Below, piece after piece: positions 1 to 64,000 of a DNA stretch of 64,000 bases. Origin of the DNA: Kistimonas sp. bin40 (GTDB lineage Bacteria; Pseudomonadota; Gammaproteobacteria; Pseudomonadales; Endozoicomonadaceae). The stretch covers positions 37,759-101,758 of the forward strand of contig MPMQ01000004.1 in NCBI GenBank assembly GCA_002238585.1. Reading direction: 5' to 3'. The position numbers and the translations under genes were made by a program. How positions within the stretch are numbered: the stretch's first letter is position 1; every line of letters begins with the position of its first letter. A model generated the notes under the pieces. That model had not been told where the DNA came from. It was given only the letters and a program-made list of their open reading frames with translations, and ran no database searches.

Positions 1-480
1 GCGTCCCTGTCAGGGCTGGATTATTCGGGCACTGCGACCATCAACTGGGAGCAACATCCGGCATGCTTCACCCTCCAGGCAACAACCTTCATGGGCCAGA
101 CTCTGGCCCGGTTTCAGGGCTGGCAGCCCCCGGGACACCCAGAACGCGCCCTGCTCAGAGTGCCTGGTCGTCCACCTGTCTCCTCACTGTCTGCCGACTT
201 GCTCCTGAGGCAGCAGACCGGTCTGGACGTCCCCATGGAAACCCTGGCCCACTGGATCAAAGGCATTCCGGCACCAGGCCCCCATCGCACCCAACTGGAC
301 AAAAAGGGACGCCTGCACACCCTGGATCAACAGGGCTGGCATCTCGTCTACGAGCAATACAGCAGTGCAAGCCTTGCGCTCCCCATCCGCATACGGGCAC
401 ACAGTTCCCACATGAAACTGACCATTTCCGTAAGGGAATGGGATCTTTCTGCCAAGCCAGTGTGCCCCGGGGTTGTTTGA
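1..480 (+). CDS. lolB: Outer-membrane lipoprotein receptor LolB, 3' part
   Basis: The frame is open from the first base and ends at TGA 478-480, so the 5' end, with signal peptide and lipobox, lies outside the window. The 159 visible residues fit the C-terminal two thirds of LolB, the outer-membrane lipoprotein that receives lipoproteins from LolA and inserts them into the membrane. Recognisable family features are the strand region GLDYSGTATINWEQ, the helix around LLLRQQTGLDVPMETLAHW, the IKGIPAPG turn, and the closing GRLHTLDQQGW...KLTISVREW strands. In many gammaproteobacteria the order is lolB-ispE-prs; here prs follows directly and no ispE is visible. Confidence 0.82.
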   Translation, partial: ASLSGLDYSGTATINWEQHPACFTLQATTFMGQTLARFQGWQPPGHPERALLRVPGRPPVSSLSADLLLRQQTGLDVPMETLAHWIKGIPAPGPHRTQLDKKGRLHTLDQQGWHLVYEQYSSASLALPIRIRAHSSHMKLTISVREWDLSAKPVCPGVV

Positions 481-705
481 CAGAAGCGGGGGCAGCCAGT
501 AGAGTGAATCCGCCTGCGAAAGCGGGTAAAAGTACGGCCACTGCCTTGAGCGTATTTCTGGAAGAATCTCTTGCGGAAACTGGCCAGGGATCAACGTGCT
601 GCTCCTTATCCTTTACCGGTCGGCACTACTCCACGCGGGCCGAACGCTGTTGCTTTTGCCCCTGTTCGCAGTTGACATTGTTTCAGTGATCCATGGGTGC
701 CTGCT
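481..705. other. lolB-prs intergenic region without ispE
   Basis: This 225-bp spacer replaces the position where ispE, often with a tRNA-Gln, sits in many relatives. I see no tRNA fold (no GTTCRA T-loop), no GHMP-kinase motif and no clear terminator. Short ORFs through it look like frame shadows. Confidence 0.5.
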
Positions 706-1656
706 GTGTCTCAAATGATGGTCTTCTCCGGCAATTCCAATCCTACTCTGGTGCAGCGAGTCGCCTCCCATCTCCGCATTCCCCGGGGACAGGCGACGGT
801 CGGTCGTTTCTGCGATGGCGAAATCGCCGTGGAAATTCAGGAAAATGTACGTGGCAAGGATGTCTTTCTCGTCCAGTCAACCTGCGCTCCCACCAACGAT
901 AACCTGATGGAACTGCTGATGATGGCAGATACCATGCTGCGCTCATCAGCTCAACGAATAACGGCAGTGATACCCTACTTTGGTTATGCCCGCCAGGACC
1001 GCCGTCCGCGCTCGTCCCGTGTGCCCATCAGTGCCAAGGTAGTGGCCGACATGATAGGCTGCGTAGGTATCAACCGGGTGCTGACGATCGATCTGCATGC
1101 TGACCAGATTCAGGGTTTTTTCAATATCCCCGTCGATAATATCTACGGCTCGCCCGTTCTTCTCGACGATATCAAGAACCAGAACTTCAAAAACATCATG
1201 GTGGTGTCGCCTGATCACGGCGGCGTAGTCAGGGCCAGAGCCTTTGCAAAACATCTGAACACCGATCTGGCCATTATCGACAAACGCCGCCCTCAGCCCA
1301 ACAAGGCAGAAGTGATGAACATTATTGGCGATGTCAGGGAACGAACCTGCATCCTGGTCGATGACATGGTAGATACCGCCGGCACCCTGTGCATGGCCGG
1401 ACGGGCTCTCAAAGAGCAAGGCGCCACCAAAGTCGTGGCCTATTGCAGTCACCCGGTGCTCTCGGGCCGCGCCCTGGAGAACCTTGCCAACTCTGAACTG
1501 GACGAGCTGGTCGTCACCAACACCATCCCCTTGAGCCCAGAGGCCCAGCAGGCCAGCAAGATCAGGGAACTGGATATTTCTCCACTCCTGGCCGAGGCCG
1601 TACGTCGCATCAGCAACGCAGAGTCTGTCAGCGCCATGTTCCGCGAGATGCGGTGA
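706..1656 (+). CDS. prs: Ribose-phosphate pyrophosphokinase
   Basis: Makes PRPP from ribose 5-phosphate and ATP in the cytoplasm, feeding nucleotide, histidine and tryptophan synthesis, including the trp genes downstream. I chose GTG 706 because it gives [10 protein letters not shown], matching the usual Pseudomonas-type start; GTG 697 and ATG 715 are alternatives, and no strong ribosome-binding site decides. The 316-residue length is normal. Visible motifs are [12 protein letters not shown], the flexible-loop segment [29 protein letters not shown], the basic KRRP segment, and the PRPP-binding loop [11 protein letters not shown]. One oddity is His in [12 protein letters not shown], where most family members have a hydrophobic residue. 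Confidence 0.96.
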
Positions 1657-1768
1657 CAGGTGCGCCACGGCGGACGAGGCTTCCAACTCTACAAACCACA
1701 ACCGGGACAGAGGGGGTGCTCCAGCAAGGTCGGACAATCCCCAAGCCCGCCCCCTCAGAACAAGAAAC

Positions 1769-1786
1769 GACAGACTTGCGTCTGTC
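1769..1786. terminator. Hairpin between convergent prs and corA
   Basis: A perfect 7-bp stem, GACAGAC/GTCTGTC, with a TTGC loop lies between the two convergent genes. There is no T-run on either side, so it is a weak terminator candidate. The rest of 1657-1883 shows no gene. Confidence 0.3.
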
Positions 1787-1883
1787 CATCAGCAGAGACG
1801 GCTGGATGTGTAACCTCAGGACCACCGGGAAACTGCAAGTTTGCGGCGCATAGCACCGCTCTCATGACAGACACGCCGGCCCG

Positions 1884-2843
1884 TCACAGCCAGTTCTTCC
1901 ACTTGAAAGCCCAGTAGGTGCCCAGTCCGCTGACAACCATGAGAGCTATAGCCATGGGGTAGCCAAGGCTCCATCCCAGCTCAGGCATATCCGCAAAGTT
2001 CATCCCATAGCTGCTGGCAATCAGGGTGGGCGGCATGAACACTGTCGCCATAACCGAAAAAATCTTGATGATCTTGTTCTGTTCCAGGTTGATAAAACCC
2101 ATAACAGCCTCCTGCAAGAAGTTGATCTTGTCGAACAAGAAGGCTGTGTGAGGCAACAGCGAGTCGATATCACGCAGCATGTCCATGATTTCCTGCTGCT
2201 GCGACTTGGCAAGATCCATGCGCCGATTACGCACCAGATAACGCAGGGATCTTTGGGTGTCCAGCAAACTCAAGCGAATCTTGCCATTCAGGTCTTCCTG
2301 CTGGGCAATAGCCTTGAGCGCAACATCCCGGGTCTCATCATTGGTGTCTTCCTGCAAGGTGATTTCACTGACCCTTTCGAGACAGGCGTAAACCTCCTCC
2401 AGCAGATCAGCAAGATAGTCCACTTTCAAGGTAAACAACGCGTTGAGAACCACCATGGGCGAGTCAACATCGACGTACCGGTGTTTGAGATAATTGCGCA
2501 CCAGCCGGAAAAGCCCGACATCCTCATCACGCAGCGTGATCAGAAGATGGGGACGCAGATTGAACGAAACACTGGTATTACGCACGTCTTTTCCCGACCG
2601 GTGGGGAAAAAAACTGGTGATATGCAGTCCGTCCTTATCCTGATAAAAACGGGATGTCGCCTCAATTTCATTAAGATCCTCGCTGCCAGGAACTTCTTCC
2701 ACGCAGTAGCGATTCAACCAGGAGCGCTCAGCCTCCGTCGGCTCAAGAATATCCAGCCAGACCGTGTTGGCAGGCAAGGAGTCGTTGGTACTCAGATGAT
2801 GAATTCGTATGTGGCTGTTGTGGAGTTGATACGCTGTAATCAT
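1884..2843 (-). CDS. corA: CorA-family Mg2+/Co2+ transporter
   Basis: Inner-membrane divalent-cation channel. The 319 residues show the CorA layout: a long acidic/helical cytoplasmic N-terminal domain (about 1-255), then two membrane helices at about 258-278 and 292-312 separated by the signature YGMNF near residue 279, ending in a short basic tail. Length and the GMN motif match the family. It starts at ATG 2843 and is convergent with prs and divergent from the large exported protein gene, so it is probably transcribed alone. Confidence 0.93.
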   Translation of the reverse strand: MITAYQLHNSHIRIHHLSTNDSLPANTVWLDILEPTEAERSWLNRYCVEEVPGSEDLNEIEATSRFYQDKDGLHITSFFPHRSGKDVRNTSVSFNLRPHLLITLRDEDVGLFRLVRNYLKHRYVDVDSPMVVLNALFTLKVDYLADLLEEVYACLERVSEITLQEDTNDETRDVALKAIAQQEDLNGKIRLSLLDTQRSLRYLVRNRRMDLAKSQQQEIMDMLRDIDSLLPHTAFLFDKINFLQEAVMGFINLEQNKIIKIFSVMATVFMPPTLIASSYGMNFADMPELGWSLGYPMAIALMVVSGLGTYWAFKWKNWL

Positions 2844-3363
2844 GCGGGATTCAGCCCCCTGCTAAGGTCAGGTGCAATTTTCCATTTTACCACAGCCCGA
2901 TCACTGATCCCCCCTTCTTCAAAAACGCCCGGGTGTAGTGGAAGCCCTTTGTCTTGCAAATCAAAAATTCTGCATGGCAAAGGCAGAATTTGGTTCTACA
3001 CTGCCCTGGACACGCCTGCTCCCGGGAAGACTCTGGCAAGCGCATCACTGTCAGTCGGCATGGATACACGAAGGGAGATCAGAGAGCGCTACACATCCAA
3101 AGCTTGCCCCGAGGACGGAACACGACCTTCAGACATCGGAAGAGTCAGCTGCCGCACAGGTCCGCCTGGCCTGCGGCCGGCCTGGGGAAAGCGCTGCACT
3201 CCGCTACGCAATCTGGGCCCTGGTTTCTGTGGAGGCGCTTCTGCCTGACTGACAAGACCAAACGGTAGCAGGCCATGCTCTCCGATTGACGCACTCCTAC
3301 AGGACAAGCCCGGGGGAACATCACCCCTCTCCCCAAAGCTCAGCAAAAAAAGGAAATGATCTC
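2844..3363. other. Divergent intergenic region with a hairpin
   Basis: About 520 bp between divergent corA and the gene starting at 3364. It must carry both promoters, but no -35/-10 pair stands out. A perfect 9-bp inverted repeat, AAATTCTGC/GCAGAATTT, lies at 2965-2991 with a 9-base loop; read on the minus strand it runs into five T. Small ORFs here show no family features. Confidence 0.4.
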
Positions 3364-6300
3364 GTGACACCAGCAATACGATCCTGGCTGATTTCGGCAG
3401 TCCTCCTTTTCTTCTGTCTACAGTTGCACTCTGCCATCGCACAGCCTGGTGGCGACCCGGGAGCTGAGCTGGCCAGCCTGAGGCATAAGCACAAAAGTCT
3501 GGCCGACACTGTTGCTCAATGGATACAGCAGGAAGCCGGGCAACAGTTGCCCGCAGGCTCGCCAGAAAGGCCAGAAGCAACAGGGGACAGGCTGGTACTT
3601 TTGCATCCGGTAACTCACGTAGTCATTCCTCTGCCATCCCGCCCGGGCACCGAAGCAGGGCGCACGACCAACTCCGGCCACCTTTCGCCTCCAGTAGCTG
3701 AGCTTTCCGACATGCTGAAAAAACAATTCCCTCAGCTGATGGAGGGCTGGCTGTACGCGTTTGTGAATGCGACCGGAGACATCACCCGGTTGTCAAGCCC
3801 CCTTGCCGGCTTAGGCAGCGACCCGGCCGGTCAGGATCCGAAAAGCGACACTTCTACGCCACCGGGCATCCAACTGCCGGCCCAGAACCTGGAAGTCCCG
3901 GTCCTTCTTGACATAAGCCAAGCCCCGGATCAGCCTCTGACAGTGCTGGGAGCCTTCGAATACGGCGCGGCGAATGAGGCCATTGTCTGGCTGGATGCTG
4001 GCCTTGTGCAGAAATTGCAAAGTCTCCCGCGCCCGCTGCGAGACAACCTGGTACTGGCAACAGGCATGGAGCAGTCCGGGCGCCTGCGGCTTTCGCGCAT
4101 TCTGTTGCCGCTGAGCAGCCTGATCCTCGAACCGAAGTTCATTTCTGACAAAGGCAGACTGGCAGTCAATGCCAACTGGCCCGCACACCAGTGCGTTGTA
4201 CGGGCAGCGGACCTGGGAGAACGGGCAGCGGACCTGGGAGAAAGTATCGCAAACGCACAGATCTCCCTTCCCGACTGGAAAGCGGACCCAGGATCGGCCA
4301 GGTCAGCGGACTCCCTGCCCGGCATAGAGTTGAACCTCTCCTTCCGCACCCAGGACGATCATTGGCATGACTACCCTGTAGCCAGCCTGCCAGACCCGAC
4401 CCCGGCGCAGGACTCACAGCGGAGCCTGCCGCTCAAGTATTTACTGATGCTGATGACATCACCCTCTTTGTTTGACGGGTCTCTTTCTTTGATCCGGCAG
4501 AACAAGACAGGGAAAAGCCCCCAGGTTCTGTTCAGACTCTCCCTGAAAACAGTGGCTCTCAGCGCCCTGGGGCAAGATCCTGTGCTACTGGCCGATTTGC
4601 TGTCAGACCCTTCCGCCATTTATCGGCACACTTTCAGCGCCTTTCAGACGCCCTGGCCTGACGTAAATACCCTGGCACCGGATAAGCCATCTGCGTCAAA
4701 CAGACGCGGCAAAGAACGCGCCCGGACAGGGGGCGCGCCACCGCCCTCCGCTGTTGTTTCTCTTGCACAAGAGATGGTTGCTCTTGCAGAAGAGATGAAG
4801 GCCTGGCTGGAAAATGACGCCCGCTTTGTGCTTCCCCATGCACAGCATGCGGGCGTAAGGCTATCACTGGCCCATCTTCCCACAGAGACCGTCCTCCCTG
4901 TTTCGCTCAGTACGGTACAATTCACGGGCGCTCCAGGCGAGGAACGGTTCAGGGCTGTCCTGCCCTGTTCCGGCGAGGGACTGGACGCCCTGGTCGCCGA
5001 GTTCCCGACCATCAAATCCAACTGGCTCTACGCCCTGACAAATGCCCACAACCACATCGTACAACTGTTACCGACACCGGACACTCCCTTGAGAAAACAC
5101 CGAAGCTGGCACAGCCTGCCAGGCGGACACGAGGGACTGGACCTCCATCGTCTCACACCGAAAGAAGGCGTTGAATTCCCTTGTATCGGAGACATTACCC
5201 AACGCGCAACCTGTGGCACAGCGCTTAATACAGGTAGTGCTGGATCAGAACTCCTCACTCATATACCGGTCAGCGTACTGCGACAAATACAGACACTGGA
5301 CGAAACCCTGCGCAACCGCCTGGCCCTGGTCTCCGCGACAAGGGGCCCTCAAGGATATCAGATGACGCGTCTGGTGCTCCCTGTCAGCACCTTGATCGAT
5401 GCAGATATTCTCGACACTTTGGAAGCGAGTGAGAAAAGTTCACTCAGCCTGTCCCTGGCCTGGCCTCTGACGCTATCGGCCATAACCCAACAGGGGCAGC
5501 CAAAGTCGGGCACCTCAACCTCCGCATGGAATCTGCTGTCCTCGTCTGATGACGACCAGTACCGCTACGAGCTTGCCGTTTCTGTTGAAGACGCGCCAGA
5601 AAAGCCACTCTACCTGCGCGTGGCCGCACTACCCCCACCGGTTGACTGGAGCAGCCCCATGGGAAAAAGAATGATTCCTGGGGGACGACTGGAGTTCTCC
5701 CTTCGCTACCTTCTCTCCCTGGCCAGCTCACCCCTGCTTCGCCATGGCAAGCTGTATGTCGTGAGCCGCCATCCGCAGGAAGATCAGGTCAGAGCCAACC
5801 CTCTGCATCCCGAGCGCTCTCTGCTGGAGCTTGCCTACTATGTGCTGGGGCAGGATCGCGCTGCCCTCGACTATTGGCTGGCACACGCCTGGGCTGCTAC
5901 CACTGCTACCGCACTGGAAGGCATGCGCGTAAGCTGCCAGCTCCCACCCGTCGATGAGAATGGCCGTCTTCTCCCGGAACAGGCTGTGAAAAACCCCAGC
6001 CAGATTCCCTCAAAACCAGAGAGCGGCAAGCACGAATCCAGTGCCAGGCCCGCAATCGAGATGGCGTTGCCCACCGGGCCACTGCCTCCGGCACAGGTTG
6101 AGCGAGAACGCATAGCCGGTCAGCGACACACGGAAACAACAAGCCGTGCTGCCATCGAGCCTGCACAACAGGCAGACAACAAGCAGCCCGCACTGAATCT
6201 TGCAGAACTCGCCGCTGCCAGACGCGCAAGGGAACACGCCCGGGTCAGCCAGAAACGGCAGCCTCCCGCACCCGGGAACGCCCCTTTCCCGTCGCCCAGC

Positions 6301-7716
6301 CCACAGGCCCAGAGAGAACCGCACTCAGACGATGACCTTTCTCACAACCCGACTTCTCACAACCCGACTTCTCACAGCCCGACTCCTGACGCTCCTCCCT
6401 CTCCCTCTCAACCCATTACGCCCGCTGAACGCGAGGGCCTCATGCGCTACCTGGATACCCAACCCGTGGAGCAAGCCGCCCGCTGGCTGTGGCAGGGTCT
6501 TTCGGCACGACCATCTTATACATTGGGTTCCTGCCTGCTGCTGTACGCAGCGATAAACGGCTACCAAAAGTGGAGCGCACCCGCCGAGTCGGAGAAATCG
6601 GCTCTGATACGCAAGGCCTTGACAACCATGGGCTCCAGCGCAACCGATTTTCAGAAGACAGCCCTGAGGAAACTGGTTTTCGGCACCCCCGATGAGGCAC
6701 TGCGGCTGTGGACACCAGAGAATCTGGCGTGGTGGACACTGTATAGCTGCCAAAGCTGGTGCAAACAGCAGGACTGTCAGGATGACAGAGTCCCCGATAC
6801 TTTTTTGCACTATGTGCTGGCGCCGGTCAGTGCAGCAGAACCGGCCTTTCGCAAAGAACTGGAATTGCGATTCAGCAGGGCCGTCGGCAACAAAACCCAG
6901 GAGACAGACAGCGGACACAAAGATCCCTGGCGGCGCGTTGTCGAGCGACGCTGCCAGGGATTGCCGACGGCTCTGGACTACGACCCCGTCACAAGACATT
7001 GGTGGATGGCGGAGCTGGATGCCGGGGGACTGCTTGTGAAAGCGCACGACCAGGGTAGCCAGAGACACATACCCGTCAAGGTCCTGCGTCGCAGCTTTAT
7101 CGAAACAGAATTGACAGAGGAACTTCATGAACGCTTCAAGGAAACCTGTGGTCAGGGACGCCTGACCGATGCCACCAACCAATACCGCCCGGTCTTCCCC
7201 TATCCACTGGGGCAGCAGCGCCGCGCAGCCTACACCTGCGCCAGTCTGGATGGAGACAGCTGGCGGGCACTTGACCGAACAGAAGGCGGACCGGGGCTTT
7301 ACGGCGTCCCGGCTCTCCTGGGACATGCCCAGGCCGTAGACGACATTGGTCAATGTGTAACTGATACTCTGGAGCCAGAACTGACCGTGTTATACGGAGA
7401 CGGCAGCGGCATGACCCTGACACCGGCGTTGAGCTTCAATATCCCTGTACAGCTGTCACTGAAAGAGGCCTTTACGCAGGTCAGCCCCGACAACACGCAA
7501 GCCCAGGTGCAGTTCTGGAAGGACAGAAGCTGGCAAGACTTGCCTGTTGCCACCGACGGTGCGCCGGGTACGCTGGGACTTGTTCTGCCACACCACACAC
7601 TCTACCGGGTCAAGTACGAGGGCCAGACAGTGCTCTTTACCCTGGATCGCTTTGCCAGCAGGCTGGAATTGTGGAGCTGGCCTGCGCCGCAACCTCAGTC
7701 ACCTTCTGCGTCATGA
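3364..7716 (+). CDS. Large exported protein with an internal duplication
   Basis: Start GTG 3364 is chosen because AAGGAA precedes it by about 8 bases and because it puts a classic signal peptide at the N-terminus (basic SW, hydrophobic LISAVLLFFCLQL, then AIA-Q); the longer frame from 3286 would bury it. The 1450-residue protein contains two diverged copies of one module of about 400 residues: WLYAFVNATGDI at 129 matches WLYALTNAHNHI at 554, LRDNLVLAT at 225 matches LRNRLALVS at 649, and LKYLLMLMTSP at 357 matches LRYLLSLASSP at 780. The spacing is 423-425 residues throughout. A Pro/Ser/His-rich linker with repeated SHNPT follows (about 870-1040), then a distinct C-terminal region. A short local duplication, RAADLGE twice, lies near nt 4201. 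I do not recognise a family; periplasmic or extracellular location is inferred. Confidence 0.8.
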   Translation: MTPAIRSWLISAVLLFFCLQLHSAIAQPGGDPGAELASLRHKHKSLADTVAQWIQQEAGQQLPAGSPERPEATGDRLVLLHPVTHVVIPLPSRPGTEAGRTTNSGHLSPPVAELSDMLKKQFPQLMEGWLYAFVNATGDITRLSSPLAGLGSDPAGQDPKSDTSTPPGIQLPAQNLEVPVLLDISQAPDQPLTVLGAFEYGAANEAIVWLDAGLVQKLQSLPRPLRDNLVLATGMEQSGRLRLSRILLPLSSLILEPKFISDKGRLAVNANWPAHQCVVRAADLGERAADLGESIANAQISLPDWKADPGSARSADSLPGIELNLSFRTQDDHWHDYPVASLPDPTPAQDSQRSLPLKYLLMLMTSPSLFDGSLSLIRQNKTGKSPQVLFRLSLKTVALSALGQDPVLLADLLSDPSAIYRHTFSAFQTPWPDVNTLAPDKPSASNRRGKERARTGGAPPPSAVVSLAQEMVALAEEMKAWLENDARFVLPHAQHAGVRLSLAHLPTETVLPVSLSTVQFTGAPGEERFRAVLPCSGEGLDALVAEFPTIKSNWLYALTNAHNHIVQLLPTPDTPLRKHRSWHSLPGGHEGLDLHRLTPKEGVEFPCIGDITQRATCGTALNTGSAGSELLTHIPVSVLRQIQTLDETLRNRLALVSATRGPQGYQMTRLVLPVSTLIDADILDTLEASEKSSLSLSLAWPLTLSAITQQGQPKSGTSTSAWNLLSSSDDDQYRYELAVSVEDAPEKPLYLRVAALPPPVDWSSPMGKRMIPGGRLEFSLRYLLSLASSPLLRHGKLYVVSRHPQEDQVRANPLHPERSLLELAYYVLGQDRAALDYWLAHAWAATTATALEGMRVSCQLPPVDENGRLLPEQAVKNPSQIPSKPESGKHESSARPAIEMALPTGPLPPAQVERERIAGQRHTETTSRAAIEPAQQADNKQPALNLAELAAARRAREHARVSQKRQPPAPGNAPFPSPSPQAQREPHSDDDLSHNPTSHNPTSHSPTPDAPPSPSQPITPAEREGLMRYLDTQPVEQAARWLWQGLSARPSYTLGSCLLLYAAINGYQKWSAPAESEKSALIRKALTTMGSSATDFQKTALRKLVFGTPDEALRLWTPENLAWWTLYSCQSWCKQQDCQDDRVPDTFLHYVLAPVSAAEPAFRKELELRFSRAVGNKTQETDSGHKDPWRRVVERRCQGLPTALDYDPVTRHWWMAELDAGGLLVKAHDQGSQRHIPVKVLRRSFIETELTEELHERFKETCGQGRLTDATNQYRPVFPYPLGQQRRAAYTCASLDGDSWRALDRTEGGPGLYGVPALLGHAQAVDDIGQCVTDTLEPELTVLYGDGSGMTLTPALSFNIPVQLSLKEAFTQVSPDNTQAQVQFWKDRSWQDLPVATDGAPGTLGLVLPHHTLYRVKYEGQTVLFTLDRFASRLELWSWPAPQPQSPSAS

Positions 7717-7741
7717 TGACCGGACTGCATCCGGAGGACTT

Positions 7742-7766
7742 CCTCTCCCCCCCCCGGGGGGGAGGG
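7742..7766. other. C9G7 palindrome after the large exported gene
   Basis: A run of nine C at 7747-7755 followed by seven G at 7756-7762, flanked by CT and AG, forms an extremely GC-rich self-complementary block 30 bp after the stop. It could act as a transcription barrier, but no T-run follows. Confidence 0.4.
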
Positions 7767-7854
7767 CAAGCCAAAACATCAGATGGTGTATCTCCCGCCG
7801 ATTTAAGGACACAATAGGGTACTTTGAGTTCCTTGAAGGTCCCGGACCGCGCTC

Positions 7855-8433
7855 ATGCTGTTACTTATTGACAACTACGACAGTTTTACATACAACGTCG
7901 CCCAGTACTTCGGCGAGCTGGGAGCTGATGTTCAGGTACATCGGAACGATGACATCAGCCTGGATGACATCGCTGCCATGGCGCCGAACCACATTGTTAT
8001 ATCCCCCGGGCCCTGCACCCCCGACAAGGCGGGGGTGTCCATGCCTGTTATTCGTCATTTCAGCGGCACTATCCCCTTGCTTGGCATATGTCTGGGGCAC
8101 CAGAGCATAGGCCAGGTCTTTGGAGGCCAGGTCGTACGGGCCAGACGCGTCATGCATGGCAAACTGTCTCCGGTCCATCACGCAAATACCGGCGTGTTCG
8201 CAGGTCTCACCAACCCGCTGACCTGCACCCGCTACCACTCATTGATAGTAGACAGGAGCACGCTGCCGGATTGTCTGGAAATTACCGCATGGACCCAGCA
8301 CGAAGACGGCAGCATGGATGAAATCATGGGAGTGCGTCATCGGGAAATGGCGATAGAAGGCGTACAGTTCCATCCGGAATCCATCATGAGTGAGCAGGGA
8401 CACGCGCTGCTGGCCAATTTTTTGAAAGGCTGA
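7855..8433 (+). CDS. trpG: Anthranilate synthase glutamine amidotransferase subunit
   Basis: Class I glutamine amidotransferase that supplies ammonia to TrpE for anthranilate synthesis; in pseudomonads the same chain can serve PabB in folate synthesis. The 192 residues have the N-terminal [12 protein letters not shown], the nucleophile segment [11 protein letters not shown] (Cys near residue 79) and the HPES segment with the catalytic His-Glu pair. It heads a tight trpG-trpD-trpC operon; trpE is not in the window, the split order typical of Pseudomonas-like gammaproteobacteria. No strong ribosome-binding site precedes ATG 7855. Confidence 0.95.
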
Positions 8434-8463
8434 TTGTCTAAAGCGCCACACAAGGAGAAGCCC

Positions 8464-9528
8464 ATGAATATCAGGGACGCCATTGGCCATATCGTACAGG
8501 GACGTGATCTGTGCTTTGCCGATATGCAAACCAGCATGCAGCAGCTGATGACAGGACAGGCAACAGACGCCCAGGTAGCTGCCTTCCTTACAGGCTTGCG
8601 CATGAAAGGCGAGTGCGTGGATGAAATAGCCGGAGCCGCCGCTGTCATGCGCGCCATGGCCTCTGGCGTGAACATCAAGGTAAATACTGACCATCTGGTT
8701 GACATAGTGGGAACAGGCGGCGATGGCGCCCGGCTGTTCAATGTGTCAACGGCAGCAGCCTTTGTGGCGGCCGCTGCCGGTGCCTCAGTAGCCAAGCACG
8801 GCAACCGTGGCGTTTCGAGCCGTTCTGGCAGTGCCGACCTTCTCAGCCAATCTGGTGTCAACCTGAACTTGTCTGCACAGCAGGTCAGCGCCTGTGTTGA
8901 GCAGCTGGGTATAGGATTCCTGTTTGCACCACACCACCACAAGGCCATGCGGCATACAGCGCGCCTGCGTCAGGAACTGGGTTTTCGTACCTTTATGAAC
9001 ATCCTGGGCCCCTTGACCAATCCAGCAGCAGTTCCCAATCTCGTGATCGGCGTTTTTGATGGCGCTCTGTGCCGCCCCCTGGCAGAAGTACTCAAACGCC
9101 TGGACAGCCAGCGCGCACTGGTCGTGCATGCGCTGGATGGTCTTGACGAACTGAGCCTGGCGACCGGAACCCGGGTGGCCGAGCTGCGGGACAACCGCAT
9201 CACCGAGTATCAAATCAATCCGGAAGAACTGGGCCTGAAACGCCAGGAGCTGGACGGACTGACAGTACAGGACCCGAGTGAGTCCCTGCAGCTGATATAT
9301 GACGCGCTGGAGAACAAGCAAACGGCCCGCGCACGCAAAGCCGCTGACATGATCGCGCTCAACGCCGGTGCAGCCCTGTATGTTACCGGGCTGGCTCAGG
9401 ATATGTCGGCGGGTGTGTCTCTCGCTCTGGACACGATCAGACAAGGAGGAGCCCGGCAGAAGATGAAGGCTCTGGCGCGTTTCACCTGTGCTTTTCAGGA
9501 AAACCAGCGGAGCGAGGGTGCTGCATGA
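8464..9528 (+). CDS. trpD: Anthranilate phosphoribosyltransferase
   Basis: Joins anthranilate to PRPP, the second step of tryptophan synthesis. ATG 8464 is preceded by AAGGAG at 7-base spacing, which fixes the start; an in-frame TTG at 8434 would add ten residues without a site. The protein is 354 residues, a usual length, with the PRPP-binding GTGGDG loop, NVSTAAAFVAAAAG, KHGNRGVSSRSGSADLL, and FLFAPHHHKAM. The stop overlaps the trpC start in an ATGA arrangement, so translational coupling is likely. Confidence 0.96.
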   Translation: MNIRDAIGHIVQGRDLCFADMQTSMQQLMTGQATDAQVAAFLTGLRMKGECVDEIAGAAAVMRAMASGVNIKVNTDHLVDIVGTGGDGARLFNVSTAAAFVAAAAGASVAKHGNRGVSSRSGSADLLSQSGVNLNLSAQQVSACVEQLGIGFLFAPHHHKAMRHTARLRQELGFRTFMNILGPLTNPAAVPNLVIGVFDGALCRPLAEVLKRLDSQRALVVHALDGLDELSLATGTRVAELRDNRITEYQINPEELGLKRQELDGLTVQDPSESLQLIYDALENKQTARARKAADMIALNAGAALYVTGLAQDMSAGVSLALDTIRQGGARQKMKALARFTCAFQENQRSEGAA

Positions 9529-10334
9529 CACAAACGGCCGCTACTATCCTCCAGAAAATCGTCACCCGCAAGCGGGCAGAAATTGCCGGGCATCAGAACC
9601 CGGAGTCCATAGCAGACTTGTGTGCACAGGCCGCGCAGACTGCCCCGCCGCGCGGCTTCGGCCAGGCACTGCGTGCACGCCAGGAAAAAGCTGCGGTTGT
9701 GGCCGAAATCAAGCGCGCTTCACCCTCCTGCGGGATCATACGCAAAGATTTCGATCCAGCCGCTCTGGCGCACAGCTACGAGCAAGCAGGCGCCACCTGT
9801 CTGTCAGTCCTGACAGACAGGGATTTCTTCAACGGAGATGATGACCATCTCCGCCAGGCCCGGGCTGCGTGCAGCCTGCCAGTCTTGCGCAAGGACTTTG
9901 TTATAGCACCCAGCCAGATTTATCAAGCACGCGCCCTGGGTGCAGACTGCATACTACTGATTGTCGCCATTCTGGAAGGCAGCATACTGTCCGAGCTGCA
10001 TGATGTCGCCACAGGCCTGGGGATGGATGTCCTGATTGAGGTGCACACAGCATCCGAGCTGGAACGAGCCCGGACATTGCTGGATGCCAATACTGTCCTG
10101 GGCATCAACAATCGCGACCTGCACAGTTTTTCTGTGAGCCTTGAAACCAGCTGCAAGCTTCGACAGCAAGTCCCGGAAGACCAGCTGGTGATCACCGAAA
10201 GCGGCATACACACCCCAGCGCACGTCGAACTGATGCAAGCCAATGGAATCAATGCCTTTCTGGTCGGCGAGGCTCTGATGCGGGAACAAGATCCCGGGCA
10301 AGCACTGAAGAAGCTGTTTTCTCCCTGGCTCTGA
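9525..10334 (+). CDS. trpC: Indole-3-glycerol-phosphate synthase
   Basis: Closes the indole ring in tryptophan synthesis, a (beta/alpha)8-barrel enzyme. The 269 residues show the family landmarks: [11 protein letters not shown] near the N-terminus, [20 protein letters not shown] with the catalytic Lys, [45 protein letters not shown], and [12 protein letters not shown]. No PRAI (TrpF) domain is fused. It overlaps trpD by four bases and ends the trpGDC operon. Confidence 0.96.
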
Positions 10335-10374
10335 TCTCAGAGCTCAGGGAAAAACCAGCTTCTTCGCCTCCCCG

Positions 10375-10402
10375 CTTGAAATCGGAAAAAATTTCCCCAT
10401 AT
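10375..10402 (+). promoter_or_regulatory. Sigma-32 heat-shock promoter of hslVU
   Basis: CTTGAAA (10375-10381) and CCCCATAT (10395-10402) are separated by 13 bases. This matches the known sigma-32 pattern CTTGAAA...CCCCATNT essentially perfectly. It lies 36 bp before the TTG start of hslV, an operon known to be heat-shock controlled in E. coli. Confidence 0.85.
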
Positions 10403-10437
10403 CCCGACAATATGCACATGCACAGCAGGAGATTTTC

Positions 10438-10998
10438 TTGGAACAATTCAGAGGGACAACCATCCTGTCGGTACGCAGAGAGGGCAAGGTGGTTGTTGGT
10501 GGTGATGGTCAGGTGTCTCTGGGTGAGACAGTCATCAAAGGCAACGCCAGAAAAGTACGACGCCTGTACGGGAACCGGGTCATTGTGGGCTTTGCCGGAG
10601 GAACGGCAGATGCTTTCACCCTGTTCGAACGCTTTGAGGGGCAGCTGGAGACACACCATGGACAGCTGGTGCGCGCTGCTGTGGAACTGGCCAAGGACTG
10701 GCGTACAGACCGGGCCTTGCGACGACTGGAAGCCATGATGATTGTTGCTGACAGCAAAGCTTCCCTTATCATCACCGGCAATGGCGATGTCATGGAGCCC
10801 GTTGATGGCATACTGGCCATAGGCTCTGGCAGCAATTTTGCCCGTGCAGCTGCCTTGGCCCTTGCCGGAAACACAGAGCTGCCCGCGCGGGACATCGTGG
10901 AAAAAAGTCTCGGCATTGCCGGTGACATCTGCGTTTACACCAATCGCTGCCTGACTCTCGAAGAGCTGGACAGTGAAGATTTGCCGCCACAGAGTTGA
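10438..10998 (+). CDS. hslV: ATP-dependent protease peptidase subunit HslV
   Basis: Proteolytic dodecamer of the HslUV (ClpQY) protease, cytoplasmic. The start is TTG 10438, supported by AGGAGA six bases upstream and by the family N-terminus [14 protein letters not shown]; processing would expose the catalytic Thr at residue 7. Other matches are [53 protein letters not shown] and [10 protein letters not shown]. Length 186 is in the longer class of HslV. Eleven bases separate it from hslU, and the sigma-32 promoter upstream should drive both. Confidence 0.97.
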
Positions 10999-11008
10999 GA
11001 TTTCCAGC

Positions 11009-12346
11009 ATGCCAGATATGAGTCCGCGCGACATCGTTCATGAACTGAATAAACACATCATTGGTCAGGAAAAAGCAAAACGCGCTGTAGCCGTTGCCCT
11101 GCGTAACCGCTGGCGGCGCATGCAGGTTGATCCACAACTGCGCAATGAAATAAGCCCCAAAAACATACTCATGATTGGACCGACCGGTGTTGGCAAGACG
11201 GAGATAGCCCGACGCCTGGCACGGCTGGCCGATGCGCCCTTCATAAAGGTAGAGGCCACCAAGTTCACTGAGGTCGGCTACGTCGGCAGAGATGTAGAGT
11301 CCATCATGCGCGACTTGATGGATGCAGCAGTCAAGATGCTGCGTGAACGGGCTTTGGAAAAAGTCCGGGACTCAGCCCGGGACGCCGCAGAAGAACGTAT
11401 TCTCGACGCCCTTCTTCCACCCGCACGCAGTTTCTCCGAAGAGAGCGAGTCACGGCAAGACCTCAGCAGTGCCCGTCAACTGTTCCGCAAAAAATTGCGT
11501 GAAGGTCAGTTGGACGAGAAGAAAATTGAAATAGAACTTCAGGAAGGTCATGCAGGCGTCGAGATTATGGCGCCTCCCGGTATGGAAGAAATGACGAACC
11601 AGCTGCAAAACCTGTTCTCCAGCATGCAGACTGGACGACGCCGGGCCCGCAAGCTGAAAGTAAAAGATGCCTTCAGACTGGTCAGGGACGAAGAGGCCGA
11701 AAAGCTGATCAACGACGAAGAACTCAAAATCCAGGCCATAGACGCCGTCGAACAAAATGGCATTGTGTTTCTGGACGAAGTGGATAAAGTTGCCAGGAGA
11801 GCTGGCAGCAGTAATGCCGACGTCTCACGCGAAGGCGTACAGCGCGACCTGCTTCCGCTGATCGAAGGATGCACCGTCAACACCAAGTACGGCATGATCA
11901 GAACAGACCACGTTTTGTTCATAGCATCAGGAGCCTTTCACCTGGCCAAGCCGTCTGATCTGATTCCTGAACTTCAGGGACGCCTCCCTATCCGGGTGGA
12001 GCTTGAGGCGCTGAGCACTGAGGATTTCCAGCGCATACTGGTCGAACCCGACGCCTCGCTGACCGAACAGTATCGAGCGTTGTTGGCAACGGAGAAGCTG
12101 GAGCTGGAGTTTTCGGAGGACGGCCTCAAGCGCATAGCCGAAGTCGCCTGGCATGTAAACGAACGCACCGAGAACATAGGTGCCAGGCGGCTGCACACAG
12201 TGCTGGAGCGCTTGCTGGAGGAGGTGTCATTTGAGGCAGACACCCTGGCGGAAGCCGGAGGCAAAGTACGCATTGATGCCGATTATGTCAACAAGCATCT
12301 TGGCGAACTGATCAAGGACGAAGACCTGAGCCGCTACATTCTTTAG
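11009..12346 (+). CDS. hslU: ATP-dependent protease ATPase subunit HslU
   Basis: AAA+ unfoldase that feeds HslV. ATG 11009 gives [20 protein letters not shown], aligned with known HslU starts; the longer frame from 10973 runs back into hslV. The 445-residue protein has Walker A GPTGVGKT at residues 57-64, the pore motif region [14 protein letters not shown], Walker B in [10 protein letters not shown], the I-domain rich in charged helices between them, sensor-2 region [13 protein letters not shown], and the C-terminal EDLSRYIL that docks into HslV. All key residues are intact. Confidence 0.97.
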
Positions 12347-12457
12347 GGGGTGTTTGGCCAGAATTTATCTGTGTGCGTAATCGCAGCATCTGCCCGGCGA
12401 GAAAGAGCCCAAAGGCTGCCTCGTTTTTTCGTCCCTTGCGTAAGAAGATACTTCTTC

Positions 12458-13489
12458 ATGAAAGTTCTAGGCATAGAAACCTCCTGTGATGAAACCGGGC
12501 TGGCGATTTACGACAGCGAAGCTGGCTTGCTGGCCGATGCCCTGCACAGCCAGGCCGCCATGCATAACGCGTATGGCGGCGTGGTTCCCGAGCTGGCGTC
12601 CCGCGATCATATCCGGCACCTGATTCCCTTGCTGAACAAAGTCATGGCCCAAAGCCAATGCCAAAGCCAGGACATAACAGGTGTAGCTTATACGCGCGGG
12701 CCCGGCCTGATAGGCGCACTGCTGACCGGCTCTGTACTGGCCCGCAGCCTGGCCTGGACCCTGGGGGTGCCGGTTATCGGAGTGCACCACATGGAAGGCC
12801 ACCTTCTGGCCCCCATGCTGGAAGACAAGCCTCCTGCCTGGCCATTTGTCGCATTGCTGGTGTCCGGCGGGCACACGCAACTGATCGCAGCCGAAGAGCC
12901 CGGATGCTACCGGCTCCTGGGAGAGTCTGTAGATGACGCTGCCGGTGAAGCTTTTGACAAGGTGGCAACCCTGTTGGGACTGAGCTACCCGGGCGGCCCG
13001 CAAATAGCGGCACTGGCGGAGCAGGGGAATCAAGACCGCTTCCGATTTCCCCGCCCCATGACCGACCGCCCCGGCCTCGACTTCAGCTTCAGCGGTCTGA
13101 AAACCTTTACGCGAACCCGGATTGAAGAACAGGAAGGCCCTTGTGGTGGAGACCTTCAAACCCGCCAGGATATTGCCAGAGGATTTGAAGAGGCGGTGGT
13201 CGATACGCTGACAATCAAGTGCCGCCGCGCCTTGCGCCAAACAGGAATGAAACGGCTGGTCATTGCTGGAGGCGTCAGTGCCAACCGGCGCTTGAGACAA
13301 AGACTGGAAACCATGGCAACGGCAGAGGGCGCAGGCCTGTACTACGCACGCCCCGCCCTGTGCACCGACAACGGAGCCATGATCGCCTATGCCGGCTGCC
13401 AACGCCTGTTGGCTGGCGAGCAGGATCCTGCTGATGCTGCTCCCCGGCCGCGCTGGCCGCTGACCGAAGTCGGCAGGATTCCCGCATGA
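12458..13489 (+). CDS. tsaD: tRNA N6-adenosine threonylcarbamoyltransferase TsaD
   Basis: Transfers threonylcarbamoyl to A37 of ANN-decoding tRNAs, with TsaB and TsaE. ATG 12458 gives the family start [19 protein letters not shown]; the open frame back to 12350 adds no conserved sequence. Landmarks are the metal-binding [48 protein letters not shown] and the C-terminal [14 protein letters not shown]. Length 343 is normal. The stop overlaps folB by four bases. In many gammaproteobacteria tsaD and folB are neighbours, though often divergent; here they are co-directional. Confidence 0.97.
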
Positions 13490-13902
13490 CCACCACGCCG
13501 GAGCCACACTCCTGTGATAAAATCCTGATCTCGGACCTGCACCTGGAGACCATTATTGGCCTGTACCCTCAGGAGCGAAGAAGGCCCCAGCCACTGATTA
13601 TTGACATAGAGCTGGGAACGAACTTCACGCCGGTTTTTGACAGCGACGACTTGTCGCAAACGCTTGACTACGCGACCATCAAGCAGCATGTGCACAGGCT
13701 GTGCATGGACCGCCGTTTTGACCTGCTTGAAAGTCTGGCCGGCTACCTGCTCAGAAATCTGTTTGCCTCTTTCCCCGCCCTCTGGATCCGTCTGACAATA
13801 CGCAAGCCTCAGGCGTTACAGGATGCCATGGCTGGTATCGAGACTTTTCGGACACGAGAGCAAATGGGGGTGCCATTTACGCAAAACACCGGACAGAGCT
13901 GA
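13486..13902 (+). CDS. folB: Dihydroneopterin aldolase family protein
   Basis: Folate-pathway enzyme that cleaves 7,8-dihydroneopterin to 6-hydroxymethyl-dihydropterin. The 138 residues show the tunnel-fold signature: [51 protein letters not shown] with the pterin-contacting Glu, and [12 protein letters not shown]. The N-terminal ten residues ([10 protein letters not shown]) and the C-terminal tail extend slightly past typical FolB. FolX, the dihydroneopterin-triphosphate epimerase, shares the fold and cannot be fully excluded. It is translationally coupled to tsaD; folE, which acts earlier in the pathway, is far away at 47.7 kb. Confidence 0.88.
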
Positions 13903-13987
13903 ACAGAAAGTCCCGATCCGCAGCATAAGAGAACACCAACAACAGAGATTCACGCTCATCTGCCGCCGCCTTTGTCTGCTGTTCTTT

Positions 13988-14605
13988 TCAAACAACATGA
14001 TAAAGACGACACATCACCTGACCAACGGCTTTTTCTTTCCAAAGCTTCCATCGTTGCGGCAGCAGAGCTTGAGGCAGATCGCGCTCCGACTCAACATAAA
14101 TGACAGCATCCCGTGCCAGGCAGGCAGAAACATGCAATTGCTCGCTGACTGATGCAATAAACCCTTTTCCAAAGGGGGGATCAAGGAAAACCAGGTCGAA
14201 AGGCTGACCTGTGTACTGAGTCAGCCATGACAGGGCATCAGTACAAATCACTTGAGCCCGGGTACACTCAAGCTCGACCAGGTTAGCGCGCAAGGTTTGG
14301 CAGGCTGGGCTGGACAACTCCAGGAAGGTGGCACAGTCTGCTCCGCGCGACAAGGCTTCAAGACCCAGCGCCCCCGTTCCGGCAAAGGCATCCAGGCAAC
14401 GCGCGCCTTCGAACAATCCCCCAAGCCAGTTACAAACCATTTCCCTGGCTCTGTCAGGAGTCGGCCGCAACCCTTCAGCAGCGGCAATACAAAGACGCCT
14501 GCTGCGCCAACCACCGCCAACTATACGCAGACGTCCCTGCTCTGTGCGAGAAGAAGCATTGCGACTGGAAGGACACTTTTTACCGGCGGAAGAACGCGGT
14601 GGCAT
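13988..14605 (-). CDS. rsmD: 16S rRNA (guanine-966-N2)-methyltransferase
   Basis: Methylates G966 of 16S rRNA using S-adenosylmethionine. The 205 residues have a short basic, Ser-rich N-terminal tail, then LRIVGGGWRSRRL, RPTPDRAREMVCNWL, the SAM-binding DAFAGTGALGLEALSRGA, and the catalytic LVFLDPPFGKG. Length is normal. It is convergent with folB; the 85 bp between shows no gene and no obvious terminator. Confidence 0.94.
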   Translation of the reverse strand: MPPRSSAGKKCPSSRNASSRTEQGRLRIVGGGWRSRRLCIAAAEGLRPTPDRAREMVCNWLGGLFEGARCLDAFAGTGALGLEALSRGADCATFLELSSPACQTLRANLVELECTRAQVICTDALSWLTQYTGQPFDLVFLDPPFGKGFIASVSEQLHVSACLARDAVIYVESERDLPQALLPQRWKLWKEKAVGQVMCRLYHVV

Positions 14606-14814
14606 GGCAGACTCCAGAATTCAACCTCCAGCAGCGCAGCTGCATAAACATGTCTCCATCACTCCTCACTGATACTCCGGCCCCATGCTCATTGCCTTCC
14701 GGCTCGAAATCGAGACCACTCACCCGAACAAGCCACCGCCGCACGCAGCAGCTTCAGGCCTGCCGGGGAATCCAAAGTTGACATCCTTCTCCCCCGATCT
14801 TCCGACACTCAATG

Positions 14815-16236
14815 TCAAAAAGGCAGGCTGCGCGGAGTACGAGGAAATGGAATCAGATCACGAATATTGTTTACACCTGTGACATATCCCAGCAAACGCT
14901 CAAATCCCAGGCCAAAACCAGCATGAGGCACAGTTCCATAACGACGCAGATCACGGTACCAGCTGTAATCATCCTTGTTCAGCCCCCCGGCAGCCATCCG
15001 TGCATCCAACACAGCCAAACGCTCTTCACGCTGACTTCCGCCCACCAACTCTCCCATCCCTGGAACGAGAACATCCATGGCAGCTACCGTTTTTTCGTCA
15101 TCGTTCAGTCGCATATAAAAAGGCCGACTCCCAGCAGGATAGTCAGTGACAATCAGCGGCCCCCCAATGTGCTCCTCTGCCAGAAAGCGCTCGTGCTCAG
15201 ACTGCAGGTCTGCTCCCCACTCAACAGGATGCTCAAAGGAGCGCCCCGACTTCTGTAAAAGCGTGACCGCTTCTGTGTAAGTCATCTGCACGAACCGCGC
15301 CTTACACAAACTTTCCAGCCGGTCCACGACGTTTTTGTCAACTCGCTTCTTAAAGAAAGCCATGTCGTCAGCTCGCTGCTCAAGCAAGTCCTTGCAAACA
15401 GACCTGAGAAGCTCCGACGCCAGCTCGGCCAGAACACCCAGGTCAGCGAAAGCCAGCTCGGGCTCCACCATCCAGAACTCCGAAAGGTGGCGACTGGTGT
15501 TTGAATTTTCAGCACGGAAAGTCGGTCCGAAGGTATAGACCTTACCCATGCAACAAGCCAGGGCCTCAGCATTCAGCTGACCGGACACAGTCAAAAAAGC
15601 GGGACGACCGAAAAAATCTTCCCGAAAATCAACCTCTCCCTTGTCATTACGGGGCGGCTTGTCCAGATTGAGCGTGGACACCCGAAACATCTCACCCGCC
15701 CCTTCACAATCCGAGGCCGTGATCACTGGCGTATTGACCCAGATAAAACCATGGCGATCAAAAAAATCATGGATCGCCATGGTTGCGGCATGACGTACAC
15801 GATTCACTGCGCCCATAAGTTGAGTACGGGAACGCAAATGAGCATATTCACGCAAATGCTCCATCGTGTGACGCTTGGGCTGCATGGGGTAGGTTTCAGG
15901 ATCATCCACCCACCCCAACACCTCCACGGCCACAGCCTGTATCTCCCAGTCCTGACCTTTTGCAGGCGAGGGAACAAGCGTCCCTTGTACATGAAGGCTA
16001 CAGCCGGCGGTCAGCCTCTGGATATCGGTCGTATAGTTGGCAAGGTCGTCAGTGACTACCACCTGTATCGCATCCAGGCAGCTACCATCCTGCAAGCTCA
16101 GAAAAGACAGGCCGGAGCGAGAATCACGACGGGTACGAACCCACCCGTACAAACTGACAGGCCCATCTTTGGGCGTCTGACCGCGCAGCAGATCAGCAAC
16201 AGACGTGCGGGCGGCAAGGGAAAGCAGATTACGCAT
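14815..16236 (-). CDS. asnS: Asparaginyl-tRNA synthetase
   Basis: Class IIb aminoacyl-tRNA synthetase. The 473 residues comprise an N-terminal OB-fold anticodon-binding domain (about 15-120, [25 protein letters not shown]) and the catalytic core. Motif 2 is [21 protein letters not shown] and motif 3 is [15 protein letters not shown], followed by [12 protein letters not shown] at the C-terminus. Start ATG 16236 agrees with family length (E. coli 466). It reads away from the region to its right and towards rsmD, with 209 bp between. Confidence 0.97.
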
Positions 16237-17017
16237 GGACTGCAGAGTTCAACCTGGGACTGGATGACAGAAAAAAAAGAAACCGAGCCCGGTTCAGACA
16301 AGTGCACATCAGAACGAGCCCGCATAGCAAGAACAAACCCGCATAGTATACAGCGTCCTCCCGGCAGCCAACAGCCACAAGAGACACCTGCTATACCCGT
16401 CAAGAAAAATTGTTCAGCAGTCAACGGCAACGCCTGCCAGAATACTCGAAAACGGCCAACGCGGCTGATCGGACGAACCGGAAATGAAACACGGCCTTGC
16501 GCGCCTTCTGCTCACAAGCAAAAGCGGCTCATTCGGCCTGCCCCTCTTCCGGACCTGATGAACCAGTGATGGCCTGGCTGCTTCACCGGCAACCTTCGGG
16601 ATCTGTGTCGCCGGAAACTCTAGCGGAAGCTCCGGGGCAGATTCTGCGGATACCGTTCCTCAACAGTCGTGTGCTCTTCCCGAGCTGGCCTGCAATAACA
16701 GCAGCTACAATAGCCAGGCTTTCCTGGCTTCACTGATGCCGCCCTACATCAAGAAAAAACTTGCAGTGCAACACCTCTATTCAAGTCCAAACCTTGCTGA
16801 ACACGCATCTGAATATTCTCCACAACACAGCGCCACCAAATCGCTCGCACATCCGGCTTGCTGTGGTTGTGAACCCTGTCGGCCCTCACTCTCAGGTCCA
16901 TCCTGCCGGGTAAAGCTGCACGACGATTTTTCAGCGTCAACAAGCCGCTATCAAAACCTTTTGCATTCAGCCCCCGGAAAGGACGGCTCAGCGCAGGTTA
17001 TCGTCATTCGTTATTCA
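16237..17017. other. Gene-poor spacer upstream of asnS
   Basis: About 780 bp between the asnS start and the chitinase terminator. It must hold the asnS promoter. The small ORFs (for example 16497-16736 plus, 16749-16943 minus) have no start site or recognisable family sequence, so I call no gene. Confidence 0.5.
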
Positions 17018-17018
17018 C

Positions 17019-17053
17019 AAAAAAATGGCCAACCCCAAAACCGGGGTTGGCCA
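17019..17053 (-). terminator. Rho-independent terminator of the chitinase gene
   Basis: An 11-bp perfect stem, TGGCCAACCCC at 17026-17036 with GGGGTTGGCCA at 17043-17053, closes a 6-base loop. Read on the minus strand it is followed by seven T (A-run 17019-17025). It lies 43 bp past the chitinase stop. Confidence 0.93.
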
Positions 17054-17095
17054 TAGCAAACGGGCTGCAACCTCTTTTTTCAGCCCTTCAGCTGA

Positions 17096-20000
17096 CTACA
17101 AAGACAAGTCCACATCGAAGTGCTGCTGCACACAACGGCCGTAATCACCAGTGTTCAGAGCAGAGAAGGCTGTCTGGTAGCCTACCAGCTGGCAAGCAAA
17201 AGTCTGCCCTTCTGGCTTGCTGGGATCAAAGCCCCAATCTTGTTCCCAGTAGATAGCCAGTGCGCCAGCACCTTCGTTGGCAAACTGAAGCATGTTCTTG
17301 CAGCCCAGCACTTCCTGCTCTGGCACAGGAACGCCCAGATGAGCGGCAAACGATCGATAGTAGGAAATGCGATTTTGCGACTGAGCCACTTCAACAGAGC
17401 CCCCGCACTCAACACCACCATTTATCACCTGCGTAGTCACACCAAAACCTGGCACAAGCCCCGAGTCCCGATCATGGGCATTAGGCTGCCAGGTTCCATC
17501 GACTATGTGCAGCATGGAAGGCTTGGGTGGTTGCGGGTAAACGAAGAAAAACACGGCACTGGCAAGATTGTACCAGGTATCGGCCACTTGCTCCGGGTTA
17601 TCCAGAAGAGTGCGCACGTCACCTGTCATCGCCAGCGAAAAAGGACCGTAGTTGTAGTTGTAGCTCAGCTGCTTGGCACCCCGACCAAAATAGCTTTTGA
17701 ATGTGCCATCACTGAAGGTACCACAAGGCCAGGCTTCCCCTTGCCACACGGAGGGATTGCACTCACCGTTGTAGCCATTACGCGCGTTTTCAGCCCATCC
17801 GAGTTCACGTACGTGCACCAGGCCTTGCCTCCACTCCGGCTCGTCCCAGTGGGCGGTGTGTCCCCCCGTTTCCTGAGTAAAGTGTGCGAACATGGTAGCC
17901 AGCGCCTTACGGCAAATGGCATCGCTGTCACGTCCGTCAGTGTAAGAGCCACAGAAGGCCGGGAATTTTCCTACAGCCCGCAGGAAATTGGTATAGGTAT
18001 ACTCCGGACTGCGACGCGGAAACAAGAACTCCCACGCAGCTGCATCCACCAAGGCTTCGACACGACGCACATTATCAGGATTTCCGGCTCGCAGAGGCTC
18101 AATTCTGTTTACCTCTGCATTATCCAGGGTCGCAACAGACTGACGCACCAGACGCAACAACTGCCCTTCGGTCAATGCTGCTTCGGCGGCATCCAGATCA
18201 GCCTGGGAGATACGATAAGCAACGCTACTCTCACCTGCGTTTGCGTCTGCACCAGCTACAACACTGTCAGCAGGGTCAGAATCCGCCACTGGCAAGACAC
18301 CGACCTCTGGATCGGCTGACTCCCGAGGGGCGTCAGAAGGATCAACTACCGTCCCCACATCGGCAGAAGCTCCCAGATCTTCCCAAGGACCCCACTGCTC
18401 CGTACCAGGCACATTGTTACGCGTCCACCACTTGGCCTGATAAACACGCCCCTGAAAGCTGACCAGCTCACCACCGGTGTAAATAGCGTCTGCATCCCAG
18501 GCAGCCTGACCAATCTGTGCAACTGGATTAGCTGGTGCAACTGGATTAACTGGCGCAACCGGATCAGCTGGTGCAACTGGATTAACTGGCGCAACCGGAT
18601 CAGCGGGTGCAACCGGATCAGCTGGTGCAACCGGATCAGCTGGTGCAACCGAATCAGCGGGTACAACCGGATCAGCGGGTACAACCGGATCAGCTGGTGC
18701 AACCGGATCAGCTGGTGCAACCGGATCAGTCACCGCTTCACCTGGCGCTGCAGGCTGTTGCTCATCCCAGGGACCCCATTGCTCTGTACCAGGCACATTG
18801 CCCTGGGTCCACCATTTGGCCTGATAAACAACGCCGTTGTAATTGACAAGCTCTCCTCCTGTATAGACGGCAGCCCTGTCCCACAAAGCCACGCCGACCG
18901 AGCTTGCAGTTCCACCCGCATCACCATCCTCGGGCATAACATCGTCAACGACAGGTTGTATCGCGTTATCGCCGGGCTGATCTTCAGGCGACGCAGGCTG
19001 CGGAGGCAGGGCAGCAGGCGGTACACGACCTTTGTAAAAACCGTCATAGACAACATCCAGCAACTCCGTTCCTTTCAAAGGAGCGTCCGCAGTCACTTCC
19101 CAGAAGATGATGCCTCCGAGCCGATTCTGGTTAACATACGCAACCTTTTGCCCAACCGAGCGCGTGTCATCATAGGTATACATCTCCCCCCTGGAGGCGC
19201 TGTACAGATAGGGGGCCTGAGCGACATCATCGTAGTACTTGACAAAGTCCGGGCTGGCCTCGAGTTCTTTCACATGCCAGTAAGGGTTAACGCCTCCGGC
19301 ACGACCACCATCCCAGATGCCATCGGCTCCGCCACTGGCTCCAGCAAACAGCCCAGGCAACGCATTGATTTTCTCTTCTGCCCTGACACCTTTCCAACCA
19401 CGGGAATAGAAGGCAGCCCCTACAACCAGCTTGCTGGCAGGCACTCCTTTCTGGCGAAAGTGATTTATGGAATCATCGATACTCAATGCTGCTACAGGAG
19501 CATCTGGTCGGCTGTAAAGTGCGGTCTGGTGGTTGGTGACATTTTCCCAGGCACCGTGCAGGTCATAGGTCATCACATTGACAAAATCGAGATACTGGGC
19601 GTAGTCGACCGGATCCGTTTTATCAATCAGGTTTTTGTTGGCACTGACGGCAGCTGTCAGTTGGTAGTAGGTTTTATCTTCAGCACCAGCGACATCCAGC
19701 GCCCGGCGCAACTCTCTCAGCAACAGGGTGAAGGTTTGTCCTTCCGAGTCGTCCCCCCTGGGTGTGCCTTGATCATTGGGGTTGTCAACTGTATCGCCCT
19801 GGCGCCGTAATCCGGGAAACTCCCAGTCAACATCCACACCGTCGAAATGCCACTCCCGGACAAAATCGACGACACTGCTTGCAAACTTCTCGCGGGCCGC
19901 CTGGGTTGCTGCTACATCACGGAAGTTGGCTGACTGGGACCAGCCACCAAGCGATATCATAAAGCTGGTCTCAGGATACTGGGACTCCAGTTTTTTGAAC

Positions 20001-20350
20001 TGCCCCAAAGCGCCCTTATAAGCGCTGTCGTAGGCTTCTCCGAACTGCTGAGCGATACCTGTAGCAGCCCAGTCGTCAAAAACTGCAATTTTACCGTTTC
20101 TGATAGTGGCAAAGGCATAATTGACATGCGTCATCTTGCCTATGGCCATATCAGCAGGGTTGTACATCTTGTGTCCGGAATAAACCCCCCACTCCGGGTA
20201 ATAGCCAACAATTTTTTTCATGGAGGCAACCGCCTCCTTGTCCGGCGAAGGCGACGCTATAGAGGCCAGCGCGCTGACTGCCCCCATAGAGCTACACGCC
20301 AACAGGCCAGACAAAGCAAATCCTGTAAAGAAACTTATTTTTTTTGCCAT
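17096..20350 (-). CDS. Bimodular exported chitinase, GH18-CBM-CBM-GH19
   Basis: ATG 20350 ([10 protein letters not shown]) is preceded by AAGGACGG at suitable spacing; the frame upstream adds nothing. The 1084 residues read: signal sequence with LLAC lipobox-like site at 16-19, so possibly a lipoprotein; GH18 barrel about 45-440 with SLGG at 133-136 and DGVDVDWE at 170-177, Glu177 being the catalytic acid; chitin-binding domain at 488-530; a Pro/Ala/Asp repeat linker about 542-612; a second chitin-binding domain at 617-656; and a GH19 lysozyme-like domain about 770-1080 with FTQETGG (Glu827 the expected acid), [16 protein letters not shown] and a Cys-rich C-terminus. GH18 retains and GH19 inverts configuration, so the fusion joins unrelated chitinase mechanisms. 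Both active sites look intact. It ends at a strong terminator, so it is probably monocistronic. Confidence 0.95.
18516..18730 (-). repeat. 18-bp tandem repeats coding the chitinase linker
   Basis: About a dozen copies of an 18-bp unit (GGATCAGCTGGTGCAACC on the plus strand, with ATTAGC/ATTAAC variants) encode repeated Ala-Asp-Pro-Val-x-Pro between the two chitin-binding domains. Copy number is likely to vary by slippage. Confidence 0.92.
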
Positions 20351-20901
20351 ACACATCCGTCCTTGGAACAACAACCACCTACAGAGCAGGCCTTAAAGAG
20401 GCATTTGTCCATTACCTTGCGCATAAACCAAGGTTTCAGCTACCTGCCTTGCTACCAGCACTGCTACCTACTGCATTTTTCTCGAAAAACACACTCACAC
20501 ACGGGCCCGGGAACACAAGCGTCACACTAGTTGGGCCAGCTCCACGTAACAACAAAAGGGAGCCCGAACGGCACATACAACCAGAAGTCTCGTGAACCCG
20601 AGCCCGAATCCGAACAACTGAGGGAAGCACAGATCAAGGATAGCCATGGACACTGCAAAAAAACCGTCAAAATACAATCGCATCACAGCACAAAACCAGA
20701 CGCACCCGCAGCACCCATACAGATTCAGTCATTCAACAGCATGCGTCTGTTTGCAACCAGTCCAGACAAGGCTTGATGTCTGTACGAAATCACGGTTAAA
20801 GCAACGAAAAACTACTCGAACCACCCTCCCAAACGGGTGCCGCTTGTACTACAACATGCGCCCGGTGGCGGTGTGTTTCTGCTGCAAGCGTGATTGAGTG
20901 A
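20351..20901. other. Chitinase upstream region, no gene seen
   Basis: 550 bp holding the chitinase promoter. Short plus-strand ORFs (20344-20595, 20531-20776) have no recognisable content. Confidence 0.45.
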
Positions 20902-21162
20902 ACATGCCTACACTGGATAAAAAACTTACCTGCTCTCACAGATGTTCGTTGGGAACAGCAGGGATCAGAATGCACTGCAAAAATTCTCGCAGCCGGCATT
21001 AATGCCATTTCAGATGAAGACTGGCAACATTGTCATCCTTATATTGAGAGAAGAAACTCTTCAAACATTAAATTCGATGTGATCTTGCGCAAGAAAAAAA
21101 CCGCACCTAAAGACGATCAACTTGTATTTCTGCAAATTAACGATCGAGAAGAAACAAAATGA
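20902..21162 (+). pseudogene. Coding-like remnant of an unknown gene
   Basis: An 86-codon open stretch without an ATG follows a TGA at 20899-20901 and ends at TGA 21160. Its translation (WIKNLPALTDVRW..., ISDEDWQHCHPYIERRN..., DVILRKKKTAPKDD..., LQINDREETK) has normal protein composition and AT-richer codons than its surroundings. I do not recognise the family. It looks like the 3' end of a decayed gene. Confidence 0.4.
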
Positions 21163-21925
21163 AAAAAACTCAGGCCACCAACCTCAACCGAAATGTCCTG
21201 ACGCCGGAACAACCGCTGCATGCAAAACGATAGACCTTCTTCATTGATCAAATTCTGGACAACCACACCAAAACCATCCGAAACCAACCAAAGGGTTGCA
21301 CGCACCTTACAACAAAAAATAGCGTCTTGGGAGACAGCCAGCTCAAAGGCCTGAACAGAAATACACAAAGATGCGGATTCAATACAAGCACAGCGGAGCG
21401 GCCGTTGCGTTTTTCTATAGATGAACTCGCGCTGCCTGATGCCGCAGCGTATCCGCAAGATCACAGCTTGTAGCAGGTTTCGCGGAGAGCTCAGAATGCA
21501 TGATAGACGGCCAATTTTCTGACGCCTGGCAAGCAGCAACTCTGTTACCGATTCAGGTGACGCAGTAACACACATCCTTGAATTTCTCCGGCGCGACTCC
21601 CAAAGCAGGCGCGCGAATATTAAGCTGCATTGGCCAGAACTCGTCCGGCACCCACTGTCGCGCTCCCAGCGGGAAGAGGATCGACGGCTCTGAAAACACA
21701 AGATGGAATCCAGATCGCACCATCCGGGAAACTCTAAAGCATGAAAGGTATGCATCTGACGACAGACACTCCCTGACGACCTGTCCACCAGCTGCAATCG
21801 CTTGCATGCAAAACAGACGGCTTTTTCCTCCTTCTTTTTTTTCTTTCGCTATACTGGGCGTGCTCTCAGCAAGATCAAGAAGTCATTGGGGGCTGTGCGG
21901 CGAATGTTTTTTGAGGAGATTTCCG
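21163..21925. other. Gene-poor region before the IHF-like gene
   Basis: About 760 bp. The minus-strand ORF 21553-21807 has plausible sequence (for example WVPDEFWPMQLNIRAPALG) but no start site or known family; it may be another relic. A TATACT element near 21851 could be the -10 of the following gene. Confidence 0.35.
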
Positions 21926-22243
21926 TTGAAATCCTTGACAAGAGCAGACATAGTAGCGGCCTTAGCTGACGACCTGCGTCAATCCGGATTCAACAAAGAG
22001 GAGGCTGCTTCTTTGTTGGAATGTTTTTTGGACGAGCTTCGCTGTTCGCTGGAACGCAATGAACCCGTGAAGCTGTCGCGATTTGGCCGCTTTGGCCTGA
22101 GGGACAAGGAGAAACGACCGGGCAGAAACCCTGTTACAGGGCACCCGGCACCCGTTGCTCCCAGGCGGGTTGTGACATTCAAAGCTTGCTGTGATCTCAA
22201 AGAGAAGGTTGTGAGCAATGTGCATAGCAGCTCCTCCAGCTGA
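21926..22243 (+). CDS. ihfA: Divergent IHF-alpha/HU-family DNA-bending protein
   Basis: TTG 21926 is preceded by GAGGAGA, and gives MKSLTRADIVAALADDLRQ, the usual HU/IHF first helix. The 105 residues keep the diagnostic beta-arm RPGRNPVTG at 64-72, with Pro69 in the DNA-intercalating position, and ARRVVTF-like RRVVTF. LRDK before the arm is typical of IHF-alpha. It is unusual in DELRCSLERNEPVKLSRFG, in two adjacent Cys (ACCDLKEK) and in a Ser5 tail. ihfA normally follows pheT; here it stands alone in decayed DNA, so it may be an acquired paralogue. A longer in-frame ORF upstream is probably not translated. Confidence 0.82.
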   Translation: MKSLTRADIVAALADDLRQSGFNKEEAASLLECFLDELRCSLERNEPVKLSRFGRFGLRDKEKRPGRNPVTGHPAPVAPRRVVTFKACCDLKEKVVSNVHSSSSS

Positions 22244-22332
22244 AACGCTCAGATGAAGGCAGAAAGGGCCTGCTGCCAGGAAGGGGCTGAGGGCCGCTGC
22301 GTGGAAAAGACACCCGCCTCTGCCTCCGACAC

Positions 22333-22358
22333 GCAAGCTTGTCGATCGACAAGCTTGC
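22333..22358. repeat. 26-bp perfect palindrome
   Basis: A perfect 26-bp inverted repeat with no spacer, centred on TCGATCGA and starting GCAAGCTT, lies 90 bp after the IHF-like gene. No T-run follows, so it may be a protein-binding site or mobile-element end rather than a terminator. A second small hairpin (CAGGAAG/CTTCCTG) lies just downstream. Confidence 0.75.
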
Positions 22359-22392
22359 AGGATACAGGAAGAGAACTGCTTCCTGATACTCA

Positions 22393-23780
22393 GTGGTTGC
22401 GGCCTTTGTTCGGCTTCGGGCTTGGCTGCCCCTGCAAATAGGTCATCCGGCCAGGACACACCGGGCTGGTCGAGGCAATCAGCTTGGCCGGCTTGATGTC
22501 ATTCTTCCTCAAGCGCGGGACCGCCTGGTCTTTCTGAGCCCAAACAGGGCCTTGACGATGCGCAACGGGGCCGACTGTGGCGCAGACGCCGCCCTTCACG
22601 ATGCGTTGCTCTTGCCGGACTATCCGTTTTTGCCGGGGACAGGCTTCCACTTGCTCACCTTGTCCGCCCTTTACACAAGCGCACTGCTGCATCCTGGCTG
22701 GAATTCGGTCTACCATCAGTGAAAGCTGTCTTTTCCGGCATGTCACGGCCGTCTAGCGTCCGGATGAGCAGCGATGGATACGCGTTATGCTGTTCGGTGC
22801 CCTTCACTATATTTTGTTGTTCTATCTGGCAGCCCGCCTCCTGTGTCATAAGGCCTGTCGCCACGAGCGAACAAGTCGGCCGCGCACACGCAATACCACC
22901 AAGTTCTGATCCTTTTTCAACGTTCTGGCAGCCGACATCGGCCACAACAGCCTCTTCTCCATGCAGCAACTCTCCCGGCCCGGTCGAGTTCAAGCGTATT
23001 GACTGACGTTGTCGAAAGACTGTGCATCACCCCCGACTGCTGACATCTACGTCAATGTGAGCCTTCATCCCGAAGTGCCACTGGTTGCCTTTTTTGCTCT
23101 GGTGCATATCCGGATCACCCTGACCATTTTGATTCTTTGTAAAGGACGGGGCAGCAACAATGGTGGCATCGACCACCGTCCCTTCTCTGAGCATCAGGCC
23201 TCTGGCCTCCAGGTGACCGTTTATGCTGGCGAAAATGCGCTCCGTCAGCTGATGTTTTTCCAGCAGGCGTCGGAACTTGATCAGGGTCATCGCATCGGGA
23301 ACCGCTTCCCGGCTCAGGTCGACACCGACAAAGGTGCGAATGGCATAGCTGTCATAGATCGCATTTTCAGTGGCTTCATCGGAAAGGGCAAAGCACTGTT
23401 GGGCGATACACATCCGCAGCATCGGCTCTGTTCACAACAAGTGTGGGTTGAGTCAATAGGACGCTTCCTGAACCAACAAACTTTCTTCCAGAACATATGT
23501 GTCTTTGAATATGGCCTCCAACCCAGATAGCGAGACAAATATGTTGTGGCAGCGGCTCCACATATGCGACAGAAGCCAGAAAACGGGGCGTGGTTAATAT
23601 CACCAATATGTATTGTGAACAGAGCCCGCAGCATCCATTCCAGACCGAGCTGAGGACGGCCTCGACCGCGTCTGGAACAGAACGGCTCGATCTCTGTCAG
23701 CAGGGCCCACCAAGGCACGACTATTTCAAGCTCACCCCAAAACCTGGCGCGTGCGTGACCTTTTCTTGCTTGCGCATTCC
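22393..23780 (-). pseudogene. Degraded IS5-family transposase
   Basis: Successive minus-strand frames match one IS5-type DDE transposase. Near 23770-23640 is ELEIVVPWWALLTEIEPF and GLEWMLR. From 23422 down comes LSDEATENAIYDSYAIRTFVG, RLLEKHQLTERIFASINGHL, LREGTVVDATIVAAPS and KKGNQWHFGMKAHIDVD. Near 22990-22900 is ELLHGEEAVVADVGCQNVEKG, corresponding to the family segment that holds the second catalytic Asp. Near 22500 is a relic of the C-terminal R-x-K-x-R-Y-R-G-L region. Frameshifts, deletions and the 203-bp insertion make it non-functional. No terminal repeats of the parent IS were identified. Confidence 0.85.
23424..23626. mobile_element. 203-bp MITE-like element inside the transposase
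   Basis: Perfect 14-bp terminal inverted repeats, GGCTCTGTTCACAA at 23424-23437 and its complement at 23613-23626, bound this element. The flanks carry a perfect 9-bp direct repeat, CGCAGCATC, at 23415-23423 and 23627-23635, the expected target duplication. Removing the element and one repeat rejoins the transposase at ...EWMLR-MCIAQQ. It is too short to code a transposase, so it is a MITE or an internally deleted IS. Confidence 0.9.
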
Positions 23781-24139
23781 CAGTCTGAAAAGCCGCACTG
23801 CATCTTTAACCTTCCGATCACTAACTTGTATTTGATGAATTTCTGCAGAACGCCGCTGACGACCATAGACACTCTTTCAACGACTAACTCAGTGTTTTCT
23901 TTGGAGAGCTGTCGACATATTTGACAAACTCACTGCCGAAAAAGCCAAGTTTCTGGTCCATGGATCAGCCTCACACCTGTCATGACGAGGGAAGACGAGA
24001 AAGACAGGGAAATATACTCTACTGACAGAAGACTTGTTCACACTTTATCGAAGGCACAAAGGTGTTTATTACTTTGTAGGACTTGTGCAACCCGTCGATA
24101 TTAGGTAGCATTGTCCGGCCTTTCTGGAGAAGGCAGGTT
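23781..24139. other. Spacer before tRNA-Pro
   Basis: About 360 bp upstream of the tRNA gene with no supported ORF. It presumably holds the tRNA promoter, but no convincing -35/-10 pair is seen. Confidence 0.35.
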
Positions 24140-24216
24140 CGGAGCGTAGCGCAGCTTGGTAGCGCACCACAATGGGGTTGTGGGGGTCGGAGGTTCAAAT
24201 CCTCTCGCTCCGACCA
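24140..24216 (+). tRNA. tRNA-Pro (anticodon GGG)
   Basis: The 77-nt cloverleaf has acceptor CGGAGCG paired with CGCTCCG, D-arm GCGCAGCTTGGTAGCGC, anticodon stem CCACA/TGTGG around loop ATGGGGT (anticodon GGG), T-arm with GGTTCAAATCC, and an encoded CCA end. It closely resembles E. coli tRNA-Pro(GGG). Confidence 0.97.
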
Positions 24217-24934
24217 GTTTTACCTTGGCACCAGAGAAGCTTTTTCTAGCCACTCCAGACTCATTCCTCAAAAGTTATCGAAGGCCGCTTGGCAGAGCCT
24301 GATGCCTTGGCTTATCGGACTTCTTTTCCAGGTTTCGCCGCCCCGGCACAAACGTTTCGCACCGCGCCGGAGCATACCACCCCGTTCACTTTGCAGCTTG
24401 GCACCCCGGCAGTACTTTTTCTCTCACTCCAAGTCTCTCACTCCAAGTCCCTCACACCTGGGACATCCGACGGCGGATCAACATCGCCCGAACCTGTGTT
24501 TCACATTATGAACGCCCTCTTGCGCACCACCATCTGGAGCAATCCAGTTTTTCCACATACAGGCCATGGTCTTCAAGCTGAACCTGAGTGCTCAGAAAAG
24601 GTGGCGCAGGACAAGGGCCCCAAACTGTTGACCAATGTCGCACAAGGCATCAATTGTAAAGACGGTGCTCGAGTAATGCGTGATGCTGACAAGGAGCTCG
24701 CCGCCCCATACGCTCAACCACCAGATTTGATGGCATCTCATTTTTTATAGCCTCCCTGTTCTTGCACACTTTGCTTACCGAAATACGCCATTCTTTATAC
24801 ATTTCTACCCGCTCCCCCCGTGTCAGGATGATTTGTGCCTCTTGTCACTACGAACTGCCTCGTTACAAGAGCCTGGATGAACAAGGTTCCGGCGGCTTTT
24901 CCAGTGCCGCAAATCTGGGTAGTATCCTTCTCCC
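24217..24934. other. Spacer between tRNA-Pro and hrpA
   Basis: About 700 bp. Plus-strand ORFs 24083-24511 and 24289-24750 have no recognisable family and no clear ribosome-binding site. A short tandem CTCACTCCAAGTC repeat lies near 24424-24450. The 3' side should carry the hrpA promoter. tRNA 3' ends are common integration sites, but no second copy of the tRNA end was found here. Confidence 0.45.
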
Positions 24935-27900
24935 ATGAAAGACACTCAGCCCAATAAAGCCTGCCCCGACCGCCCTGACGAACCGACGGCCCCCATTGAG
25001 GGAGCCATGCTCCACGACCGCTACTGGCTACAAACACAGCAGCGGCGCTGGAACCGGTTGAGCTCCGCACATAAAAAAGAATTCAAACGTCGTCTTGAAA
25101 AATCACTGGCACTGGTAGAAGAGCGTCGCCAACACCCCCTGTCGCTAGATTGGGATCCCGCTCTCCCTGTTGTTCAGAAGAAGGAAGAAATCGCCCGTCT
25201 CATCAACCAGAATCAGGTGGTTGTGATCGCAGGAGAAACCGGCTCCGGCAAGACAACACAGCTTCCCAGGATCTGCCTGGAGTTGGGACTCGGCACTCAG
25301 GGCACTATAGGACACACCCAGCCCCGGCGGCTGGCCGCCCGTTCAGTGGCCGCCCGGCTGGCGGATGAGCTGGGCACCGAGCCCGGCGCTCTGGTGGGCT
25401 ACAAGGTGCGCTTTACCGACCGCGTCCAGCCACTGACCCGCGTCAAGCTGATGACCGACGGCATATTGCTGGCCGAAATGCAGCAGGACCCTCTGCTCAT
25501 GGCCTACGATGTCATCATCATTGATGAAGCTCACGAGCGCAGTCTGAACATCGATATCCTGCTGGGTTACCTCAAACTTTTGCTGCCACGCCGCCCTGAC
25601 CTCAAGGTGATTGTCACTTCGGCTACCATAGATCCCGACCGCTTTGCTGCGCACTTCGACGGTGCACCGGTGCTCAAAGTCTCCGGCCGCACCTTTCCTG
25701 TCGAAGTGCTCTACCGTCCGATAGCCAACGCCTGCGACCGAGCCTCACCAGCTGATAACAGCCCTCAACTGGAGGCCATACTCCAGGCACTGTGTGAAAT
25801 AGAAGCCAGAGAGCGTGCCGGCAAAGGACAACGACTGGGAGATGTCCTTGTTTTCCTTTCGGGTGAAAGGGAAATCAGAGAAACAGCCCGCTTTCTGAAT
25901 GATCGAATACCCAGGCATCGTTTGTCTGACGCAGACATCATCCCCCTGTTCGCCCGCCTGTCCTCTGCCGACCAGCACCGTATTTTTCAACCGCATACAG
26001 GGCGCCGCATCATACTGGCAACCAATGTCGCAGAGACATCACTGACCGTCCCCGGCATTTTTTCTGTCATAGATAGCGGCCGGGCCCGCATCAGCCGCTA
26101 CAGCGTGCGCAGCAAAGTGCAGCGGCTTCCGGTGGAAGCTGTATCCCAGGCTTCGGCTGACCAGCGCAAGGGACGCTGTGGGCGTATAGGCCCCGGGCTG
26201 TGCATCCGCCTGTACGATGAAGCCGATTTTCTGAGCCGTCCGGCGTTCACTCCTCCCGAGATAGTGCGCACCAACCTGGCCGCCGTCATTCTGCAAATGC
26301 TGCAACTGGGGCTGAAAGATATTTCCCGGTTTCCGTTCATGGATCCCCCACAGACCAAGGCACTCAATGATGGCTACCGACTGCTGCGTGAACTCGACGC
26401 ACTGGACGACAGCAACAAACTGACTTTCCGGGGACGTCAGCTGACAAAACTGCCCATCGACCCCCGACTGGGCCGCATGCTGCTGGCCGCCCATGAGACC
26501 CGGGCCCTTGATGAAACCTTGATTGTTGCCAGCGCACTGGCCATGCAGGACCCGCGTGAGCGCCCGGCGGAAAAACGGCAGGCAGCCGACCTGGCACATC
26601 AAGCGTTCAGCCACAAAGACTCTGACTTCCTTACGCTGATCAACCTGTGGCGCTGGTACATTGAACAGCGTCAAACGCTCGGCTCCGCACAACTGCGCCG
26701 ACTGTGCCAGAAAAACTTCCTCAATTTCTCCCGCATGCGGGAATGGCAGGAGCTACACAGCCAGCTGAGCCAGGCCTGCAAGACCTTGAGACTGAAGCTC
26801 AACACGGAACCCGCTGATTTTGCAGCCCTGCACAAAGCACTGCTGACGGGGCTATTGGGTTGCATAGGAACAAAAACGCCGGAGTCCGACTACATGGGCG
26901 TTCGCGGTTGCCGGTTCCACCTTTTTCCAGGGTCTCCTCTTGCACGACGCGCACCCGGCTGGATCATGGCCGCCGAACTGGTGGAAACCTCCCGCCTCTA
27001 CGCCCGCACCCTGGCAAAAGCCGATCCGGCCTGGGTAGAAGCCGTGGCGGGACAGCTGATCAAAAAAAGCTGGTCTGAACCACGCTGGGAAAAAAAGCGC
27101 GCCCAGGCGGTGGCATGGGAACAGGGAACACTGTACGGACTGGTAATCTACAGCCGCCGCCGCGTCCACTACGGTGCCATCGACCCGCCAGCCGCCCGGG
27201 AACTGCTTGTACGGGAGGGACTGGTCGCAGGCCACTACCAGACCGATGCGGCCTTCTTCCAACACAACAAAGACCTGACCGACGAGGTCCGCGCCCTGGA
27301 AGATCGATCCCGCCGCCAGGATATTCTGGTCGATCAGGAGACCCTGTTTGCCTTTTACGATGCTCTTATCCCTGCCCATGTCGTCAAGGGCTCCGACTTC
27401 GAACACTGGCGTCGTCAAGCTGAAGAGACTGACCCTGGCTGTCTTTTTTTTGACAAGCAGCATCTGATGCAGCACGCAGCATCCGAGATCACAACCGGTC
27501 AATACCCGGACAGCCTGGTGCACGAAGGGATCCACCTGCCCCTGAGTTACAAATTTGAGCCCGGCGAGGACGATGACGGCGTCAGCCTGGCAGTACCGGC
27601 GCTGCTGCTGTCGCGTCTGCCCAGGTTTCGCCTCGAATGGCTGGTGCCCGGCATGCTGGAAGGGAAGCTGCTGGCTCTGTTGCGCAGTCTGCCCAAACAA
27701 CTGCGACGCCACTTTGTTCCCGCGCCGGAATATAGCAAAGCTTTGCTGGAGCGCATGGGCATGCCGGACGACATCTCCCTGACCGAACGGATGGGGGAAT
27801 GCCTGTTTCGCATGACCGGGGTTCGTGTACCGGCAGACGCATGGCGCCCGGAAGTGCTGGATGCACACTGGCATATGAACATCCAGGTGCTGGACCAGCA

Positions 27901-28873
27901 GGGCAAGGTACTGGGCGCCGGGAGGGACCCGGCCTGGCTGCGGTCCCGCTTTGCAGACCAGGGACAGCAGGAACTGCGCTCCATGGCCAGTGACGATCTG
28001 GAAAAAACCGGCCTGACCGACTGGAGCATAGGAACACTGGCGCCAGAAGTCAGTCGCAACAGTCATGGTGTTGTATGGCGAGCCTGGCCTGCGCTGGTGG
28101 ATGAGCACAGCTCGGTGGCCTTGCGTCTGTTCGACCGCCCCGGCCGGGCAGCACGGGAAATGCGTGCTGGACTGGCGCGTCTGATATGCCTGTCCCTGAC
28201 CGATGCCCTGTCTGCCATGCGTCGCCAGATGAAGAATCTGGACAAGGTCGCTCTCCTGGCTGTCGGGCATACGGACAAGAAGACGCTGCACGACCAGGTA
28301 TCGCTGTGTGCGATTCACCGGGTTTTTCTGGCAGAAGCACCGCCCTGGCCTGGCAACCGGACCCAGTTCCAGACATTGATTGCCAGTCGCAAGGCCGGGC
28401 TGGCATCCTGCGCCGAACAGCTCGATCAACTGTTGCTGGATATTTTCTCGGCCCGGCGCACCCTGGAAAAGCGACTTAAAGGACGCATTGCGCTGGATCA
28501 GGCGCTGTCGATGGCCGATATCCGTCATCAGCTGGACCGGCTGCTCTCCCGGCGGTTTCTGGCAGACACGCCATGGCAGTGGCTGGAGCAGCTGCCACGC
28601 TATCTGACGGCCATTGCCCGGCGACTGGACAAGCTGGGCCGCCAGGCGCAAAAAGACCGTGTACTGACCGGCGAACTACAACAGTTGCAGGACGCCTGGG
28701 ACGGACGCCGCCAGTCACTGGAGCGCCAGGGTGTGGAAGACGACATCTTATGGCAATACCGCTGGATGCTTGAAGAATACCGGGTGTCCCTGTTTGCCCA
28801 GGAGCTGGGTACCCAGGCACCTGTATCGACCAAACGACTGTCCCAGCTGTGGAAGCAGATTGCCGTCGCCTGA
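24935..28873 (+). CDS. hrpA: ATP-dependent RNA helicase HrpA
   Basis: DEAH/RHA-family RNA helicase; in E. coli HrpA resolves stalled, collided ribosomes. The 1312 residues match the E. coli length (1300). Visible motifs are Walker A GETGSGKT at 100-107, motif Ia HTQPRRLAARSVAARLADELG, DEAH at 197-200, VTSATID, FLSGEREI, NVAETSLTVPGI, and QRKGRCGRIGPG. The helicase core is followed by the long HrpA-specific C-terminal region ending VSTKRLSQLWKQI. ATG 24935 lacks a strong ribosome-binding site; ATG 25007 is an alternative start. The gene stands alone ahead of greB. Confidence 0.97.
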   Translation: MKDTQPNKACPDRPDEPTAPIEGAMLHDRYWLQTQQRRWNRLSSAHKKEFKRRLEKSLALVEERRQHPLSLDWDPALPVVQKKEEIARLINQNQVVVIAGETGSGKTTQLPRICLELGLGTQGTIGHTQPRRLAARSVAARLADELGTEPGALVGYKVRFTDRVQPLTRVKLMTDGILLAEMQQDPLLMAYDVIIIDEAHERSLNIDILLGYLKLLLPRRPDLKVIVTSATIDPDRFAAHFDGAPVLKVSGRTFPVEVLYRPIANACDRASPADNSPQLEAILQALCEIEARERAGKGQRLGDVLVFLSGEREIRETARFLNDRIPRHRLSDADIIPLFARLSSADQHRIFQPHTGRRIILATNVAETSLTVPGIFSVIDSGRARISRYSVRSKVQRLPVEAVSQASADQRKGRCGRIGPGLCIRLYDEADFLSRPAFTPPEIVRTNLAAVILQMLQLGLKDISRFPFMDPPQTKALNDGYRLLRELDALDDSNKLTFRGRQLTKLPIDPRLGRMLLAAHETRALDETLIVASALAMQDPRERPAEKRQAADLAHQAFSHKDSDFLTLINLWRWYIEQRQTLGSAQLRRLCQKNFLNFSRMREWQELHSQLSQACKTLRLKLNTEPADFAALHKALLTGLLGCIGTKTPESDYMGVRGCRFHLFPGSPLARRAPGWIMAAELVETSRLYARTLAKADPAWVEAVAGQLIKKSWSEPRWEKKRAQAVAWEQGTLYGLVIYSRRRVHYGAIDPPAARELLVREGLVAGHYQTDAAFFQHNKDLTDEVRALEDRSRRQDILVDQETLFAFYDALIPAHVVKGSDFEHWRRQAEETDPGCLFFDKQHLMQHAASEITTGQYPDSLVHEGIHLPLSYKFEPGEDDDGVSLAVPALLLSRLPRFRLEWLVPGMLEGKLLALLRSLPKQLRRHFVPAPEYSKALLERMGMPDDISLTERMGECLFRMTGVRVPADAWRPEVLDAHWHMNIQVLDQQGKVLGAGRDPAWLRSRFADQGQQELRSMASDDLEKTGLTDWSIGTLAPEVSRNSHGVVWRAWPALVDEHSSVALRLFDRPGRAAREMRAGLARLICLSLTDALSAMRRQMKNLDKVALLAVGHTDKKTLHDQVSLCAIHRVFLAEAPPWPGNRTQFQTLIASRKAGLASCAEQLDQLLLDIFSARRTLEKRLKGRIALDQALSMADIRHQLDRLLSRRFLADTPWQWLEQLPRYLTAIARRLDKLGRQAQKDRVLTGELQQLQDAWDGRRQSLERQGVEDDILWQYRWMLEEYRVSLFAQELGTQAPVSTKRLSQLWKQIAVA

Positions 28874-28991
28874 CCGGGCAAGCTTCTTTGGTGTAGTACC
28901 CTTTCTGTTTGTTTGACAGCAGGTGTGCCTTTTGTTGCGCGCACCTTTTTACATCTTTTCTTTACATCTTGTTTCGAGGAAAAAAGTTTCC

Positions 28992-29510
28992 GTGTCTCGC
29001 TACCGCCCTCCTCAACCTGCTGCATCGCTCTACATCACACCGGAAGGCTATCAGAAGCTCAGGCAAGAACATGATCTGCTGTGGCGAACCAAACGCCCGG
29101 AAGTCACCCAGGCTGTAGCAGAGGCCGCAGCACTGGGTGACCGCTCCGAAAATGCGGAGTACATATACGGCAAGAAACAGCTGCGCGAAATCGACCGTCG
29201 TATTCTTTACTTGCGCCGTCGTCTTGATCGGCTACAGGTGGTCGATCAGCCGCCCAGTGATCCGGGGCGCATCTTCTTCGGTGCCTGGGTGACACTGCAG
29301 GATGAAGAAGGCCAGACCTCCAGAATTCGTCTGGTCGGGCCGGACGAAATTGAGCCTTCACGCGGATGGATCAGCATAGACGCCCCCCTGTCCCGTACAC
29401 TGCTGGGCAAAGCCGAGGGAACGGAGGTAGAACACGAGGCCAGTACTGGCAGCACCCTGTTCGAAATTGTTTCCGTCACCTACCAGCAGCCAGAAGAAGA
29501 CAAGTCGTGA
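28992..29510 (+). CDS. greB: Transcription elongation factor GreB
   Basis: Rescues backtracked RNA polymerase by stimulating transcript cleavage. GTG 28992 gives MSRYRPPQPA, matching Pseudomonas-type GreB, and GAGGAAAAAAG lies just upstream; the frame from 28923 adds non-conserved residues. The 172-residue protein shows the N-terminal coiled coil with the acidic tip LGDRSENAEYIYGKKQLREIDRR, whose Asp/Glu act in the polymerase active site, then the C-terminal FKBP-like domain (FFGAWVTLQDEEG, IRLVGPDEIEPSRGWISIDAPLS). The ERP segment WRTKRPEVTQ is typical of GreB rather than GreA. Confidence 0.95.
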   Translation: MSRYRPPQPAASLYITPEGYQKLRQEHDLLWRTKRPEVTQAVAEAAALGDRSENAEYIYGKKQLREIDRRILYLRRRLDRLQVVDQPPSDPGRIFFGAWVTLQDEEGQTSRIRLVGPDEIEPSRGWISIDAPLSRTLLGKAEGTEVEHEASTGSTLFEIVSVTYQQPEEDKS

Positions 29511-29534
29511 CTTCTCCCGGTACCAGTCTTTTGT

Positions 29535-30342
29535 TCAGGTCAGGATGGACGACAGGGCTTCATACCCGGCCCGGTGCCTGCGGCGATACCAGATTGTCGC
29601 GCCAGCTATGCCAGTGATCAGAACACAGGCACCAATGACGGTTCCTGTGGCCAGAGGGATACCCATTTGAGCCACGCGGATGCATCAGAATCGGATACGA
29701 ACGGGCAGCCCGGAATGCAGCCCCCCGGCCAGCACGAGACTTCCAGGTCGGGATGCGCGGTGTTACCACAATCGGGGTAAAATCCGTAGGTTCCGTAGCT
29801 GAAATCCCCAAAACAGGAAGAGCAGTTGATAGCTCCATTCCCCCCACAATACCCGGGGAAGGTCCTTGTTACCCAAGCATCATGAAACGCGCATATTTCT
29901 CGTGATGCTGGATTCGTACAAGTTCCGGAAACAATGGTATATCTACCACCTTCAGGGCCGGCAACCTGTTCACACTGCGTAAATACGCGGTTGTCACATT
30001 CAAAGTGGTAAGTGATATTGGCTGCCGGACATGGCATGCCATCCCCCTCACATTGAGGAGAGCGGCAGCATCTGTTGTTTGCTGATCTTCAGAGGCTGCG
30101 CGTTTTGTCACAGGCTGCCCAGGTAATTCACTCATGCGGCCTGTCCTGGCCGAAGTGGAACAGACCAGCTTTTCCATGAGCGAATCATTCGTGGGAGCTT
30201 GCACCAGCACCGGCTTTGGGTCCTGAAAATCGAGTTGATACTGTGCACCTGGCGCGGCGGCCAGCAGCCCTGCCCGAATAACCACCGAGAACTCCCCGCT
30301 GAGGATTTGGTCGCCGATGGAGTCTGCCAGACGCTGTGGCAT
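29535..30342 (-). pseudogene. Cys-rich membrane-anchored protein, frameshifted
   Basis: Three consecutive minus-strand frames together look like one protein. The first, from ATG 30342 (MPQRLADSIGDQ...), runs to about 30080. The second (NNRCCRSPQCEGDG, then MPCPAANITYHFEC...) has at least a dozen Cys and several GxC pairs. The third, near 29660, gives AQMGIPLATGTVIGACVLITG and a membrane span followed by IWYRRRHRAGYEALSS and a stop at 29535. Each join needs a -1 change. The result is a Cys-rich ectodomain, one membrane helix and a basic tail, a layout like the large family at 42-63 kb. It is either a pseudogene with two indels or a gene read by frameshifting. No family recognised. Confidence 0.5.
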
Positions 30343-30385
30343 TGCCTTGCCTGGCTGGCATAGCGGCCACACCCGCACTGGCCCT

Positions 30386-31795
30386 TCACAACAGGCCCGT
30401 CTGGTCGTGTCGATACCAGGGCCACAGGAGTGCATCACCGACTGACAGAGGCACTCTGGCCTCCGGAGGAAAAAGTTCAGGCGGGGACCCAGGCAGCAGC
30501 CACGACGACCACAGCAATTCCTCCATTGACGATGTCATACCGCCCAGTGCCGGTTGCTGTTCGGCAACACCAGGCAACCAGGACGAGAGAATCTCACTGT
30601 CTGGCAGCAAGGCATCGCCCGGAGGCTCAGCACTGACTTGCACGTCAACGCCCCACTCCTGACCAGAAGATACAGCTGGTGAAAATACAGCTGGTGAAGA
30701 TACAGCTGGTGAAGATACAGCTGGTATAGAAGAATCCCCAGCCGCTTGTGCAATGGGACCCTTAGCCTGGCTTGCGCTGCCGACACCCCCACTATCCCTG
30801 TCTGACCTGCCCCTGTCTGACCTGCCCTTGTCGAGGCCACGCCGGCGCAGGCGTGGCCGAACACTTGTGCGTTGTGCAACCGTTTTTTTACCTCTCTTTA
30901 CCGGGCGGCAAGACTGGCTGGTGTCGTTCGCCCTGTGACTGCGCCGGTGTCTTTCAAGAATATCCTTGCGTGCGAACAGCTTGCGACAATTCTCGACTGG
31001 GCAACAAAACGGCTTGTCACCCGTATGCGTTCGCAAATGCCGCCACACCAGTGGCCTACAGGCAAATCGCCACTGGCAGCCCTCGAAAGGACAACCAAAA
31101 GGTCTTTCGCCAGCGTGGACCCGCAAGTGAATCCCAAGGTCCCCTTTGCGCTTGAAGTCTTTGCCACAGCCTTCGACCGGGCAGGAAAAAGGGCGTTGCC
31201 AGGCATGAGAATGCAGGAACCGCGTGTGGCAACTTCTGTGTCCTGAGGTCTTGAACTTTTTGCCACAACCTGGAAACGGGCACAGCCAAGGCCGTTCTGG
31301 CATGTGCGTACGCGCATGCACAGTGGCATCACGTCTACTTCCAAAGCCCTTCCCACAGCCCTCAAACGAACAGACAAAGGGCCAGATTCCGGTATGGGCT
31401 GGCAGGTGAGCCCGGAGACTGCCTTGACGCATGAAACTTTGTCCACAGCCCGGCACAGTGCATACATACGGCTTGTCTCCCGTGTGTTTTCGCCAGTGAA
31501 CACTGAAATTGTCTCTATACCGGAAGTGCTTTGCACAGCCCTCCCAAGGACAAAAATGCGACCATGGACCGGTATGGACTGGCAGATGCGTCTGGACGTC
31601 ATGGCTTCGTGTGAACTTTTTTTCACAGCCTGGAACAGGACAGTGCCCAGGGGCTTCTCCTGTACGGCTGACGTGATGACAAGATCCTGGTGCTGCCTCG
31701 GATGCGCTTTTTCTCCCGATGTATCCAGCAGACGCAGGTCTGTCCTTGCGACGACCAAACCCAAAGGCCGGTCTACAGTGACTCTCAAACAGCAT
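30386..31795 (-). CDS. C2H2 zinc-finger array protein, eight fingers
   Basis: ATG 31795 follows AGGTGG at good spacing and gives MLFESHCRPAF, an N-terminus shared in outline with other zinc-finger genes here (xxHCRP); GTG 31807 is an alternative. The 469-residue protein has eight consecutive fingers at about 55-300, mostly C-x4-C-x12-H-x3-H (for example CPVPGCEKKF, CTVPGCGQSF, CPVEGCGKDF), joined by HTGDKPY-like linkers of eukaryotic type. A basic segment (PVKRGKKTVAQR, RPRLRRRG) could serve as a nuclear localisation signal. The C-terminal third is Ser/Pro/acidic with PAVSS repeats and ends near DALLWPWYRHDQ. Such arrays are a hallmark of eukaryotic DNA-binding proteins; a role in host nuclei is inference. 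Confidence 0.93.
   Translation of the reverse strand: MLFESHCRPAFGFGRRKDRPASAGYIGRKSASEAAPGSCHHVSRTGEAPGHCPVPGCEKKFTRSHDVQTHLPVHTGPWSHFCPWEGCAKHFRYRDNFSVHWRKHTGDKPYVCTVPGCGQSFMRQGSLRAHLPAHTGIWPFVCSFEGCGKGFGSRRDATVHARTHMPERPWLCPFPGCGKKFKTSGHRSCHTRFLHSHAWQRPFSCPVEGCGKDFKRKGDLGIHLRVHAGERPFGCPFEGCQWRFACRPLVWRHLRTHTGDKPFCCPVENCRKLFARKDILERHRRSHRANDTSQSCRPVKRGKKTVAQRTSVRPRLRRRGLDKGRSDRGRSDRDSGGVGSASQAKGPIAQAAGDSSIPAVSSPAVSSPAVFSPAVSSGQEWGVDVQVSAEPPGDALLPDSEILSSWLPGVAEQQPALGGMTSSMEELLWSSWLLPGSPPELFPPEARVPLSVGDALLWPWYRHDQTGLL
30669..30727 (-). repeat. 15-bp repeats coding PAVSS
   Basis: Four near-identical 15-bp units (GATACAGCTGGTGAA on the plus strand) encode the Ser-Pro-Ala-Val repeats in the C-terminal region of the eight-finger protein. 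Confidence 0.85.
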
Positions 31796-31896
31796 AAGCA
31801 CAGCCACCTGGAAGAAATGGTTGAATCACTGTTCGACAGCTGTTGCGATCCTGAGCACCTGCGTTCAACTGACAAGCCTGTTATGGCGATCATGCA

Positions 31897-32259
31897 TCAT
31901 GACAGCGCTGAACTCTGCGGATCCGCTTGCCCTTCCAGAATGTCTGACAGCCAGGACCACAGCTGAGTCTCCTCCTCGCCAGAGGATGACACCCATGCCA
32001 ACGAGGCGGCGCCTGGCCTGGGTGATGACAGCCAAGGCCTTTCTCCGGTGTGGGTCAGCAGGTGGATGTCCTTGTCTCCCTGGTTCTTGTATCGCTTGCC
32101 ACAACCCTCTACAGGACAGGTCCAGGGCTGATCTTCCGAATGAAAAGCCTGGTGTCTTTGCCGGTTTGCTGTGGTTGCGAACTGCTTTTGACATACTCCC
32201 CGCCCTGAAGGACGGGGCTTGCCGCGCACCAGGTCAAAGACACTGTAGAAGTCAGACAC
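31897..32259 (-). pseudogene. Truncated zinc-finger gene (C-terminal remnant)
   Basis: The 120-codon frame keeps one broken finger (CQKQFATTANRQRHQAFH), one intact finger (CPVEGCGKRYKNQGDKDIHLLTH) with a TGERPW linker, and the conserved end TQLWSWLSDILEG. That end is almost identical to the C-terminus of the neighbouring gene at 32290 (VQLWSWLSDILDE). The 5' end is replaced by an IS200/IS605-type palindrome, so the gene appears to be a duplicate truncated by a transposon event. It starts 30 bp after the neighbour's stop and might still be expressed. Confidence 0.75.
32189..32243. mobile_element. IS200/IS605-type terminal palindrome, copy A
   Basis: GACATACTCCCCGCCCTGAA and the following bases form a near-perfect hairpin (CCCCGCCC...GGACGGGG, 32198-32217), followed by GCTTGCCGCGC and GTCAAAGA. 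This is the form of the subterminal ends left by IS200/IS605 elements. A second copy at 41.2 kb matches over about 55 bp. No transposase remains. Confidence 0.75.
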
Positions 32260-32289
32260 TGAGAAAGACCCTCCACTTTTCCGGGCCGG

Positions 32290-33699
32290 TCATTCGTCCA
32301 GAATATCTGACAGCCACGACCAGAGTTGTACGCTATCTGTTGTCGGCAACCTCACCATGGCAACGGCCACACCAGCCTGGCGACAGGGTGACCTGGGCGC
32401 GGGTGCACCATCCCCCGCTGGCAACATCAAGTCATCCGGCGCCGATACAGGCTCACTGGCAGCAGACCAACGGATCGATGACAGATCGGCATCAGACCGG
32501 CGTAGACGCCTCATCACCGCATCGCCACAGGACGAAACCTGCGCCTGCGCCTGCGCCTGCGCCGACGCGAAAGGCTGCTGGAACCGGGACTGGCTGACGC
32601 TGGCTACCCGCCCTTTGTCGCAAGCCGCCTTCCCTGTCATGAGGGGCACTGGATAGCTTTTTCGGCGACCTGATGCCCCTGTTGTCCCGGACCTGGTCCT
32701 GCTGCCGGCACACACACCGGGAGAATGCATCTTCTGCGGACGACAAGGAGGGCGTTTTTCCTCAACAGGGACTTGAACACCAGTCTGGACACCATGCTTG
32801 AGCAGGTGAGGCGGGAGCTGCTGTTGCCGGACGAAGCTTTTCCCGCAGTCCGGGACAGGGCAGAGCCAGCGTTTTTTGCGCGCGTGACTGCGCAGGTGGC
32901 TGTCCCGGCTTCCTTTCCATCTGAACTGCCAGTCGCAACCCGGGACCGGGCAGGGCCAGCTTTGCTCGACAGAATGGTTGCGCATATGGGCCGCCTTGCA
33001 CTGACGGATCAAGAATCTTTTGCCACAACCCTCCACGGGACAAAAATACTCGCGGTCTGGCTTGGGGGCCTTCGGTCTCTGTGCGTGTAACCGAAGGTGA
33101 GACTGCATGATATTTTTGCGCGAGAAACCCTGGCCACAGCTCTCGATGGGGCACATCCAGGGCTTTTTCCCGGTATGGACTGCCAGATGGCTCCTGAGCC
33201 CGACAAGCTGTCCAAAGCGCTTTTTGCAACCTTCAAAGGGACACCCAAAGCGCTTGACATCAAGATGGACCTGAGCGTGAATCCCGGCGTGGTCTTTTCG
33301 GTAGAAGCGCTTTGCACAGCCCTCCACGAGGCAGCAATAAGGCCTGTCTCCGATATGAACCCGAGCGTGAACATCCCTTTTCCTTTGCGTGCTGTATTGA
33401 TTGTGACAGTCTGGAAAAGAGCAGGGCCACAGCTGTGTTACCCTGCGGGTCAGCACCGGGACTGGCTCCCCTCTTTTTCCGTCAGCCTCCAGGCCCCGGG
33501 CTCCAGACACACCCAACCCGTTTTTACCCCGAACAGAGGCCGCGCACTGCACAGTCCCGCAGGGCCGGGCTGCGGCAGAGAGGCGGACAACCACCCCACT
33601 CAACAATCCCGCTGTCGATCGGGACCGGCATCTGTAACCAGTGAGCCTGGTACCGGCAAGATCATCAGAGACGAACACAACATCACCAACCTGCGTCAA
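32290..33699 (-). CDS. C2H2 zinc-finger array protein, seven fingers
   Basis: Start uncertain: the frame opens at TTG 33699 and has no good ribosome-binding site, with GTG codons shortly inside. The 469 residues hold seven fingers at about 95-305 (CSFPDCHNQY, CLVEGCAKRF, CPFEGCKKRF, CPIESCGQGF, CPVEGCGKRF, CPVPGCDWQF, CPVPDCGKSF), all C-x4-C-x12-H-x3-H. The linkers are less TGEKP-like than in the gene at 36227. After the fingers come basic and low-complexity segments, including an Ala-Gln repeat, then the conserved C-terminal SVQLWSWLSDILDE. That acidic/aromatic end resembles eukaryotic activation-domain motifs, a comparison that is inference only. Confidence 0.9.
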   Translation of the reverse strand: MTQVGDVVFVSDDLAGTRLTGYRCRSRSTAGLLSGVVVRLSAAARPCGTVQCAASVRGKNGLGVSGARGLEADGKRGEPVPVLTRRVTQLWPCSFPDCHNQYSTQRKRDVHARVHIGDRPYCCLVEGCAKRFYRKDHAGIHAQVHLDVKRFGCPFEGCKKRFGQLVGLRSHLAVHTGKKPWMCPIESCGQGFSRKNIMQSHLRLHAQRPKAPKPDREYFCPVEGCGKRFLIRQCKAAHMRNHSVEQSWPCPVPGCDWQFRWKGSRDSHLRSHARKKRWLCPVPDCGKSFVRQQQLPPHLLKHGVQTGVQVPVEEKRPPCRPQKMHSPGVCAGSRTRSGTTGASGRRKSYPVPLMTGKAACDKGRVASVSQSRFQQPFASAQAQAQAQVSSCGDAVMRRLRRSDADLSSIRWSAASEPVSAPDDLMLPAGDGAPAPRSPCRQAGVAVAMVRLPTTDSVQLWSWLSDILDE

Positions 33700-33707
33700 T
33701 AGTGCTA

Positions 33708-33917
33708 TCAGTGGCTATCGGCTACAGCTGCTGCGCTCTTGTCGAGGCTTGGGAACATGCGGTTCTCCTGTCTCTGGTGACACTTCTGGCCCCACTGTCC
33801 CATGAAAGCCGTGAAAGGTTTGTCACAATCTGCAACGGGGCGCATCCGGGAGTGCCCCCCAGGCGCATAAAGCCCCGCCCGTACTGTCCGCAGACTGATC
33901 AGCGGGCTTGTTGTCAT
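33708..33917 (-). pseudogene. Zinc-finger relic
   Basis: The frame MTTSPLISL...MRPVADCDKPFTAFMGQWGQKCHQRQ keeps the body of one finger of the local type (compare CPVADC...), but the first Cys is Arg and the His positions are lost. It is probably the remains of another zinc-finger gene upstream of 33699. Confidence 0.45.
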
Positions 33918-34372
33918 TTACAGACAATTCGAACATCGGCACTGGCAACCCGGCATAAGACTCAACAGCTACCGACGCCCTGAAACAGGCGCAGGCTACT
34001 CCTTCTATAGAGCCAAAAGCACTGTTTCACTAACAAGCTTGTCTTTCCCCCAAACCCGGCAAGGAACAAAGGCAACAAAGGCAACAAAGGCAACAAAGCC
34101 AATAGCTCCACCCGCTCAGCAGCTGCCTCCTGATTCCAGATTGCACAAGCGGACAGGATCCAATTGGCATCCCTCGCAGCGACACCAGCAGCAATGAACT
34201 TTCAGGATGTGTCCCAGTCCAAGCTGTGCTGGCACACCATGAGTGTGCTGTGTCCCATGGAGAACGGTCATATCAAGGACAATTGAGTTTCCAGGATGGC
34301 AACCACTCTACCGACAGCAAACAGAGAAACAAGACGAGTCAGAAGACTCTATCCAGACAAAGGAGATCCCAG
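33918..34372. other. Spacer with GGCAACAAA repeats
   Basis: 455 bp upstream of the coiled-coil gene. Four 9-bp GGCAACAAA-type repeats lie at about 34062-34100. No supported gene; the promoter of the next gene must be here. Confidence 0.5.
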
Positions 34373-35854
34373 ATGATCCATCAAACACCAACAATTCAAG
34401 GCAGCTCCCACCAGGAACGCTCGGTTCAGACTGATACCCAGCCCACGCAAAGAGCCACTTCTGCTTTCGACAGGAGCGTGCAAACGGACATCACCTTCAC
34501 CAGTGTACGGTGCCAGCCCAGCCCCCCGCAGCCTGCAGGTGCAGACGCAGGTGCAGCACGGGCACTGGCAGAAAAAATGAACATGGCCATTGGAAGCGAT
34601 GACTATTTTTCCGGCAAGCATGATCCCTTGCTGTGGGGCATGAAGTTCAGCTCCCGTGAAATAAAACTGTTTGAGGACCTGTTTCCGCTGCGACGCCACG
34701 CGAGCGTCAGAGAGGCTATGACGCCTTTTGTTGCAGAACGTATGGCAGCGGGACAGAGTGACAGGGACATCATGGAGGCGTTTGTTGCAGCCTGTAAATA
34801 CGCAAAGATTGACGTGCAACATATCAGAAAAATAGAGGACGATTTTTTCAGGCTGCGAGAAGCTTCGGAAATGGCAGAAGCCTCCCATGTCAGGGCAGTC
34901 GAACCCGCAAGGCACGAAACCCTGCAACGCACGGAAGACGAGGCACGTATCCGCCATCTGCAAACTCGACTGACACAGTCTCAGGAATCCGCACAAAGTC
35001 TCCAACAAAAGCTGAAGACGGCAACAGCCAATCTGTCTATCTTTGTTGGCAAGCAGCAACAATTGTTGTGCGAAATGCGGGAACGGTTGTCACAGGGGAC
35101 ACAAGGGGAGCCGCTGGACGAAGAACAGGGTGGCGCAACAGCGCTGAATGTTGATCCAGGTGGCGATGCACTGCGGCAATCCCGGTTACAGAAGCGTAAA
35201 GAGAGCAGCGCTGCGGAAACTTCTCCTCCCAGTCAAAGACAGAGACCCAATGAAGGGGCTGAGTTGGAACCACAACCCGGTGAAGAGGCTGAGTTGGAAG
35301 CACAAGTCGAAGTCGAAGCCGAAGTCGAAGCCGATGCCGGGCCGACCCAGACGCCTGCTACGACACAGGGCTCATCGCAGCAACAGCCTCAGGTTCAAGT
35401 GCAGACAGGGCCGGTCAAACTGAGCGACTATGGTAAAAACCCTCGCGTTAACGCCTTCATCCGCAAGCTGACAACGGACGACTTGGTGTCGTTCATTGTG
35501 ATAGCACGAACACTGATGACGGAAACAGAGGAATTCCAGAACGAGTGGGAACATTTATGGAAAAAATTGGGTTTTGCCAATGATACCCTGATTGCAAAAA
35601 GCAAAGCGGCGCACCCCTCCAGCCCGGCAGCCCAGATGACTCTCCTGTGTCGTCTCATGTTCAACAAAAGAACAATGATCACCACAAAAGCGGAGCAGGA
35701 TTTCCTGCCTGTCTTTGAAAGCGAACATATGGCAGAGGGTTTGCGACGTGCCATATACGCAGTGCTCCAGGACAAATATGCGTACTTTGAAGATGCCTAC
35801 TCGCAAACGGACAATGGTATTGCCAAGTCCGGGCGCAGAATACGGCTTCTGTGA
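34373..35854 (+). CDS. Coiled-coil protein with C-terminal death-fold-like domain
   Basis: ATG 34373 follows AAGGAG at 8-base spacing; the longer frame from GTG 34226 has no such site. The 493 residues contain two SVQTD repeats (17-39), a helical domain about 85-165 (REIKLFEDLFPLRRHASVREAMTPFV), a coiled coil about 183-243, a basic RLQKRK at 271-276, a Glu/Val repeat (EAEVEAEVEA-like) near 305-322, and a C-terminal helical domain 350-470 with EWEHLWKKLGFANDTLIAK and FLPVFESEHMAEGLRRAIY. That domain aligns with the partial protein at 63.6 kb. The helix pattern (W-x4-W-K-x-L, then I, then P-x6-Q, then LRRA) recalls death-superfamily domains; this is fold-level inference. It is the only plus-strand gene among the zinc-finger genes. 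Confidence 0.88.
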   Translation: MIHQTPTIQGSSHQERSVQTDTQPTQRATSAFDRSVQTDITFTSVRCQPSPPQPAGADAGAARALAEKMNMAIGSDDYFSGKHDPLLWGMKFSSREIKLFEDLFPLRRHASVREAMTPFVAERMAAGQSDRDIMEAFVAACKYAKIDVQHIRKIEDDFFRLREASEMAEASHVRAVEPARHETLQRTEDEARIRHLQTRLTQSQESAQSLQQKLKTATANLSIFVGKQQQLLCEMRERLSQGTQGEPLDEEQGGATALNVDPGGDALRQSRLQKRKESSAAETSPPSQRQRPNEGAELEPQPGEEAELEAQVEVEAEVEADAGPTQTPATTQGSSQQQPQVQVQTGPVKLSDYGKNPRVNAFIRKLTTDDLVSFIVIARTLMTETEEFQNEWEHLWKKLGFANDTLIAKSKAAHPSSPAAQMTLLCRLMFNKRTMITTKAEQDFLPVFESEHMAEGLRRAIYAVLQDKYAYFEDAYSQTDNGIAKSGRRIRLL

Positions 35855-36226
35855 GCGCACTGGGTCAAAATTGTACAAAGCACGACCTGTGACGCACAGG
35901 CGGTGATCCGGGACCTGACGGCCAGCAAACCTGCGACCAGGAACCAGCAGGGGCTTGCAAGAGCGCGGCAAGGACATGCCCGCCAAGCCGTCCCCGGACG
36001 CACAGGCGTGTAGGCCATCGCCGGATTCTGTCCCCCTCATGCATAACCCCGCGTTCAGACAAACAAGGATGTCACCGGGTCTGGCCGTACCGGAAGGAAA
36101 AGAGTTGCAGCTTGTTTCCAGGCTGCACAGGGCCCCTGATCGCAATTTTTCGATGCGTGTGACAGACAACCGATAGTATCTATCAATGCATCAGCCCCCG
36201 TTTTTCCCCCCCAGATGGACCTGCAC
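35855..36226. other. Spacer between convergent genes
   Basis: 370 bp between the coiled-coil gene and the zinc-finger gene stop. No gene or clear terminator is seen. Confidence 0.45.
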
Positions 36227-37750
36227 CTATGCTCTTGCACTTGCATCCATGCTCTCGCATTTGATTTGTTTGAATAAGCTCCCCCCCTCCACAGGGTATT
36301 TACAAGACTTTGCTTTTGTATGACGCCGGAGATGAATTTTTATCACGCTCGAATAGGCGGACGCTTGCCCGCAACCTTCCACAGGACAGACATAAGGTTT
36401 TTCGCCCCTATGTTGTCGCAGATGAGGCGGCAGCGCACAGCGGTAGCTGAAACCTTTCTCGCATCCCTCAACGGGACAGACATAAAGCTTTGGCCGCCTA
36501 TGAACCCGCATATGTATGCTTTGATCGCTTTTTGTCCTGGACCGCTTGCCACAACCTTCAACAGGGCAGAGATAGAGTTTGTCACTCGTGTGATGGCGCA
36601 GAATGTGGATATTTCGTTCTCCTTGTGTCGTGAACGTCTTTCTACAGTCAGCAACCAAGCAGAGGAAAGGCTTTTCTCCCCTGTGTCTACGAAGATGGCG
36701 GTTCAAGGTGGGCCGCTGCCGAAACACTTTTCCGCATTGCTCAAAAGAGCAGACATAGGGCTTTTGTCCTGTATGCGTCCGCAGGTGATTTGTCAGCACA
36801 TTCCTGTAGCCAAAACCTGTCCCGCATCCCTCAAAAGGGCAGACATAGGGCTTTTGTCCCGTATGCCTTCGCTGGTGATCCCTGCGCAGGCTCTGGCGGC
36901 CAAAAGCTGTCCTGCATCCCTCAAAAGAGCAGAGGAAAGGCTTTTCTCCCATATGTCTTCGAATGTGATAGCTCAGCGTGCCCAGCTGTCGGAAAACTTT
37001 TCCGCATTGCTCAAAAGAGCACAGATAAGGCTTTTCGCCCGAGTGCATGCGCAAGTGATTTTCCAGCACAGCCCTATAGGCAAAACTTGCCCCACATCCC
37101 TCAAAAGGGCAGAGATAAGGTTTGGCCTTCGCAGGGACGCGCATCTGGCTTTTTCTATTTTCTGTTGGCGTATCCTGCTGTGCCTTCCCCGTCGAAGGGC
37201 GGGTAGAAGGCTGTTGCCCCGGATAGTGCTGTACAGGCTTCAACCTCCGCTCTGCTGGTGTCCAGGACAGCTTGCCAGACTCACCAAAGACGCGGGAACA
37301 AGCCCTTTTTTCCTGATGCCTGCGACTGTAAAAGGCCAGTGCGCCTTCTTGGCGCAAGCGCTTCCTGCCCGCCTCCTCAAGCCCGGGACAAGGCCTGTCT
37401 TGAGTACGCGTTCGAAGATGTGTTTTCAGCACCTTGCTGTATCCGAACCGTTTTCCGCAACCTTCAAAAGGACACAGACAAGGCTTTTCTCGCGCACGCC
37501 CTGGCCTGTGAATCTTTTGTTTTTCTCCTGGCGTGGACTGCTTTCCACCCCCTGCAACAAAGTGGGTATGAGGCTTTGTTCCCCGATGCCTGCCTGGAGA
37601 AACCTGGGCAGGCGTGTTGCGAGCCCCGCGCCTTTTGCTGCCGGGAACAGGGCAAAGCCCGGGCTGTTCTTCCGGGAAGCAAGCAAGGGATCGACCAGGG
37701 CTGAGAGCAGTTCGCTCACCTGTCCTGCTGTGGGCTGTAGACTGGATCAA
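36227..37750 (-). CDS. C2H2 zinc-finger array protein, nine intact fingers
   Basis: Start TTG 37750 is supported by AGGAG six bases upstream and by the same leader before the gene at 39165. The 507 residues open with a basic, low-complexity region, one finger missing its last His (HLRTRT) and two decayed finger units (about 90-160), then nine intact fingers about 210-485 with linkers HSGEKPY, HMGEKPF, HTGQKPY and HRGEKPF. Fingers fall into recurring types (CPFEGCG..FGYR, CSFEQCGKVFRQ), showing growth by internal duplication. This is the most eukaryote-like array of the set. It lacks the LWxWL end, finishing ...IKCESMDASARA. Likely DNA- or RNA-binding; host-nuclear action is inferred. Confidence 0.92.
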   Translation of the reverse strand: MIQSTAHSRTGERTALSPGRSLACFPEEQPGLCPVPGSKRRGARNTPAQVSPGRHRGTKPHTHFVAGGGKQSTPGEKQKIHRPGRAREKPCLCPFEGCGKRFGYSKVLKTHLRTRTQDRPCPGLEEAGRKRLRQEGALAFYSRRHQEKRACSRVFGESGKLSWTPAERRLKPVQHYPGQQPSTRPSTGKAQQDTPTENRKSQMRVPAKAKPYLCPFEGCGASFAYRAVLENHLRMHSGEKPYLCSFEQCGKVFRQLGTLSYHIRRHMGEKPFLCSFEGCRTAFGRQSLRRDHQRRHTGQKPYVCPFEGCGTGFGYRNVLTNHLRTHTGQKPYVCSFEQCGKVFRQRPTLNRHLRRHRGEKPFLCLVADCRKTFTTQGERNIHILRHHTSDKLYLCPVEGCGKRSRTKSDQSIHMRVHRRPKLYVCPVEGCEKGFSYRCALPPHLRQHRGEKPYVCPVEGCGQASAYSSVIKIHLRRHTKAKSCKYPVEGGSLFKQIKCESMDASARA

Positions 37751-37965
37751 GATCGGCTCCTGAAGTTGAACAATGACACACCCGGCCTTGGACCATCCTT
37801 GCGCTTTTTCCTCCCCTGCGAGCTGACACCCAGGTTACGAACGCCCTGCCCTGGAACGCCGGAACATGTCTACAACGGTGTCATCGCCCAACTATCTTGT
37901 CACTGCCTGCAGTGCTGATGAGTCCGCCACATGCTGATGCACAGCCCTTGTGTTCCATCAAGGCA

Positions 37966-38157
37966 TCAGTTCGCAGCATTTGCTACACCCTTGTCTGGAT
38001 GGAAGGGCATTTTATGGGTTCGCATATGTATGTTTCTATTTCCCCTGGTCGTGAAACGCCGACCGCAGTCCTCACCAGGGCAGCTCTGTTTTTTTTCGTC
38101 TGCCTTCGAAGGTGATTTCGCAGTGGGGCTCGCTCGCCAACCCCTTCCCCACACACA
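37966..38157 (-). pseudogene. Decayed 3' extension of the next finger gene
   Basis: Beyond the stop of the gene at 38158, other frames continue with finger sequence: VCPLDVCGEGVGERAPLRNH in one and CPGEDCGRRFTTRGNRNIHM in another. This shows that the array once extended about two fingers further before frameshifts cut it. Confidence 0.6.
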
Positions 38158-39165
38158 TCAAGGGGGCAGACACGGGAGTTTTTCTTTCGTATGTGCGCGA
38201 AGGGGATTTTCAAGGTGCCGGTAGCCGAAACTTCTCCCGCCCCGCTCACAAGGGGACAGATAAGGATTGATTCCCCTATGGCCCCGCAGCAGATGAGCAT
38301 TGTAATCCCCCCGGGTCCTGAACCGCCGGCCACAGCGCTCGAGAGGGCAGGTATGAGGTTTTTCTCCCGTATGCCGGAGAAAGTGGCAGGTCAGCGTGCG
38401 CTGCAGTCGGAAACGCTTGCCACATCCCTCAAAAGAACAGACATAAGGCTTCTCTCCCGTATGCCGCAAAAAGTGGCCGTTGAGCACCGTTTTGTAGCCG
38501 AAAGCTCGCCCACAGCCCTCAAAAGAGCAGAGATAAGGCTTTACTCCCGTATGGACCCGCAGATGGCTATTGTAATCCCCCCGGGTCCTGAACCGCCGGC
38601 CACAGCCCTCGACAAGGCAGGCATGAGGTTTTTCTCCCGTATGCCGGGGAAAGTGGCGGATCAGCGTGCTCTGCAGTCGGAAACGCTTGCCACATCCCGC
38701 AAAAGAACAGGGATAAGGCTTCTCTCCCGTATGCCGTAAAAAGTGGCCTTTGAGCACCTTCTTGTCGCCGAAAGCTTGCCCACAGCCCTCAAAAGAGCAG
38801 AGATAAGGCTTGGCTCCCGTACGCCTCGAAAGGCTGTTTGCGCGCAGATTCTGGTACCAGAATCTGGTCATACACTCTGTGAACGCACCGACATAAGGAC
38901 TTTTTCCCCTGCGCCCTGGAAAGTGCTGGCTTACTGCGTATCCGATGCCTTGCCCGCTCCCCTCAACAGGGACGGCACAAGGCTCTTTCCCCCAATGTCT
39001 TTGAAAATGCGCCTGGGCATACCTCCTTCGGGCGAAGCCTCTTTTGCAGGCGGGAGAAGGGCAGAACCAAAGCCGGTTTTCCGGGGAGAAAATCGGGGCA
39101 GCATCAAGACTGGGGGTGAAGGCAAGGCGACAGCCGGGCCTGCCGTGGTCAGTGGAGGAAATCAA
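38158..39165 (-). CDS. C2H2 zinc-finger array protein, seven intact fingers
   Basis: TTG 39165 lies six bases after AGGAG, the same arrangement as at 37750; ATG 39168 sits three bases closer to the site. The 335 residues start MISSTDHGRPGCRLAF. Finger 1 is CPSPACKRGFARRRYAQAHFQRH, followed by two decayed units and then six intact fingers of 30-residue period with HTGEKPY linkers (CSFEGCGQAF, CSFAGCGKRF, CLVEGCGRRF and repeats), then a decayed last unit. A three-finger block is tandemly duplicated at the DNA level. The C-terminus (KEKLPCLPP) is a frameshift product, since finger sequence continues downstream in other frames, and the LWxWL motif is missing. It may be a recently truncated gene. 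Confidence 0.85.
   Translation of the reverse strand: MISSTDHGRPGCRLAFTPSLDAAPIFSPENRLWFCPSPACKRGFARRRYAQAHFQRHWGKEPCAVPVEGSGQGIGYAVSQHFPGRRGKSPYVGAFTECMTRFWYQNLRANSLSRRTGAKPYLCSFEGCGQAFGDKKVLKGHFLRHTGEKPYPCSFAGCGKRFRLQSTLIRHFPRHTGEKPHACLVEGCGRRFRTRGDYNSHLRVHTGVKPYLCSFEGCGRAFGYKTVLNGHFLRHTGEKPYVCSFEGCGKRFRLQRTLTCHFLRHTGEKPHTCPLERCGRRFRTRGDYNAHLLRGHRGINPYLSPCERGGRSFGYRHLENPLRAHTKEKLPCLPP
38301..38825 (-). repeat. Two tandem 270-bp three-finger units
   Basis: The segment starting TGTAATCCCCCCGGGTCCTG at 38301 recurs at 38571, exactly 270 bp (three 30-codon fingers) away. The two units are nearly identical throughout, with only scattered substitutions, so the duplication is recent. Confidence 0.92.
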
Positions 39166-39329
39166 CATCGGCTCCTGGGCTTGAACAGTGGCACACACAG
39201 CCTTGGACAGCCGCTGATCTGTTTCGCACGCCCGGGTGCTGACAGCCTGGTTACAGCGTCGTAGAGGTGCTCAAGTTTCCTGACAGATTGTTTATCCAGC
39301 CGGGCTGGCGCCCACCACCAAAGAGCCAG

Positions 39330-41072
39330 TCAGCGCGATCCGGCATTCCCGAAACTGCCCGCAGCCGGATAGCTGCCGTCAGGTTCTTCAATCACCGGCA
39401 ACCACTGCCAGAACAGCGTCTCATCCCTTGAGAAAGGTGACAGCCAGGAGAGTGCGGACAGCCGATCTGGAACAGCAACATTTTCCACGGGATGTAACAG
39501 CGACGGCGAGGATTCTTCTGCTGGCCCTGGTGGCGCTGCTGTCTCTGCTGTCTCTGCTGTCGGAAACAGGGTTGCCTCCTCCCTCGCTGATGCTTGTTTG
39601 AGAATGGCTCCCAACCAGTCCAGAAAAGAGGGTGCATCCACACCCCGGCCAGACGCATGGTCCCAGATAAGCCCCGGGGTCAAGGAGCCAGGATGAACCA
39701 ACCATGGTCGAACATTTTCTGACATGACCAGGCTCTGACTGTCGGCAGACTCCGGTCGCGCATTGACTCCCAGCGGCGCCGGTGCTACCGGCTGATGGGC
39801 AAAAACCAATGCGACTGCTGTCGTTCTGACCGACAGCTGCCCGCTGGCAGGAACAGGCTGCGGGGCCGGGCGCAGAGCCTGCGGAGCAGGAGCATGCCGG
39901 GCTTTTCTGAGATGGAGGCCTGCATGACGCCGGGCACAGCTGGCGCGCGCGAAGCGTTTTCCGCAATTTTCAAAAGCGCAAGCATAAGGGGTTTGCCCCC
40001 GGTGATGTCTCAGGTGGACCTTCAGACCGTCTGCCCGGCTGAAACCTCTGCCACACCTCTCAAAAGTGCAATGATACGGCTTTGCTCCGCTATGGACTCT
40101 CAGGTGGAACCCGATTCTTACTTTCTGTGAAAAACGTTCACCACAACCCGGTACAGGACAAACCCAGGGCTTTTCTCCCGTATGCGTCTGCACATGTACA
40201 GCCAGAGCACCCTTTGTCACACATCGCCGGCGACATTCCACAACAGGACAAACCCAGGGCTTTTCTCCCGTATGACGCCTCCAGTGAACCCTGAATGCAC
40301 TCAACGTTGTAAAATTTTTGTCACAGTCAGCGAAAGGACAGAGCCAAAGTTTCTGTTTTCCCTGCATCCGCATGCATTCCTGGATCGCGCGCTCTTGCCT
40401 GGCTCCTGTGTCATAACCCTGGAACAACAAGCCCCGGCGTTTTGCTCCTGCGTCCAGGTCCTCGCGCGTATACGCCTCCCGGTTCTGCACGTCAGCACAG
40501 GGCTTGGCATAACGGGCCGCGCTGCGCGACCTGGCCCTTGTCCAGCAGGAGTGACTCGGGGGCATGCTTTTGCCATCCGGCTGCCCGGACATGCCGCCAG
40601 GCTCCAACGGGCAAGGATGGCGCAACTCCCGGTCATGGCCACACCGGTGGGCAGCGCGCAGAACTTGTCGTCGTAATGCTGTCCCGGCGTCCGGCCCGGG
40701 AGCTGGCCTGGGTTGCGGCTCTCTGGCGATAGCCTGGGCGGCGCGTCGGCTGCTCAATGACACCCGCCACTTTGCACTGCCCTGAAAAGAGCCTGGCCGA
40801 GGTGATATTCCATGGTAACTGTTGATATGAAAACGTCTGCTCACTAATGATGCAAAGCGTCTGTTGCAACCTTCGACGGCGCACTTCATCAGTTGTCGTA
40901 CTCTATGCATTGGGGGGGGATTACGCTGGCTCGCTTCTTCCATGTACTGTTTTCTATCGCCCTCGACGGGGCACACCCGAGGTTTTGAGGCGGAGGGCCT
41001 TACCAACATTTTGCTGCGACTGTTTGAACAGGGACAGTCGGGTCTGCAATGATCCATGAGATGTAGCACCAT
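39330..41072 (-). CDS. C2H2 zinc-finger array protein, six fingers
   Basis: ATG 41072 gives MVLHLMDHCRPDCP, with the HCRP N-terminus also seen at 31795; no strong ribosome-binding site, and ATG 41057 is an alternative. The 580 residues hold an isolated finger (CAVEGCNRRFASLVSRRFHINSYH) near 64-87, a long basic, low-complexity stretch (about 90-240), then five consecutive fingers about 245-390 with HTGEKPW linkers, and an acidic/Pro-rich C-terminal region. It ends with SRDETLFWQWLPVIEEPDG, the local version of the conserved LWxWL motif, some 20 residues before the stop. Thr/Ala-rich TAETAETAAPP repeats lie near 515. Nucleic-acid binding is likely. Confidence 0.91.
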   Translation of the reverse strand: MVLHLMDHCRPDCPCSNSRSKMLVRPSASKPRVCPVEGDRKQYMEEASQRNPPPMHRVRQLMKCAVEGCNRRFASLVSRRFHINSYHGISPRPGSFQGSAKWRVSLSSRRAAQAIAREPQPRPAPGPDAGTALRRQVLRAAHRCGHDRELRHPCPLEPGGMSGQPDGKSMPPSHSCWTRARSRSAARYAKPCADVQNREAYTREDLDAGAKRRGLLFQGYDTGARQERAIQECMRMQGKQKLWLCPFADCDKNFTTLSAFRVHWRRHTGEKPWVCPVVECRRRCVTKGALAVHVQTHTGEKPWVCPVPGCGERFSQKVRIGFHLRVHSGAKPYHCTFERCGRGFSRADGLKVHLRHHRGQTPYACAFENCGKRFARASCARRHAGLHLRKARHAPAPQALRPAPQPVPASGQLSVRTTAVALVFAHQPVAPAPLGVNARPESADSQSLVMSENVRPWLVHPGSLTPGLIWDHASGRGVDAPSFLDWLGAILKQASAREEATLFPTAETAETAAPPGPAEESSPSLLHPVENVAVPDRLSALSWLSPFSRDETLFWQWLPVIEEPDGSYPAAGSFGNAGSR

Positions 41073-41236
41073 CAGTTATCAATTTCAAAAAGAGACAGAG
41101 AGGGTATTGGATCGAAGTTGCAGGGCTGTTCTTCAATGCCTGAACAATCCTGTCACCAGGGTATCGCCAGGGCCCTGCTGCCCCCCCTGTCCTGGCCTGG
41201 AACCTGCATCAGACTCTGGCTGTTTGATAACCCACT

Positions 41237-41291
41237 GTTTGACATCCTCCCCGTCCTGAAGGACGGGGCTTGCCGCGCGCTGTGTCAAAGA
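41237..41291. mobile_element. IS200/IS605-type terminal palindrome, copy B
   Basis: GACATCCTCCCCGTCCTGAA continues to a perfect 8-bp stem hairpin (CCCCGTCC...GGACGGGG, 41249-41268), then GCTTGCCGCGC and GTCAAAGA. It matches copy A over about 55 bp. It lies just upstream of the six-finger gene, at the border to an AT-richer transporter gene. No transposase remains. The rest of 41073-41513 shows no supported gene. Confidence 0.78.
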
Positions 41292-41513
41292 GCCTCAAAA
41301 CATAGAGCAGCTGTATGGGCAGGCGTTCTTTTCAAAACGACCTTCGACCAGTAATTTTCAGAAAAAACGACAAGCTCAAATCGGCTACGGCTCCAACATG
41401 TCTTGCACGCAGCAAAAACGACACTTGTTTTAAAATCAAGCTAAACGACTTCTCACCTTCACTTATTCGTACTTCTGATCCAGACTTCTGCCTTTTCATA
41501 TCAGGCTGTTCCA

Positions 41514-42422
41514 ATGGAAACCACAATTCTTGCCAAAAGCACCTTTTTAATTATTACAACGGTTATTGGCTGGATTGCCGGTCGCAAGTTGACCATAGAT
41601 TCCAGGGGACCTTCTTGTCTCTTGATTTATGTCATATCGCCATTTGTCATCTTTTCTTCCATAGCTGAGTCTCCGGCAGATTTTTCTTTTTTCCGTTATA
41701 CCGCAGCTGCACTGGTTATTTCTTCTTCACTGGCATTGATTTCTTTTTTGCTGGCCAAGCTGGTATGGAATGACAGCAAGGTTCATCTTTTTTCGTTTGC
41801 TGGAGGGACTGGGAATACTGGTTACTTTGCACTACCTGTTGTCTTTTCCTTATTCTCCCCAGAAATCGCAGCGGTTGCTGTATTTATTACCCTTGGCGTC
41901 ATCCTATATGAATTCACTGTTGGTTATTTCATCACAGCCATGGACAAGTTCGATAACAAGGAATGCCTCCGAAAAGTTCTTTCCCTACCCGTCATCCCTG
42001 CTGCCATTATTGGCCTGCTGGTAAAATATATGGGACTGGAGCTGCCTGCACAGCTGCAGAGTTTCTTCAACAGCTTCAAAGGTGCTTATAGTGTTTTGGG
42101 GATGATGGTTATAGGCATAACCCTCTCTCAATTTTCTGCCCTGAAGTTCGACTGGAAATTTTCATTTTTTTGCATTGGCTGGAAGCAGTTAATCGTGCCT
42201 CTCTTCGGGACGCTACTCATCAGCCAGCTGGGATTGACGCACGACATCTGTCTGGTCGCTTCTCTTATGCTGGCCACCCCCATGGCGGCAAATGTTGTGA
42301 TCCTTGCCAATCAGCTTGACGTCCATCCGGAAATTGCAGCATCAACGGTCATGCTCAGCACGCTGCTGGCCATTATATCTGTTCCTCTGAACATGCATGT
42401 CATGCTGGTTCTACTGCAATGA
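41514..42422 (+). CDS. AEC-family (auxin efflux carrier-like) transporter
   Basis: Inner-membrane carrier of the AEC family, whose bacterial members export organic acids such as malate or malonate; substrate unknown here. The 302 residues form about ten membrane helices in two halves. Typical features are FAGGTGNTGYFALPVVFSLF in the first half, VLGMMVIGITLSQF in the middle, and ATPMAANVVILANQLDVHPE with STVMLSTLLAIISVPL at the end. Length is normal. Its codons are visibly AT-richer than those of its neighbours and it lies next to an IS605-type end, both suggestive of transfer. It is the only ordinary metabolic gene in the accessory block apart from folE. Confidence 0.93.
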   Translation: METTILAKSTFLIITTVIGWIAGRKLTIDSRGPSCLLIYVISPFVIFSSIAESPADFSFFRYTAAALVISSSLALISFLLAKLVWNDSKVHLFSFAGGTGNTGYFALPVVFSLFSPEIAAVAVFITLGVILYEFTVGYFITAMDKFDNKECLRKVLSLPVIPAAIIGLLVKYMGLELPAQLQSFFNSFKGAYSVLGMMVIGITLSQFSALKFDWKFSFFCIGWKQLIVPLFGTLLISQLGLTHDICLVASLMLATPMAANVVILANQLDVHPEIAASTVMLSTLLAIISVPLNMHVMLVLLQ

Positions 42423-42548
42423 CTGCCGGGGTCCAGCCTGGCCTTCACACCCGACAGACTCGCGCTGGAACTGTCGTCCTTGAGACTACACAAGGACTGC
42501 CGCCCCTTTTTCCTTGCAGGAAGCGACAGACCAGAAACGACAGCCAGC

Positions 42549-45500
42549 TTACAGACTGGTCGTTGAGACCGGGTGATCCACCGCACCGGCTCCTTCCACA
42601 GTGGGAAGCCGTCGCTGTGCAGAAAACACGGCATCGCTCGCCGTATTCTGCTGCGGCAAGGCCCGCTCTCCGGCCAGCAAAGCCTGTTCTTCCTGCTCCG
42701 CCAGAGCCAGACGCTGGCGGCATTTGCTCCAGACCAGCAAATAGACGCAGGCCGTCGCGGTGGCAACAGCTGTACCTACAGCAACAGGGACGGCCACAGC
42801 TGTGGTCAACCTGTTCTCAGTCGTGTGGTTGTGCGTACCGGCATGGCCCGGTGCCACGGAGGAGACAAGGGTAGGCGACAAGGAAGCAGAAGCCGTGACC
42901 TGATTGCTGTCAGAAGGCAGCGCCGCAGTCGCTGAAGAAGGACGCACAAGCGCATGACGAGCCACAGCAACGCGCGCCCACTGCAGGCAGCCGCCCACCT
43001 CCGGCACCTGTGCCTGCCAACCGAACGCCGGTGCGTAGGGATCCACCAGGGTACCCGTCACAGGCACGAGTGTCAGCTGCTGGTCGTCCACCACCAGACG
43101 CAGATCCTCTGTCACATTAGCCGTCAAGTTCTGCTGCCAGCCGACATCCATTGCACCGCTCCCGACATCTATGCGACGCAGACTGGAAGGCTGCCCTTCC
43201 TGCTGACGCACTGTGTAAAGCCAGTCACCGGCGCGGGCCAACAAGGCGCGGCCCCCCGGTTGATCCGACAGATCAAAGCCGGTACGCAACCAGGGGCTCT
43301 GCTCACTGGAGGGCCTGGCTCCCAGACCATACACCAGCACTGTGTCATTGCTCTCCTGCTGCATCCACAGGTTCAGCTCCCCGTTTTCAAACGACAACAG
43401 TCGTGCCTGACCTGCCAGCGTCTCATACTGCGCCAGCTGGTACTGGCCGTGCAAATACACAGCCAGGTTCAAGGTCACCAGTTGTACAGCCTGGCCCGGA
43501 AGCTGCTGGAGGTGATACAACCGGCCATTGTGCACCAGGCTGTGCAGCACTCTGCCAGTCTGCGGCAGGGCGCTCCCGGCCGGCGGCTTGTGCAAACTCT
43601 CCCAACCAAGACCACGGCTGGAACCAATAGCGAGCGGCACTGCCCCACCATCCAGTGGCAGGAGGCGGCTCACGCGCATCAGTCCTTTGAGATCATTTTC
43701 CCGTTGCCAGGGGTAGCGCTGTCGGGTCACCATCAACCACCCGGCGTTGCTGGGCGTCAATGACTGCAAATCTTCATGCGGATAACGGATAGAGGCCGGC
43801 GAACAGGCGAACCCATCAAACTTCCAGCTTTCAAAGCCCCGAAAGCTGCCATACAGCCCAACCCACCCGGCCGGTGAAAGACTGGTGGAACGCTGCTCCA
43901 CCTCAGTTCCAGCTACCAGCTGGCAGTCGTAGGAACTGGCCCTGTAGGCGGCCGTGTCAATCTGAAAATTGGCCCTGCGGCAATAAGGCGGCGAACCGGG
44001 AGGAAACAAGGGAAGACTGGCATCACCACCCGAGGTCAAGTAGGTAACAGCATTGTGCGCCGGTGCCACCAGGAACCGCTGTGCACCTGTTCCATGTGCC
44101 ACCAGCTGGTCCGGGCCTACACTGCGGTGTCCCAGATACAGCAAGGACAGGGCTTGAGTAGACACAAGGCTGGCACGCGCCAGTCCGGCTGAAACAGCTT
44201 CCTGCGCTCCCTGCTGCCCTGGCATCTGAACCGGGTTGTCGCAGGACCAGGCCTGCACGCTGTTGTCAGTGCAATCGGTCTGCATGACTGCCAGCTGACC
44301 GGCCGCAGGATGTTCAGGAAAAGCAGGGCGACAAGCCAGACTGCCGTAACCCAGACTGGCACAGCTGAAGCCGGCACCTGCCGCCGGCAAATCCTGCTGT
44401 CTTTGAGTACGGGCCCTGACCAGATTCTCGTGAAGCGCGCGCTGCCGGCTTTTGAGGAAGAGGCTATCGGCGTCCGGGTCGCCCAGAATCCCGAGCAGCG
44501 CCGCAGTCGCCCGCCCGCCGGGGCTGTTTTCCCCCGCAGGCGGCGGGCCTGCTTCAGCCAGAGCCTGGACTTGATTGTGTTTGAGCTCCCGCTGGCTGAT
44601 GTATTGGTGACCGGAGCTGCGCACCACCCCCAGCCCCAGGCTGGCCACGGCTTCCGGAATTTGGGCGCCGCTGCCCACGCGGGCGTGCGCCATCACCCGA
44701 TTGCCACGGAGGTTATACAACTCCAGATGGTTGTCATCCCCGCAGGTGGTGCCCACCAGAGCGGCCTCCACCCGGCCAACGCCCGTGGCCTTGAACAGAC
44801 TTCGGTCCAGCCGGTTGATCTGCACCCGATTGTGGGACTGCATCTCACCGACAAATGCTGCCAGGCTGCCATTACGGGTCTCCAGACGGCTGTCGACGAC
44901 CGAGAGGCTGATAGTACTGTTGCTGATAGCCCCGAACAAAACCGCATCGCCCAGGTCGCGGACCTGCTGCACGCGCAGGGCGTGCCCGTTGCCATCCAGC
45001 GAGCCGGTAAAGGGATGGGTACGATTCCCCACCGGCAGCCGCAGCTCATCATGTATGACGACATCTTCTGCCAGTCGGTAACAGCCGTCCCGATCCTCAT
45101 GAATGCGACTGAAGTTGTGCTGTCCCAAGGCAACAGGGGTACCGGAACAGGCCGCATGACCTTGTCCACGACTATCACGACCATGACTCACAGCCGGATC
45201 ATTCTTCCTGTGTTGCGCGCCACCTGACGCACGACCAGCTACAAGAGTAAAATCATCCAGCGCCTCAGAACGACGTTGTTTGCGTCTGCTGCCGGCAGAA
45301 GAAGCTGCGCCGGTGCGCCCGGACGCCGGTCGCCCTTGCTGCGCCTTGCCTGTTTTCTTGCCTTTTTTTCGGGATGATGCCGGTGCCGCGCGCAACCGCC
45401 GGGATGCGATTTCATCCCCGCCAGCGGCAGTGCGCGGCCCGGTGCCGGCCGACTCGCGCACCCGCACAGCGGAGCGTTTGTTGCCGCCAGCCACGCGGCG

Positions 45501-45713
45501 CTCGACAGCAACGGGCAGCGCCCCCCGTTCCGCCACACCACCGGCCAGCCGAGGTTTTGACCGCCCGCCTGGCATCGCCCGGCGCGGGCCCAGCAGCGAC
45601 AACGCGGTCGCCGTCTGCAACACGACCTTTGCAGGCCCCACTGTTCCCCTGCGTCCGGTGTGCGTCAGCGTGCTGTTGACCTGGCTGCCGTTCATGCTTG
45701 CATTATTTATCAT
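42549..45713 (-). CDS. Large single-span membrane protein, array family copy 1
   Basis: ATG 45713 follows GGGAG at about 7-base spacing. The 1054 residues share the family plan: N-terminal GRRGTVGPAK...LSLLGPRRAMPGGR; a basic region with SRKKGKKTGK and RRKQRRSEALDDF (about 115-160); a GLUG-like unit HPFTGSLDGNGHALRV with LFGAISNSTISLSV; a long Cys- and Asn-x-Ser/Thr-rich middle with propeller-like units (VTRQRYPWQRENDLKGLMRVSR, YGLGARP, DWLYTVRQ); one membrane span VAVPVAVGTAVATATACVYL; and a tail ending VSTTSL, a class I PDZ-ligand pattern. It is the most diverged copy and lies apart from the other four, convergent with the AEC gene. No known family; membrane topology and host targeting are inferred. 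Confidence 0.85.
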   Translation of the reverse strand: MINNASMNGSQVNSTLTHTGRRGTVGPAKVVLQTATALSLLGPRRAMPGGRSKPRLAGGVAERGALPVAVERRVAGGNKRSAVRVRESAGTGPRTAAGGDEIASRRLRAAPASSRKKGKKTGKAQQGRPASGRTGAASSAGSRRKQRRSEALDDFTLVAGRASGGAQHRKNDPAVSHGRDSRGQGHAACSGTPVALGQHNFSRIHEDRDGCYRLAEDVVIHDELRLPVGNRTHPFTGSLDGNGHALRVQQVRDLGDAVLFGAISNSTISLSVVDSRLETRNGSLAAFVGEMQSHNRVQINRLDRSLFKATGVGRVEAALVGTTCGDDNHLELYNLRGNRVMAHARVGSGAQIPEAVASLGLGVVRSSGHQYISQRELKHNQVQALAEAGPPPAGENSPGGRATAALLGILGDPDADSLFLKSRQRALHENLVRARTQRQQDLPAAGAGFSCASLGYGSLACRPAFPEHPAAGQLAVMQTDCTDNSVQAWSCDNPVQMPGQQGAQEAVSAGLARASLVSTQALSLLYLGHRSVGPDQLVAHGTGAQRFLVAPAHNAVTYLTSGGDASLPLFPPGSPPYCRRANFQIDTAAYRASSYDCQLVAGTEVEQRSTSLSPAGWVGLYGSFRGFESWKFDGFACSPASIRYPHEDLQSLTPSNAGWLMVTRQRYPWQRENDLKGLMRVSRLLPLDGGAVPLAIGSSRGLGWESLHKPPAGSALPQTGRVLHSLVHNGRLYHLQQLPGQAVQLVTLNLAVYLHGQYQLAQYETLAGQARLLSFENGELNLWMQQESNDTVLVYGLGARPSSEQSPWLRTGFDLSDQPGGRALLARAGDWLYTVRQQEGQPSSLRRIDVGSGAMDVGWQQNLTANVTEDLRLVVDDQQLTLVPVTGTLVDPYAPAFGWQAQVPEVGGCLQWARVAVARHALVRPSSATAALPSDSNQVTASASLSPTLVSSVAPGHAGTHNHTTENRLTTAVAVPVAVGTAVATATACVYLLVWSKCRQRLALAEQEEQALLAGERALPQQNTASDAVFSAQRRLPTVEGAGAVDHPVSTTSL

Positions 45714-45831
45714 GCTCTCACTCCCATCGGGTTTCTTCTCTACTGGTTCTTCTCTACTGGACTGTCACGACTGCTCCTTGCTCCTTGTTATGAGCTTTTC
45801 CCACGGGGAAGCTCTCAACGACAACAACACA

Positions 45832-46026
45832 CTACTGCACGACCACCAAGGCGCGCTCCTTGAACATCTCCCGGCCCTGAATCAGTCCATGGGCTGAGGT
45901 TACGTCGGCCAGGCCAGCGCCGCTCCCGGCACCGGGGCACGACCAGCACACACCTGCCGCAGAACCGGCCAGCCACAACAAGGCCCAGGGGGCCACAGCC
46001 ATGGCAAGGCACAGACGCCCTCGCAC
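45832..46026 (-). CDS. Possible small secreted or lipid-anchored protein
   Basis: GTG 46026 opens a 64-residue frame beginning MRGRLCLAMAVAPWALLWLAG, a convincing signal-like segment, followed by AAGVCWSC, so a lipobox is possible. The upstream bases are G-rich but not a clear ribosome-binding site. Coding is uncertain, because this 450-bp spacer (45714-46166) otherwise shows only a 15-bp duplication, CTTCTCTACTGGTT-like, near 45730-45760. Confidence 0.3.
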   Translation of the reverse strand: MRGRLCLAMAVAPWALLWLAGSAAGVCWSCPGAGSGAGLADVTSAHGLIQGREMFKERALVVVQ

Positions 46027-46166
46027 CAGGATTGCGATCCCCCGCCCCGGCTGTCGCCTGCGCCAAAGTCAGCGGAGGACTTGGAGCAGGCAAATACTGA
46101 AAAGTTCCATCTTGTGTGTAAGTTACTTGTCCGGGACATCAATTGTGCGACAGGGCTGTCAGCAGA

Positions 46167-47297
46167 TCAGGTCACTGTGTCCTCAAGATTTGTCTTGCGG
46201 GAAGAACACAACCACTGCCAGAAAACCTTCTCCTCATCATCCATGGACTCTGGCTGGGCCGTATCCGGAGTAAAGAGCGCGGTCAAGGGTGGATCACTTC
46301 GGAACTGCTGCATATCTGTGAGCCATGGACCTTCGTCCTGACCCCATTCGTCTGGAACGGGCGGCGACATCCCGAACGGCCCGTCCCTGTCAGCTGTGTC
46401 AGACAACTGCGGCACAACCCGGCTGGCACTGTCCCCCTGCTGGAGACAAGGGGGTGACAGCCTGGGGCTATCACCAGCAAACGCACAACGGCTGAGAGCC
46501 CTGTCACCGGCCAGCCGGCTGTTTTTGTGCCTTGGCGCAGGTACAGCTGCCCACAGGGAACGGGGCCTGAGCTTTCCACCCCTGTGGGTGATCATATGCC
46601 TTTTCCTTTTGGCTCGGGATATGAACGCCCTGGAACAACCTTCCGCCAGGCAGGGCCAGGGCTTTTCTCCGGTATGGATCATCAGGTGCGCCTGCAGATT
46701 TCCTTTCAGAATGAAGCCTTTTGTACAGCCTTCGTAGTGACAGAAAAAACGCCGGACGCCCGCGTGTGTTTTCATATGTACATTCAGCGTGCAGGGTCGT
46801 ATAAACCTTTGACCACAACCTTCTACGGAACAGACAAGAGGCCTTTCTCCCCTATGGGATCGCAGGTGCAGTTGCCAATTCACCTTGTTGGCTAACCTGC
46901 TGCCACAGTCTTCGTAATGGCAGACAAAACGTCTTTCTCCTGAGTAGATGCGTCTATGTCCTTGTCTGTTGGTTCTGTGTGAAAGCCGCTTTTCATAGCC
47001 GGGGACTGGGCCAGCAACGGGTCTGCCTTGCCTCTTGACGGACGAAGCTCCTGGCACAGCGCAGGCAAGTTCCGGGCTTTCGTCCCGGGGGGCGCCAGCT
47101 GGCCTTGCGGTCGGCCGGGCAGTGGCCGACCGTAGACTGCGGCCTGCGGCTCTTGTTGATACCCGCGTCTTGCAACCCTTATGCGGGCCACAAGCTTCTG
47201 GTGATGGCAGCAACCTTGTGCGGGCCCGAGCACCGATTTGCATAAAAAGTCCCCTGCTGTGCTCCACATCACCAAAAAATGGATGCCTCCGGGCCAT
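46167..47297 (-). CDS. C2H2 zinc-finger array protein, four fingers
   Basis: ATG 47297 gives a 376-residue protein. A basic, Ala/Arg-rich N-terminal third with one decayed finger (GPVPGYEKRLSHRTNRQGH) is followed by four intact fingers about 125-240 (CHYEDCGSRL, CSVEGCGQRF, CHYEGCTKGF, CLAEGCSRAF) with RGERPL and TGEKPW linkers. A basic stretch (RAKRKRHMITHRGGKLRPR) could act in nuclear localisation. The C-terminal region is acidic and Pro-rich and ends DDEEKVFWQWLCSSRKTN, the same FWQWL motif as in the gene at 39330. It sits between copies 1 and 2 of the large membrane-protein family, linking the two gene families physically. Confidence 0.92.
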   Translation of the reverse strand: MARRHPFFGDVEHSRGLFMQIGARARTRLLPSPEACGPHKGCKTRVSTRAAGRSLRSATARPTARPAGAPRDESPELACAVPGASSVKRQGRPVAGPVPGYEKRLSHRTNRQGHRRIYSGERRFVCHYEDCGSRLANKVNWQLHLRSHRGERPLVCSVEGCGQRFIRPCTLNVHMKTHAGVRRFFCHYEGCTKGFILKGNLQAHLMIHTGEKPWPCLAEGCSRAFISRAKRKRHMITHRGGKLRPRSLWAAVPAPRHKNSRLAGDRALSRCAFAGDSPRLSPPCLQQGDSASRVVPQLSDTADRDGPFGMSPPVPDEWGQDEGPWLTDMQQFRSDPPLTALFTPDTAQPESMDDEEKVFWQWLCSSRKTNLEDTVT

Positions 47298-47649
47298 AAT
47301 CCCTGCAAGAACTCACACGGGAGCCAAGGGGTTGGAGCGCGATCAAAGCGCAGGGTTGCGTCTTTTGTAACAGGTTTGTCAGTGCCCCCCCGGTAATGCC
47401 TGTCAGCCAGCACCCTGGTTTTCGCAGGTGAAGGCGACACTGACGCACAAGGCACCATTCAGGGAAGTTACGAAGAAAAAGAAGGGAATCATCATGGATT
47501 GTGATGGATTGTGCACTGAGGGTGCACATCCGGATTCAGAGGGGAAGACCGGCACCAGCCAAGGTCCCGGGGGATGACCACAAGCGGCACCAGCCCCGGG
47601 CGGCATAGTCCCCGGTTCGTACACCAGGGGCGATGGTGACAAAGCCCTG
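47298..47649. other. Spacer between folE and the four-finger gene
   Basis: 352 bp with no supported ORF on either strand and no clear terminator. Confidence 0.45.
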
Positions 47650-48660
47650 TCAGGTCTTCACCTGCTGAAAAAATTCATTGCGGAGTTGATTGTCTGTCTG
47701 GAATCTGCCCCGCGTTGTTATGGTCACTGTATCGGAGCAAGCATCCCTCACGCCGCGCGCGCGCATGCACATGTGCTCAGCTTTCACCCTCACAGCCACC
47801 GCAGAGGATCCGGTCTTTGACGCGACCGTATCGGCAATTTCCCTGGTCAGTCTTTCCTGAACCTGCAGTCGCCTGGCAAACACCTCGGTGGCCCGGGCGA
47901 ATTTTGAAAGTCCCAGCACACGCTCGCCAGGCAGGTAGGCAATGTCCGCCGTGCCGTAGAAAGGCAGCATATGATGCTCACACATAGAAACAAATCCTAT
48001 ACTCCGCATCACGACCATATCGCCACTACTCCCCTTGCTGGTCTCCTTGTCTACCTCAAACATCGCGCCATTGATGATCTCATCAATATTCGCACGGTAG
48101 CCACTGGTCATTTCCCAGAGGGCCTTTGCAACACGCATGGGCGTCTTGAGCAACCCGTCGCGCTCGGGATCTTCTCCCAGGTTCTCGAGGATGGTTCTGA
48201 CACTATCACTGATGTTGCTGAGTTTTTCCCGAACTTGCGCAGACCCGTCACCGAACGCATCCGACTCCTCAGTCCCGCCCTTGCCTGCTGCCTTTTCATC
48301 CTCGTCCGGCAAATCTTCCGCTGTCAAAAGTTCGGCTTTACGGTCGCCGATACTTTTGCTGGCAGCACCGCATGTTGGACAGACGTCTTGCGGACTACCC
48401 TCTCCAGACCCGGAACACGATGGCGCGGAGCTTGCGCCTGATGGTAACGGCGGGCTGCCGGCAGCAAAAATTGCCAGTACCTGGCGTCCCGCAGCGGCGG
48501 CGACTTGCACGGCCCGCTCTCCTGCCTGGCGACCCAGTCGCGCCACCCCGCCGGTTCTGTCCGTTGGCGAGTAGGTATCCAGCCCCCCTGTCCCGACCGA
48601 CTGAGCGGCCATTTCTACCAGTTTGAACGCACCCTCGGTGCAATTTGTCAGATTTAACAT
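47650..48660 (-). CDS. folE: GTP cyclohydrolase I with long N-terminal extension
   Basis: Converts GTP to dihydroneopterin triphosphate, the first step of pterin/folate synthesis. The start ATG 48660 is firm: AAGGAGG lies 8 bases upstream. The catalytic domain spans about 143-336, with GLLKTPMRVAKALWEMTSGY, zinc ligands in CEHH (Cys227, His230) and HMCMRARGV (Cys298), and the family end QLRNEFFQQV. The first 140 residues are extra: a hydrophobic/Ala-rich start (AVQVAAAAGRQVLAIFAAG), a Ser/Pro linker with a CPTC pair at 94-97, and a Glu/Asp-rich segment. Most bacterial FolE lack this, while animal enzymes carry a regulatory N-terminal extension; no similarity between them is claimed. It is far from folB and embedded in the accessory block. 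Confidence 0.94.
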   Translation of the reverse strand: MLNLTNCTEGAFKLVEMAAQSVGTGGLDTYSPTDRTGGVARLGRQAGERAVQVAAAAGRQVLAIFAAGSPPLPSGASSAPSCSGSGEGSPQDVCPTCGAASKSIGDRKAELLTAEDLPDEDEKAAGKGGTEESDAFGDGSAQVREKLSNISDSVRTILENLGEDPERDGLLKTPMRVAKALWEMTSGYRANIDEIINGAMFEVDKETSKGSSGDMVVMRSIGFVSMCEHHMLPFYGTADIAYLPGERVLGLSKFARATEVFARRLQVQERLTREIADTVASKTGSSAVAVRVKAEHMCMRARGVRDACSDTVTITTRGRFQTDNQLRNEFFQQVKT

Positions 48661-48770
48661 ACCATCGACCTCCTTGTCTGTGAGCTTGCAGCGCCAGGCT
48701 TTGTCACCCGCCTCTACCCCGCTGTCGCCTGGGAAAAGGCTTGTGATACAGCTCCCGGTCCCATGGACTA

Positions 48771-51700
48771 TCAGGGCCGCACCGCGCTTTCTTCAGGGTC
48801 CGCTTTTTCGCGTCCTACTTCTTTGGAGTGGGAAAAACAAACGAAAGTTCCCTTTTGTTGTTGCCCGCTTTCCGGAGGGGGGGAGGAACCCGGCGACAAC
48901 AGCCGGGCATGGCCTGGCAGACAAGAGCCGGGACCTGTCAGGCGTCTTCCTCCCGGCAGTTCGCTGTCCCTGACTGGAATCTCCTCGTGGACAGGATGGC
49001 GACTCATTTCCACCAGCTCTCCCGCAGGGCGTTGATCGTTCCCCTCTGGCCGAAGGTGTAGTGGTCTGGCGCGGCACCGGGCGACAATACAGGCAGCCGA
49101 ACCGAAGCTCCCTCCCAGAGCGCAGAGCCCAGCCCAGATGAAAAGAGTGATCACGGCCCCGGGCGGCAAGGAAGTCCGATCCTTGTTGTCATTTGATCCG
49201 GATGCTGTTGCCCCTTCAGCGCAAGGCACAGACTGGCTGATCAGCCAGGTGTTCTCCCAGCGCGCACAGCCTCCCTCTGGCGGCACCACCAGCTGCAAAC
49301 CATAGTCCCTTGCACGCGGATCCGGCGCGCACGCCTCGCCCGGTCGCCCACACAAACGCAAACCAGAGTCACGCGGATCCGCCAGCGCGCCCAATGGCAC
49401 AAGGCGCAGCCGCCCGTCGCTGTCGAGACTCAGGCGACTGGCGTTCGGCACGGCCCCTTCCCACAGCGTTTGCAAGCAAGGATCCATACCCGCAGAGCCC
49501 GGCTTGAATCGGCGCAGGCTGGCCGGCTCACCCTCTTCCTGACGCAGGCTGTAGAGCCAGCGCCCGTCCCGGGCCAGCAGGGCCGAGCCTCCCGGTTGGC
49601 CGGACAGGTCAAACAGCAGCCGACGGCTGCTGTCGGTCGAACTCTCGAGGTTGACCGCCTGCACCTTGTCATCCTGCTGCACCCACAGATGCAGCGCATT
49701 GTCTTCCTCCGACAACAGCCGTGCCTGTCCCGCCGGGGCATCATACTCGGTCAGCTGGTAGTGCCGACTGATGGGCCCGGTGGCGCTGAAATCCTGCAGC
49801 GACAGGCTGACCACCTGTGCCGGCTGTCCCGGTCCTTGATAGAGCAGATGCAGTTGCAGGTCTTGCACCAGAGCGTGCACCGGCAGTCCCCCCGTCAGCA
49901 CCGCGCCTGCGGGCGGCTGATACACAAGACCTGCTGTCGACTGTGGCTCAGACAGCGCGGGCAGCAAGCGTGGAACGCCGGGAGGGTCGGGCAGCTGGAA
50001 GTGACGCACACGCAGCAAACCCTTGAGATCATTTTCCTGCCGGAAAGGGTAGCGCTGCCGGGTCACCAGCAGCCACTCATCACCGGCAGGGATCAGGGAT
50101 TGCACAGTTTCGTGCGGATAGTGAAGGCCAGCCTCAGCCGCACAGGGCAAGGATACCGATGCCAGCCCCGGCGCTACCTGACTGAAGTTGCCGAAGTTGT
50201 CGAAGCCCAGGCTGTCATACAGCTGGCGCCAGTCGTCCGGTTCAAGGCTGTTGAGTGCCATGGGGTCAGGCTGACGGGCGGAACCATTCTGCCGCTGGCA
50301 ATTCAGGTCGCCCAACTGGTAGCCGGCCCTGTCTATCAGACTTGATGCCAGACAGTGTGTCGTCCCGTTCCAGCGCGCAAACAAAGGCAGCTCGGCATCC
50401 CCGCCAGAATAGAGCCTGACCCGCGCCTCCTGCGCCGGTCCCAGCAAGGCGCGTTCGGCTTGTGTCTGTGCCGACAGCTGGCCTGGCGCTACGCTACGAT
50501 GCTGCACCAGCAAGGTCTGCACCGCCGCGTTGGACACCAGACTGGCACGCGCCAGCCCGCCGGGAGCAGCTGTGCCCTGCACCTGGCCCTGCGCATCCAC
50601 TGATGCGTTCCACGATTGCGCCAGCACCCAGTTGGCGCGGCAATCGATCTGCCAGACCCATAACCACGCACGGGAAGGAACCGGTGTCGGGGGGCACTCC
50701 AGATCGCCGTAGCCCAGGCTGGTGCAGGCATGCCCGGCCACTGCGACAGTTCCCGCGTCTGACCACAGCTGAGCTGCGCTGGCCACCAGACTGTTGGCGT
50801 GCACCCTCTGCTGCACACTGGTAATGCGCACTTGTGCGCCACGCGGGTCACCCAACAGCCCCAGTGCGCCGACGGTGGCATGGGCAGTGCCGTGCCCCGG
50901 ATGCGGCACAACTTCCAGAGATCCCGACCGGTTGAAAGCAGCCCAGGCGTATAAATCGTTGCGAGCCACCTCCGTGTGAACAATGCTCTGATGACCGCCT
51001 GAGACTATGGTCCCCAGCCCCAGACTGGCAGCGGCTCTCTGCGAGCAGGCCTGGCTACAGAACAAGGACGGCGGCAAGGCCGTGGCCACCACCTGGTTAT
51101 TGGTGGCATTGTGCAGCCGGACAGCGTTGTGGCTGCCGGCGGTGCTGGCCACCAGCCCGGCCGCCACGGTCCCTCTTCCCGAGGCGCTGAAGCGGGTCTG
51201 ATGAAGCCGGGTGATATGCAGCCTGTTGGCGTCCTGCATCTCACCAATGAGTGCCGCCCGGCTGCCGTTGCGGGTTTCCAGCCGACTGTCGCTCACAGCA
51301 AGGCTGATGAAGCTGTTGGCAATGGCTCCAAACACGAGCGCATCGCCCTGTGACCTGCGCAGGTCTACACCCAGACCATAGCCAGCACCATCAAGATCCC
51401 CCGTAAACGGATGCGTACTGTTGCCTATTGGCAAAGCCCGGGCCTGATCACCCACCACAACGGCATCTTCCACCAGCCTGTAGCAGCCATCCAGATCGTC
51501 CTGTATGCGTGTAAAGTTGTCCCTGCCCAGCGGAATCGCCCCGCCGTGACAAGACGCAGAACGCCTGCTGCGTTGATGAACATGGTCATCTGCCTCCTGT
51601 CGTGCGGCATTGCCTCTGCGTCCCGGTGCAACAACAAAGTCGTCCAGTGCTTCGGAACGACGCTGCTGGCGCCGACTCCCGGCAGAAGGCCCGGACCTGG

Positions 51701-52103
51701 CGCGACCGGCTGCCGGTCGTCGCTTTTTCGCTGCGTCTGCCTTTTTGCCTTTCTTGCTGGACCGGGACAGGGATAATACTTCCACGTCCTGGCCGCGCAT
51801 TTGCGCCTCATGATCTGCGCTGCGCTGCACGACACCGGACGCCTCCCGCACCCGCACCTCTGTGCGTTTTTTGACGACAGCCACTTGTCGCGGGACAGAA
51901 GAGGCGCCGGGGAAGTCCCCCGACGCACCCGACCTGCGCCCGGGTTTCGACCGCCCCCCCGGCGCCGCCCGCCGCGGGCCCAGCAGCGACAAGACAGTTG
52001 AGGTCTGCAACAGCCTCTGTGCTCCCGGCTGACTGAGTCCTCCCCGGGCGCGACCGGCTGGCACCGAAGAGTGTGTGTGATTGGGGGTGCTGATGTTGTT
52101 CAT
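48771..52103 (-). CDS. Large single-span membrane protein, array family copy 2
   Basis: ATG 52103 follows AAGGTGAGGTTTCGAAG, a leader almost identical in copies 3-5; the longer frame from 52205 is not conserved. The 1110 residues show the family plan: MNNISTPNHTHSS, GRARGGLSQPGAQ, a basic region with SSKKGKKADAAKKRR, GLUG-like THPFTGDLDGAGYGLGV, the Cys-rich middle (HACTSLGYGDLEC, CLASSLIDRAGYQLGDLNC), WLLVTRQRYPFRQENDLKG, and a span near GAVITLFIWAGLCALGG. The tail keeps LVEMSRHPVHEEIPV but then diverges into about 60 unrelated residues (ending ESAVRP), so the EETSL end of copies 3-5 is lost, probably by frameshift or recombination. Confidence 0.85.
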   Translation of the reverse strand: MNNISTPNHTHSSVPAGRARGGLSQPGAQRLLQTSTVLSLLGPRRAAPGGRSKPGRRSGASGDFPGASSVPRQVAVVKKRTEVRVREASGVVQRSADHEAQMRGQDVEVLSLSRSSKKGKKADAAKKRRPAAGRARSGPSAGSRRQQRRSEALDDFVVAPGRRGNAARQEADDHVHQRSRRSASCHGGAIPLGRDNFTRIQDDLDGCYRLVEDAVVVGDQARALPIGNSTHPFTGDLDGAGYGLGVDLRRSQGDALVFGAIANSFISLAVSDSRLETRNGSRAALIGEMQDANRLHITRLHQTRFSASGRGTVAAGLVASTAGSHNAVRLHNATNNQVVATALPPSLFCSQACSQRAAASLGLGTIVSGGHQSIVHTEVARNDLYAWAAFNRSGSLEVVPHPGHGTAHATVGALGLLGDPRGAQVRITSVQQRVHANSLVASAAQLWSDAGTVAVAGHACTSLGYGDLECPPTPVPSRAWLWVWQIDCRANWVLAQSWNASVDAQGQVQGTAAPGGLARASLVSNAAVQTLLVQHRSVAPGQLSAQTQAERALLGPAQEARVRLYSGGDAELPLFARWNGTTHCLASSLIDRAGYQLGDLNCQRQNGSARQPDPMALNSLEPDDWRQLYDSLGFDNFGNFSQVAPGLASVSLPCAAEAGLHYPHETVQSLIPAGDEWLLVTRQRYPFRQENDLKGLLRVRHFQLPDPPGVPRLLPALSEPQSTAGLVYQPPAGAVLTGGLPVHALVQDLQLHLLYQGPGQPAQVVSLSLQDFSATGPISRHYQLTEYDAPAGQARLLSEEDNALHLWVQQDDKVQAVNLESSTDSSRRLLFDLSGQPGGSALLARDGRWLYSLRQEEGEPASLRRFKPGSAGMDPCLQTLWEGAVPNASRLSLDSDGRLRLVPLGALADPRDSGLRLCGRPGEACAPDPRARDYGLQLVVPPEGGCARWENTWLISQSVPCAEGATASGSNDNKDRTSLPPGAVITLFIWAGLCALGGSFGSAACIVARCRARPLHLRPEGNDQRPAGELVEMSRHPVHEEIPVRDSELPGGRRLTGPGSCLPGHARLLSPGSSPPPESGQQQKGTFVCFSHSKEVGREKADPEESAVRP

Positions 52104-52568
52104 CTTCGAAACCTCACCTTGTTGATAGTCACCGATGTATGCAAACCAGCCACCTGGCTCACTGCGGACGCTGGCGCCCCCCCACTTGGTCTGCGAGAAA
52201 AACACAAAGTTCCATGGGTTCTAACACAGTTGTTACAGCTGCATTGCGCAGACCTGCGCGTCGTCTGGCGCGGGGGACAATGGAAGATGGGAACAATCCT
52301 GCGCGGGTGATCTACCGCTGAGCTGCACCCAGGTCCCCGCTCGGCATCTTCCACCCACGACAGCCGTGCCTGCCCTGAAAGAGCATGCTCAATGCGTCGC
52401 CAGCGGCCAGTCATTTCAGTGAACGGCAGGCTGCGCCGCCGGGAAGGCCGCTCTGGCTGCTGCGGCAGCCGCAGCCCCTGTACCGGATGCCAGCCGCAGT
52501 GCCAGCTGCCAGAGAAAAGGCGCCCCCCCGGACGGGGGCAGCGCGCACCGGCATTGCTTCACCCGGCG
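52104..52568 (-). promoter_or_regulatory. Conserved upstream module of copy 2
   Basis: This spacer shares blocks with the spacers before copies 3, 4 and 5: the leader AAGGTGAGGTTT, a CAAAGTTCC segment, and a stretch near 52270-52380 (GATCTACCGC, CCGTGCCTGCCCTGAAAGAG) found with small changes at 55950-56060 and 59570-59670. It contains no gene and probably holds the promoter. Confidence 0.6.
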
Positions 52569-55500
52569 CTATAGCGAGGTTTCGTCGACTTCGACAGGGC
52601 CCTGCGCCTCCTCCACCACTGCCTGTTCCCTGGCGGGAATTTCCATCTGTAATTCATTGCGACTCATCACCATCAGCCTCCCCAACGGCCTCAGGTCATG
52701 CCACTCTGCCTGTATCCGTCGTCTTCTCCAGCAGCGGACGATGAAATAGGCGGCAACACCAACACCAAGGACACCTCCAACTGCACCGAATGCACTACTG
52801 AGACAAGAAGCAAGGAGAAACACCGCATCTGCCGACAAGGGCGCGTCATCGCTGCCGTCATCACCAGAGGTGGGAGTAGCGTGAACATCGGAGGACCTGG
52901 TGCCTGCAGTCGCTGACAGCCCCTGATTGGGCAATATGATGTACTTCCATTGCAGACAGCCCCCCACTTCCGGCCCCTTCACCTGCAAGCCCAGGTCTGA
53001 TGTACGGGAACGCCGCAAGGTATCCACAGGCACGAGGCTCAGCCGTCCGTTGCTACCCAGACTCAGGCGACTGGCTTGCGGCAGGGTTCCTTCCCACACC
53101 GCCTGCAAGTGCGGATCAATGCCCGCAGCGCCCGGCTTGAAACGGCGCAGGCTGGCCGGCTGTCCCTCTGCCTGACGCAGGCTGTAGAGCCAGCGCCCGT
53201 CCCAGGCCAGCCGAGCCTGGCCTCCCGGTTGGCCCGACAGGTCGAACAGCAGCCGACGGCTGCTGTCACCCGGATTCGCCAGGCTGACCGCCTGCAGGCT
53301 GTCATTGTGCTGCATCCACAGGTACAACCCCTCGTCTTCGACAGACAACAGCCGCGCCTGTCCCGCCAGGCCATCATACTGGGCCAGCTGATAGTGCTGA
53401 TTGATGACCCCGGTGGCATTGGAACCCTTCAGCGACAGGCTGACCACCTGCGCTGGCTGTCCCGGCCCTTGATAGAGCAGATGCAGTTGCAGGTCCTGCA
53501 TCAGAGCCTGCACCGGCAGCTCCCCCGCCGGCACAGTGCCTGCGGGCGCCTGGTACAGAAGACCCGCTGTCGGCTGTGAATCGGACAGCGCGAGCACAGA
53601 GCCGGAAGAGTCGGGCAGCTGGAAGCGACGCACACGCAACAAACCCTTGAGATCATTTTCCTGCCGGAAAGGGTAGCGCTGCCGGGTCACCAGCAACCAC
53701 TCATCACCTGCGGCAAGCAGGGATTGCACAGCTTCGTGCGGATAGTGCAGCCCCCCATCAGACGCACAGGGCAAGGACGCGGATGCCAGCTCCGCAGACA
53801 CCAGACTGAAGTTGCTGAAGTTGCTGAAGTTGCTGAAGCCCAGGCTGTCATACAGCTGGCGCCAGTCGTCCGGTTCCAGGCTGTTGAGTGCCATGGGGTC
53901 AGGCTGACGGGCGGAAACATTCTGCCGCAGGCAATTCAGGTTGCCCAACTGGTAGCCGGCCCTGTCAATCAGGCTTGATGCCAGACAGTGTGTGGTCCCG
54001 CTCCAGCGGGCGAACAGCGGCACGCCTGCCGCTCCGCCAGAATAGAGCCTGACCCGGGCCTCCTGTGCCGGTCCCAGCAAGGCGTTCTCTTGCCCCCCTG
54101 CGTGAGCCAGTGTCTCCAACGCGTTGCGTCCCACACCCCTGTGTTCCACCAGCAAGGTACCTACCGCCGCGTTGGAAACCAGACTGACACGCGCCACTCC
54201 ACCGGGGTAGCCTCCCCCCTGAATCCTGTGATGCGTATCCACTGCATTCACTGACTTGTTTCTCGAACTCCCCAGCACCCAATTGTCGTAACAATCAAGC
54301 TGCGCGGCCCACAGCCAGGCGGCAGGGGAAAGAGCCGGTTCCGCCGGGGAGCATCCCAGATCCCCATAGCCCAGACTGCTGCAGGCATAACCGGCCACAG
54401 CGAAATCTTCCGCAGTTGACCCTATACCATCAGCGACAGTCTTCATCAGGTTGTCGTGAAGTCCCCGCTGCACACTGGAAATGCGAGCCTGGGCGCCACG
54501 CGGATCACCCAACACGCCCAGTGCACCAACGCAGGCCTGGCCACTGCTGTTGCCCCCCCGCTGCCCCATCGTGGAACCCATCGTCAAATCCCACGGCCAG
54601 TAGGAAATAGCCCTGGCGGACAGTCTGTTGTGCGCCATATCATTCTGGACAATGCTCTGATCACCAGCCGACATGATGGTCCCCAGTCCCAGACTCACAA
54701 CAGCTCTATGCGAGCAGGGCGGGCTACAAAACACAGACGGAGGCACCGCCGTGGCCCCCAGCTGGCTATGCACAGTATTGTTCAGCAGGATCTCGTTGTG
54801 GGCACCGGAGGTGCTGACCACCAGTCCGACCTCCACTGTCCCTTCTCCCCTGGCCCAAAACCAGTTGCGATCGAACCGGGTGATATGCAGCCTGTTGCCC
54901 TCCTGCATCTCACCAACAAGTGCTGACCGGCTGCCGTTATAGGTATGCAGATAACTGTTTCTCACAGCGAGGGTAATCATGCTGTCACGGATGGCGCCAA
55001 ACAGGAGCAGATCGCCCTTTGACCGTTGCAGTTTGGCGATCAGGGAATATTCTGCGCTGTCCAGAGTACCGGTGAAGGGATCAGTACTGTTGCCTATCGG
55101 CAGCGACCAGATCTGGTGGCCATCGACAAGGGCATCTTCCACCAACCGGTAGCAGCCATCCAGGTCGTCCTTGATGCGTGTGAAGTTGTCCCTGCCCAGC
55201 GGAATCGGTGCGCCAGTACAGGACGCAGAACGTCTGGTGCGTTGACTGGCATGAGCATCTGTCTCCTGTCGTGCGGCATGACCTCTGCTACCCGGTGCAA
55301 CAACCAGGTCGTCCAGTGCCCCGGCGCGGCGCGGCTGGCGTCGGCTGCCCGCTGAGGGAACGGAACCGCTGCGAGCGCCGGCCTGACGCAGCTGTTGGGC
55401 CCTGTCTGCTTTCTTTCGTTTTTTCCGCGACAAGGGTGCTGACCGACGCTCCCGAAGTTCGGTGTCATAACCGGCATCCGTTGTGGCGCGCTGCGCTGAA

Positions 55501-55763
55501 GCGGCCGTCTCCCGCACCCGTACCCCGGCGTGTTTTTTTGAGCGTACCTGTCGCGCAACAGGAGCAGTTTGGGGAAGTCCCCCTTGTTCTCCGGTGGCGT
55601 GTTTACGCCGCCCACCAGGCGCCACCCGTCGTGGACCCAGAAATGACAGGGCTGTCACTGTCTGCAGTACTGCCGCCCGTGCCCCCGGTTGACCAAGTCC
55701 TCCTCTGGTGCGACCGGTCTGCGCCGAAAAGTGGGTGTAGTTGGCGGCACTGACGTTATGCAT
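52569..55763 (-). CDS. Large single-span membrane protein, array family copy 3
   Basis: ATG 55763 follows AAGGTGAGGTTTCGAAG. The 1064 residues include MHNVSAANYTHFSAQTGR, SRKKRKKADRAQQLR in the basic region, LPIGNSTDPFTGTLDS, paired Cys segments (CSPPCSHRAV, CSSLGYGDLGC), CLASSLIDRAGYQLGNLNC, WLLVTRQRYPFRQENDLKG, repeated WLYSLRQAEGQPASLRRF-type strands, and a span AVFLLASCLSSAFGAVGG to about VAAYFIV. The tail CWRRRRIQAEWHDLRP...EIPAREQAVVEEAQ ends VDETSL. A positive-inside rule places the basic tail in the cytosol and the Asn-x-Ser/Thr-rich part outside. A local triplet repeat FSNFSNFSNFS near nt 53820 distinguishes this copy. The C-terminal ETSL fits a class I PDZ ligand; function unknown. 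Confidence 0.87.
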   Translation of the reverse strand: MHNVSAANYTHFSAQTGRTRGGLGQPGARAAVLQTVTALSFLGPRRVAPGGRRKHATGEQGGLPQTAPVARQVRSKKHAGVRVRETAASAQRATTDAGYDTELRERRSAPLSRKKRKKADRAQQLRQAGARSGSVPSAGSRRQPRRAGALDDLVVAPGSRGHAARQETDAHASQRTRRSASCTGAPIPLGRDNFTRIKDDLDGCYRLVEDALVDGHQIWSLPIGNSTDPFTGTLDSAEYSLIAKLQRSKGDLLLFGAIRDSMITLAVRNSYLHTYNGSRSALVGEMQEGNRLHITRFDRNWFWARGEGTVEVGLVVSTSGAHNEILLNNTVHSQLGATAVPPSVFCSPPCSHRAVVSLGLGTIMSAGDQSIVQNDMAHNRLSARAISYWPWDLTMGSTMGQRGGNSSGQACVGALGVLGDPRGAQARISSVQRGLHDNLMKTVADGIGSTAEDFAVAGYACSSLGYGDLGCSPAEPALSPAAWLWAAQLDCYDNWVLGSSRNKSVNAVDTHHRIQGGGYPGGVARVSLVSNAAVGTLLVEHRGVGRNALETLAHAGGQENALLGPAQEARVRLYSGGAAGVPLFARWSGTTHCLASSLIDRAGYQLGNLNCLRQNVSARQPDPMALNSLEPDDWRQLYDSLGFSNFSNFSNFSLVSAELASASLPCASDGGLHYPHEAVQSLLAAGDEWLLVTRQRYPFRQENDLKGLLRVRRFQLPDSSGSVLALSDSQPTAGLLYQAPAGTVPAGELPVQALMQDLQLHLLYQGPGQPAQVVSLSLKGSNATGVINQHYQLAQYDGLAGQARLLSVEDEGLYLWMQHNDSLQAVSLANPGDSSRRLLFDLSGQPGGQARLAWDGRWLYSLRQAEGQPASLRRFKPGAAGIDPHLQAVWEGTLPQASRLSLGSNGRLSLVPVDTLRRSRTSDLGLQVKGPEVGGCLQWKYIILPNQGLSATAGTRSSDVHATPTSGDDGSDDAPLSADAVFLLASCLSSAFGAVGGVLGVGVAAYFIVRCWRRRRIQAEWHDLRPLGRLMVMSRNELQMEIPAREQAVVEEAQGPVEVDETSL

Positions 55764-56251
55764 CTTCGAAACCTCACCTTGCTGAGAGTCAGTCTGCACG
55801 CCAACCCGCCTCAGGCTGGCTACAGACGCGGGCACACAGTCACCACCGCGCCCTGACTTGGTCAGCGAGAAAGATCCTGGGTTGCATGCCGGTAACAACC
55901 TGGTTACCGGGACGCTTGCACGTATCAAGGTTTTTTATGGCGTTGGGGACACTGAAGAACCGGCACAACTGCCCGAGGATGATCTACCGCCCTGCTCCAT
56001 TCCCGGACGCCGCGCGCCCGCGCTCACCGACGCCAGCTGTACCCGAGAGCGCTGCCCTGATGCCTGCGCTGACAGCGGCCCGTCATATCATTGAATGGCA
56101 GGCTGACCTGCGCCGGGGATGTCGCCCTGGTTTTCCGTTACAGCTGAGGCAGCCGCTGGCCCTCTATCAAACTCCCGCCTGCCTTGTCAGCCCCGGCAGA
56201 AAACTCTCCGGCACCTGACGGGTACGCAAGCGCCATTGACCAGGCCCTGCG
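55764..56251 (-). promoter_or_regulatory. Conserved upstream module of copy 3
   Basis: 488 bp without a gene, sharing the leader and downstream blocks described for copy 2. An 8-bp perfect stem (CCGGTAAC/GTTACCGG, 55889-55910) is partly kept before copy 4 near 59508. It probably contains the promoter and leader of copy 3. Confidence 0.55.
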
Positions 56252-59200
56252 CTATAGCGAGGTTTCTTCGAATTCGGAATCGCGCTGCGCCTCCTCCACC
56301 ACCGCCTGCTCCCTGGCGGGAATCTCCACACTCAGATCATTGCGACTCATCACCATCAGCCTCCCCTCCGGCCTCAGATCATGCCTCTCTGGCCGCACCT
56401 GTCGTCTTTCCCAACTGCAGCCAACCGAAACAAAGACACCAAAACCAAGAAGGACACAGAGCCCGGCACCGACAAAAGAAAGGAAGGTCACCAGCCCTGT
56501 CGGCAAGGGCGCTCCATCGCGACTGTCATTACCGGAGGTGGGAGCTGCGGGAGCTGCGGGAGCATCGGAGAACCTGGTCCCGGCAGTCGCTGGCAGCTTT
56601 TGACTGGTAACTTTCACGTGCAGCCATCGCAGGCACCCCCCGCCTTCTGGCAAATACGCCTGCAAACAAGAATCGGATCCCCGCGAGCGCTGCAAGGCTC
56701 CCCAGGGCAGGGCTCTCAGACGTCCATCGCTGCCCAGAATCAGGTGCCTGCCTACGAACCCGGTACCCTTCCAGACGCCCGGCCAGTGGGGATCGATTGT
56801 CTGATTCAGGGCCGCACGGCGCAGACTGCGCGGGTACCCCGCCTCTGACAGGCGCAAGCTGTAGAGCCAATGACCGTCCCGGGCGAGCACCGCCGTCCCC
56901 CCCGGTTGTCCGGACAGATCAACCAGGCCACGCAGCCGACTGCTGCTGTTGTCAGCCCGATTGGCGAGGCTATAGGCCAGCACTGTGTCATCCTGCTGCA
57001 TCCACAGGTACAACCCCTCGTCTTCGACAGACAACAGCCGCGCCTGTCCCGCCAGGGCATTATACTGGTTCAGCTCGTAGTACAGATGGGTGGCGTTGGT
57101 GCCATTGAGCGACAGACTTGCCAGCTGAACCGGTTTGCCCGGCTCTTGATAGAGAAGATGCAGTGTCTCGTCCTGCACCAGAGCCTGCACCGGCACCCCC
57201 CGCTGCAACACGCCGTTTGCGGGCGGCTGGTACAAAAGTGCCCCGCCCTGCTGCGCGCCAGACGGTTCCCTCCCAGGCCCCGGGAGCCGGAAGCGGCTCA
57301 CACGCAGCAAGCCGTTGAGGTCATTCTCCCGCCTGAAAGGGTAGCGCTGCCGGGTCACCAGCAACCACTGGCTGTCACCCGGCGTCAAGGCCTGCACAAC
57401 TTCATTCGGGTAGTGGAGTCCGCCATCAAACGCACAAGGCAAGGGCACGGATGCCAGCGTCGGGAAAGACACCTCACTCAAGCGCAGGCTGTCATGCAGC
57501 TGACGCCAGTCGTCCGGCTCAAGGCTGTTGTACACAATAGAGTCCGGCTGGCCGGTGGCGTTATACGGCTGCTCGCACCTCAGGTTTCCCGCCTGATAAC
57601 CGGCCCTGTCAATCAGGCTTGATGCCATGCATTGCGTTCTTGCGCCCCGGCGGGAGAACAGCGGCACGCCTGCCAGCCCACCAGAGTAGAGCCGTACCTG
57701 CGCTTGCCGTGCAGGTCCCAGCAGGATGCGCTCGGCCTCGCCCCTGTGCGCCACTGCCTGCAAAATGCCGCCCTCCAGATTCCTGTGCTGCACCTGCAAG
57801 CTATGCACCGCCGCGCTGGAAACCAGACTGGCTCGTGCCACTCCTGGGGGTAGCTCTCCCGCTCCGGTCGCGTTCCTGGACGCCAGTGACGCGTCCAGGG
57901 AGCTGGCCCGCACGACATTGTTGCGACAATTGATCTGCGCCACCCATAACCACTCTTCGGCAGGGACTGGTACAGCAGCGGAACACCCCAGATCGCCGTA
58001 CCCCAGACTGGCACAGGCATGCCCCTCTGCGGCAAAAGATCCCGCAGTTGACCTGATATTGTCCGCGTCAGCCGTAAGGCTGTTGCCGTGCAGCAGCTCC
58101 TGCACACTGGCAATGCGGACCTGCGCACCAGCCGGGTCGCCCAACAGCCCCAGCGCAGCAACGCTGGCCCGGGCACTGCTGTTGGCTGGTCCCTGCCCCA
58201 TTTCATCGGTGTCAAACCGGTGGAAAGAAGCCCGGGCATACAACCAGTTTACTCCCAGCCTGTGCTGCACAATGCTCTGAGGACCGCCTGCTGCTATGGT
58301 CCCCAGCCCCAGACTGGCAACAGCTCTGTGCAAACAAGGCGGGCTACAGAACGCAGAGGGAGGCAAAGCCTGGGCCGACAGGCTGTTATAGAAGGCTCTT
58401 TCCAGTCGGACCTCGTTGCGCGCACCGACGGTCCTGGCCACCAGCCCGACCTCTGCGGTTCCTGCTCCTGCGGCCGCGAACCTGTTGTTGTGAAACCGGG
58501 TAATACGCAGAGAATTGGCGTCCTGCATCTCACCGATGAGCGCTGCCCGGCTGCCGTTACGCGTCTCCAGCTGACTGCCACCCACCGCAAGGGTAATGGA
58601 GCTGTCACGGATGGCCCCGAACAAGAGCGCATCGCCCTGCGGCCTGATCCAGTTGACGTGCAGCAAGTGCTCTCCACCCTCAAGACGGCCGGTGAAGGGA
58701 TGCGTGCTGTTGCCTATTGGCAGGCTCCGGGTCTGGTCGCCATCGATAACGGCACCTTTCACCAACCGATAGCAGCCATCGAGGTCGTCCTTGATGCGCG
58801 TAAAGTTGTCTCGGCCCAGAGGAATCCATGCGCCATTACAGGACGCAGAACCTCTGGTACGTTGACTGGCATGATCATCTGTCTCCTGTGGTGCGGCATT
58901 CTTTCTGCGACCCGGTGCAACAACAAAGTCGTCCAGCGCCCCGGCACGGCGCTGCTGGCGTAGACTGCCCGCTGGGAGAACGGAGCCGCTGCGAGCGCAG
59001 GCAGGGCGCAGCTGTTGCGCCCTGCCTGCTTTTTTCCGTTTTTTCCGCGACAAGGGTGCTGACCGACGCTCCCGAAGTTCGGTGTCATAACCGGCATCCG
59101 TTGTGGCGCGCTGCGCTGAGGCGGCTGTCTCCCGCACCCGTACCCCAGCGTGTTTTTTTGCGTGCACCTGTCGCGCGACCGAAGACGTTTGGGAAAGCCT

Positions 59201-59383
59201 CTGTGCGGTGCCGGTGGCCCGTTTGCGCCGCCCACCTGGCGCCACCCGTCGTGGACCTGCAAATGACAGGGCTGTCACTGTCTGCAGTACTGCCGCCCGT
59301 GCCCCCGGTTGACCAAGTCCTCCTCTGGCGCGACCGGTCTGCGCCGCAAAGTTGGTGTAATTGGTGGTGCTGACGTTATTCAT
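56252..59383 (-). CDS. Large single-span membrane protein, array family copy 4
   Basis: ATG 59383 follows AAGGTGAGATTTGAAG; an in-frame TTG two codons earlier is less likely. The 1043 residues are close to copy 5 through most of their length. Features in order: MNNVSTTNYTNFAAQTGR, SRKKRKKAGRAQQLR, STHPFTGRLEGGEHLLHV, GAIRDSSITLAVGGSQLETRNGS, CSPPCLHRAVASLGLG, QCMASSLIDRAGYQAGNLRC, WLLVTRQRYPFRRENDLNG, repeated LRR and DGHWLYSLR strands, a span VTFLSFVGAGLCVLLGFGV, and the tail RPERHDLRPEGRLMVMSRND...EFEETSL. The tail after the span is nearly identical to that of copy 3 although the ectodomains differ, so the tail appears to be under stronger constraint or gene conversion. Confidence 0.87.
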   Translation of the reverse strand: MNNVSTTNYTNFAAQTGRARGGLGQPGARAAVLQTVTALSFAGPRRVAPGGRRKRATGTAQRLSQTSSVARQVHAKKHAGVRVRETAASAQRATTDAGYDTELRERRSAPLSRKKRKKAGRAQQLRPACARSGSVLPAGSLRQQRRAGALDDFVVAPGRRKNAAPQETDDHASQRTRGSASCNGAWIPLGRDNFTRIKDDLDGCYRLVKGAVIDGDQTRSLPIGNSTHPFTGRLEGGEHLLHVNWIRPQGDALLFGAIRDSSITLAVGGSQLETRNGSRAALIGEMQDANSLRITRFHNNRFAAAGAGTAEVGLVARTVGARNEVRLERAFYNSLSAQALPPSAFCSPPCLHRAVASLGLGTIAAGGPQSIVQHRLGVNWLYARASFHRFDTDEMGQGPANSSARASVAALGLLGDPAGAQVRIASVQELLHGNSLTADADNIRSTAGSFAAEGHACASLGYGDLGCSAAVPVPAEEWLWVAQINCRNNVVRASSLDASLASRNATGAGELPPGVARASLVSSAAVHSLQVQHRNLEGGILQAVAHRGEAERILLGPARQAQVRLYSGGLAGVPLFSRRGARTQCMASSLIDRAGYQAGNLRCEQPYNATGQPDSIVYNSLEPDDWRQLHDSLRLSEVSFPTLASVPLPCAFDGGLHYPNEVVQALTPGDSQWLLVTRQRYPFRRENDLNGLLRVSRFRLPGPGREPSGAQQGGALLYQPPANGVLQRGVPVQALVQDETLHLLYQEPGKPVQLASLSLNGTNATHLYYELNQYNALAGQARLLSVEDEGLYLWMQQDDTVLAYSLANRADNSSSRLRGLVDLSGQPGGTAVLARDGHWLYSLRLSEAGYPRSLRRAALNQTIDPHWPGVWKGTGFVGRHLILGSDGRLRALPWGALQRSRGSDSCLQAYLPEGGGCLRWLHVKVTSQKLPATAGTRFSDAPAAPAAPTSGNDSRDGAPLPTGLVTFLSFVGAGLCVLLGFGVFVSVGCSWERRQVRPERHDLRPEGRLMVMSRNDLSVEIPAREQAVVEEAQRDSEFEETSL

Positions 59384-59862
59384 CTTCAAATCTCACCTTG
59401 CTGAGAGTCAGTCTGCACGCCAACCCGCCTCCAGGCTGGCTACAGACCCGGGCGGACATTCGCCACAGTGCCCCGATTTGGTCAGCGAGAAAGAAACAAG
59501 GTTCCGTGCCGGTAACAACCTTGCGACCGGAACCCTGGCCCGACATTTTTTCTGGCACCGGAGATACTGAAGAACAGGCACAGCTGCCTGAGGATGATCT
59601 ACCGCCCTGCTGCACCTTTCTGGCGCGCCAGCTGCCGCCGATGACGGCCGTGCCTGACCTGAGAGCACTTCCCTGATGCCTGCGCTGACAGCGGCCCGTC
59701 ATCTCATTGATATGGCAGGCTGACCTGCGCCGGAGATGTCGCCCTGGGTTTCCGCTACAGCTGAGGCAGCTGCTGCCCCCTGCCGGACGCCAGCCAGCCT
59801 TGTCAGCCCTGGAAAAACTCTCCGGCACCTGACGGGTACACAAGCGCCATTGAGGCCCGGTG
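59384..59862 (-). promoter_or_regulatory. Conserved upstream module of copy 4
   Basis: 479 bp without a gene, alignable with the spacer before copy 3 for most of its length (for example GTCAGCGAGAAAGA, GCCGGTAACAACCT and GAGGATGATCTACCGCCCTG appear in both). Probably the promoter and leader of copy 4. Confidence 0.58.
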
Positions 59863-62800
59863 CTATAGCGAGGTTTCTTCAAATTCGGCGTCGTCCTGCG
59901 CCTCCTCCACCACCGCCTGCTCCCTGGCGGGAATCACCACATTGAGATCATTTGGATTGACCTGCATCAGCCTCCCCTGGAACGCAGGAGGCTGTCTTCT
60001 CCCGGCGACGATTGACAATAGTGCTCGCCCAGAGGGGACAGCCAAGCCGACTCCACAAACACAGGCTACCAGCGCCAGTCCAGATCCCACTGCAGCACCA
60101 GCGATCAGACCCAGGTTGGACGCGTTGCCTTCAGTGCCCCCAATGCCTTCAGTGCCTCCAGGGCCCCCAGTGCCCCCAGGGCCCCCAGTGCCCCCAGGGC
60201 CCCCAGTGCCCGGGGGCTCTGTCCCTTGCGTTGCTGCCAGCCTTTGACCGTTACATATGAACTGCAACCATCCCAGACACCCCCCGCCTTCTGACAAATA
60301 CGCCCGCAAACACGAATCTGATTCACGCGAACGCTGCAAGTCCGCCACAGACAGGACTCTCACCCATCCGTTGCCATCCAGAATCAGGCGCGCGCCCGGG
60401 AACACAGATCCCTGCCAGACGTCCTGCCAGTGGGGATCAAGTCTCTGGGTGGTGGCACGGCGCAAACTGCCCGCCTGCTCCCCTGATGCGAGCAGGCTGT
60501 AGAGCCAGTGACCGTCCCAGGCAAGCAAATGCGTCCTCCCCGGTTGCCCGGACAGATCAACCACACCACGCAGCTGACTGCGGCTGTTGCCACCCGGATT
60601 TGTGAGGCTATAGACCCGCAAGAAGTTATTGCGCTCCATCCACAGGTACAACCTCTCGTCCTGGACAGACAACAGCCGCGCCTGTCCCGGCAGGGCATCA
60701 TACTGGCTCAGCTCGTAGTGCAGATTGGTGGCGTTGGTGCCATTGAGCGACAGCCTTGCCAGCTGAGGCGGTTTGTTCGGCTGCTGGTAGAGAAGATGCA
60801 GTTTCTCGTCCAGCACCAGAGCCTGCACCGGCATCCCCCCCTGCAACACGCCGTTTGCGGGCGGCTGGTACAAAAGCGCCCCGCCCTGCTGCGCGCCAGA
60901 CGGTTCCCCCGAACGACCCGGAAGCCGGTAGCGGCTCACACGCAGCAAGCCGTTGAGGTCATTCTCCCGCCTGAACGGGTAGCGCTGCCGGGTGACCAGC
61001 AACCACTGGCTGTCATCCGCCGTCAAGGCCTGCACAGCTTCATTCGGATAGTGGAGTCCGCCATCAGACGCACAAGGCAAGGGCACGGGTGCCAGCGCCG
61101 GAAAAGACACCTTACTCAAGCGCAGGCTGTCATGCAGCTGACGCCAGTCATCCGGCTCAAGGCTGTTGTACACAATCGGGTCCGGCTGACGGCTGGCATT
61201 ATGCGGCTGCTCGCACGTCAGGTTTCCCGCCTGATAACCGGCCCTGTCAATCAGGCTGGATGCCATGCATTGCGTCCTTGCGCCCCGGCTGGAGAACAGC
61301 GGCACGCCTGCAAACCCGCCAGCATAAAGCCGTACCCGGGCTTGCCGTGCCGGTGCCAGCAGGATGCGCTCGGCCTCGCCCCGGTCCGCCAGGGCCTGCA
61401 AACTGCCGCCCCCCACATTCCTGTGCTGCACCTGCAAGCTATGCACCGCTGCACTGGAAACCAGACTGGCCCGCGCCGTTCCTCCGGCTGGCTCTCCCGC
61501 TCTGGTCGCGTTCCCGGCCGCCACTGATGCGTCCCGGGAGCTGGCCCGCACGGCATTGTTGCGACAATTGATCTGCTCCACCCATAACCACTCTTCGGCA
61601 GGGACTGGCACTGCTGAGGAACACCCCAGATCGCCGTATCCCAGACTGGCGCAGGCATGCCCCGCCGTCGCGAAAGATCCCGCAGTGGACCTGATGTTGT
61701 CTGCCTCAGCCGCAAGGCTGTTGTCGTACAGCAGCTCCTGCACACTGGCAATGCGTACCTGGGCACCAGCCGGGTCGCCCAACAGCCCCAGCGCAGCAAC
61801 GCTGGCCTGGGCACTGCTGTTGGCTGGTCGCTGCGCCATTTCAGCCGTGCCCAACCGGTGGAAAGAAGCCCGGGCCTGCAACAGATTTCCTCCCACCCTA
61901 TGCTGCACAATTCTCTGAGGACCGCCTGCTGCTATGGTTCCCAGACCCAGACTGGCAACAGCTCTATGCAAACAAGGCGGGCTACAGGACGAAGAGGGAG
62001 GCAAAGCCCGGGCCGACAGGCTGTTATCGAAAGCGCTTTCCAGCCGGACCTCGTTGCGCGCGCCGGAGGTCCTGGCCACCAGCCCGACCTCCGTCGTGCC
62101 TTCTCCCGAGGCCGCGAACCTGTTGTGGTAAAACCGGGGAATACGCAGAGAATTGGCGTCCTGCATCTCACCGATGAGCGCCGCCCGGCTGCCGTCAAGC
62201 GCCTCCAGCTGACTGCCGCCCACAACAAGGGTAATAGAGCTGTTACGGATGGCACCGAACAAAAGCGCATCGCCCTGCGGCCTGGTCCAGTTGACGCGCA
62301 CGCCGTACCAGCCACCCTCAAGCGTGCCGGTGAAGGGATGCGTGCTGTTGCCTATTGGCAGGGCCCGGGTCTGGTCGCCATCGACAAAGGCAGATTCCAC
62401 CATCCGATAACAGCCATCCAGGTCATCCTTGATGCGCGTAAAGTTGTCGCGGCCCAGAGGAATCCATGAGTCACTACAGGACGCAGAATCTGTGCTGCGT
62501 TGCTGAACATGATGCTCCCATCGTACGGCATTTCCTCTGCGATCCGGTGCAACAGCAAAGTCGTCCAGTGCCCCGGCGCGGCGCTGTTGGCGTCGGCTGT
62601 CCGCTGAGGGAACGGAACCGCTGCGACCGCCGGCCTGACGTAGCTGTTGGACCCTGTCTGCTTTTTTCCGTTTTTTCCGCGACAAGGGTGCTGACCGACG
62701 TCCCCGCCGTTCGGTGTCATAGTCGGCATCTGTTGTGGAACGCTGCGCAGAAGCGGCCGTTTCCCGCACCCGGACCCCGGCCTGTTTTTTTGAGCGCACC

Positions 62801-63015
62801 TGTCGCACGACCGAAGACCTTTGGGAAAGGCTCTGTGCGGTGCCGGTGGCCCGTTTGCGCCGCCCACCGGGCGCCAGCCGTCGTGGACCTGGAAACGACA
62901 GGGCTGTCACTATCTGCAGTACTGCCGCCCGAGCCCCCGGTTGACTGAGCCCTCCTCTGGCGCGACCGGTCTGCAACGAGGAGTTACTGAAGTTGGGGGA
63001 GCTGACGTTATTCAT
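59863..63015 (-). CDS. Large single-span membrane protein, array family copy 5
   Basis: ATG 63015 follows AAGGTGAGGTTTGAAG. The 1050 residues: MNNVSSPNFSNSS; a weak hydrophobic stretch AAVLQIVTALSF at 30-41; basic region with SRKKRKK at 112-118 and RRQQRR near 141; GLUG-like HPFTGTLEGGWYGVRV and LLFGAIRNSSITLVV at 226-265; Cys pairs CSPPC, CASLGYGDLGC and QCMASSLIDRAGYQAGNLTC; WLLVTRQRYPFRRENDLNG; propeller-like DGHWLYSL units; a Gly/Pro-rich stalk; a span about 968-992 (LGLIAGAAVGSGLALVACVC); and a 58-residue tail ending EFEETSL. No ordinary signal peptide is visible, so how the ectodomain would cross a membrane is unclear. No known family is recognised. Confidence 0.87.
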   Translation of the reverse strand: MNNVSSPNFSNSSLQTGRARGGLSQPGARAAVLQIVTALSFPGPRRLAPGGRRKRATGTAQSLSQRSSVVRQVRSKKQAGVRVRETAASAQRSTTDADYDTERRGRRSAPLSRKKRKKADRVQQLRQAGGRSGSVPSADSRRQQRRAGALDDFAVAPDRRGNAVRWEHHVQQRSTDSASCSDSWIPLGRDNFTRIKDDLDGCYRMVESAFVDGDQTRALPIGNSTHPFTGTLEGGWYGVRVNWTRPQGDALLFGAIRNSSITLVVGGSQLEALDGSRAALIGEMQDANSLRIPRFYHNRFAASGEGTTEVGLVARTSGARNEVRLESAFDNSLSARALPPSSSCSPPCLHRAVASLGLGTIAAGGPQRIVQHRVGGNLLQARASFHRLGTAEMAQRPANSSAQASVAALGLLGDPAGAQVRIASVQELLYDNSLAAEADNIRSTAGSFATAGHACASLGYGDLGCSSAVPVPAEEWLWVEQINCRNNAVRASSRDASVAAGNATRAGEPAGGTARASLVSSAAVHSLQVQHRNVGGGSLQALADRGEAERILLAPARQARVRLYAGGFAGVPLFSSRGARTQCMASSLIDRAGYQAGNLTCEQPHNASRQPDPIVYNSLEPDDWRQLHDSLRLSKVSFPALAPVPLPCASDGGLHYPNEAVQALTADDSQWLLVTRQRYPFRRENDLNGLLRVSRYRLPGRSGEPSGAQQGGALLYQPPANGVLQGGMPVQALVLDEKLHLLYQQPNKPPQLARLSLNGTNATNLHYELSQYDALPGQARLLSVQDERLYLWMERNNFLRVYSLTNPGGNSRSQLRGVVDLSGQPGRTHLLAWDGHWLYSLLASGEQAGSLRRATTQRLDPHWQDVWQGSVFPGARLILDGNGWVRVLSVADLQRSRESDSCLRAYLSEGGGCLGWLQFICNGQRLAATQGTEPPGTGGPGGTGGPGGTGGPGGTEGIGGTEGNASNLGLIAGAAVGSGLALVACVCGVGLAVPSGRALLSIVAGRRQPPAFQGRLMQVNPNDLNVVIPAREQAVVEEAQDDAEFEETSL
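60131..60212 (-). repeat. 18-bp repeats coding a Gly/Pro stalk
   Basis: Tandem AGTGCCCCCAGGGCCCCC-like units on the plus strand encode GGTGGPGGTGGPGG in copy 5, just outside the membrane span. Copies 1-4 lack the expansion. Confidence 0.85.
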
Positions 63016-63616
63016 CTTCAAACCTCACCTTGCTGATAATCAGTCTGCACGCCAACCCGCCTCCAGGCAGGCTACAGACTCGCGTGGGACGAACCTCCCG
63101 CAGCTTCGGGTTGGGCAACAGGAACAACACAAAGTTCCCTGTCAGCAGATACAATTTTTACAGCGACCTGATGTCGGTGCCTTGTGACGCCGGGGACACT
63201 GGAGGATGGGAAGGGTCTGGCGCGGGTGATGCCTTGTGTGCGCCCGGTGCCGGACTGACGTCAGCCACAGCCGGCCCTGACAGCGCAGCCGCAGAGCCTG
63301 CCGCTCCTGTGAACGCGGCTCTATCCGTTCCTGCGGCTCGGCTTGCTGCCGGGCACGGGACCGCTGCATCAGTGCCTGATGCTGCAGCCTCTGCTGAGCG
63401 AGCCGGCCTTGTCACCGGCACCGGTCACATTGTGCGTCTGGGCGTCTTGCTGGTGTCGCTGGCAGGAGGAGAATACGGCCACCGATCCTGGAACCTCTCC
63501 GGCACCACAGTCGGCGGATTTGGGTGTGTGAGATACAGCCTGGCGCCGGCCCCCGCCTTCGCCGGGATGACGCCGGAGTACGCGAGCGCGCACTCCGGCG
63601 GTCAGCAGGAAAATTT
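63016..63616. other. Spacer upstream of copy 5 with strong hairpin
   Basis: 600 bp holding the family leader module (CAAAGTTCC and GCCGGGGACACTGGAGGATG blocks) at the left. A plus-strand ORF across it (63030-63683) is low-complexity and antisense to the module, so I reject it. At 63571-63600 a 9-bp perfect stem CGCCGGAGT/ACTCCGGCG encloses CGCG-AG-CGCG, preceded by CCGCCTTCGCCGGGATGACG, a form common in dispersed bacterial palindromic repeats. Confidence 0.5.
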
Positions 63617-64000
63617 TCAGGCTGTGGAAAACCGGGAATACTTTTTTTTCAGGACAGCGATGCTCTCTTCCATGGCGTTGTAAAGGGCCCGCCTCAAGCA
63701 TTCTGGCAGGTGAACGCTTTGGAAGACCGTTATAAATTTCATGTCTTCAGGATGCCTGGCAGCCTGTTGGGCAGCTCTGTCGAACAGTTTCACCACTTGC
63801 TCTTCCAGATTGTCCGGGAAGTTCTGGCGCAGGGTTTCGATGTCTGATTCCGTAACAAGCTTCAGGTCTTTCCAGAATTTCTTCCAGAGTTCGTGATGCT
63901 CCAGTGTTGGGCGCAGCACTATCCTTCTTACCATCTGCGCACGGGCCATTCCCTGCATTGTCATTGTGCGGATGAGATTATTGACTTCGGCGTTGCTGCC
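63617..64000 (-). CDS. Death-fold-like domain protein, C-terminal part
   Basis: The frame runs off the right edge, so the N-terminus is missing; an internal ATG at 63964 is unlikely to be the start because upstream codons (AEVNNLIRTM) align with the paralogue. The visible 127 residues match residues 353-470 of the protein at 34373: NNLIRTM with NAFIRKL, HHELWKKFWKDLKLV with FQNEWEHLWKKLGFA, and FITVFQSVHLPECLRRALY with FLPVFESEHMAEGLRRAIY. The intervening NLEEQVVKLFDRAAQQ helix fits a six-helix death-superfamily pattern (fold-level inference). The two paralogues flank the zinc-finger and membrane-protein blocks. Confidence 0.8.
   Translation of the reverse strand, partial: GSNAEVNNLIRTMTMQGMARAQMVRRIVLRPTLEHHELWKKFWKDLKLVTESDIETLRQNFPDNLEEQVVKLFDRAAQQAARHPEDMKFITVFQSVHLPECLRRALYNAMEESIAVLKKKYSRFSTA

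What the first reader, a model, noticed from the sequence alone, without database searches (positions are those of the whole stretch)
30386..47297. Cluster of six eukaryotic-type C2H2 zinc-finger array genes in a bacterial chromosome
Six genes (30386, 32290, 36227, 38158, 39330, 46167) carry 4-9 intact fingers each in the C-x4-C-x12-H-x3-H form with TGEKP/TGERP-like linkers. Classical bacterial zinc-finger proteins (Ros/MucR) have one finger with different spacing. The genes are uninterrupted, lie among bacterial genes and some have Shine-Dalgarno sites. Known biology: tandem TGEKP-linked arrays read DNA in eukaryotes. Inference: acquired from a host and expanded as nucleomodulins.
Basis: partly seen in the sequence, partly recalled or inferred. 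Interest (0 to 1): 0.93.

Follow-up and report, generated by a model that had tools for sequence, protein, structure and literature searches.

The report
Bacterial repertoire of animal-type zinc fingers
A bacterium from a family that lives in marine animals carries at least 200 genes for zinc-finger arrays of the kind animals use to read DNA, about a tenth of its genome, and it likely sends these proteins into host cells, where they would bind host DNA and change gene activity.

Summary
All six genes encode classical tandem C2H2 fingers (8, 7, 9, 7, 6, 4) among bacterial housekeeping genes. They are the edge of something larger: in 715 kb examined of the 3.78-Mb genome, 221 open frames hold two or more fingers and 211 hold four or more, about 2,000 fingers and 9.7% of the genome. 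Of 1693 adjacent finger pairs, 1688 are in frame. Between close copies the zinc ligands show 0 replacement and 53 silent changes. Helix positions +2, +3 and +6 are the most variable. Many proteins end in short conserved peptides, one acidic and aromatic (DDDKAFWQAL). Relatives in the family, Endozoicomonadaceae, have other architectures: SET plus finger proteins resembling PRDM9 in single-contig Endozoicomonas euniceicola, and 17 frames in Ca. Endonucleobacter, a parasite of mussel nuclei. Sampled genomes outside the family show one or two matches at most. Host contamination does not explain this. Most likely they are host-directed, nucleus-acting DNA-binding effectors, a C2H2 counterpart of TAL effectors. 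Export, nuclear entry, targets and expression are untested, and diversifying selection at contact positions is not shown in this genome. The literature searched had only passing mentions of zinc-finger domains in this family.

The parts
30386..31807 (-). C2H2 array gene 1 (GTG start, 473 aa), 8 fingers; array at 30935-31642
   Evidence: Pfam zf-C2H2 5.6e-20; fingers, linkers and array span
30407..30445 (-). C-terminal tail peptide SVGDALLWPWYRH of gene 1 (weakest resemblance to the acidic-aromatic tail motif)
   Evidence: coordinates; resemblance by eye
31870..31883 (+). weak copy (2 mismatches) of the upstream palindrome TGACNAGCTNGTCA, before gene 1
   Evidence: 7 window matches at up to 2 mismatches against 3.1 expected, weak on its own (3 of 100 shuffles reach 7); enrichment upstream of paralogues
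31897..32259 (-). truncated array remnant: two finger-like units, then GEEETQLWSWLSDILEGQ tail (tail at 31927-31980)
   Evidence: translation, tail coordinates
32290..33699 (-). C2H2 array gene 2 (TTG start, 469 aa), 7 fingers; array at 32794-33423
   Evidence: Pfam zinc-finger double domain 2e-16
32293..32340 (-). C-terminal tail peptide TDSVQLWSWLSDILDE of gene 2, at the very end of the protein
   Evidence: coordinates; resemblance to the family motif by eye
36227..37750 (-). C2H2 array gene 3 (TTG start, 507 aa, AGGAG upstream), 9 fingers; array at 36320-37111
   Evidence: Pfam 5.2e-35; predicted model pLDDT 95-98 over about residues 210-350; Foldseek to DNA-bound WT1, TM 0.94 by target length; no tail motif
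38158..39198 (-). C2H2 array gene 4 (346 aa as listed; a likelier start is an internal ATG after AGGAG), 7 fingers; array at 38278-39063
   Evidence: Pfam 3.7e-25; no tail motif
39330..41072 (-). C2H2 array gene 5 (ATG start, 580 aa), one isolated finger plus 5 tandem; 39912-40883
   Evidence: Pfam 8e-17; near-identical database entry with 8 member sequences
39384..39431 (-). C-terminal tail peptide SRDETLFWQWLPVIEE of gene 5
   Evidence: coordinates; resemblance to the family motif by eye
46167..47297 (-). C2H2 array gene 6 (ATG start, 376 aa), 4 fingers; array at 46584-46922
   Evidence: Pfam 8.2e-14
46194..46244 (-). C-terminal tail peptide MDDEEKVFWQWLCSSRK of gene 6
   Evidence: among the pattern hits printed (DEEKVFWQWLCSSR)

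Best explanation
The six genes are outlying members of a genome-wide repertoire of at least 211 C2H2 arrays of four or more fingers, likely exported into animal host cells, probably by type III secretion, where they are predicted to enter the nucleus, bind host DNA and, through short conserved C-terminal peptides, would alter host transcription. Shown here: intact tandem fingers with strictly conserved zinc ligands, open frames, a predicted finger fold like DNA-bound WT1 and PRDM9, high variability at DNA-contact positions, conserved C-terminal peptides in more than half of the genes, a shared upstream DNA element in part of them, and type III secretion genes in the genome. Inferred: that the arrays read DNA, and host rather than bacterial DNA; export; nuclear import, possibly by the basic arrays themselves; and that the acidic-aromatic tail recruits the host transcription machinery as TAL-effector or p53-type activation peptides do. 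The repertoire plausibly works by numbers: many arrays with different recognition codes, generated by tandem duplication of genes and fingers.
For: Maintained genes: 1688 of 1693 adjacent finger pairs in frame; 0 replacement against 53 silent changes at the Cys/His codons in 165 close pairs not selected on those residues; 933 of 960 in-register slots intact. DNA-reading anatomy: 1669 distinct fingers of 1676, highest entropy at +3, +6 and +2, 1148 distinct contact quartets. Fold: pLDDT 95-98 over the central array of gene 3, WT1-DNA TM 0.94 by target length over 118 columns. Tails: acidic-FW pattern in 65 of 182 tails against a mean of 0.2 in shuffles (genes picked by the pattern); with genes picked by contig, the motif block has the lowest replacement rate of its tail, 0.084 against 0.124-0.238 in the other blocks. 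One class A tail searched: 13 database proteins, all with finger domains, none with a source name. Export machinery: hrcV over cut-off in 36 of 37 family genomes including this one, in 0 of 14 controls; SpaO/YscQ over cut-off here. Restriction: 29 of 37 family genomes have fingers; elsewhere 1-2 matches per genome in few. Relatives: arrays joined to a SET domain and to basic NLS-like clusters; replacement excess at contact positions in two relatives, pN/pS 1.71 against 0.96 and 1.41 against 0.62; 17 frames in an intranuclear parasite.
Against: No expression, secretion, localisation or binding data. In this genome contact positions do not evolve clearly faster than other exposed finger positions: pN/pS 0.92 against 1.03; 0.97 against 0.79 in the closest pairs but 0.84 against 0.87 in the widest set. 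Two other relative sets show no contact excess either (G027/G028 0.79 against 0.80; short five-finger proteins of G020/G021 2.41 against 4.24 on 17 silent changes). NLS-like clusters outside the arrays in only 45 of 212 genes and a hydrophobic N-terminal segment in 0 of 212. Only 71 of 212 carry the acidic-aromatic tail; 51 carry a second peptide, 9 a third, 54 none recognised and 27 have under 60 residues after the array. The window copies have degenerate linkers, and two lack a tail motif. No secretion-signal predictor was available. SD sites barely exceed chance.
Confidence: 0.6

Rival explanations
1. The arrays act inside the bacterium, as a repertoire of DNA-binding proteins for its own genome, its mobile elements or its phages.
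For: No export signal was demonstrated for this genome's proteins; genes have open bacterial frames, and part of them share an upstream palindrome that could be an operator.
Against: No PADLOC match for the six and one weak PHROG zinc-finger hit in one of six; found almost only in an animal-associated family; relatives join the fingers to a SET domain, basic NLS-like clusters and often a hydrophobic N-terminus.
Confidence: 0.15
2. The proteins go to the host but the fingers bind host proteins or RNA, or act as decoys, rather than reading DNA sequence.
For: Contact positions are no more variable than other exposed positions in close pairs; in G027/G028 position +3 is Ala in 220 of 232 fingers and there is no contact excess, which does not look like DNA reading.
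Against: Q/R at -1, N/S/D/H at +3 and R/K at +6 are the commonest residues, as in DNA-reading fingers (recalled); contact excess in E. euniceicola SET-finger proteins and in G026.
Confidence: 0.12
3. The expansion is largely a by-product of tandem duplication and recombination of repetitive genes, with little function, and the window copies are decaying leftovers.
For: Tandem clusters, near-neutral pN/pS in tails and exposed finger positions, degenerate linkers and a truncated copy in the window.
Against: No ligand replacement in 165 close pairs, 5 frameshifts in 1693 adjacent pairs, conserved tail peptides.
Confidence: 0.1
4. The genes are host DNA misassembled into a bacterial genome.
For: The genome is a 215-contig assembly, and many cluster ends coincide with contig ends.
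Against: Clusters run as uninterrupted open frames over up to about 83 kb of one contig, sit beside bacterial genes in the window, and have counterparts in single-contig relatives. Gene 5 also matches at 99% a database entry with 8 member sequences whose longest contig (13,130 bases) is not this one (source hidden, so independence is inferred).
Confidence: 0.01

Closest known systems
TAL effectors (Xanthomonas, Ralstonia)
   Same: Tandem modular repeats with variable specificity positions on a conserved scaffold, several copies per genome, host-associated bacterium with type III secretion, acidic-aromatic C-terminal segment (features of TAL effectors recalled; function here inferred).
   Different: Repeat is a zinc-binding finger of about 30 aa, not the 33-35 aa TALE repeat (recalled); over 200 genes here against 9-16 in rice-pathogenic X. 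oryzae pv. oryzae (abstract in the listing); no TALE family among the Pfam hits; activity untested.
Animal C2H2 zinc-finger repertoires (KRAB-ZNF, PRDM9, ZNF143, CTCF, TFIIIA)
   Same: Finger spacing, TGEKP linkers, fold, tandem gene clusters, diverse contact residues.
   Different: Bacterial uninterrupted genes; no KRAB, SCAN or BTB domain among the Pfam hits of the six; the one class A tail searched was found in no named protein.
Eukaryotic-like protein repertoires of Endozoicomonadaceae (ankyrin, WD40, zinc-finger, F-box)
   Different: The passages read give no array anatomy, count, tail, contact variability or nuclear hypothesis, and support the sentence with papers on prokaryotic C2H2 and Ros/MucR regulators.
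Bacterial nucleomodulins
   Same: Proposed site of action, the host nucleus.
   Different: The review PMC7819608 does not contain the term C2H2, and the passages seen describe no finger-array protein; here nuclear entry is inferred.
Ros/MucR prokaryotic zinc-finger regulators
   Same: Zinc-binding Cys2His2 chemistry.
   Different: Single finger with shorter spacing (recalled); no Ros/MucR family among the Pfam hits of the six.

Membership tests
Classical C2H2 zinc-finger arrays | C-x2-4-C-x12-H-x3-5-H with core Phe and Leu | tested here: met
   1678 of 1966 spaced matches are C4-12-H3; Phe 67% and Leu 84% at core positions; Pfam over cut-off for 6 of 6
Classical C2H2 zinc-finger arrays | Three or more tandem fingers with TGEKP-like linkers | tested here: met
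   212 of 221 frames have 3 or more fingers; linker consensus S/T-G-E-K-P (S 42%, T 36%, then 65, 54, 67 and 68%); linkers partly degenerate in the window
Classical C2H2 zinc-finger arrays | Beta-beta-alpha fold | tested here: met
   Predicted model of gene 3 with a 30-row alignment: pLDDT 95-98 in the central array; Foldseek WT1 TM 0.94 by target length, rmsd 1.3. The alignment included animal ZNFs; a model of gene 4 without alignment failed, pLDDT 29.9
Classical C2H2 zinc-finger arrays | Sequence-specific DNA binding | not testable with these tools
   Needs SELEX or one-hybrid assays
TAL effectors | TALE repeat family | tested here: not met
   Pfam scan of the six gives no TALE family; nearly all hits are zinc-finger families
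TAL effectors | Type III secretion | tested here: inconclusive
   Apparatus genes present; no substrate signal could be tested
TAL effectors | NLS and C-terminal activation domain | tested here: inconclusive
   NLS-like clusters in 45 of 212; acidic-aromatic tail pattern in 71 of 212; activity untested
Ros/MucR | Single finger, Ros/MucR family match | tested here: not met
   4-9 fingers per protein; no such hit
Nucleomodulins | Secretion into host cells and nuclear localisation | not testable with these tools
   No localisation data
PRDM9-like (relative G020, not the window) | SET domain plus C2H2 array | tested here: met
   SET PF00856 26.1 bits over its 22.4 cut-off plus PF00096 in the one protein scanned; its SET region matches 26 database proteins, all named as E. 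euniceicola. Methyltransferase activity untested

The most novel reading that the evidence does not exclude
Endozoicomonadaceae have repeatedly captured animal C2H2 modules and built lineage-specific repertoires, here over two hundred arrays, that read host genomes: a bacterial counterpart of the vertebrate KRAB-ZNF and PRDM9 systems, and a second natural class, beside TAL effectors, of modular DNA-reading effectors, some of which would write chromatin marks through a fused SET domain.
Probability: 0.45. Interest if true: 0.97.

Novelty: new variant of a known kind. Interest (0 to 1): 0.9.

Why it matters
Classical multi-finger C2H2 arrays are treated as a eukaryotic DNA-reading technology (recalled); genomes sampled outside this family gave one or two finger matches at most. 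A bacterium that devotes about a tenth of its genome to them, with 1,148 different contact-residue combinations among 1,676 fingers, points to direct, many-target control of animal gene expression by symbionts or parasites. It makes an open question testable: how Endozoicomonadaceae, which associate with corals, bivalves and other marine animals, steer their hosts. It would also supply about 1,700 natural C4-type fingers, and several further finger scaffolds in relatives, for studies of the finger recognition code.

Tried and rejected
Host-contaminant assembly: rejected. Ros/MucR: rejected. Phage cargo: no tblastn match of gene 3 in 50,697 phage records; plasmids were not searched. Defence system: no PADLOC hit in six. 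Empty-site test: greB of five genus relatives is found, but none of seven other window neighbours used as queries lies in the fetched stretches of 14-20 kb, so the locus is not syntenic there and the test is uninformative. Diversifying selection at contact sites in this genome: not supported. First tail test was biased because genes were picked by the motif; redone with genes picked by contig. A re-clustering of tails without their last 30 residues merged the tail classes and gave no usable result. Upstream palindrome in the window: weak alone. Structure without alignment failed. Naming the organism: not achieved beyond the family. Finger phylogeny for the donor: not attempted; about 30 residues per finger resolve little.
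Full report
WHAT IS THERE. The six ORFs are real and are classical C2H2 proteins. Counting fingers as C-x2-5-C-x12-H-x3-5-H gives 8, 7, 9, 7, 6 and 4; 35 of these 41 have C4-12-H3 spacing. Thirty codon-shuffled versions of the window contain no frame with three or more fingers; the window has six. Neighbours are bacterial: prs, a trpD-like gene, an hslU-like AAA gene, tsaD, a class II tRNA synthetase, a DUF3418 DEAD-box helicase, greA/greB and folE. Third-position GC is 0.568 in the six against 0.638 in nine window genes taken as housekeeping; second-position GC is 0.551 against 0.434.

SCALE. The window is the end of contig C138 of a 3.78-Mb genome in 215 contigs, 96.5% complete. A Pfam search of that genome scored only 150 of 2,165 candidates and all 150 matched. 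I fetched contigs that rang and some further stretches. In 715,490 bases, window included, I counted stop-to-stop frames of at least 80 residues: 221 with two or more fingers, 212 with three or more, 211 with four or more; 2,016 fingers, on 22 contigs, covering 365,435 bases, 9.7% of the genome; among frames with three or more, median nine fingers and at most 22 (a first count on less sequence gave 208 frames). These are lower bounds, because the other contigs were not scanned this way. Clusters are tandem: 47 frames on one strand of the 89-kb contig C154, 41 on C168.

MAINTENANCE. Of 1,693 neighbouring C4-type finger pairs (60-135 bases apart), 1,688 are in one open frame and five are shifted. 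Of 960 finger slots flanked by two intact fingers in 30-residue register, 933 keep all four ligands. In 165 disjoint pairs of close slots (at most 15 of 90 bases different; slots not selected on their own ligands, though both neighbours had to be intact), ligand codons show 0 replacement and 53 silent changes; pN/pS is 0.55 in linkers, 0.92 at contact positions and 1.03 at other exposed positions. So the zinc fold is under strong selection while the surface, contacts included, changes almost freely. The core Phe/Leu ratio depends on the sample: 0.88, where silent changes are few; 0.10 for six structural codons, where the search pattern had fixed the four ligands.

CONTACT POSITIONS. Among 1,676 C4-12-H3 fingers with flanks, 1,669 are distinct. 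The three most variable positions are +3 (3.44 bits), +6 (3.38) and +2 (3.23); -1 (3.02) ranks lower, about equal to -2 and to one position between the histidines. There are 1,148 distinct residue quartets at -1, 2, 3 and 6. The common residues (Q, R at -1; N, S, D, H at +3; R, K at +6) are those of DNA-reading fingers (recalled). Against a stronger claim: among close copies, contact sites exceed other exposed sites slightly in the closest pairs (0.97 against 0.79) and not in wider sets (0.84 against 0.87; 0.92 against 1.03).

FOLD. Gene 3 modelled with 30 aligned sequences (window genes plus relatives, nearly all animal ZNFs) gives pLDDT 95-98 over about residues 210-350, lower values in later fingers and disordered ends. 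Foldseek finds DNA-bound zinc-finger structures: CTCF, ZFP568, PRDM9, the designed protein Aart, ZNF410 and WT1, the last with TM 0.94 by target length and rmsd 1.3. Sequence alone finds zinc finger protein 568 at 1.2e-65. A model of gene 4 without alignment failed, pLDDT 29.9.

TAILS. Of 212 frames with three or more fingers, by pattern: 71 carry an acidic-aromatic peptide (class A, consensus DDDKAFWQALISP), 51 a VIAWVSGGIVYK-like peptide (class B), 9 an LLRPWQG-like peptide (class C), 54 none of these, and 27 have under 60 residues after the array. In an earlier count the class A pattern occurred in 65 of 182 tails, mostly 8-13 residues from the stop, against a mean of 0.2 (maximum 3) in 200 shuffles. 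To avoid picking genes by the motif I took all 106 genes with tails of at least 100 residues on nine contigs (68 have the pattern; 28 close pairs): the block DDDKAFWQAL has pN 0.084 and pS 0.164, the other sliding blocks pN 0.124-0.238 and pS 0.178-0.243; the 0.124 block overlaps the motif. On six class B contigs (69 genes, 14 pairs) the block CSVIAWVSGG has pN 0.080 against 0.092-0.282, the lower of these overlapping the motif. Both peptides thus look selected within otherwise near-neutral tails. Four of the six window genes end in a class A-like peptide (TDSVQLWSWLSDILDE, SRDETLFWQWLPVIEE, MDDEEKVFWQWLCSSRK, SVGDALLWPWYRH, the last the weakest; by eye), as does the truncated copy. A database search with one class A tail found 13 proteins, all with finger domains, none with a source name. 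The resemblance of class A to acidic activation peptides is recalled and untested. N-termini: a PVT-like start motif in 104 of 208 frames by pattern, pN/pS 0.79.

UPSTREAM. A palindrome, TGACNAGCTNGTCA with at most one mismatch, lies within 600 bases upstream of the first finger in 34 of 204 genes (111 of 204 at two mismatches), against one in 276,573 bases of finger and tail coding sequence; 35 lie in all 602,781 bases then held. The pattern was derived from upstream regions of 102 of these genes, where it sits in a longer conserved block, so it may be an operator or simply part of a recently copied unit. The window has only weak matches.

THE FAMILY. Two relatives can be named from their contigs: G020 is Endozoicomonas euniceicola (6,517,136 bases) and G006 is Ca. 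Endonucleobacter (contig of 1,533,009 bases), so the family is Endozoicomonadaceae. Fingers at E 0.001 or better occur in 29 of 37 family genomes, this one included; 28 pass the curated cut-off. In 293 genomes drawn from the order, 17 have matches: 12 in the family and five others with one or two each. In 398 drawn from the phylum, six have matches: this one and five with one or two each, two of them already in the order sample.

DIFFERENT ARCHITECTURES. E. euniceicola has 54 finger frames in a 180-kb region. One protein scanned has a SET domain (26.1 bits, cut-off 22.4) and seven fingers by pattern; its SET region matches 26 database proteins, all named as that species; the consensus of nine aligned proteins has a KSKKRK basic cluster and arrays that vary mostly near the contact positions. 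Close finger pairs there show pN/pS 1.71 at contacts against 0.96 elsewhere (1.55 against 0.94 with wider pairs). Short five-finger proteins of G020/G021 show no excess (2.41 against 4.24, on 17 silent changes). G026 has another family, with signal-like N-termini and CDHEGC fingers: 1.41 against 0.62. G027/G028 has a third, without contact excess (0.79 against 0.80) and with Ala at +3 in 220 of 232 fingers, which speaks against DNA reading there. Ca. Endonucleobacter has 17 frames with mostly C2-type fingers behind an N-terminal region in which Pfam finds nothing in the two proteins scanned; contact codons there had no silent change, so no ratio is meaningful. NLS-like basic clusters outside the array occur in 48 of 50 (G020), 28 of 30 (G026), 16 of 16 (G027/28), 2 of 2 (G016), 4 of 16 (Endonucleobacter, which already lives in nuclei) and 45 of 212 here; hydrophobic N-terminal segments in 41 of 50, 11 of 30, 12 of 16, 0 of 2, 1 of 16 and 0 of 212 (simple thresholds, no trained predictor; in relatives only frames with 120 or more residues before the array). 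Different finger spacings and partner domains suggest several separate captures or remodelings, but no phylogeny was made.

EXPORT. hrcV (TIGR01399) passes its cut-off in 36 of 37 family genomes including this one, and in none of 14 control genomes, four of which ring below it; SpaO/YscQ also passes here. That the arrays are substrates is inference.

LITERATURE. Ten searches of an open-access PMC library. [quoted passage not shown] PMC9743535 groups RING-type zinc finger with 'Zinc-finger double domain' among eukaryotic-like domains of coral Endozoicomonas (passages). The Ca. Endonucleobacter paper PMC11521996 has no 'zinc finger' in its main text (term count). The nucleomodulin review PMC7819608 has no 'C2H2' (term count). 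Most subscription papers, preprints and supplements were not searched, so this may be described elsewhere.

VERDICT. Real, maintained and, in the material searched, undescribed at this scale. The host-directed, DNA-reading effector model is the best fit (0.6); export, nuclear entry and binding remain to be shown.

Noticed in passing
L076-L078, L082-L085 (G020:C1, about 3.78-3.92 Mb): Endozoicomonas euniceicola carries a tandem cluster of SET-domain plus C2H2-array proteins resembling PRDM9, with an NLS-like basic cluster and a replacement excess at finger contact positions.
   Followed up: partly
L131-L133 (G026:C1): A further large C2H2 family with signal-like N-termini, acidic linkers, CDHEGCNYSTD fingers joined by LPADQRPK-like linkers and basic C-termini; replacement excess at contact positions.
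   Followed up: partly
L134, L135 (G028, G027): A third family with CPECQKTLPNAQALSNHKRKEH fingers and a PPPAKKQRKAGSKK basic cluster; +3 nearly fixed Ala, so possibly not DNA-reading.
   Followed up: partly
L073-L075 (G006, Ca. Endonucleobacter): Seventeen finger frames with an N-terminal region that Pfam does not know (two proteins scanned); few NLS-like clusters, in an organism that lives inside nuclei.
   Followed up: partly
window 42549-45713 and 48771-52205, minus strand: Two large proteins (1054 and 1144 aa) that share an N-terminal segment (LQT.T.LSLLGPRRA.PGGRSKP, by eye); no NCBIfam or PHROG hit for either and no Pfam hit for the first.
   Followed up: no
window 34226-35854, plus strand: A 542-aa protein between the finger genes with no Pfam, NCBIfam or PHROG match.
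   Followed up: no
window 47650-48660, minus strand: GTP cyclohydrolase I whose listed frame has about 150 residues before the catalytic domain; the true start may lie further in.
   Followed up: no
G000:C138 19827-22007 (outside the window): Two more frames with two finger-like units each by the stricter pattern, rich in Arg/Ser; the second opens shortly after a TTGCCTTG-type tandem repeat.
   Followed up: no
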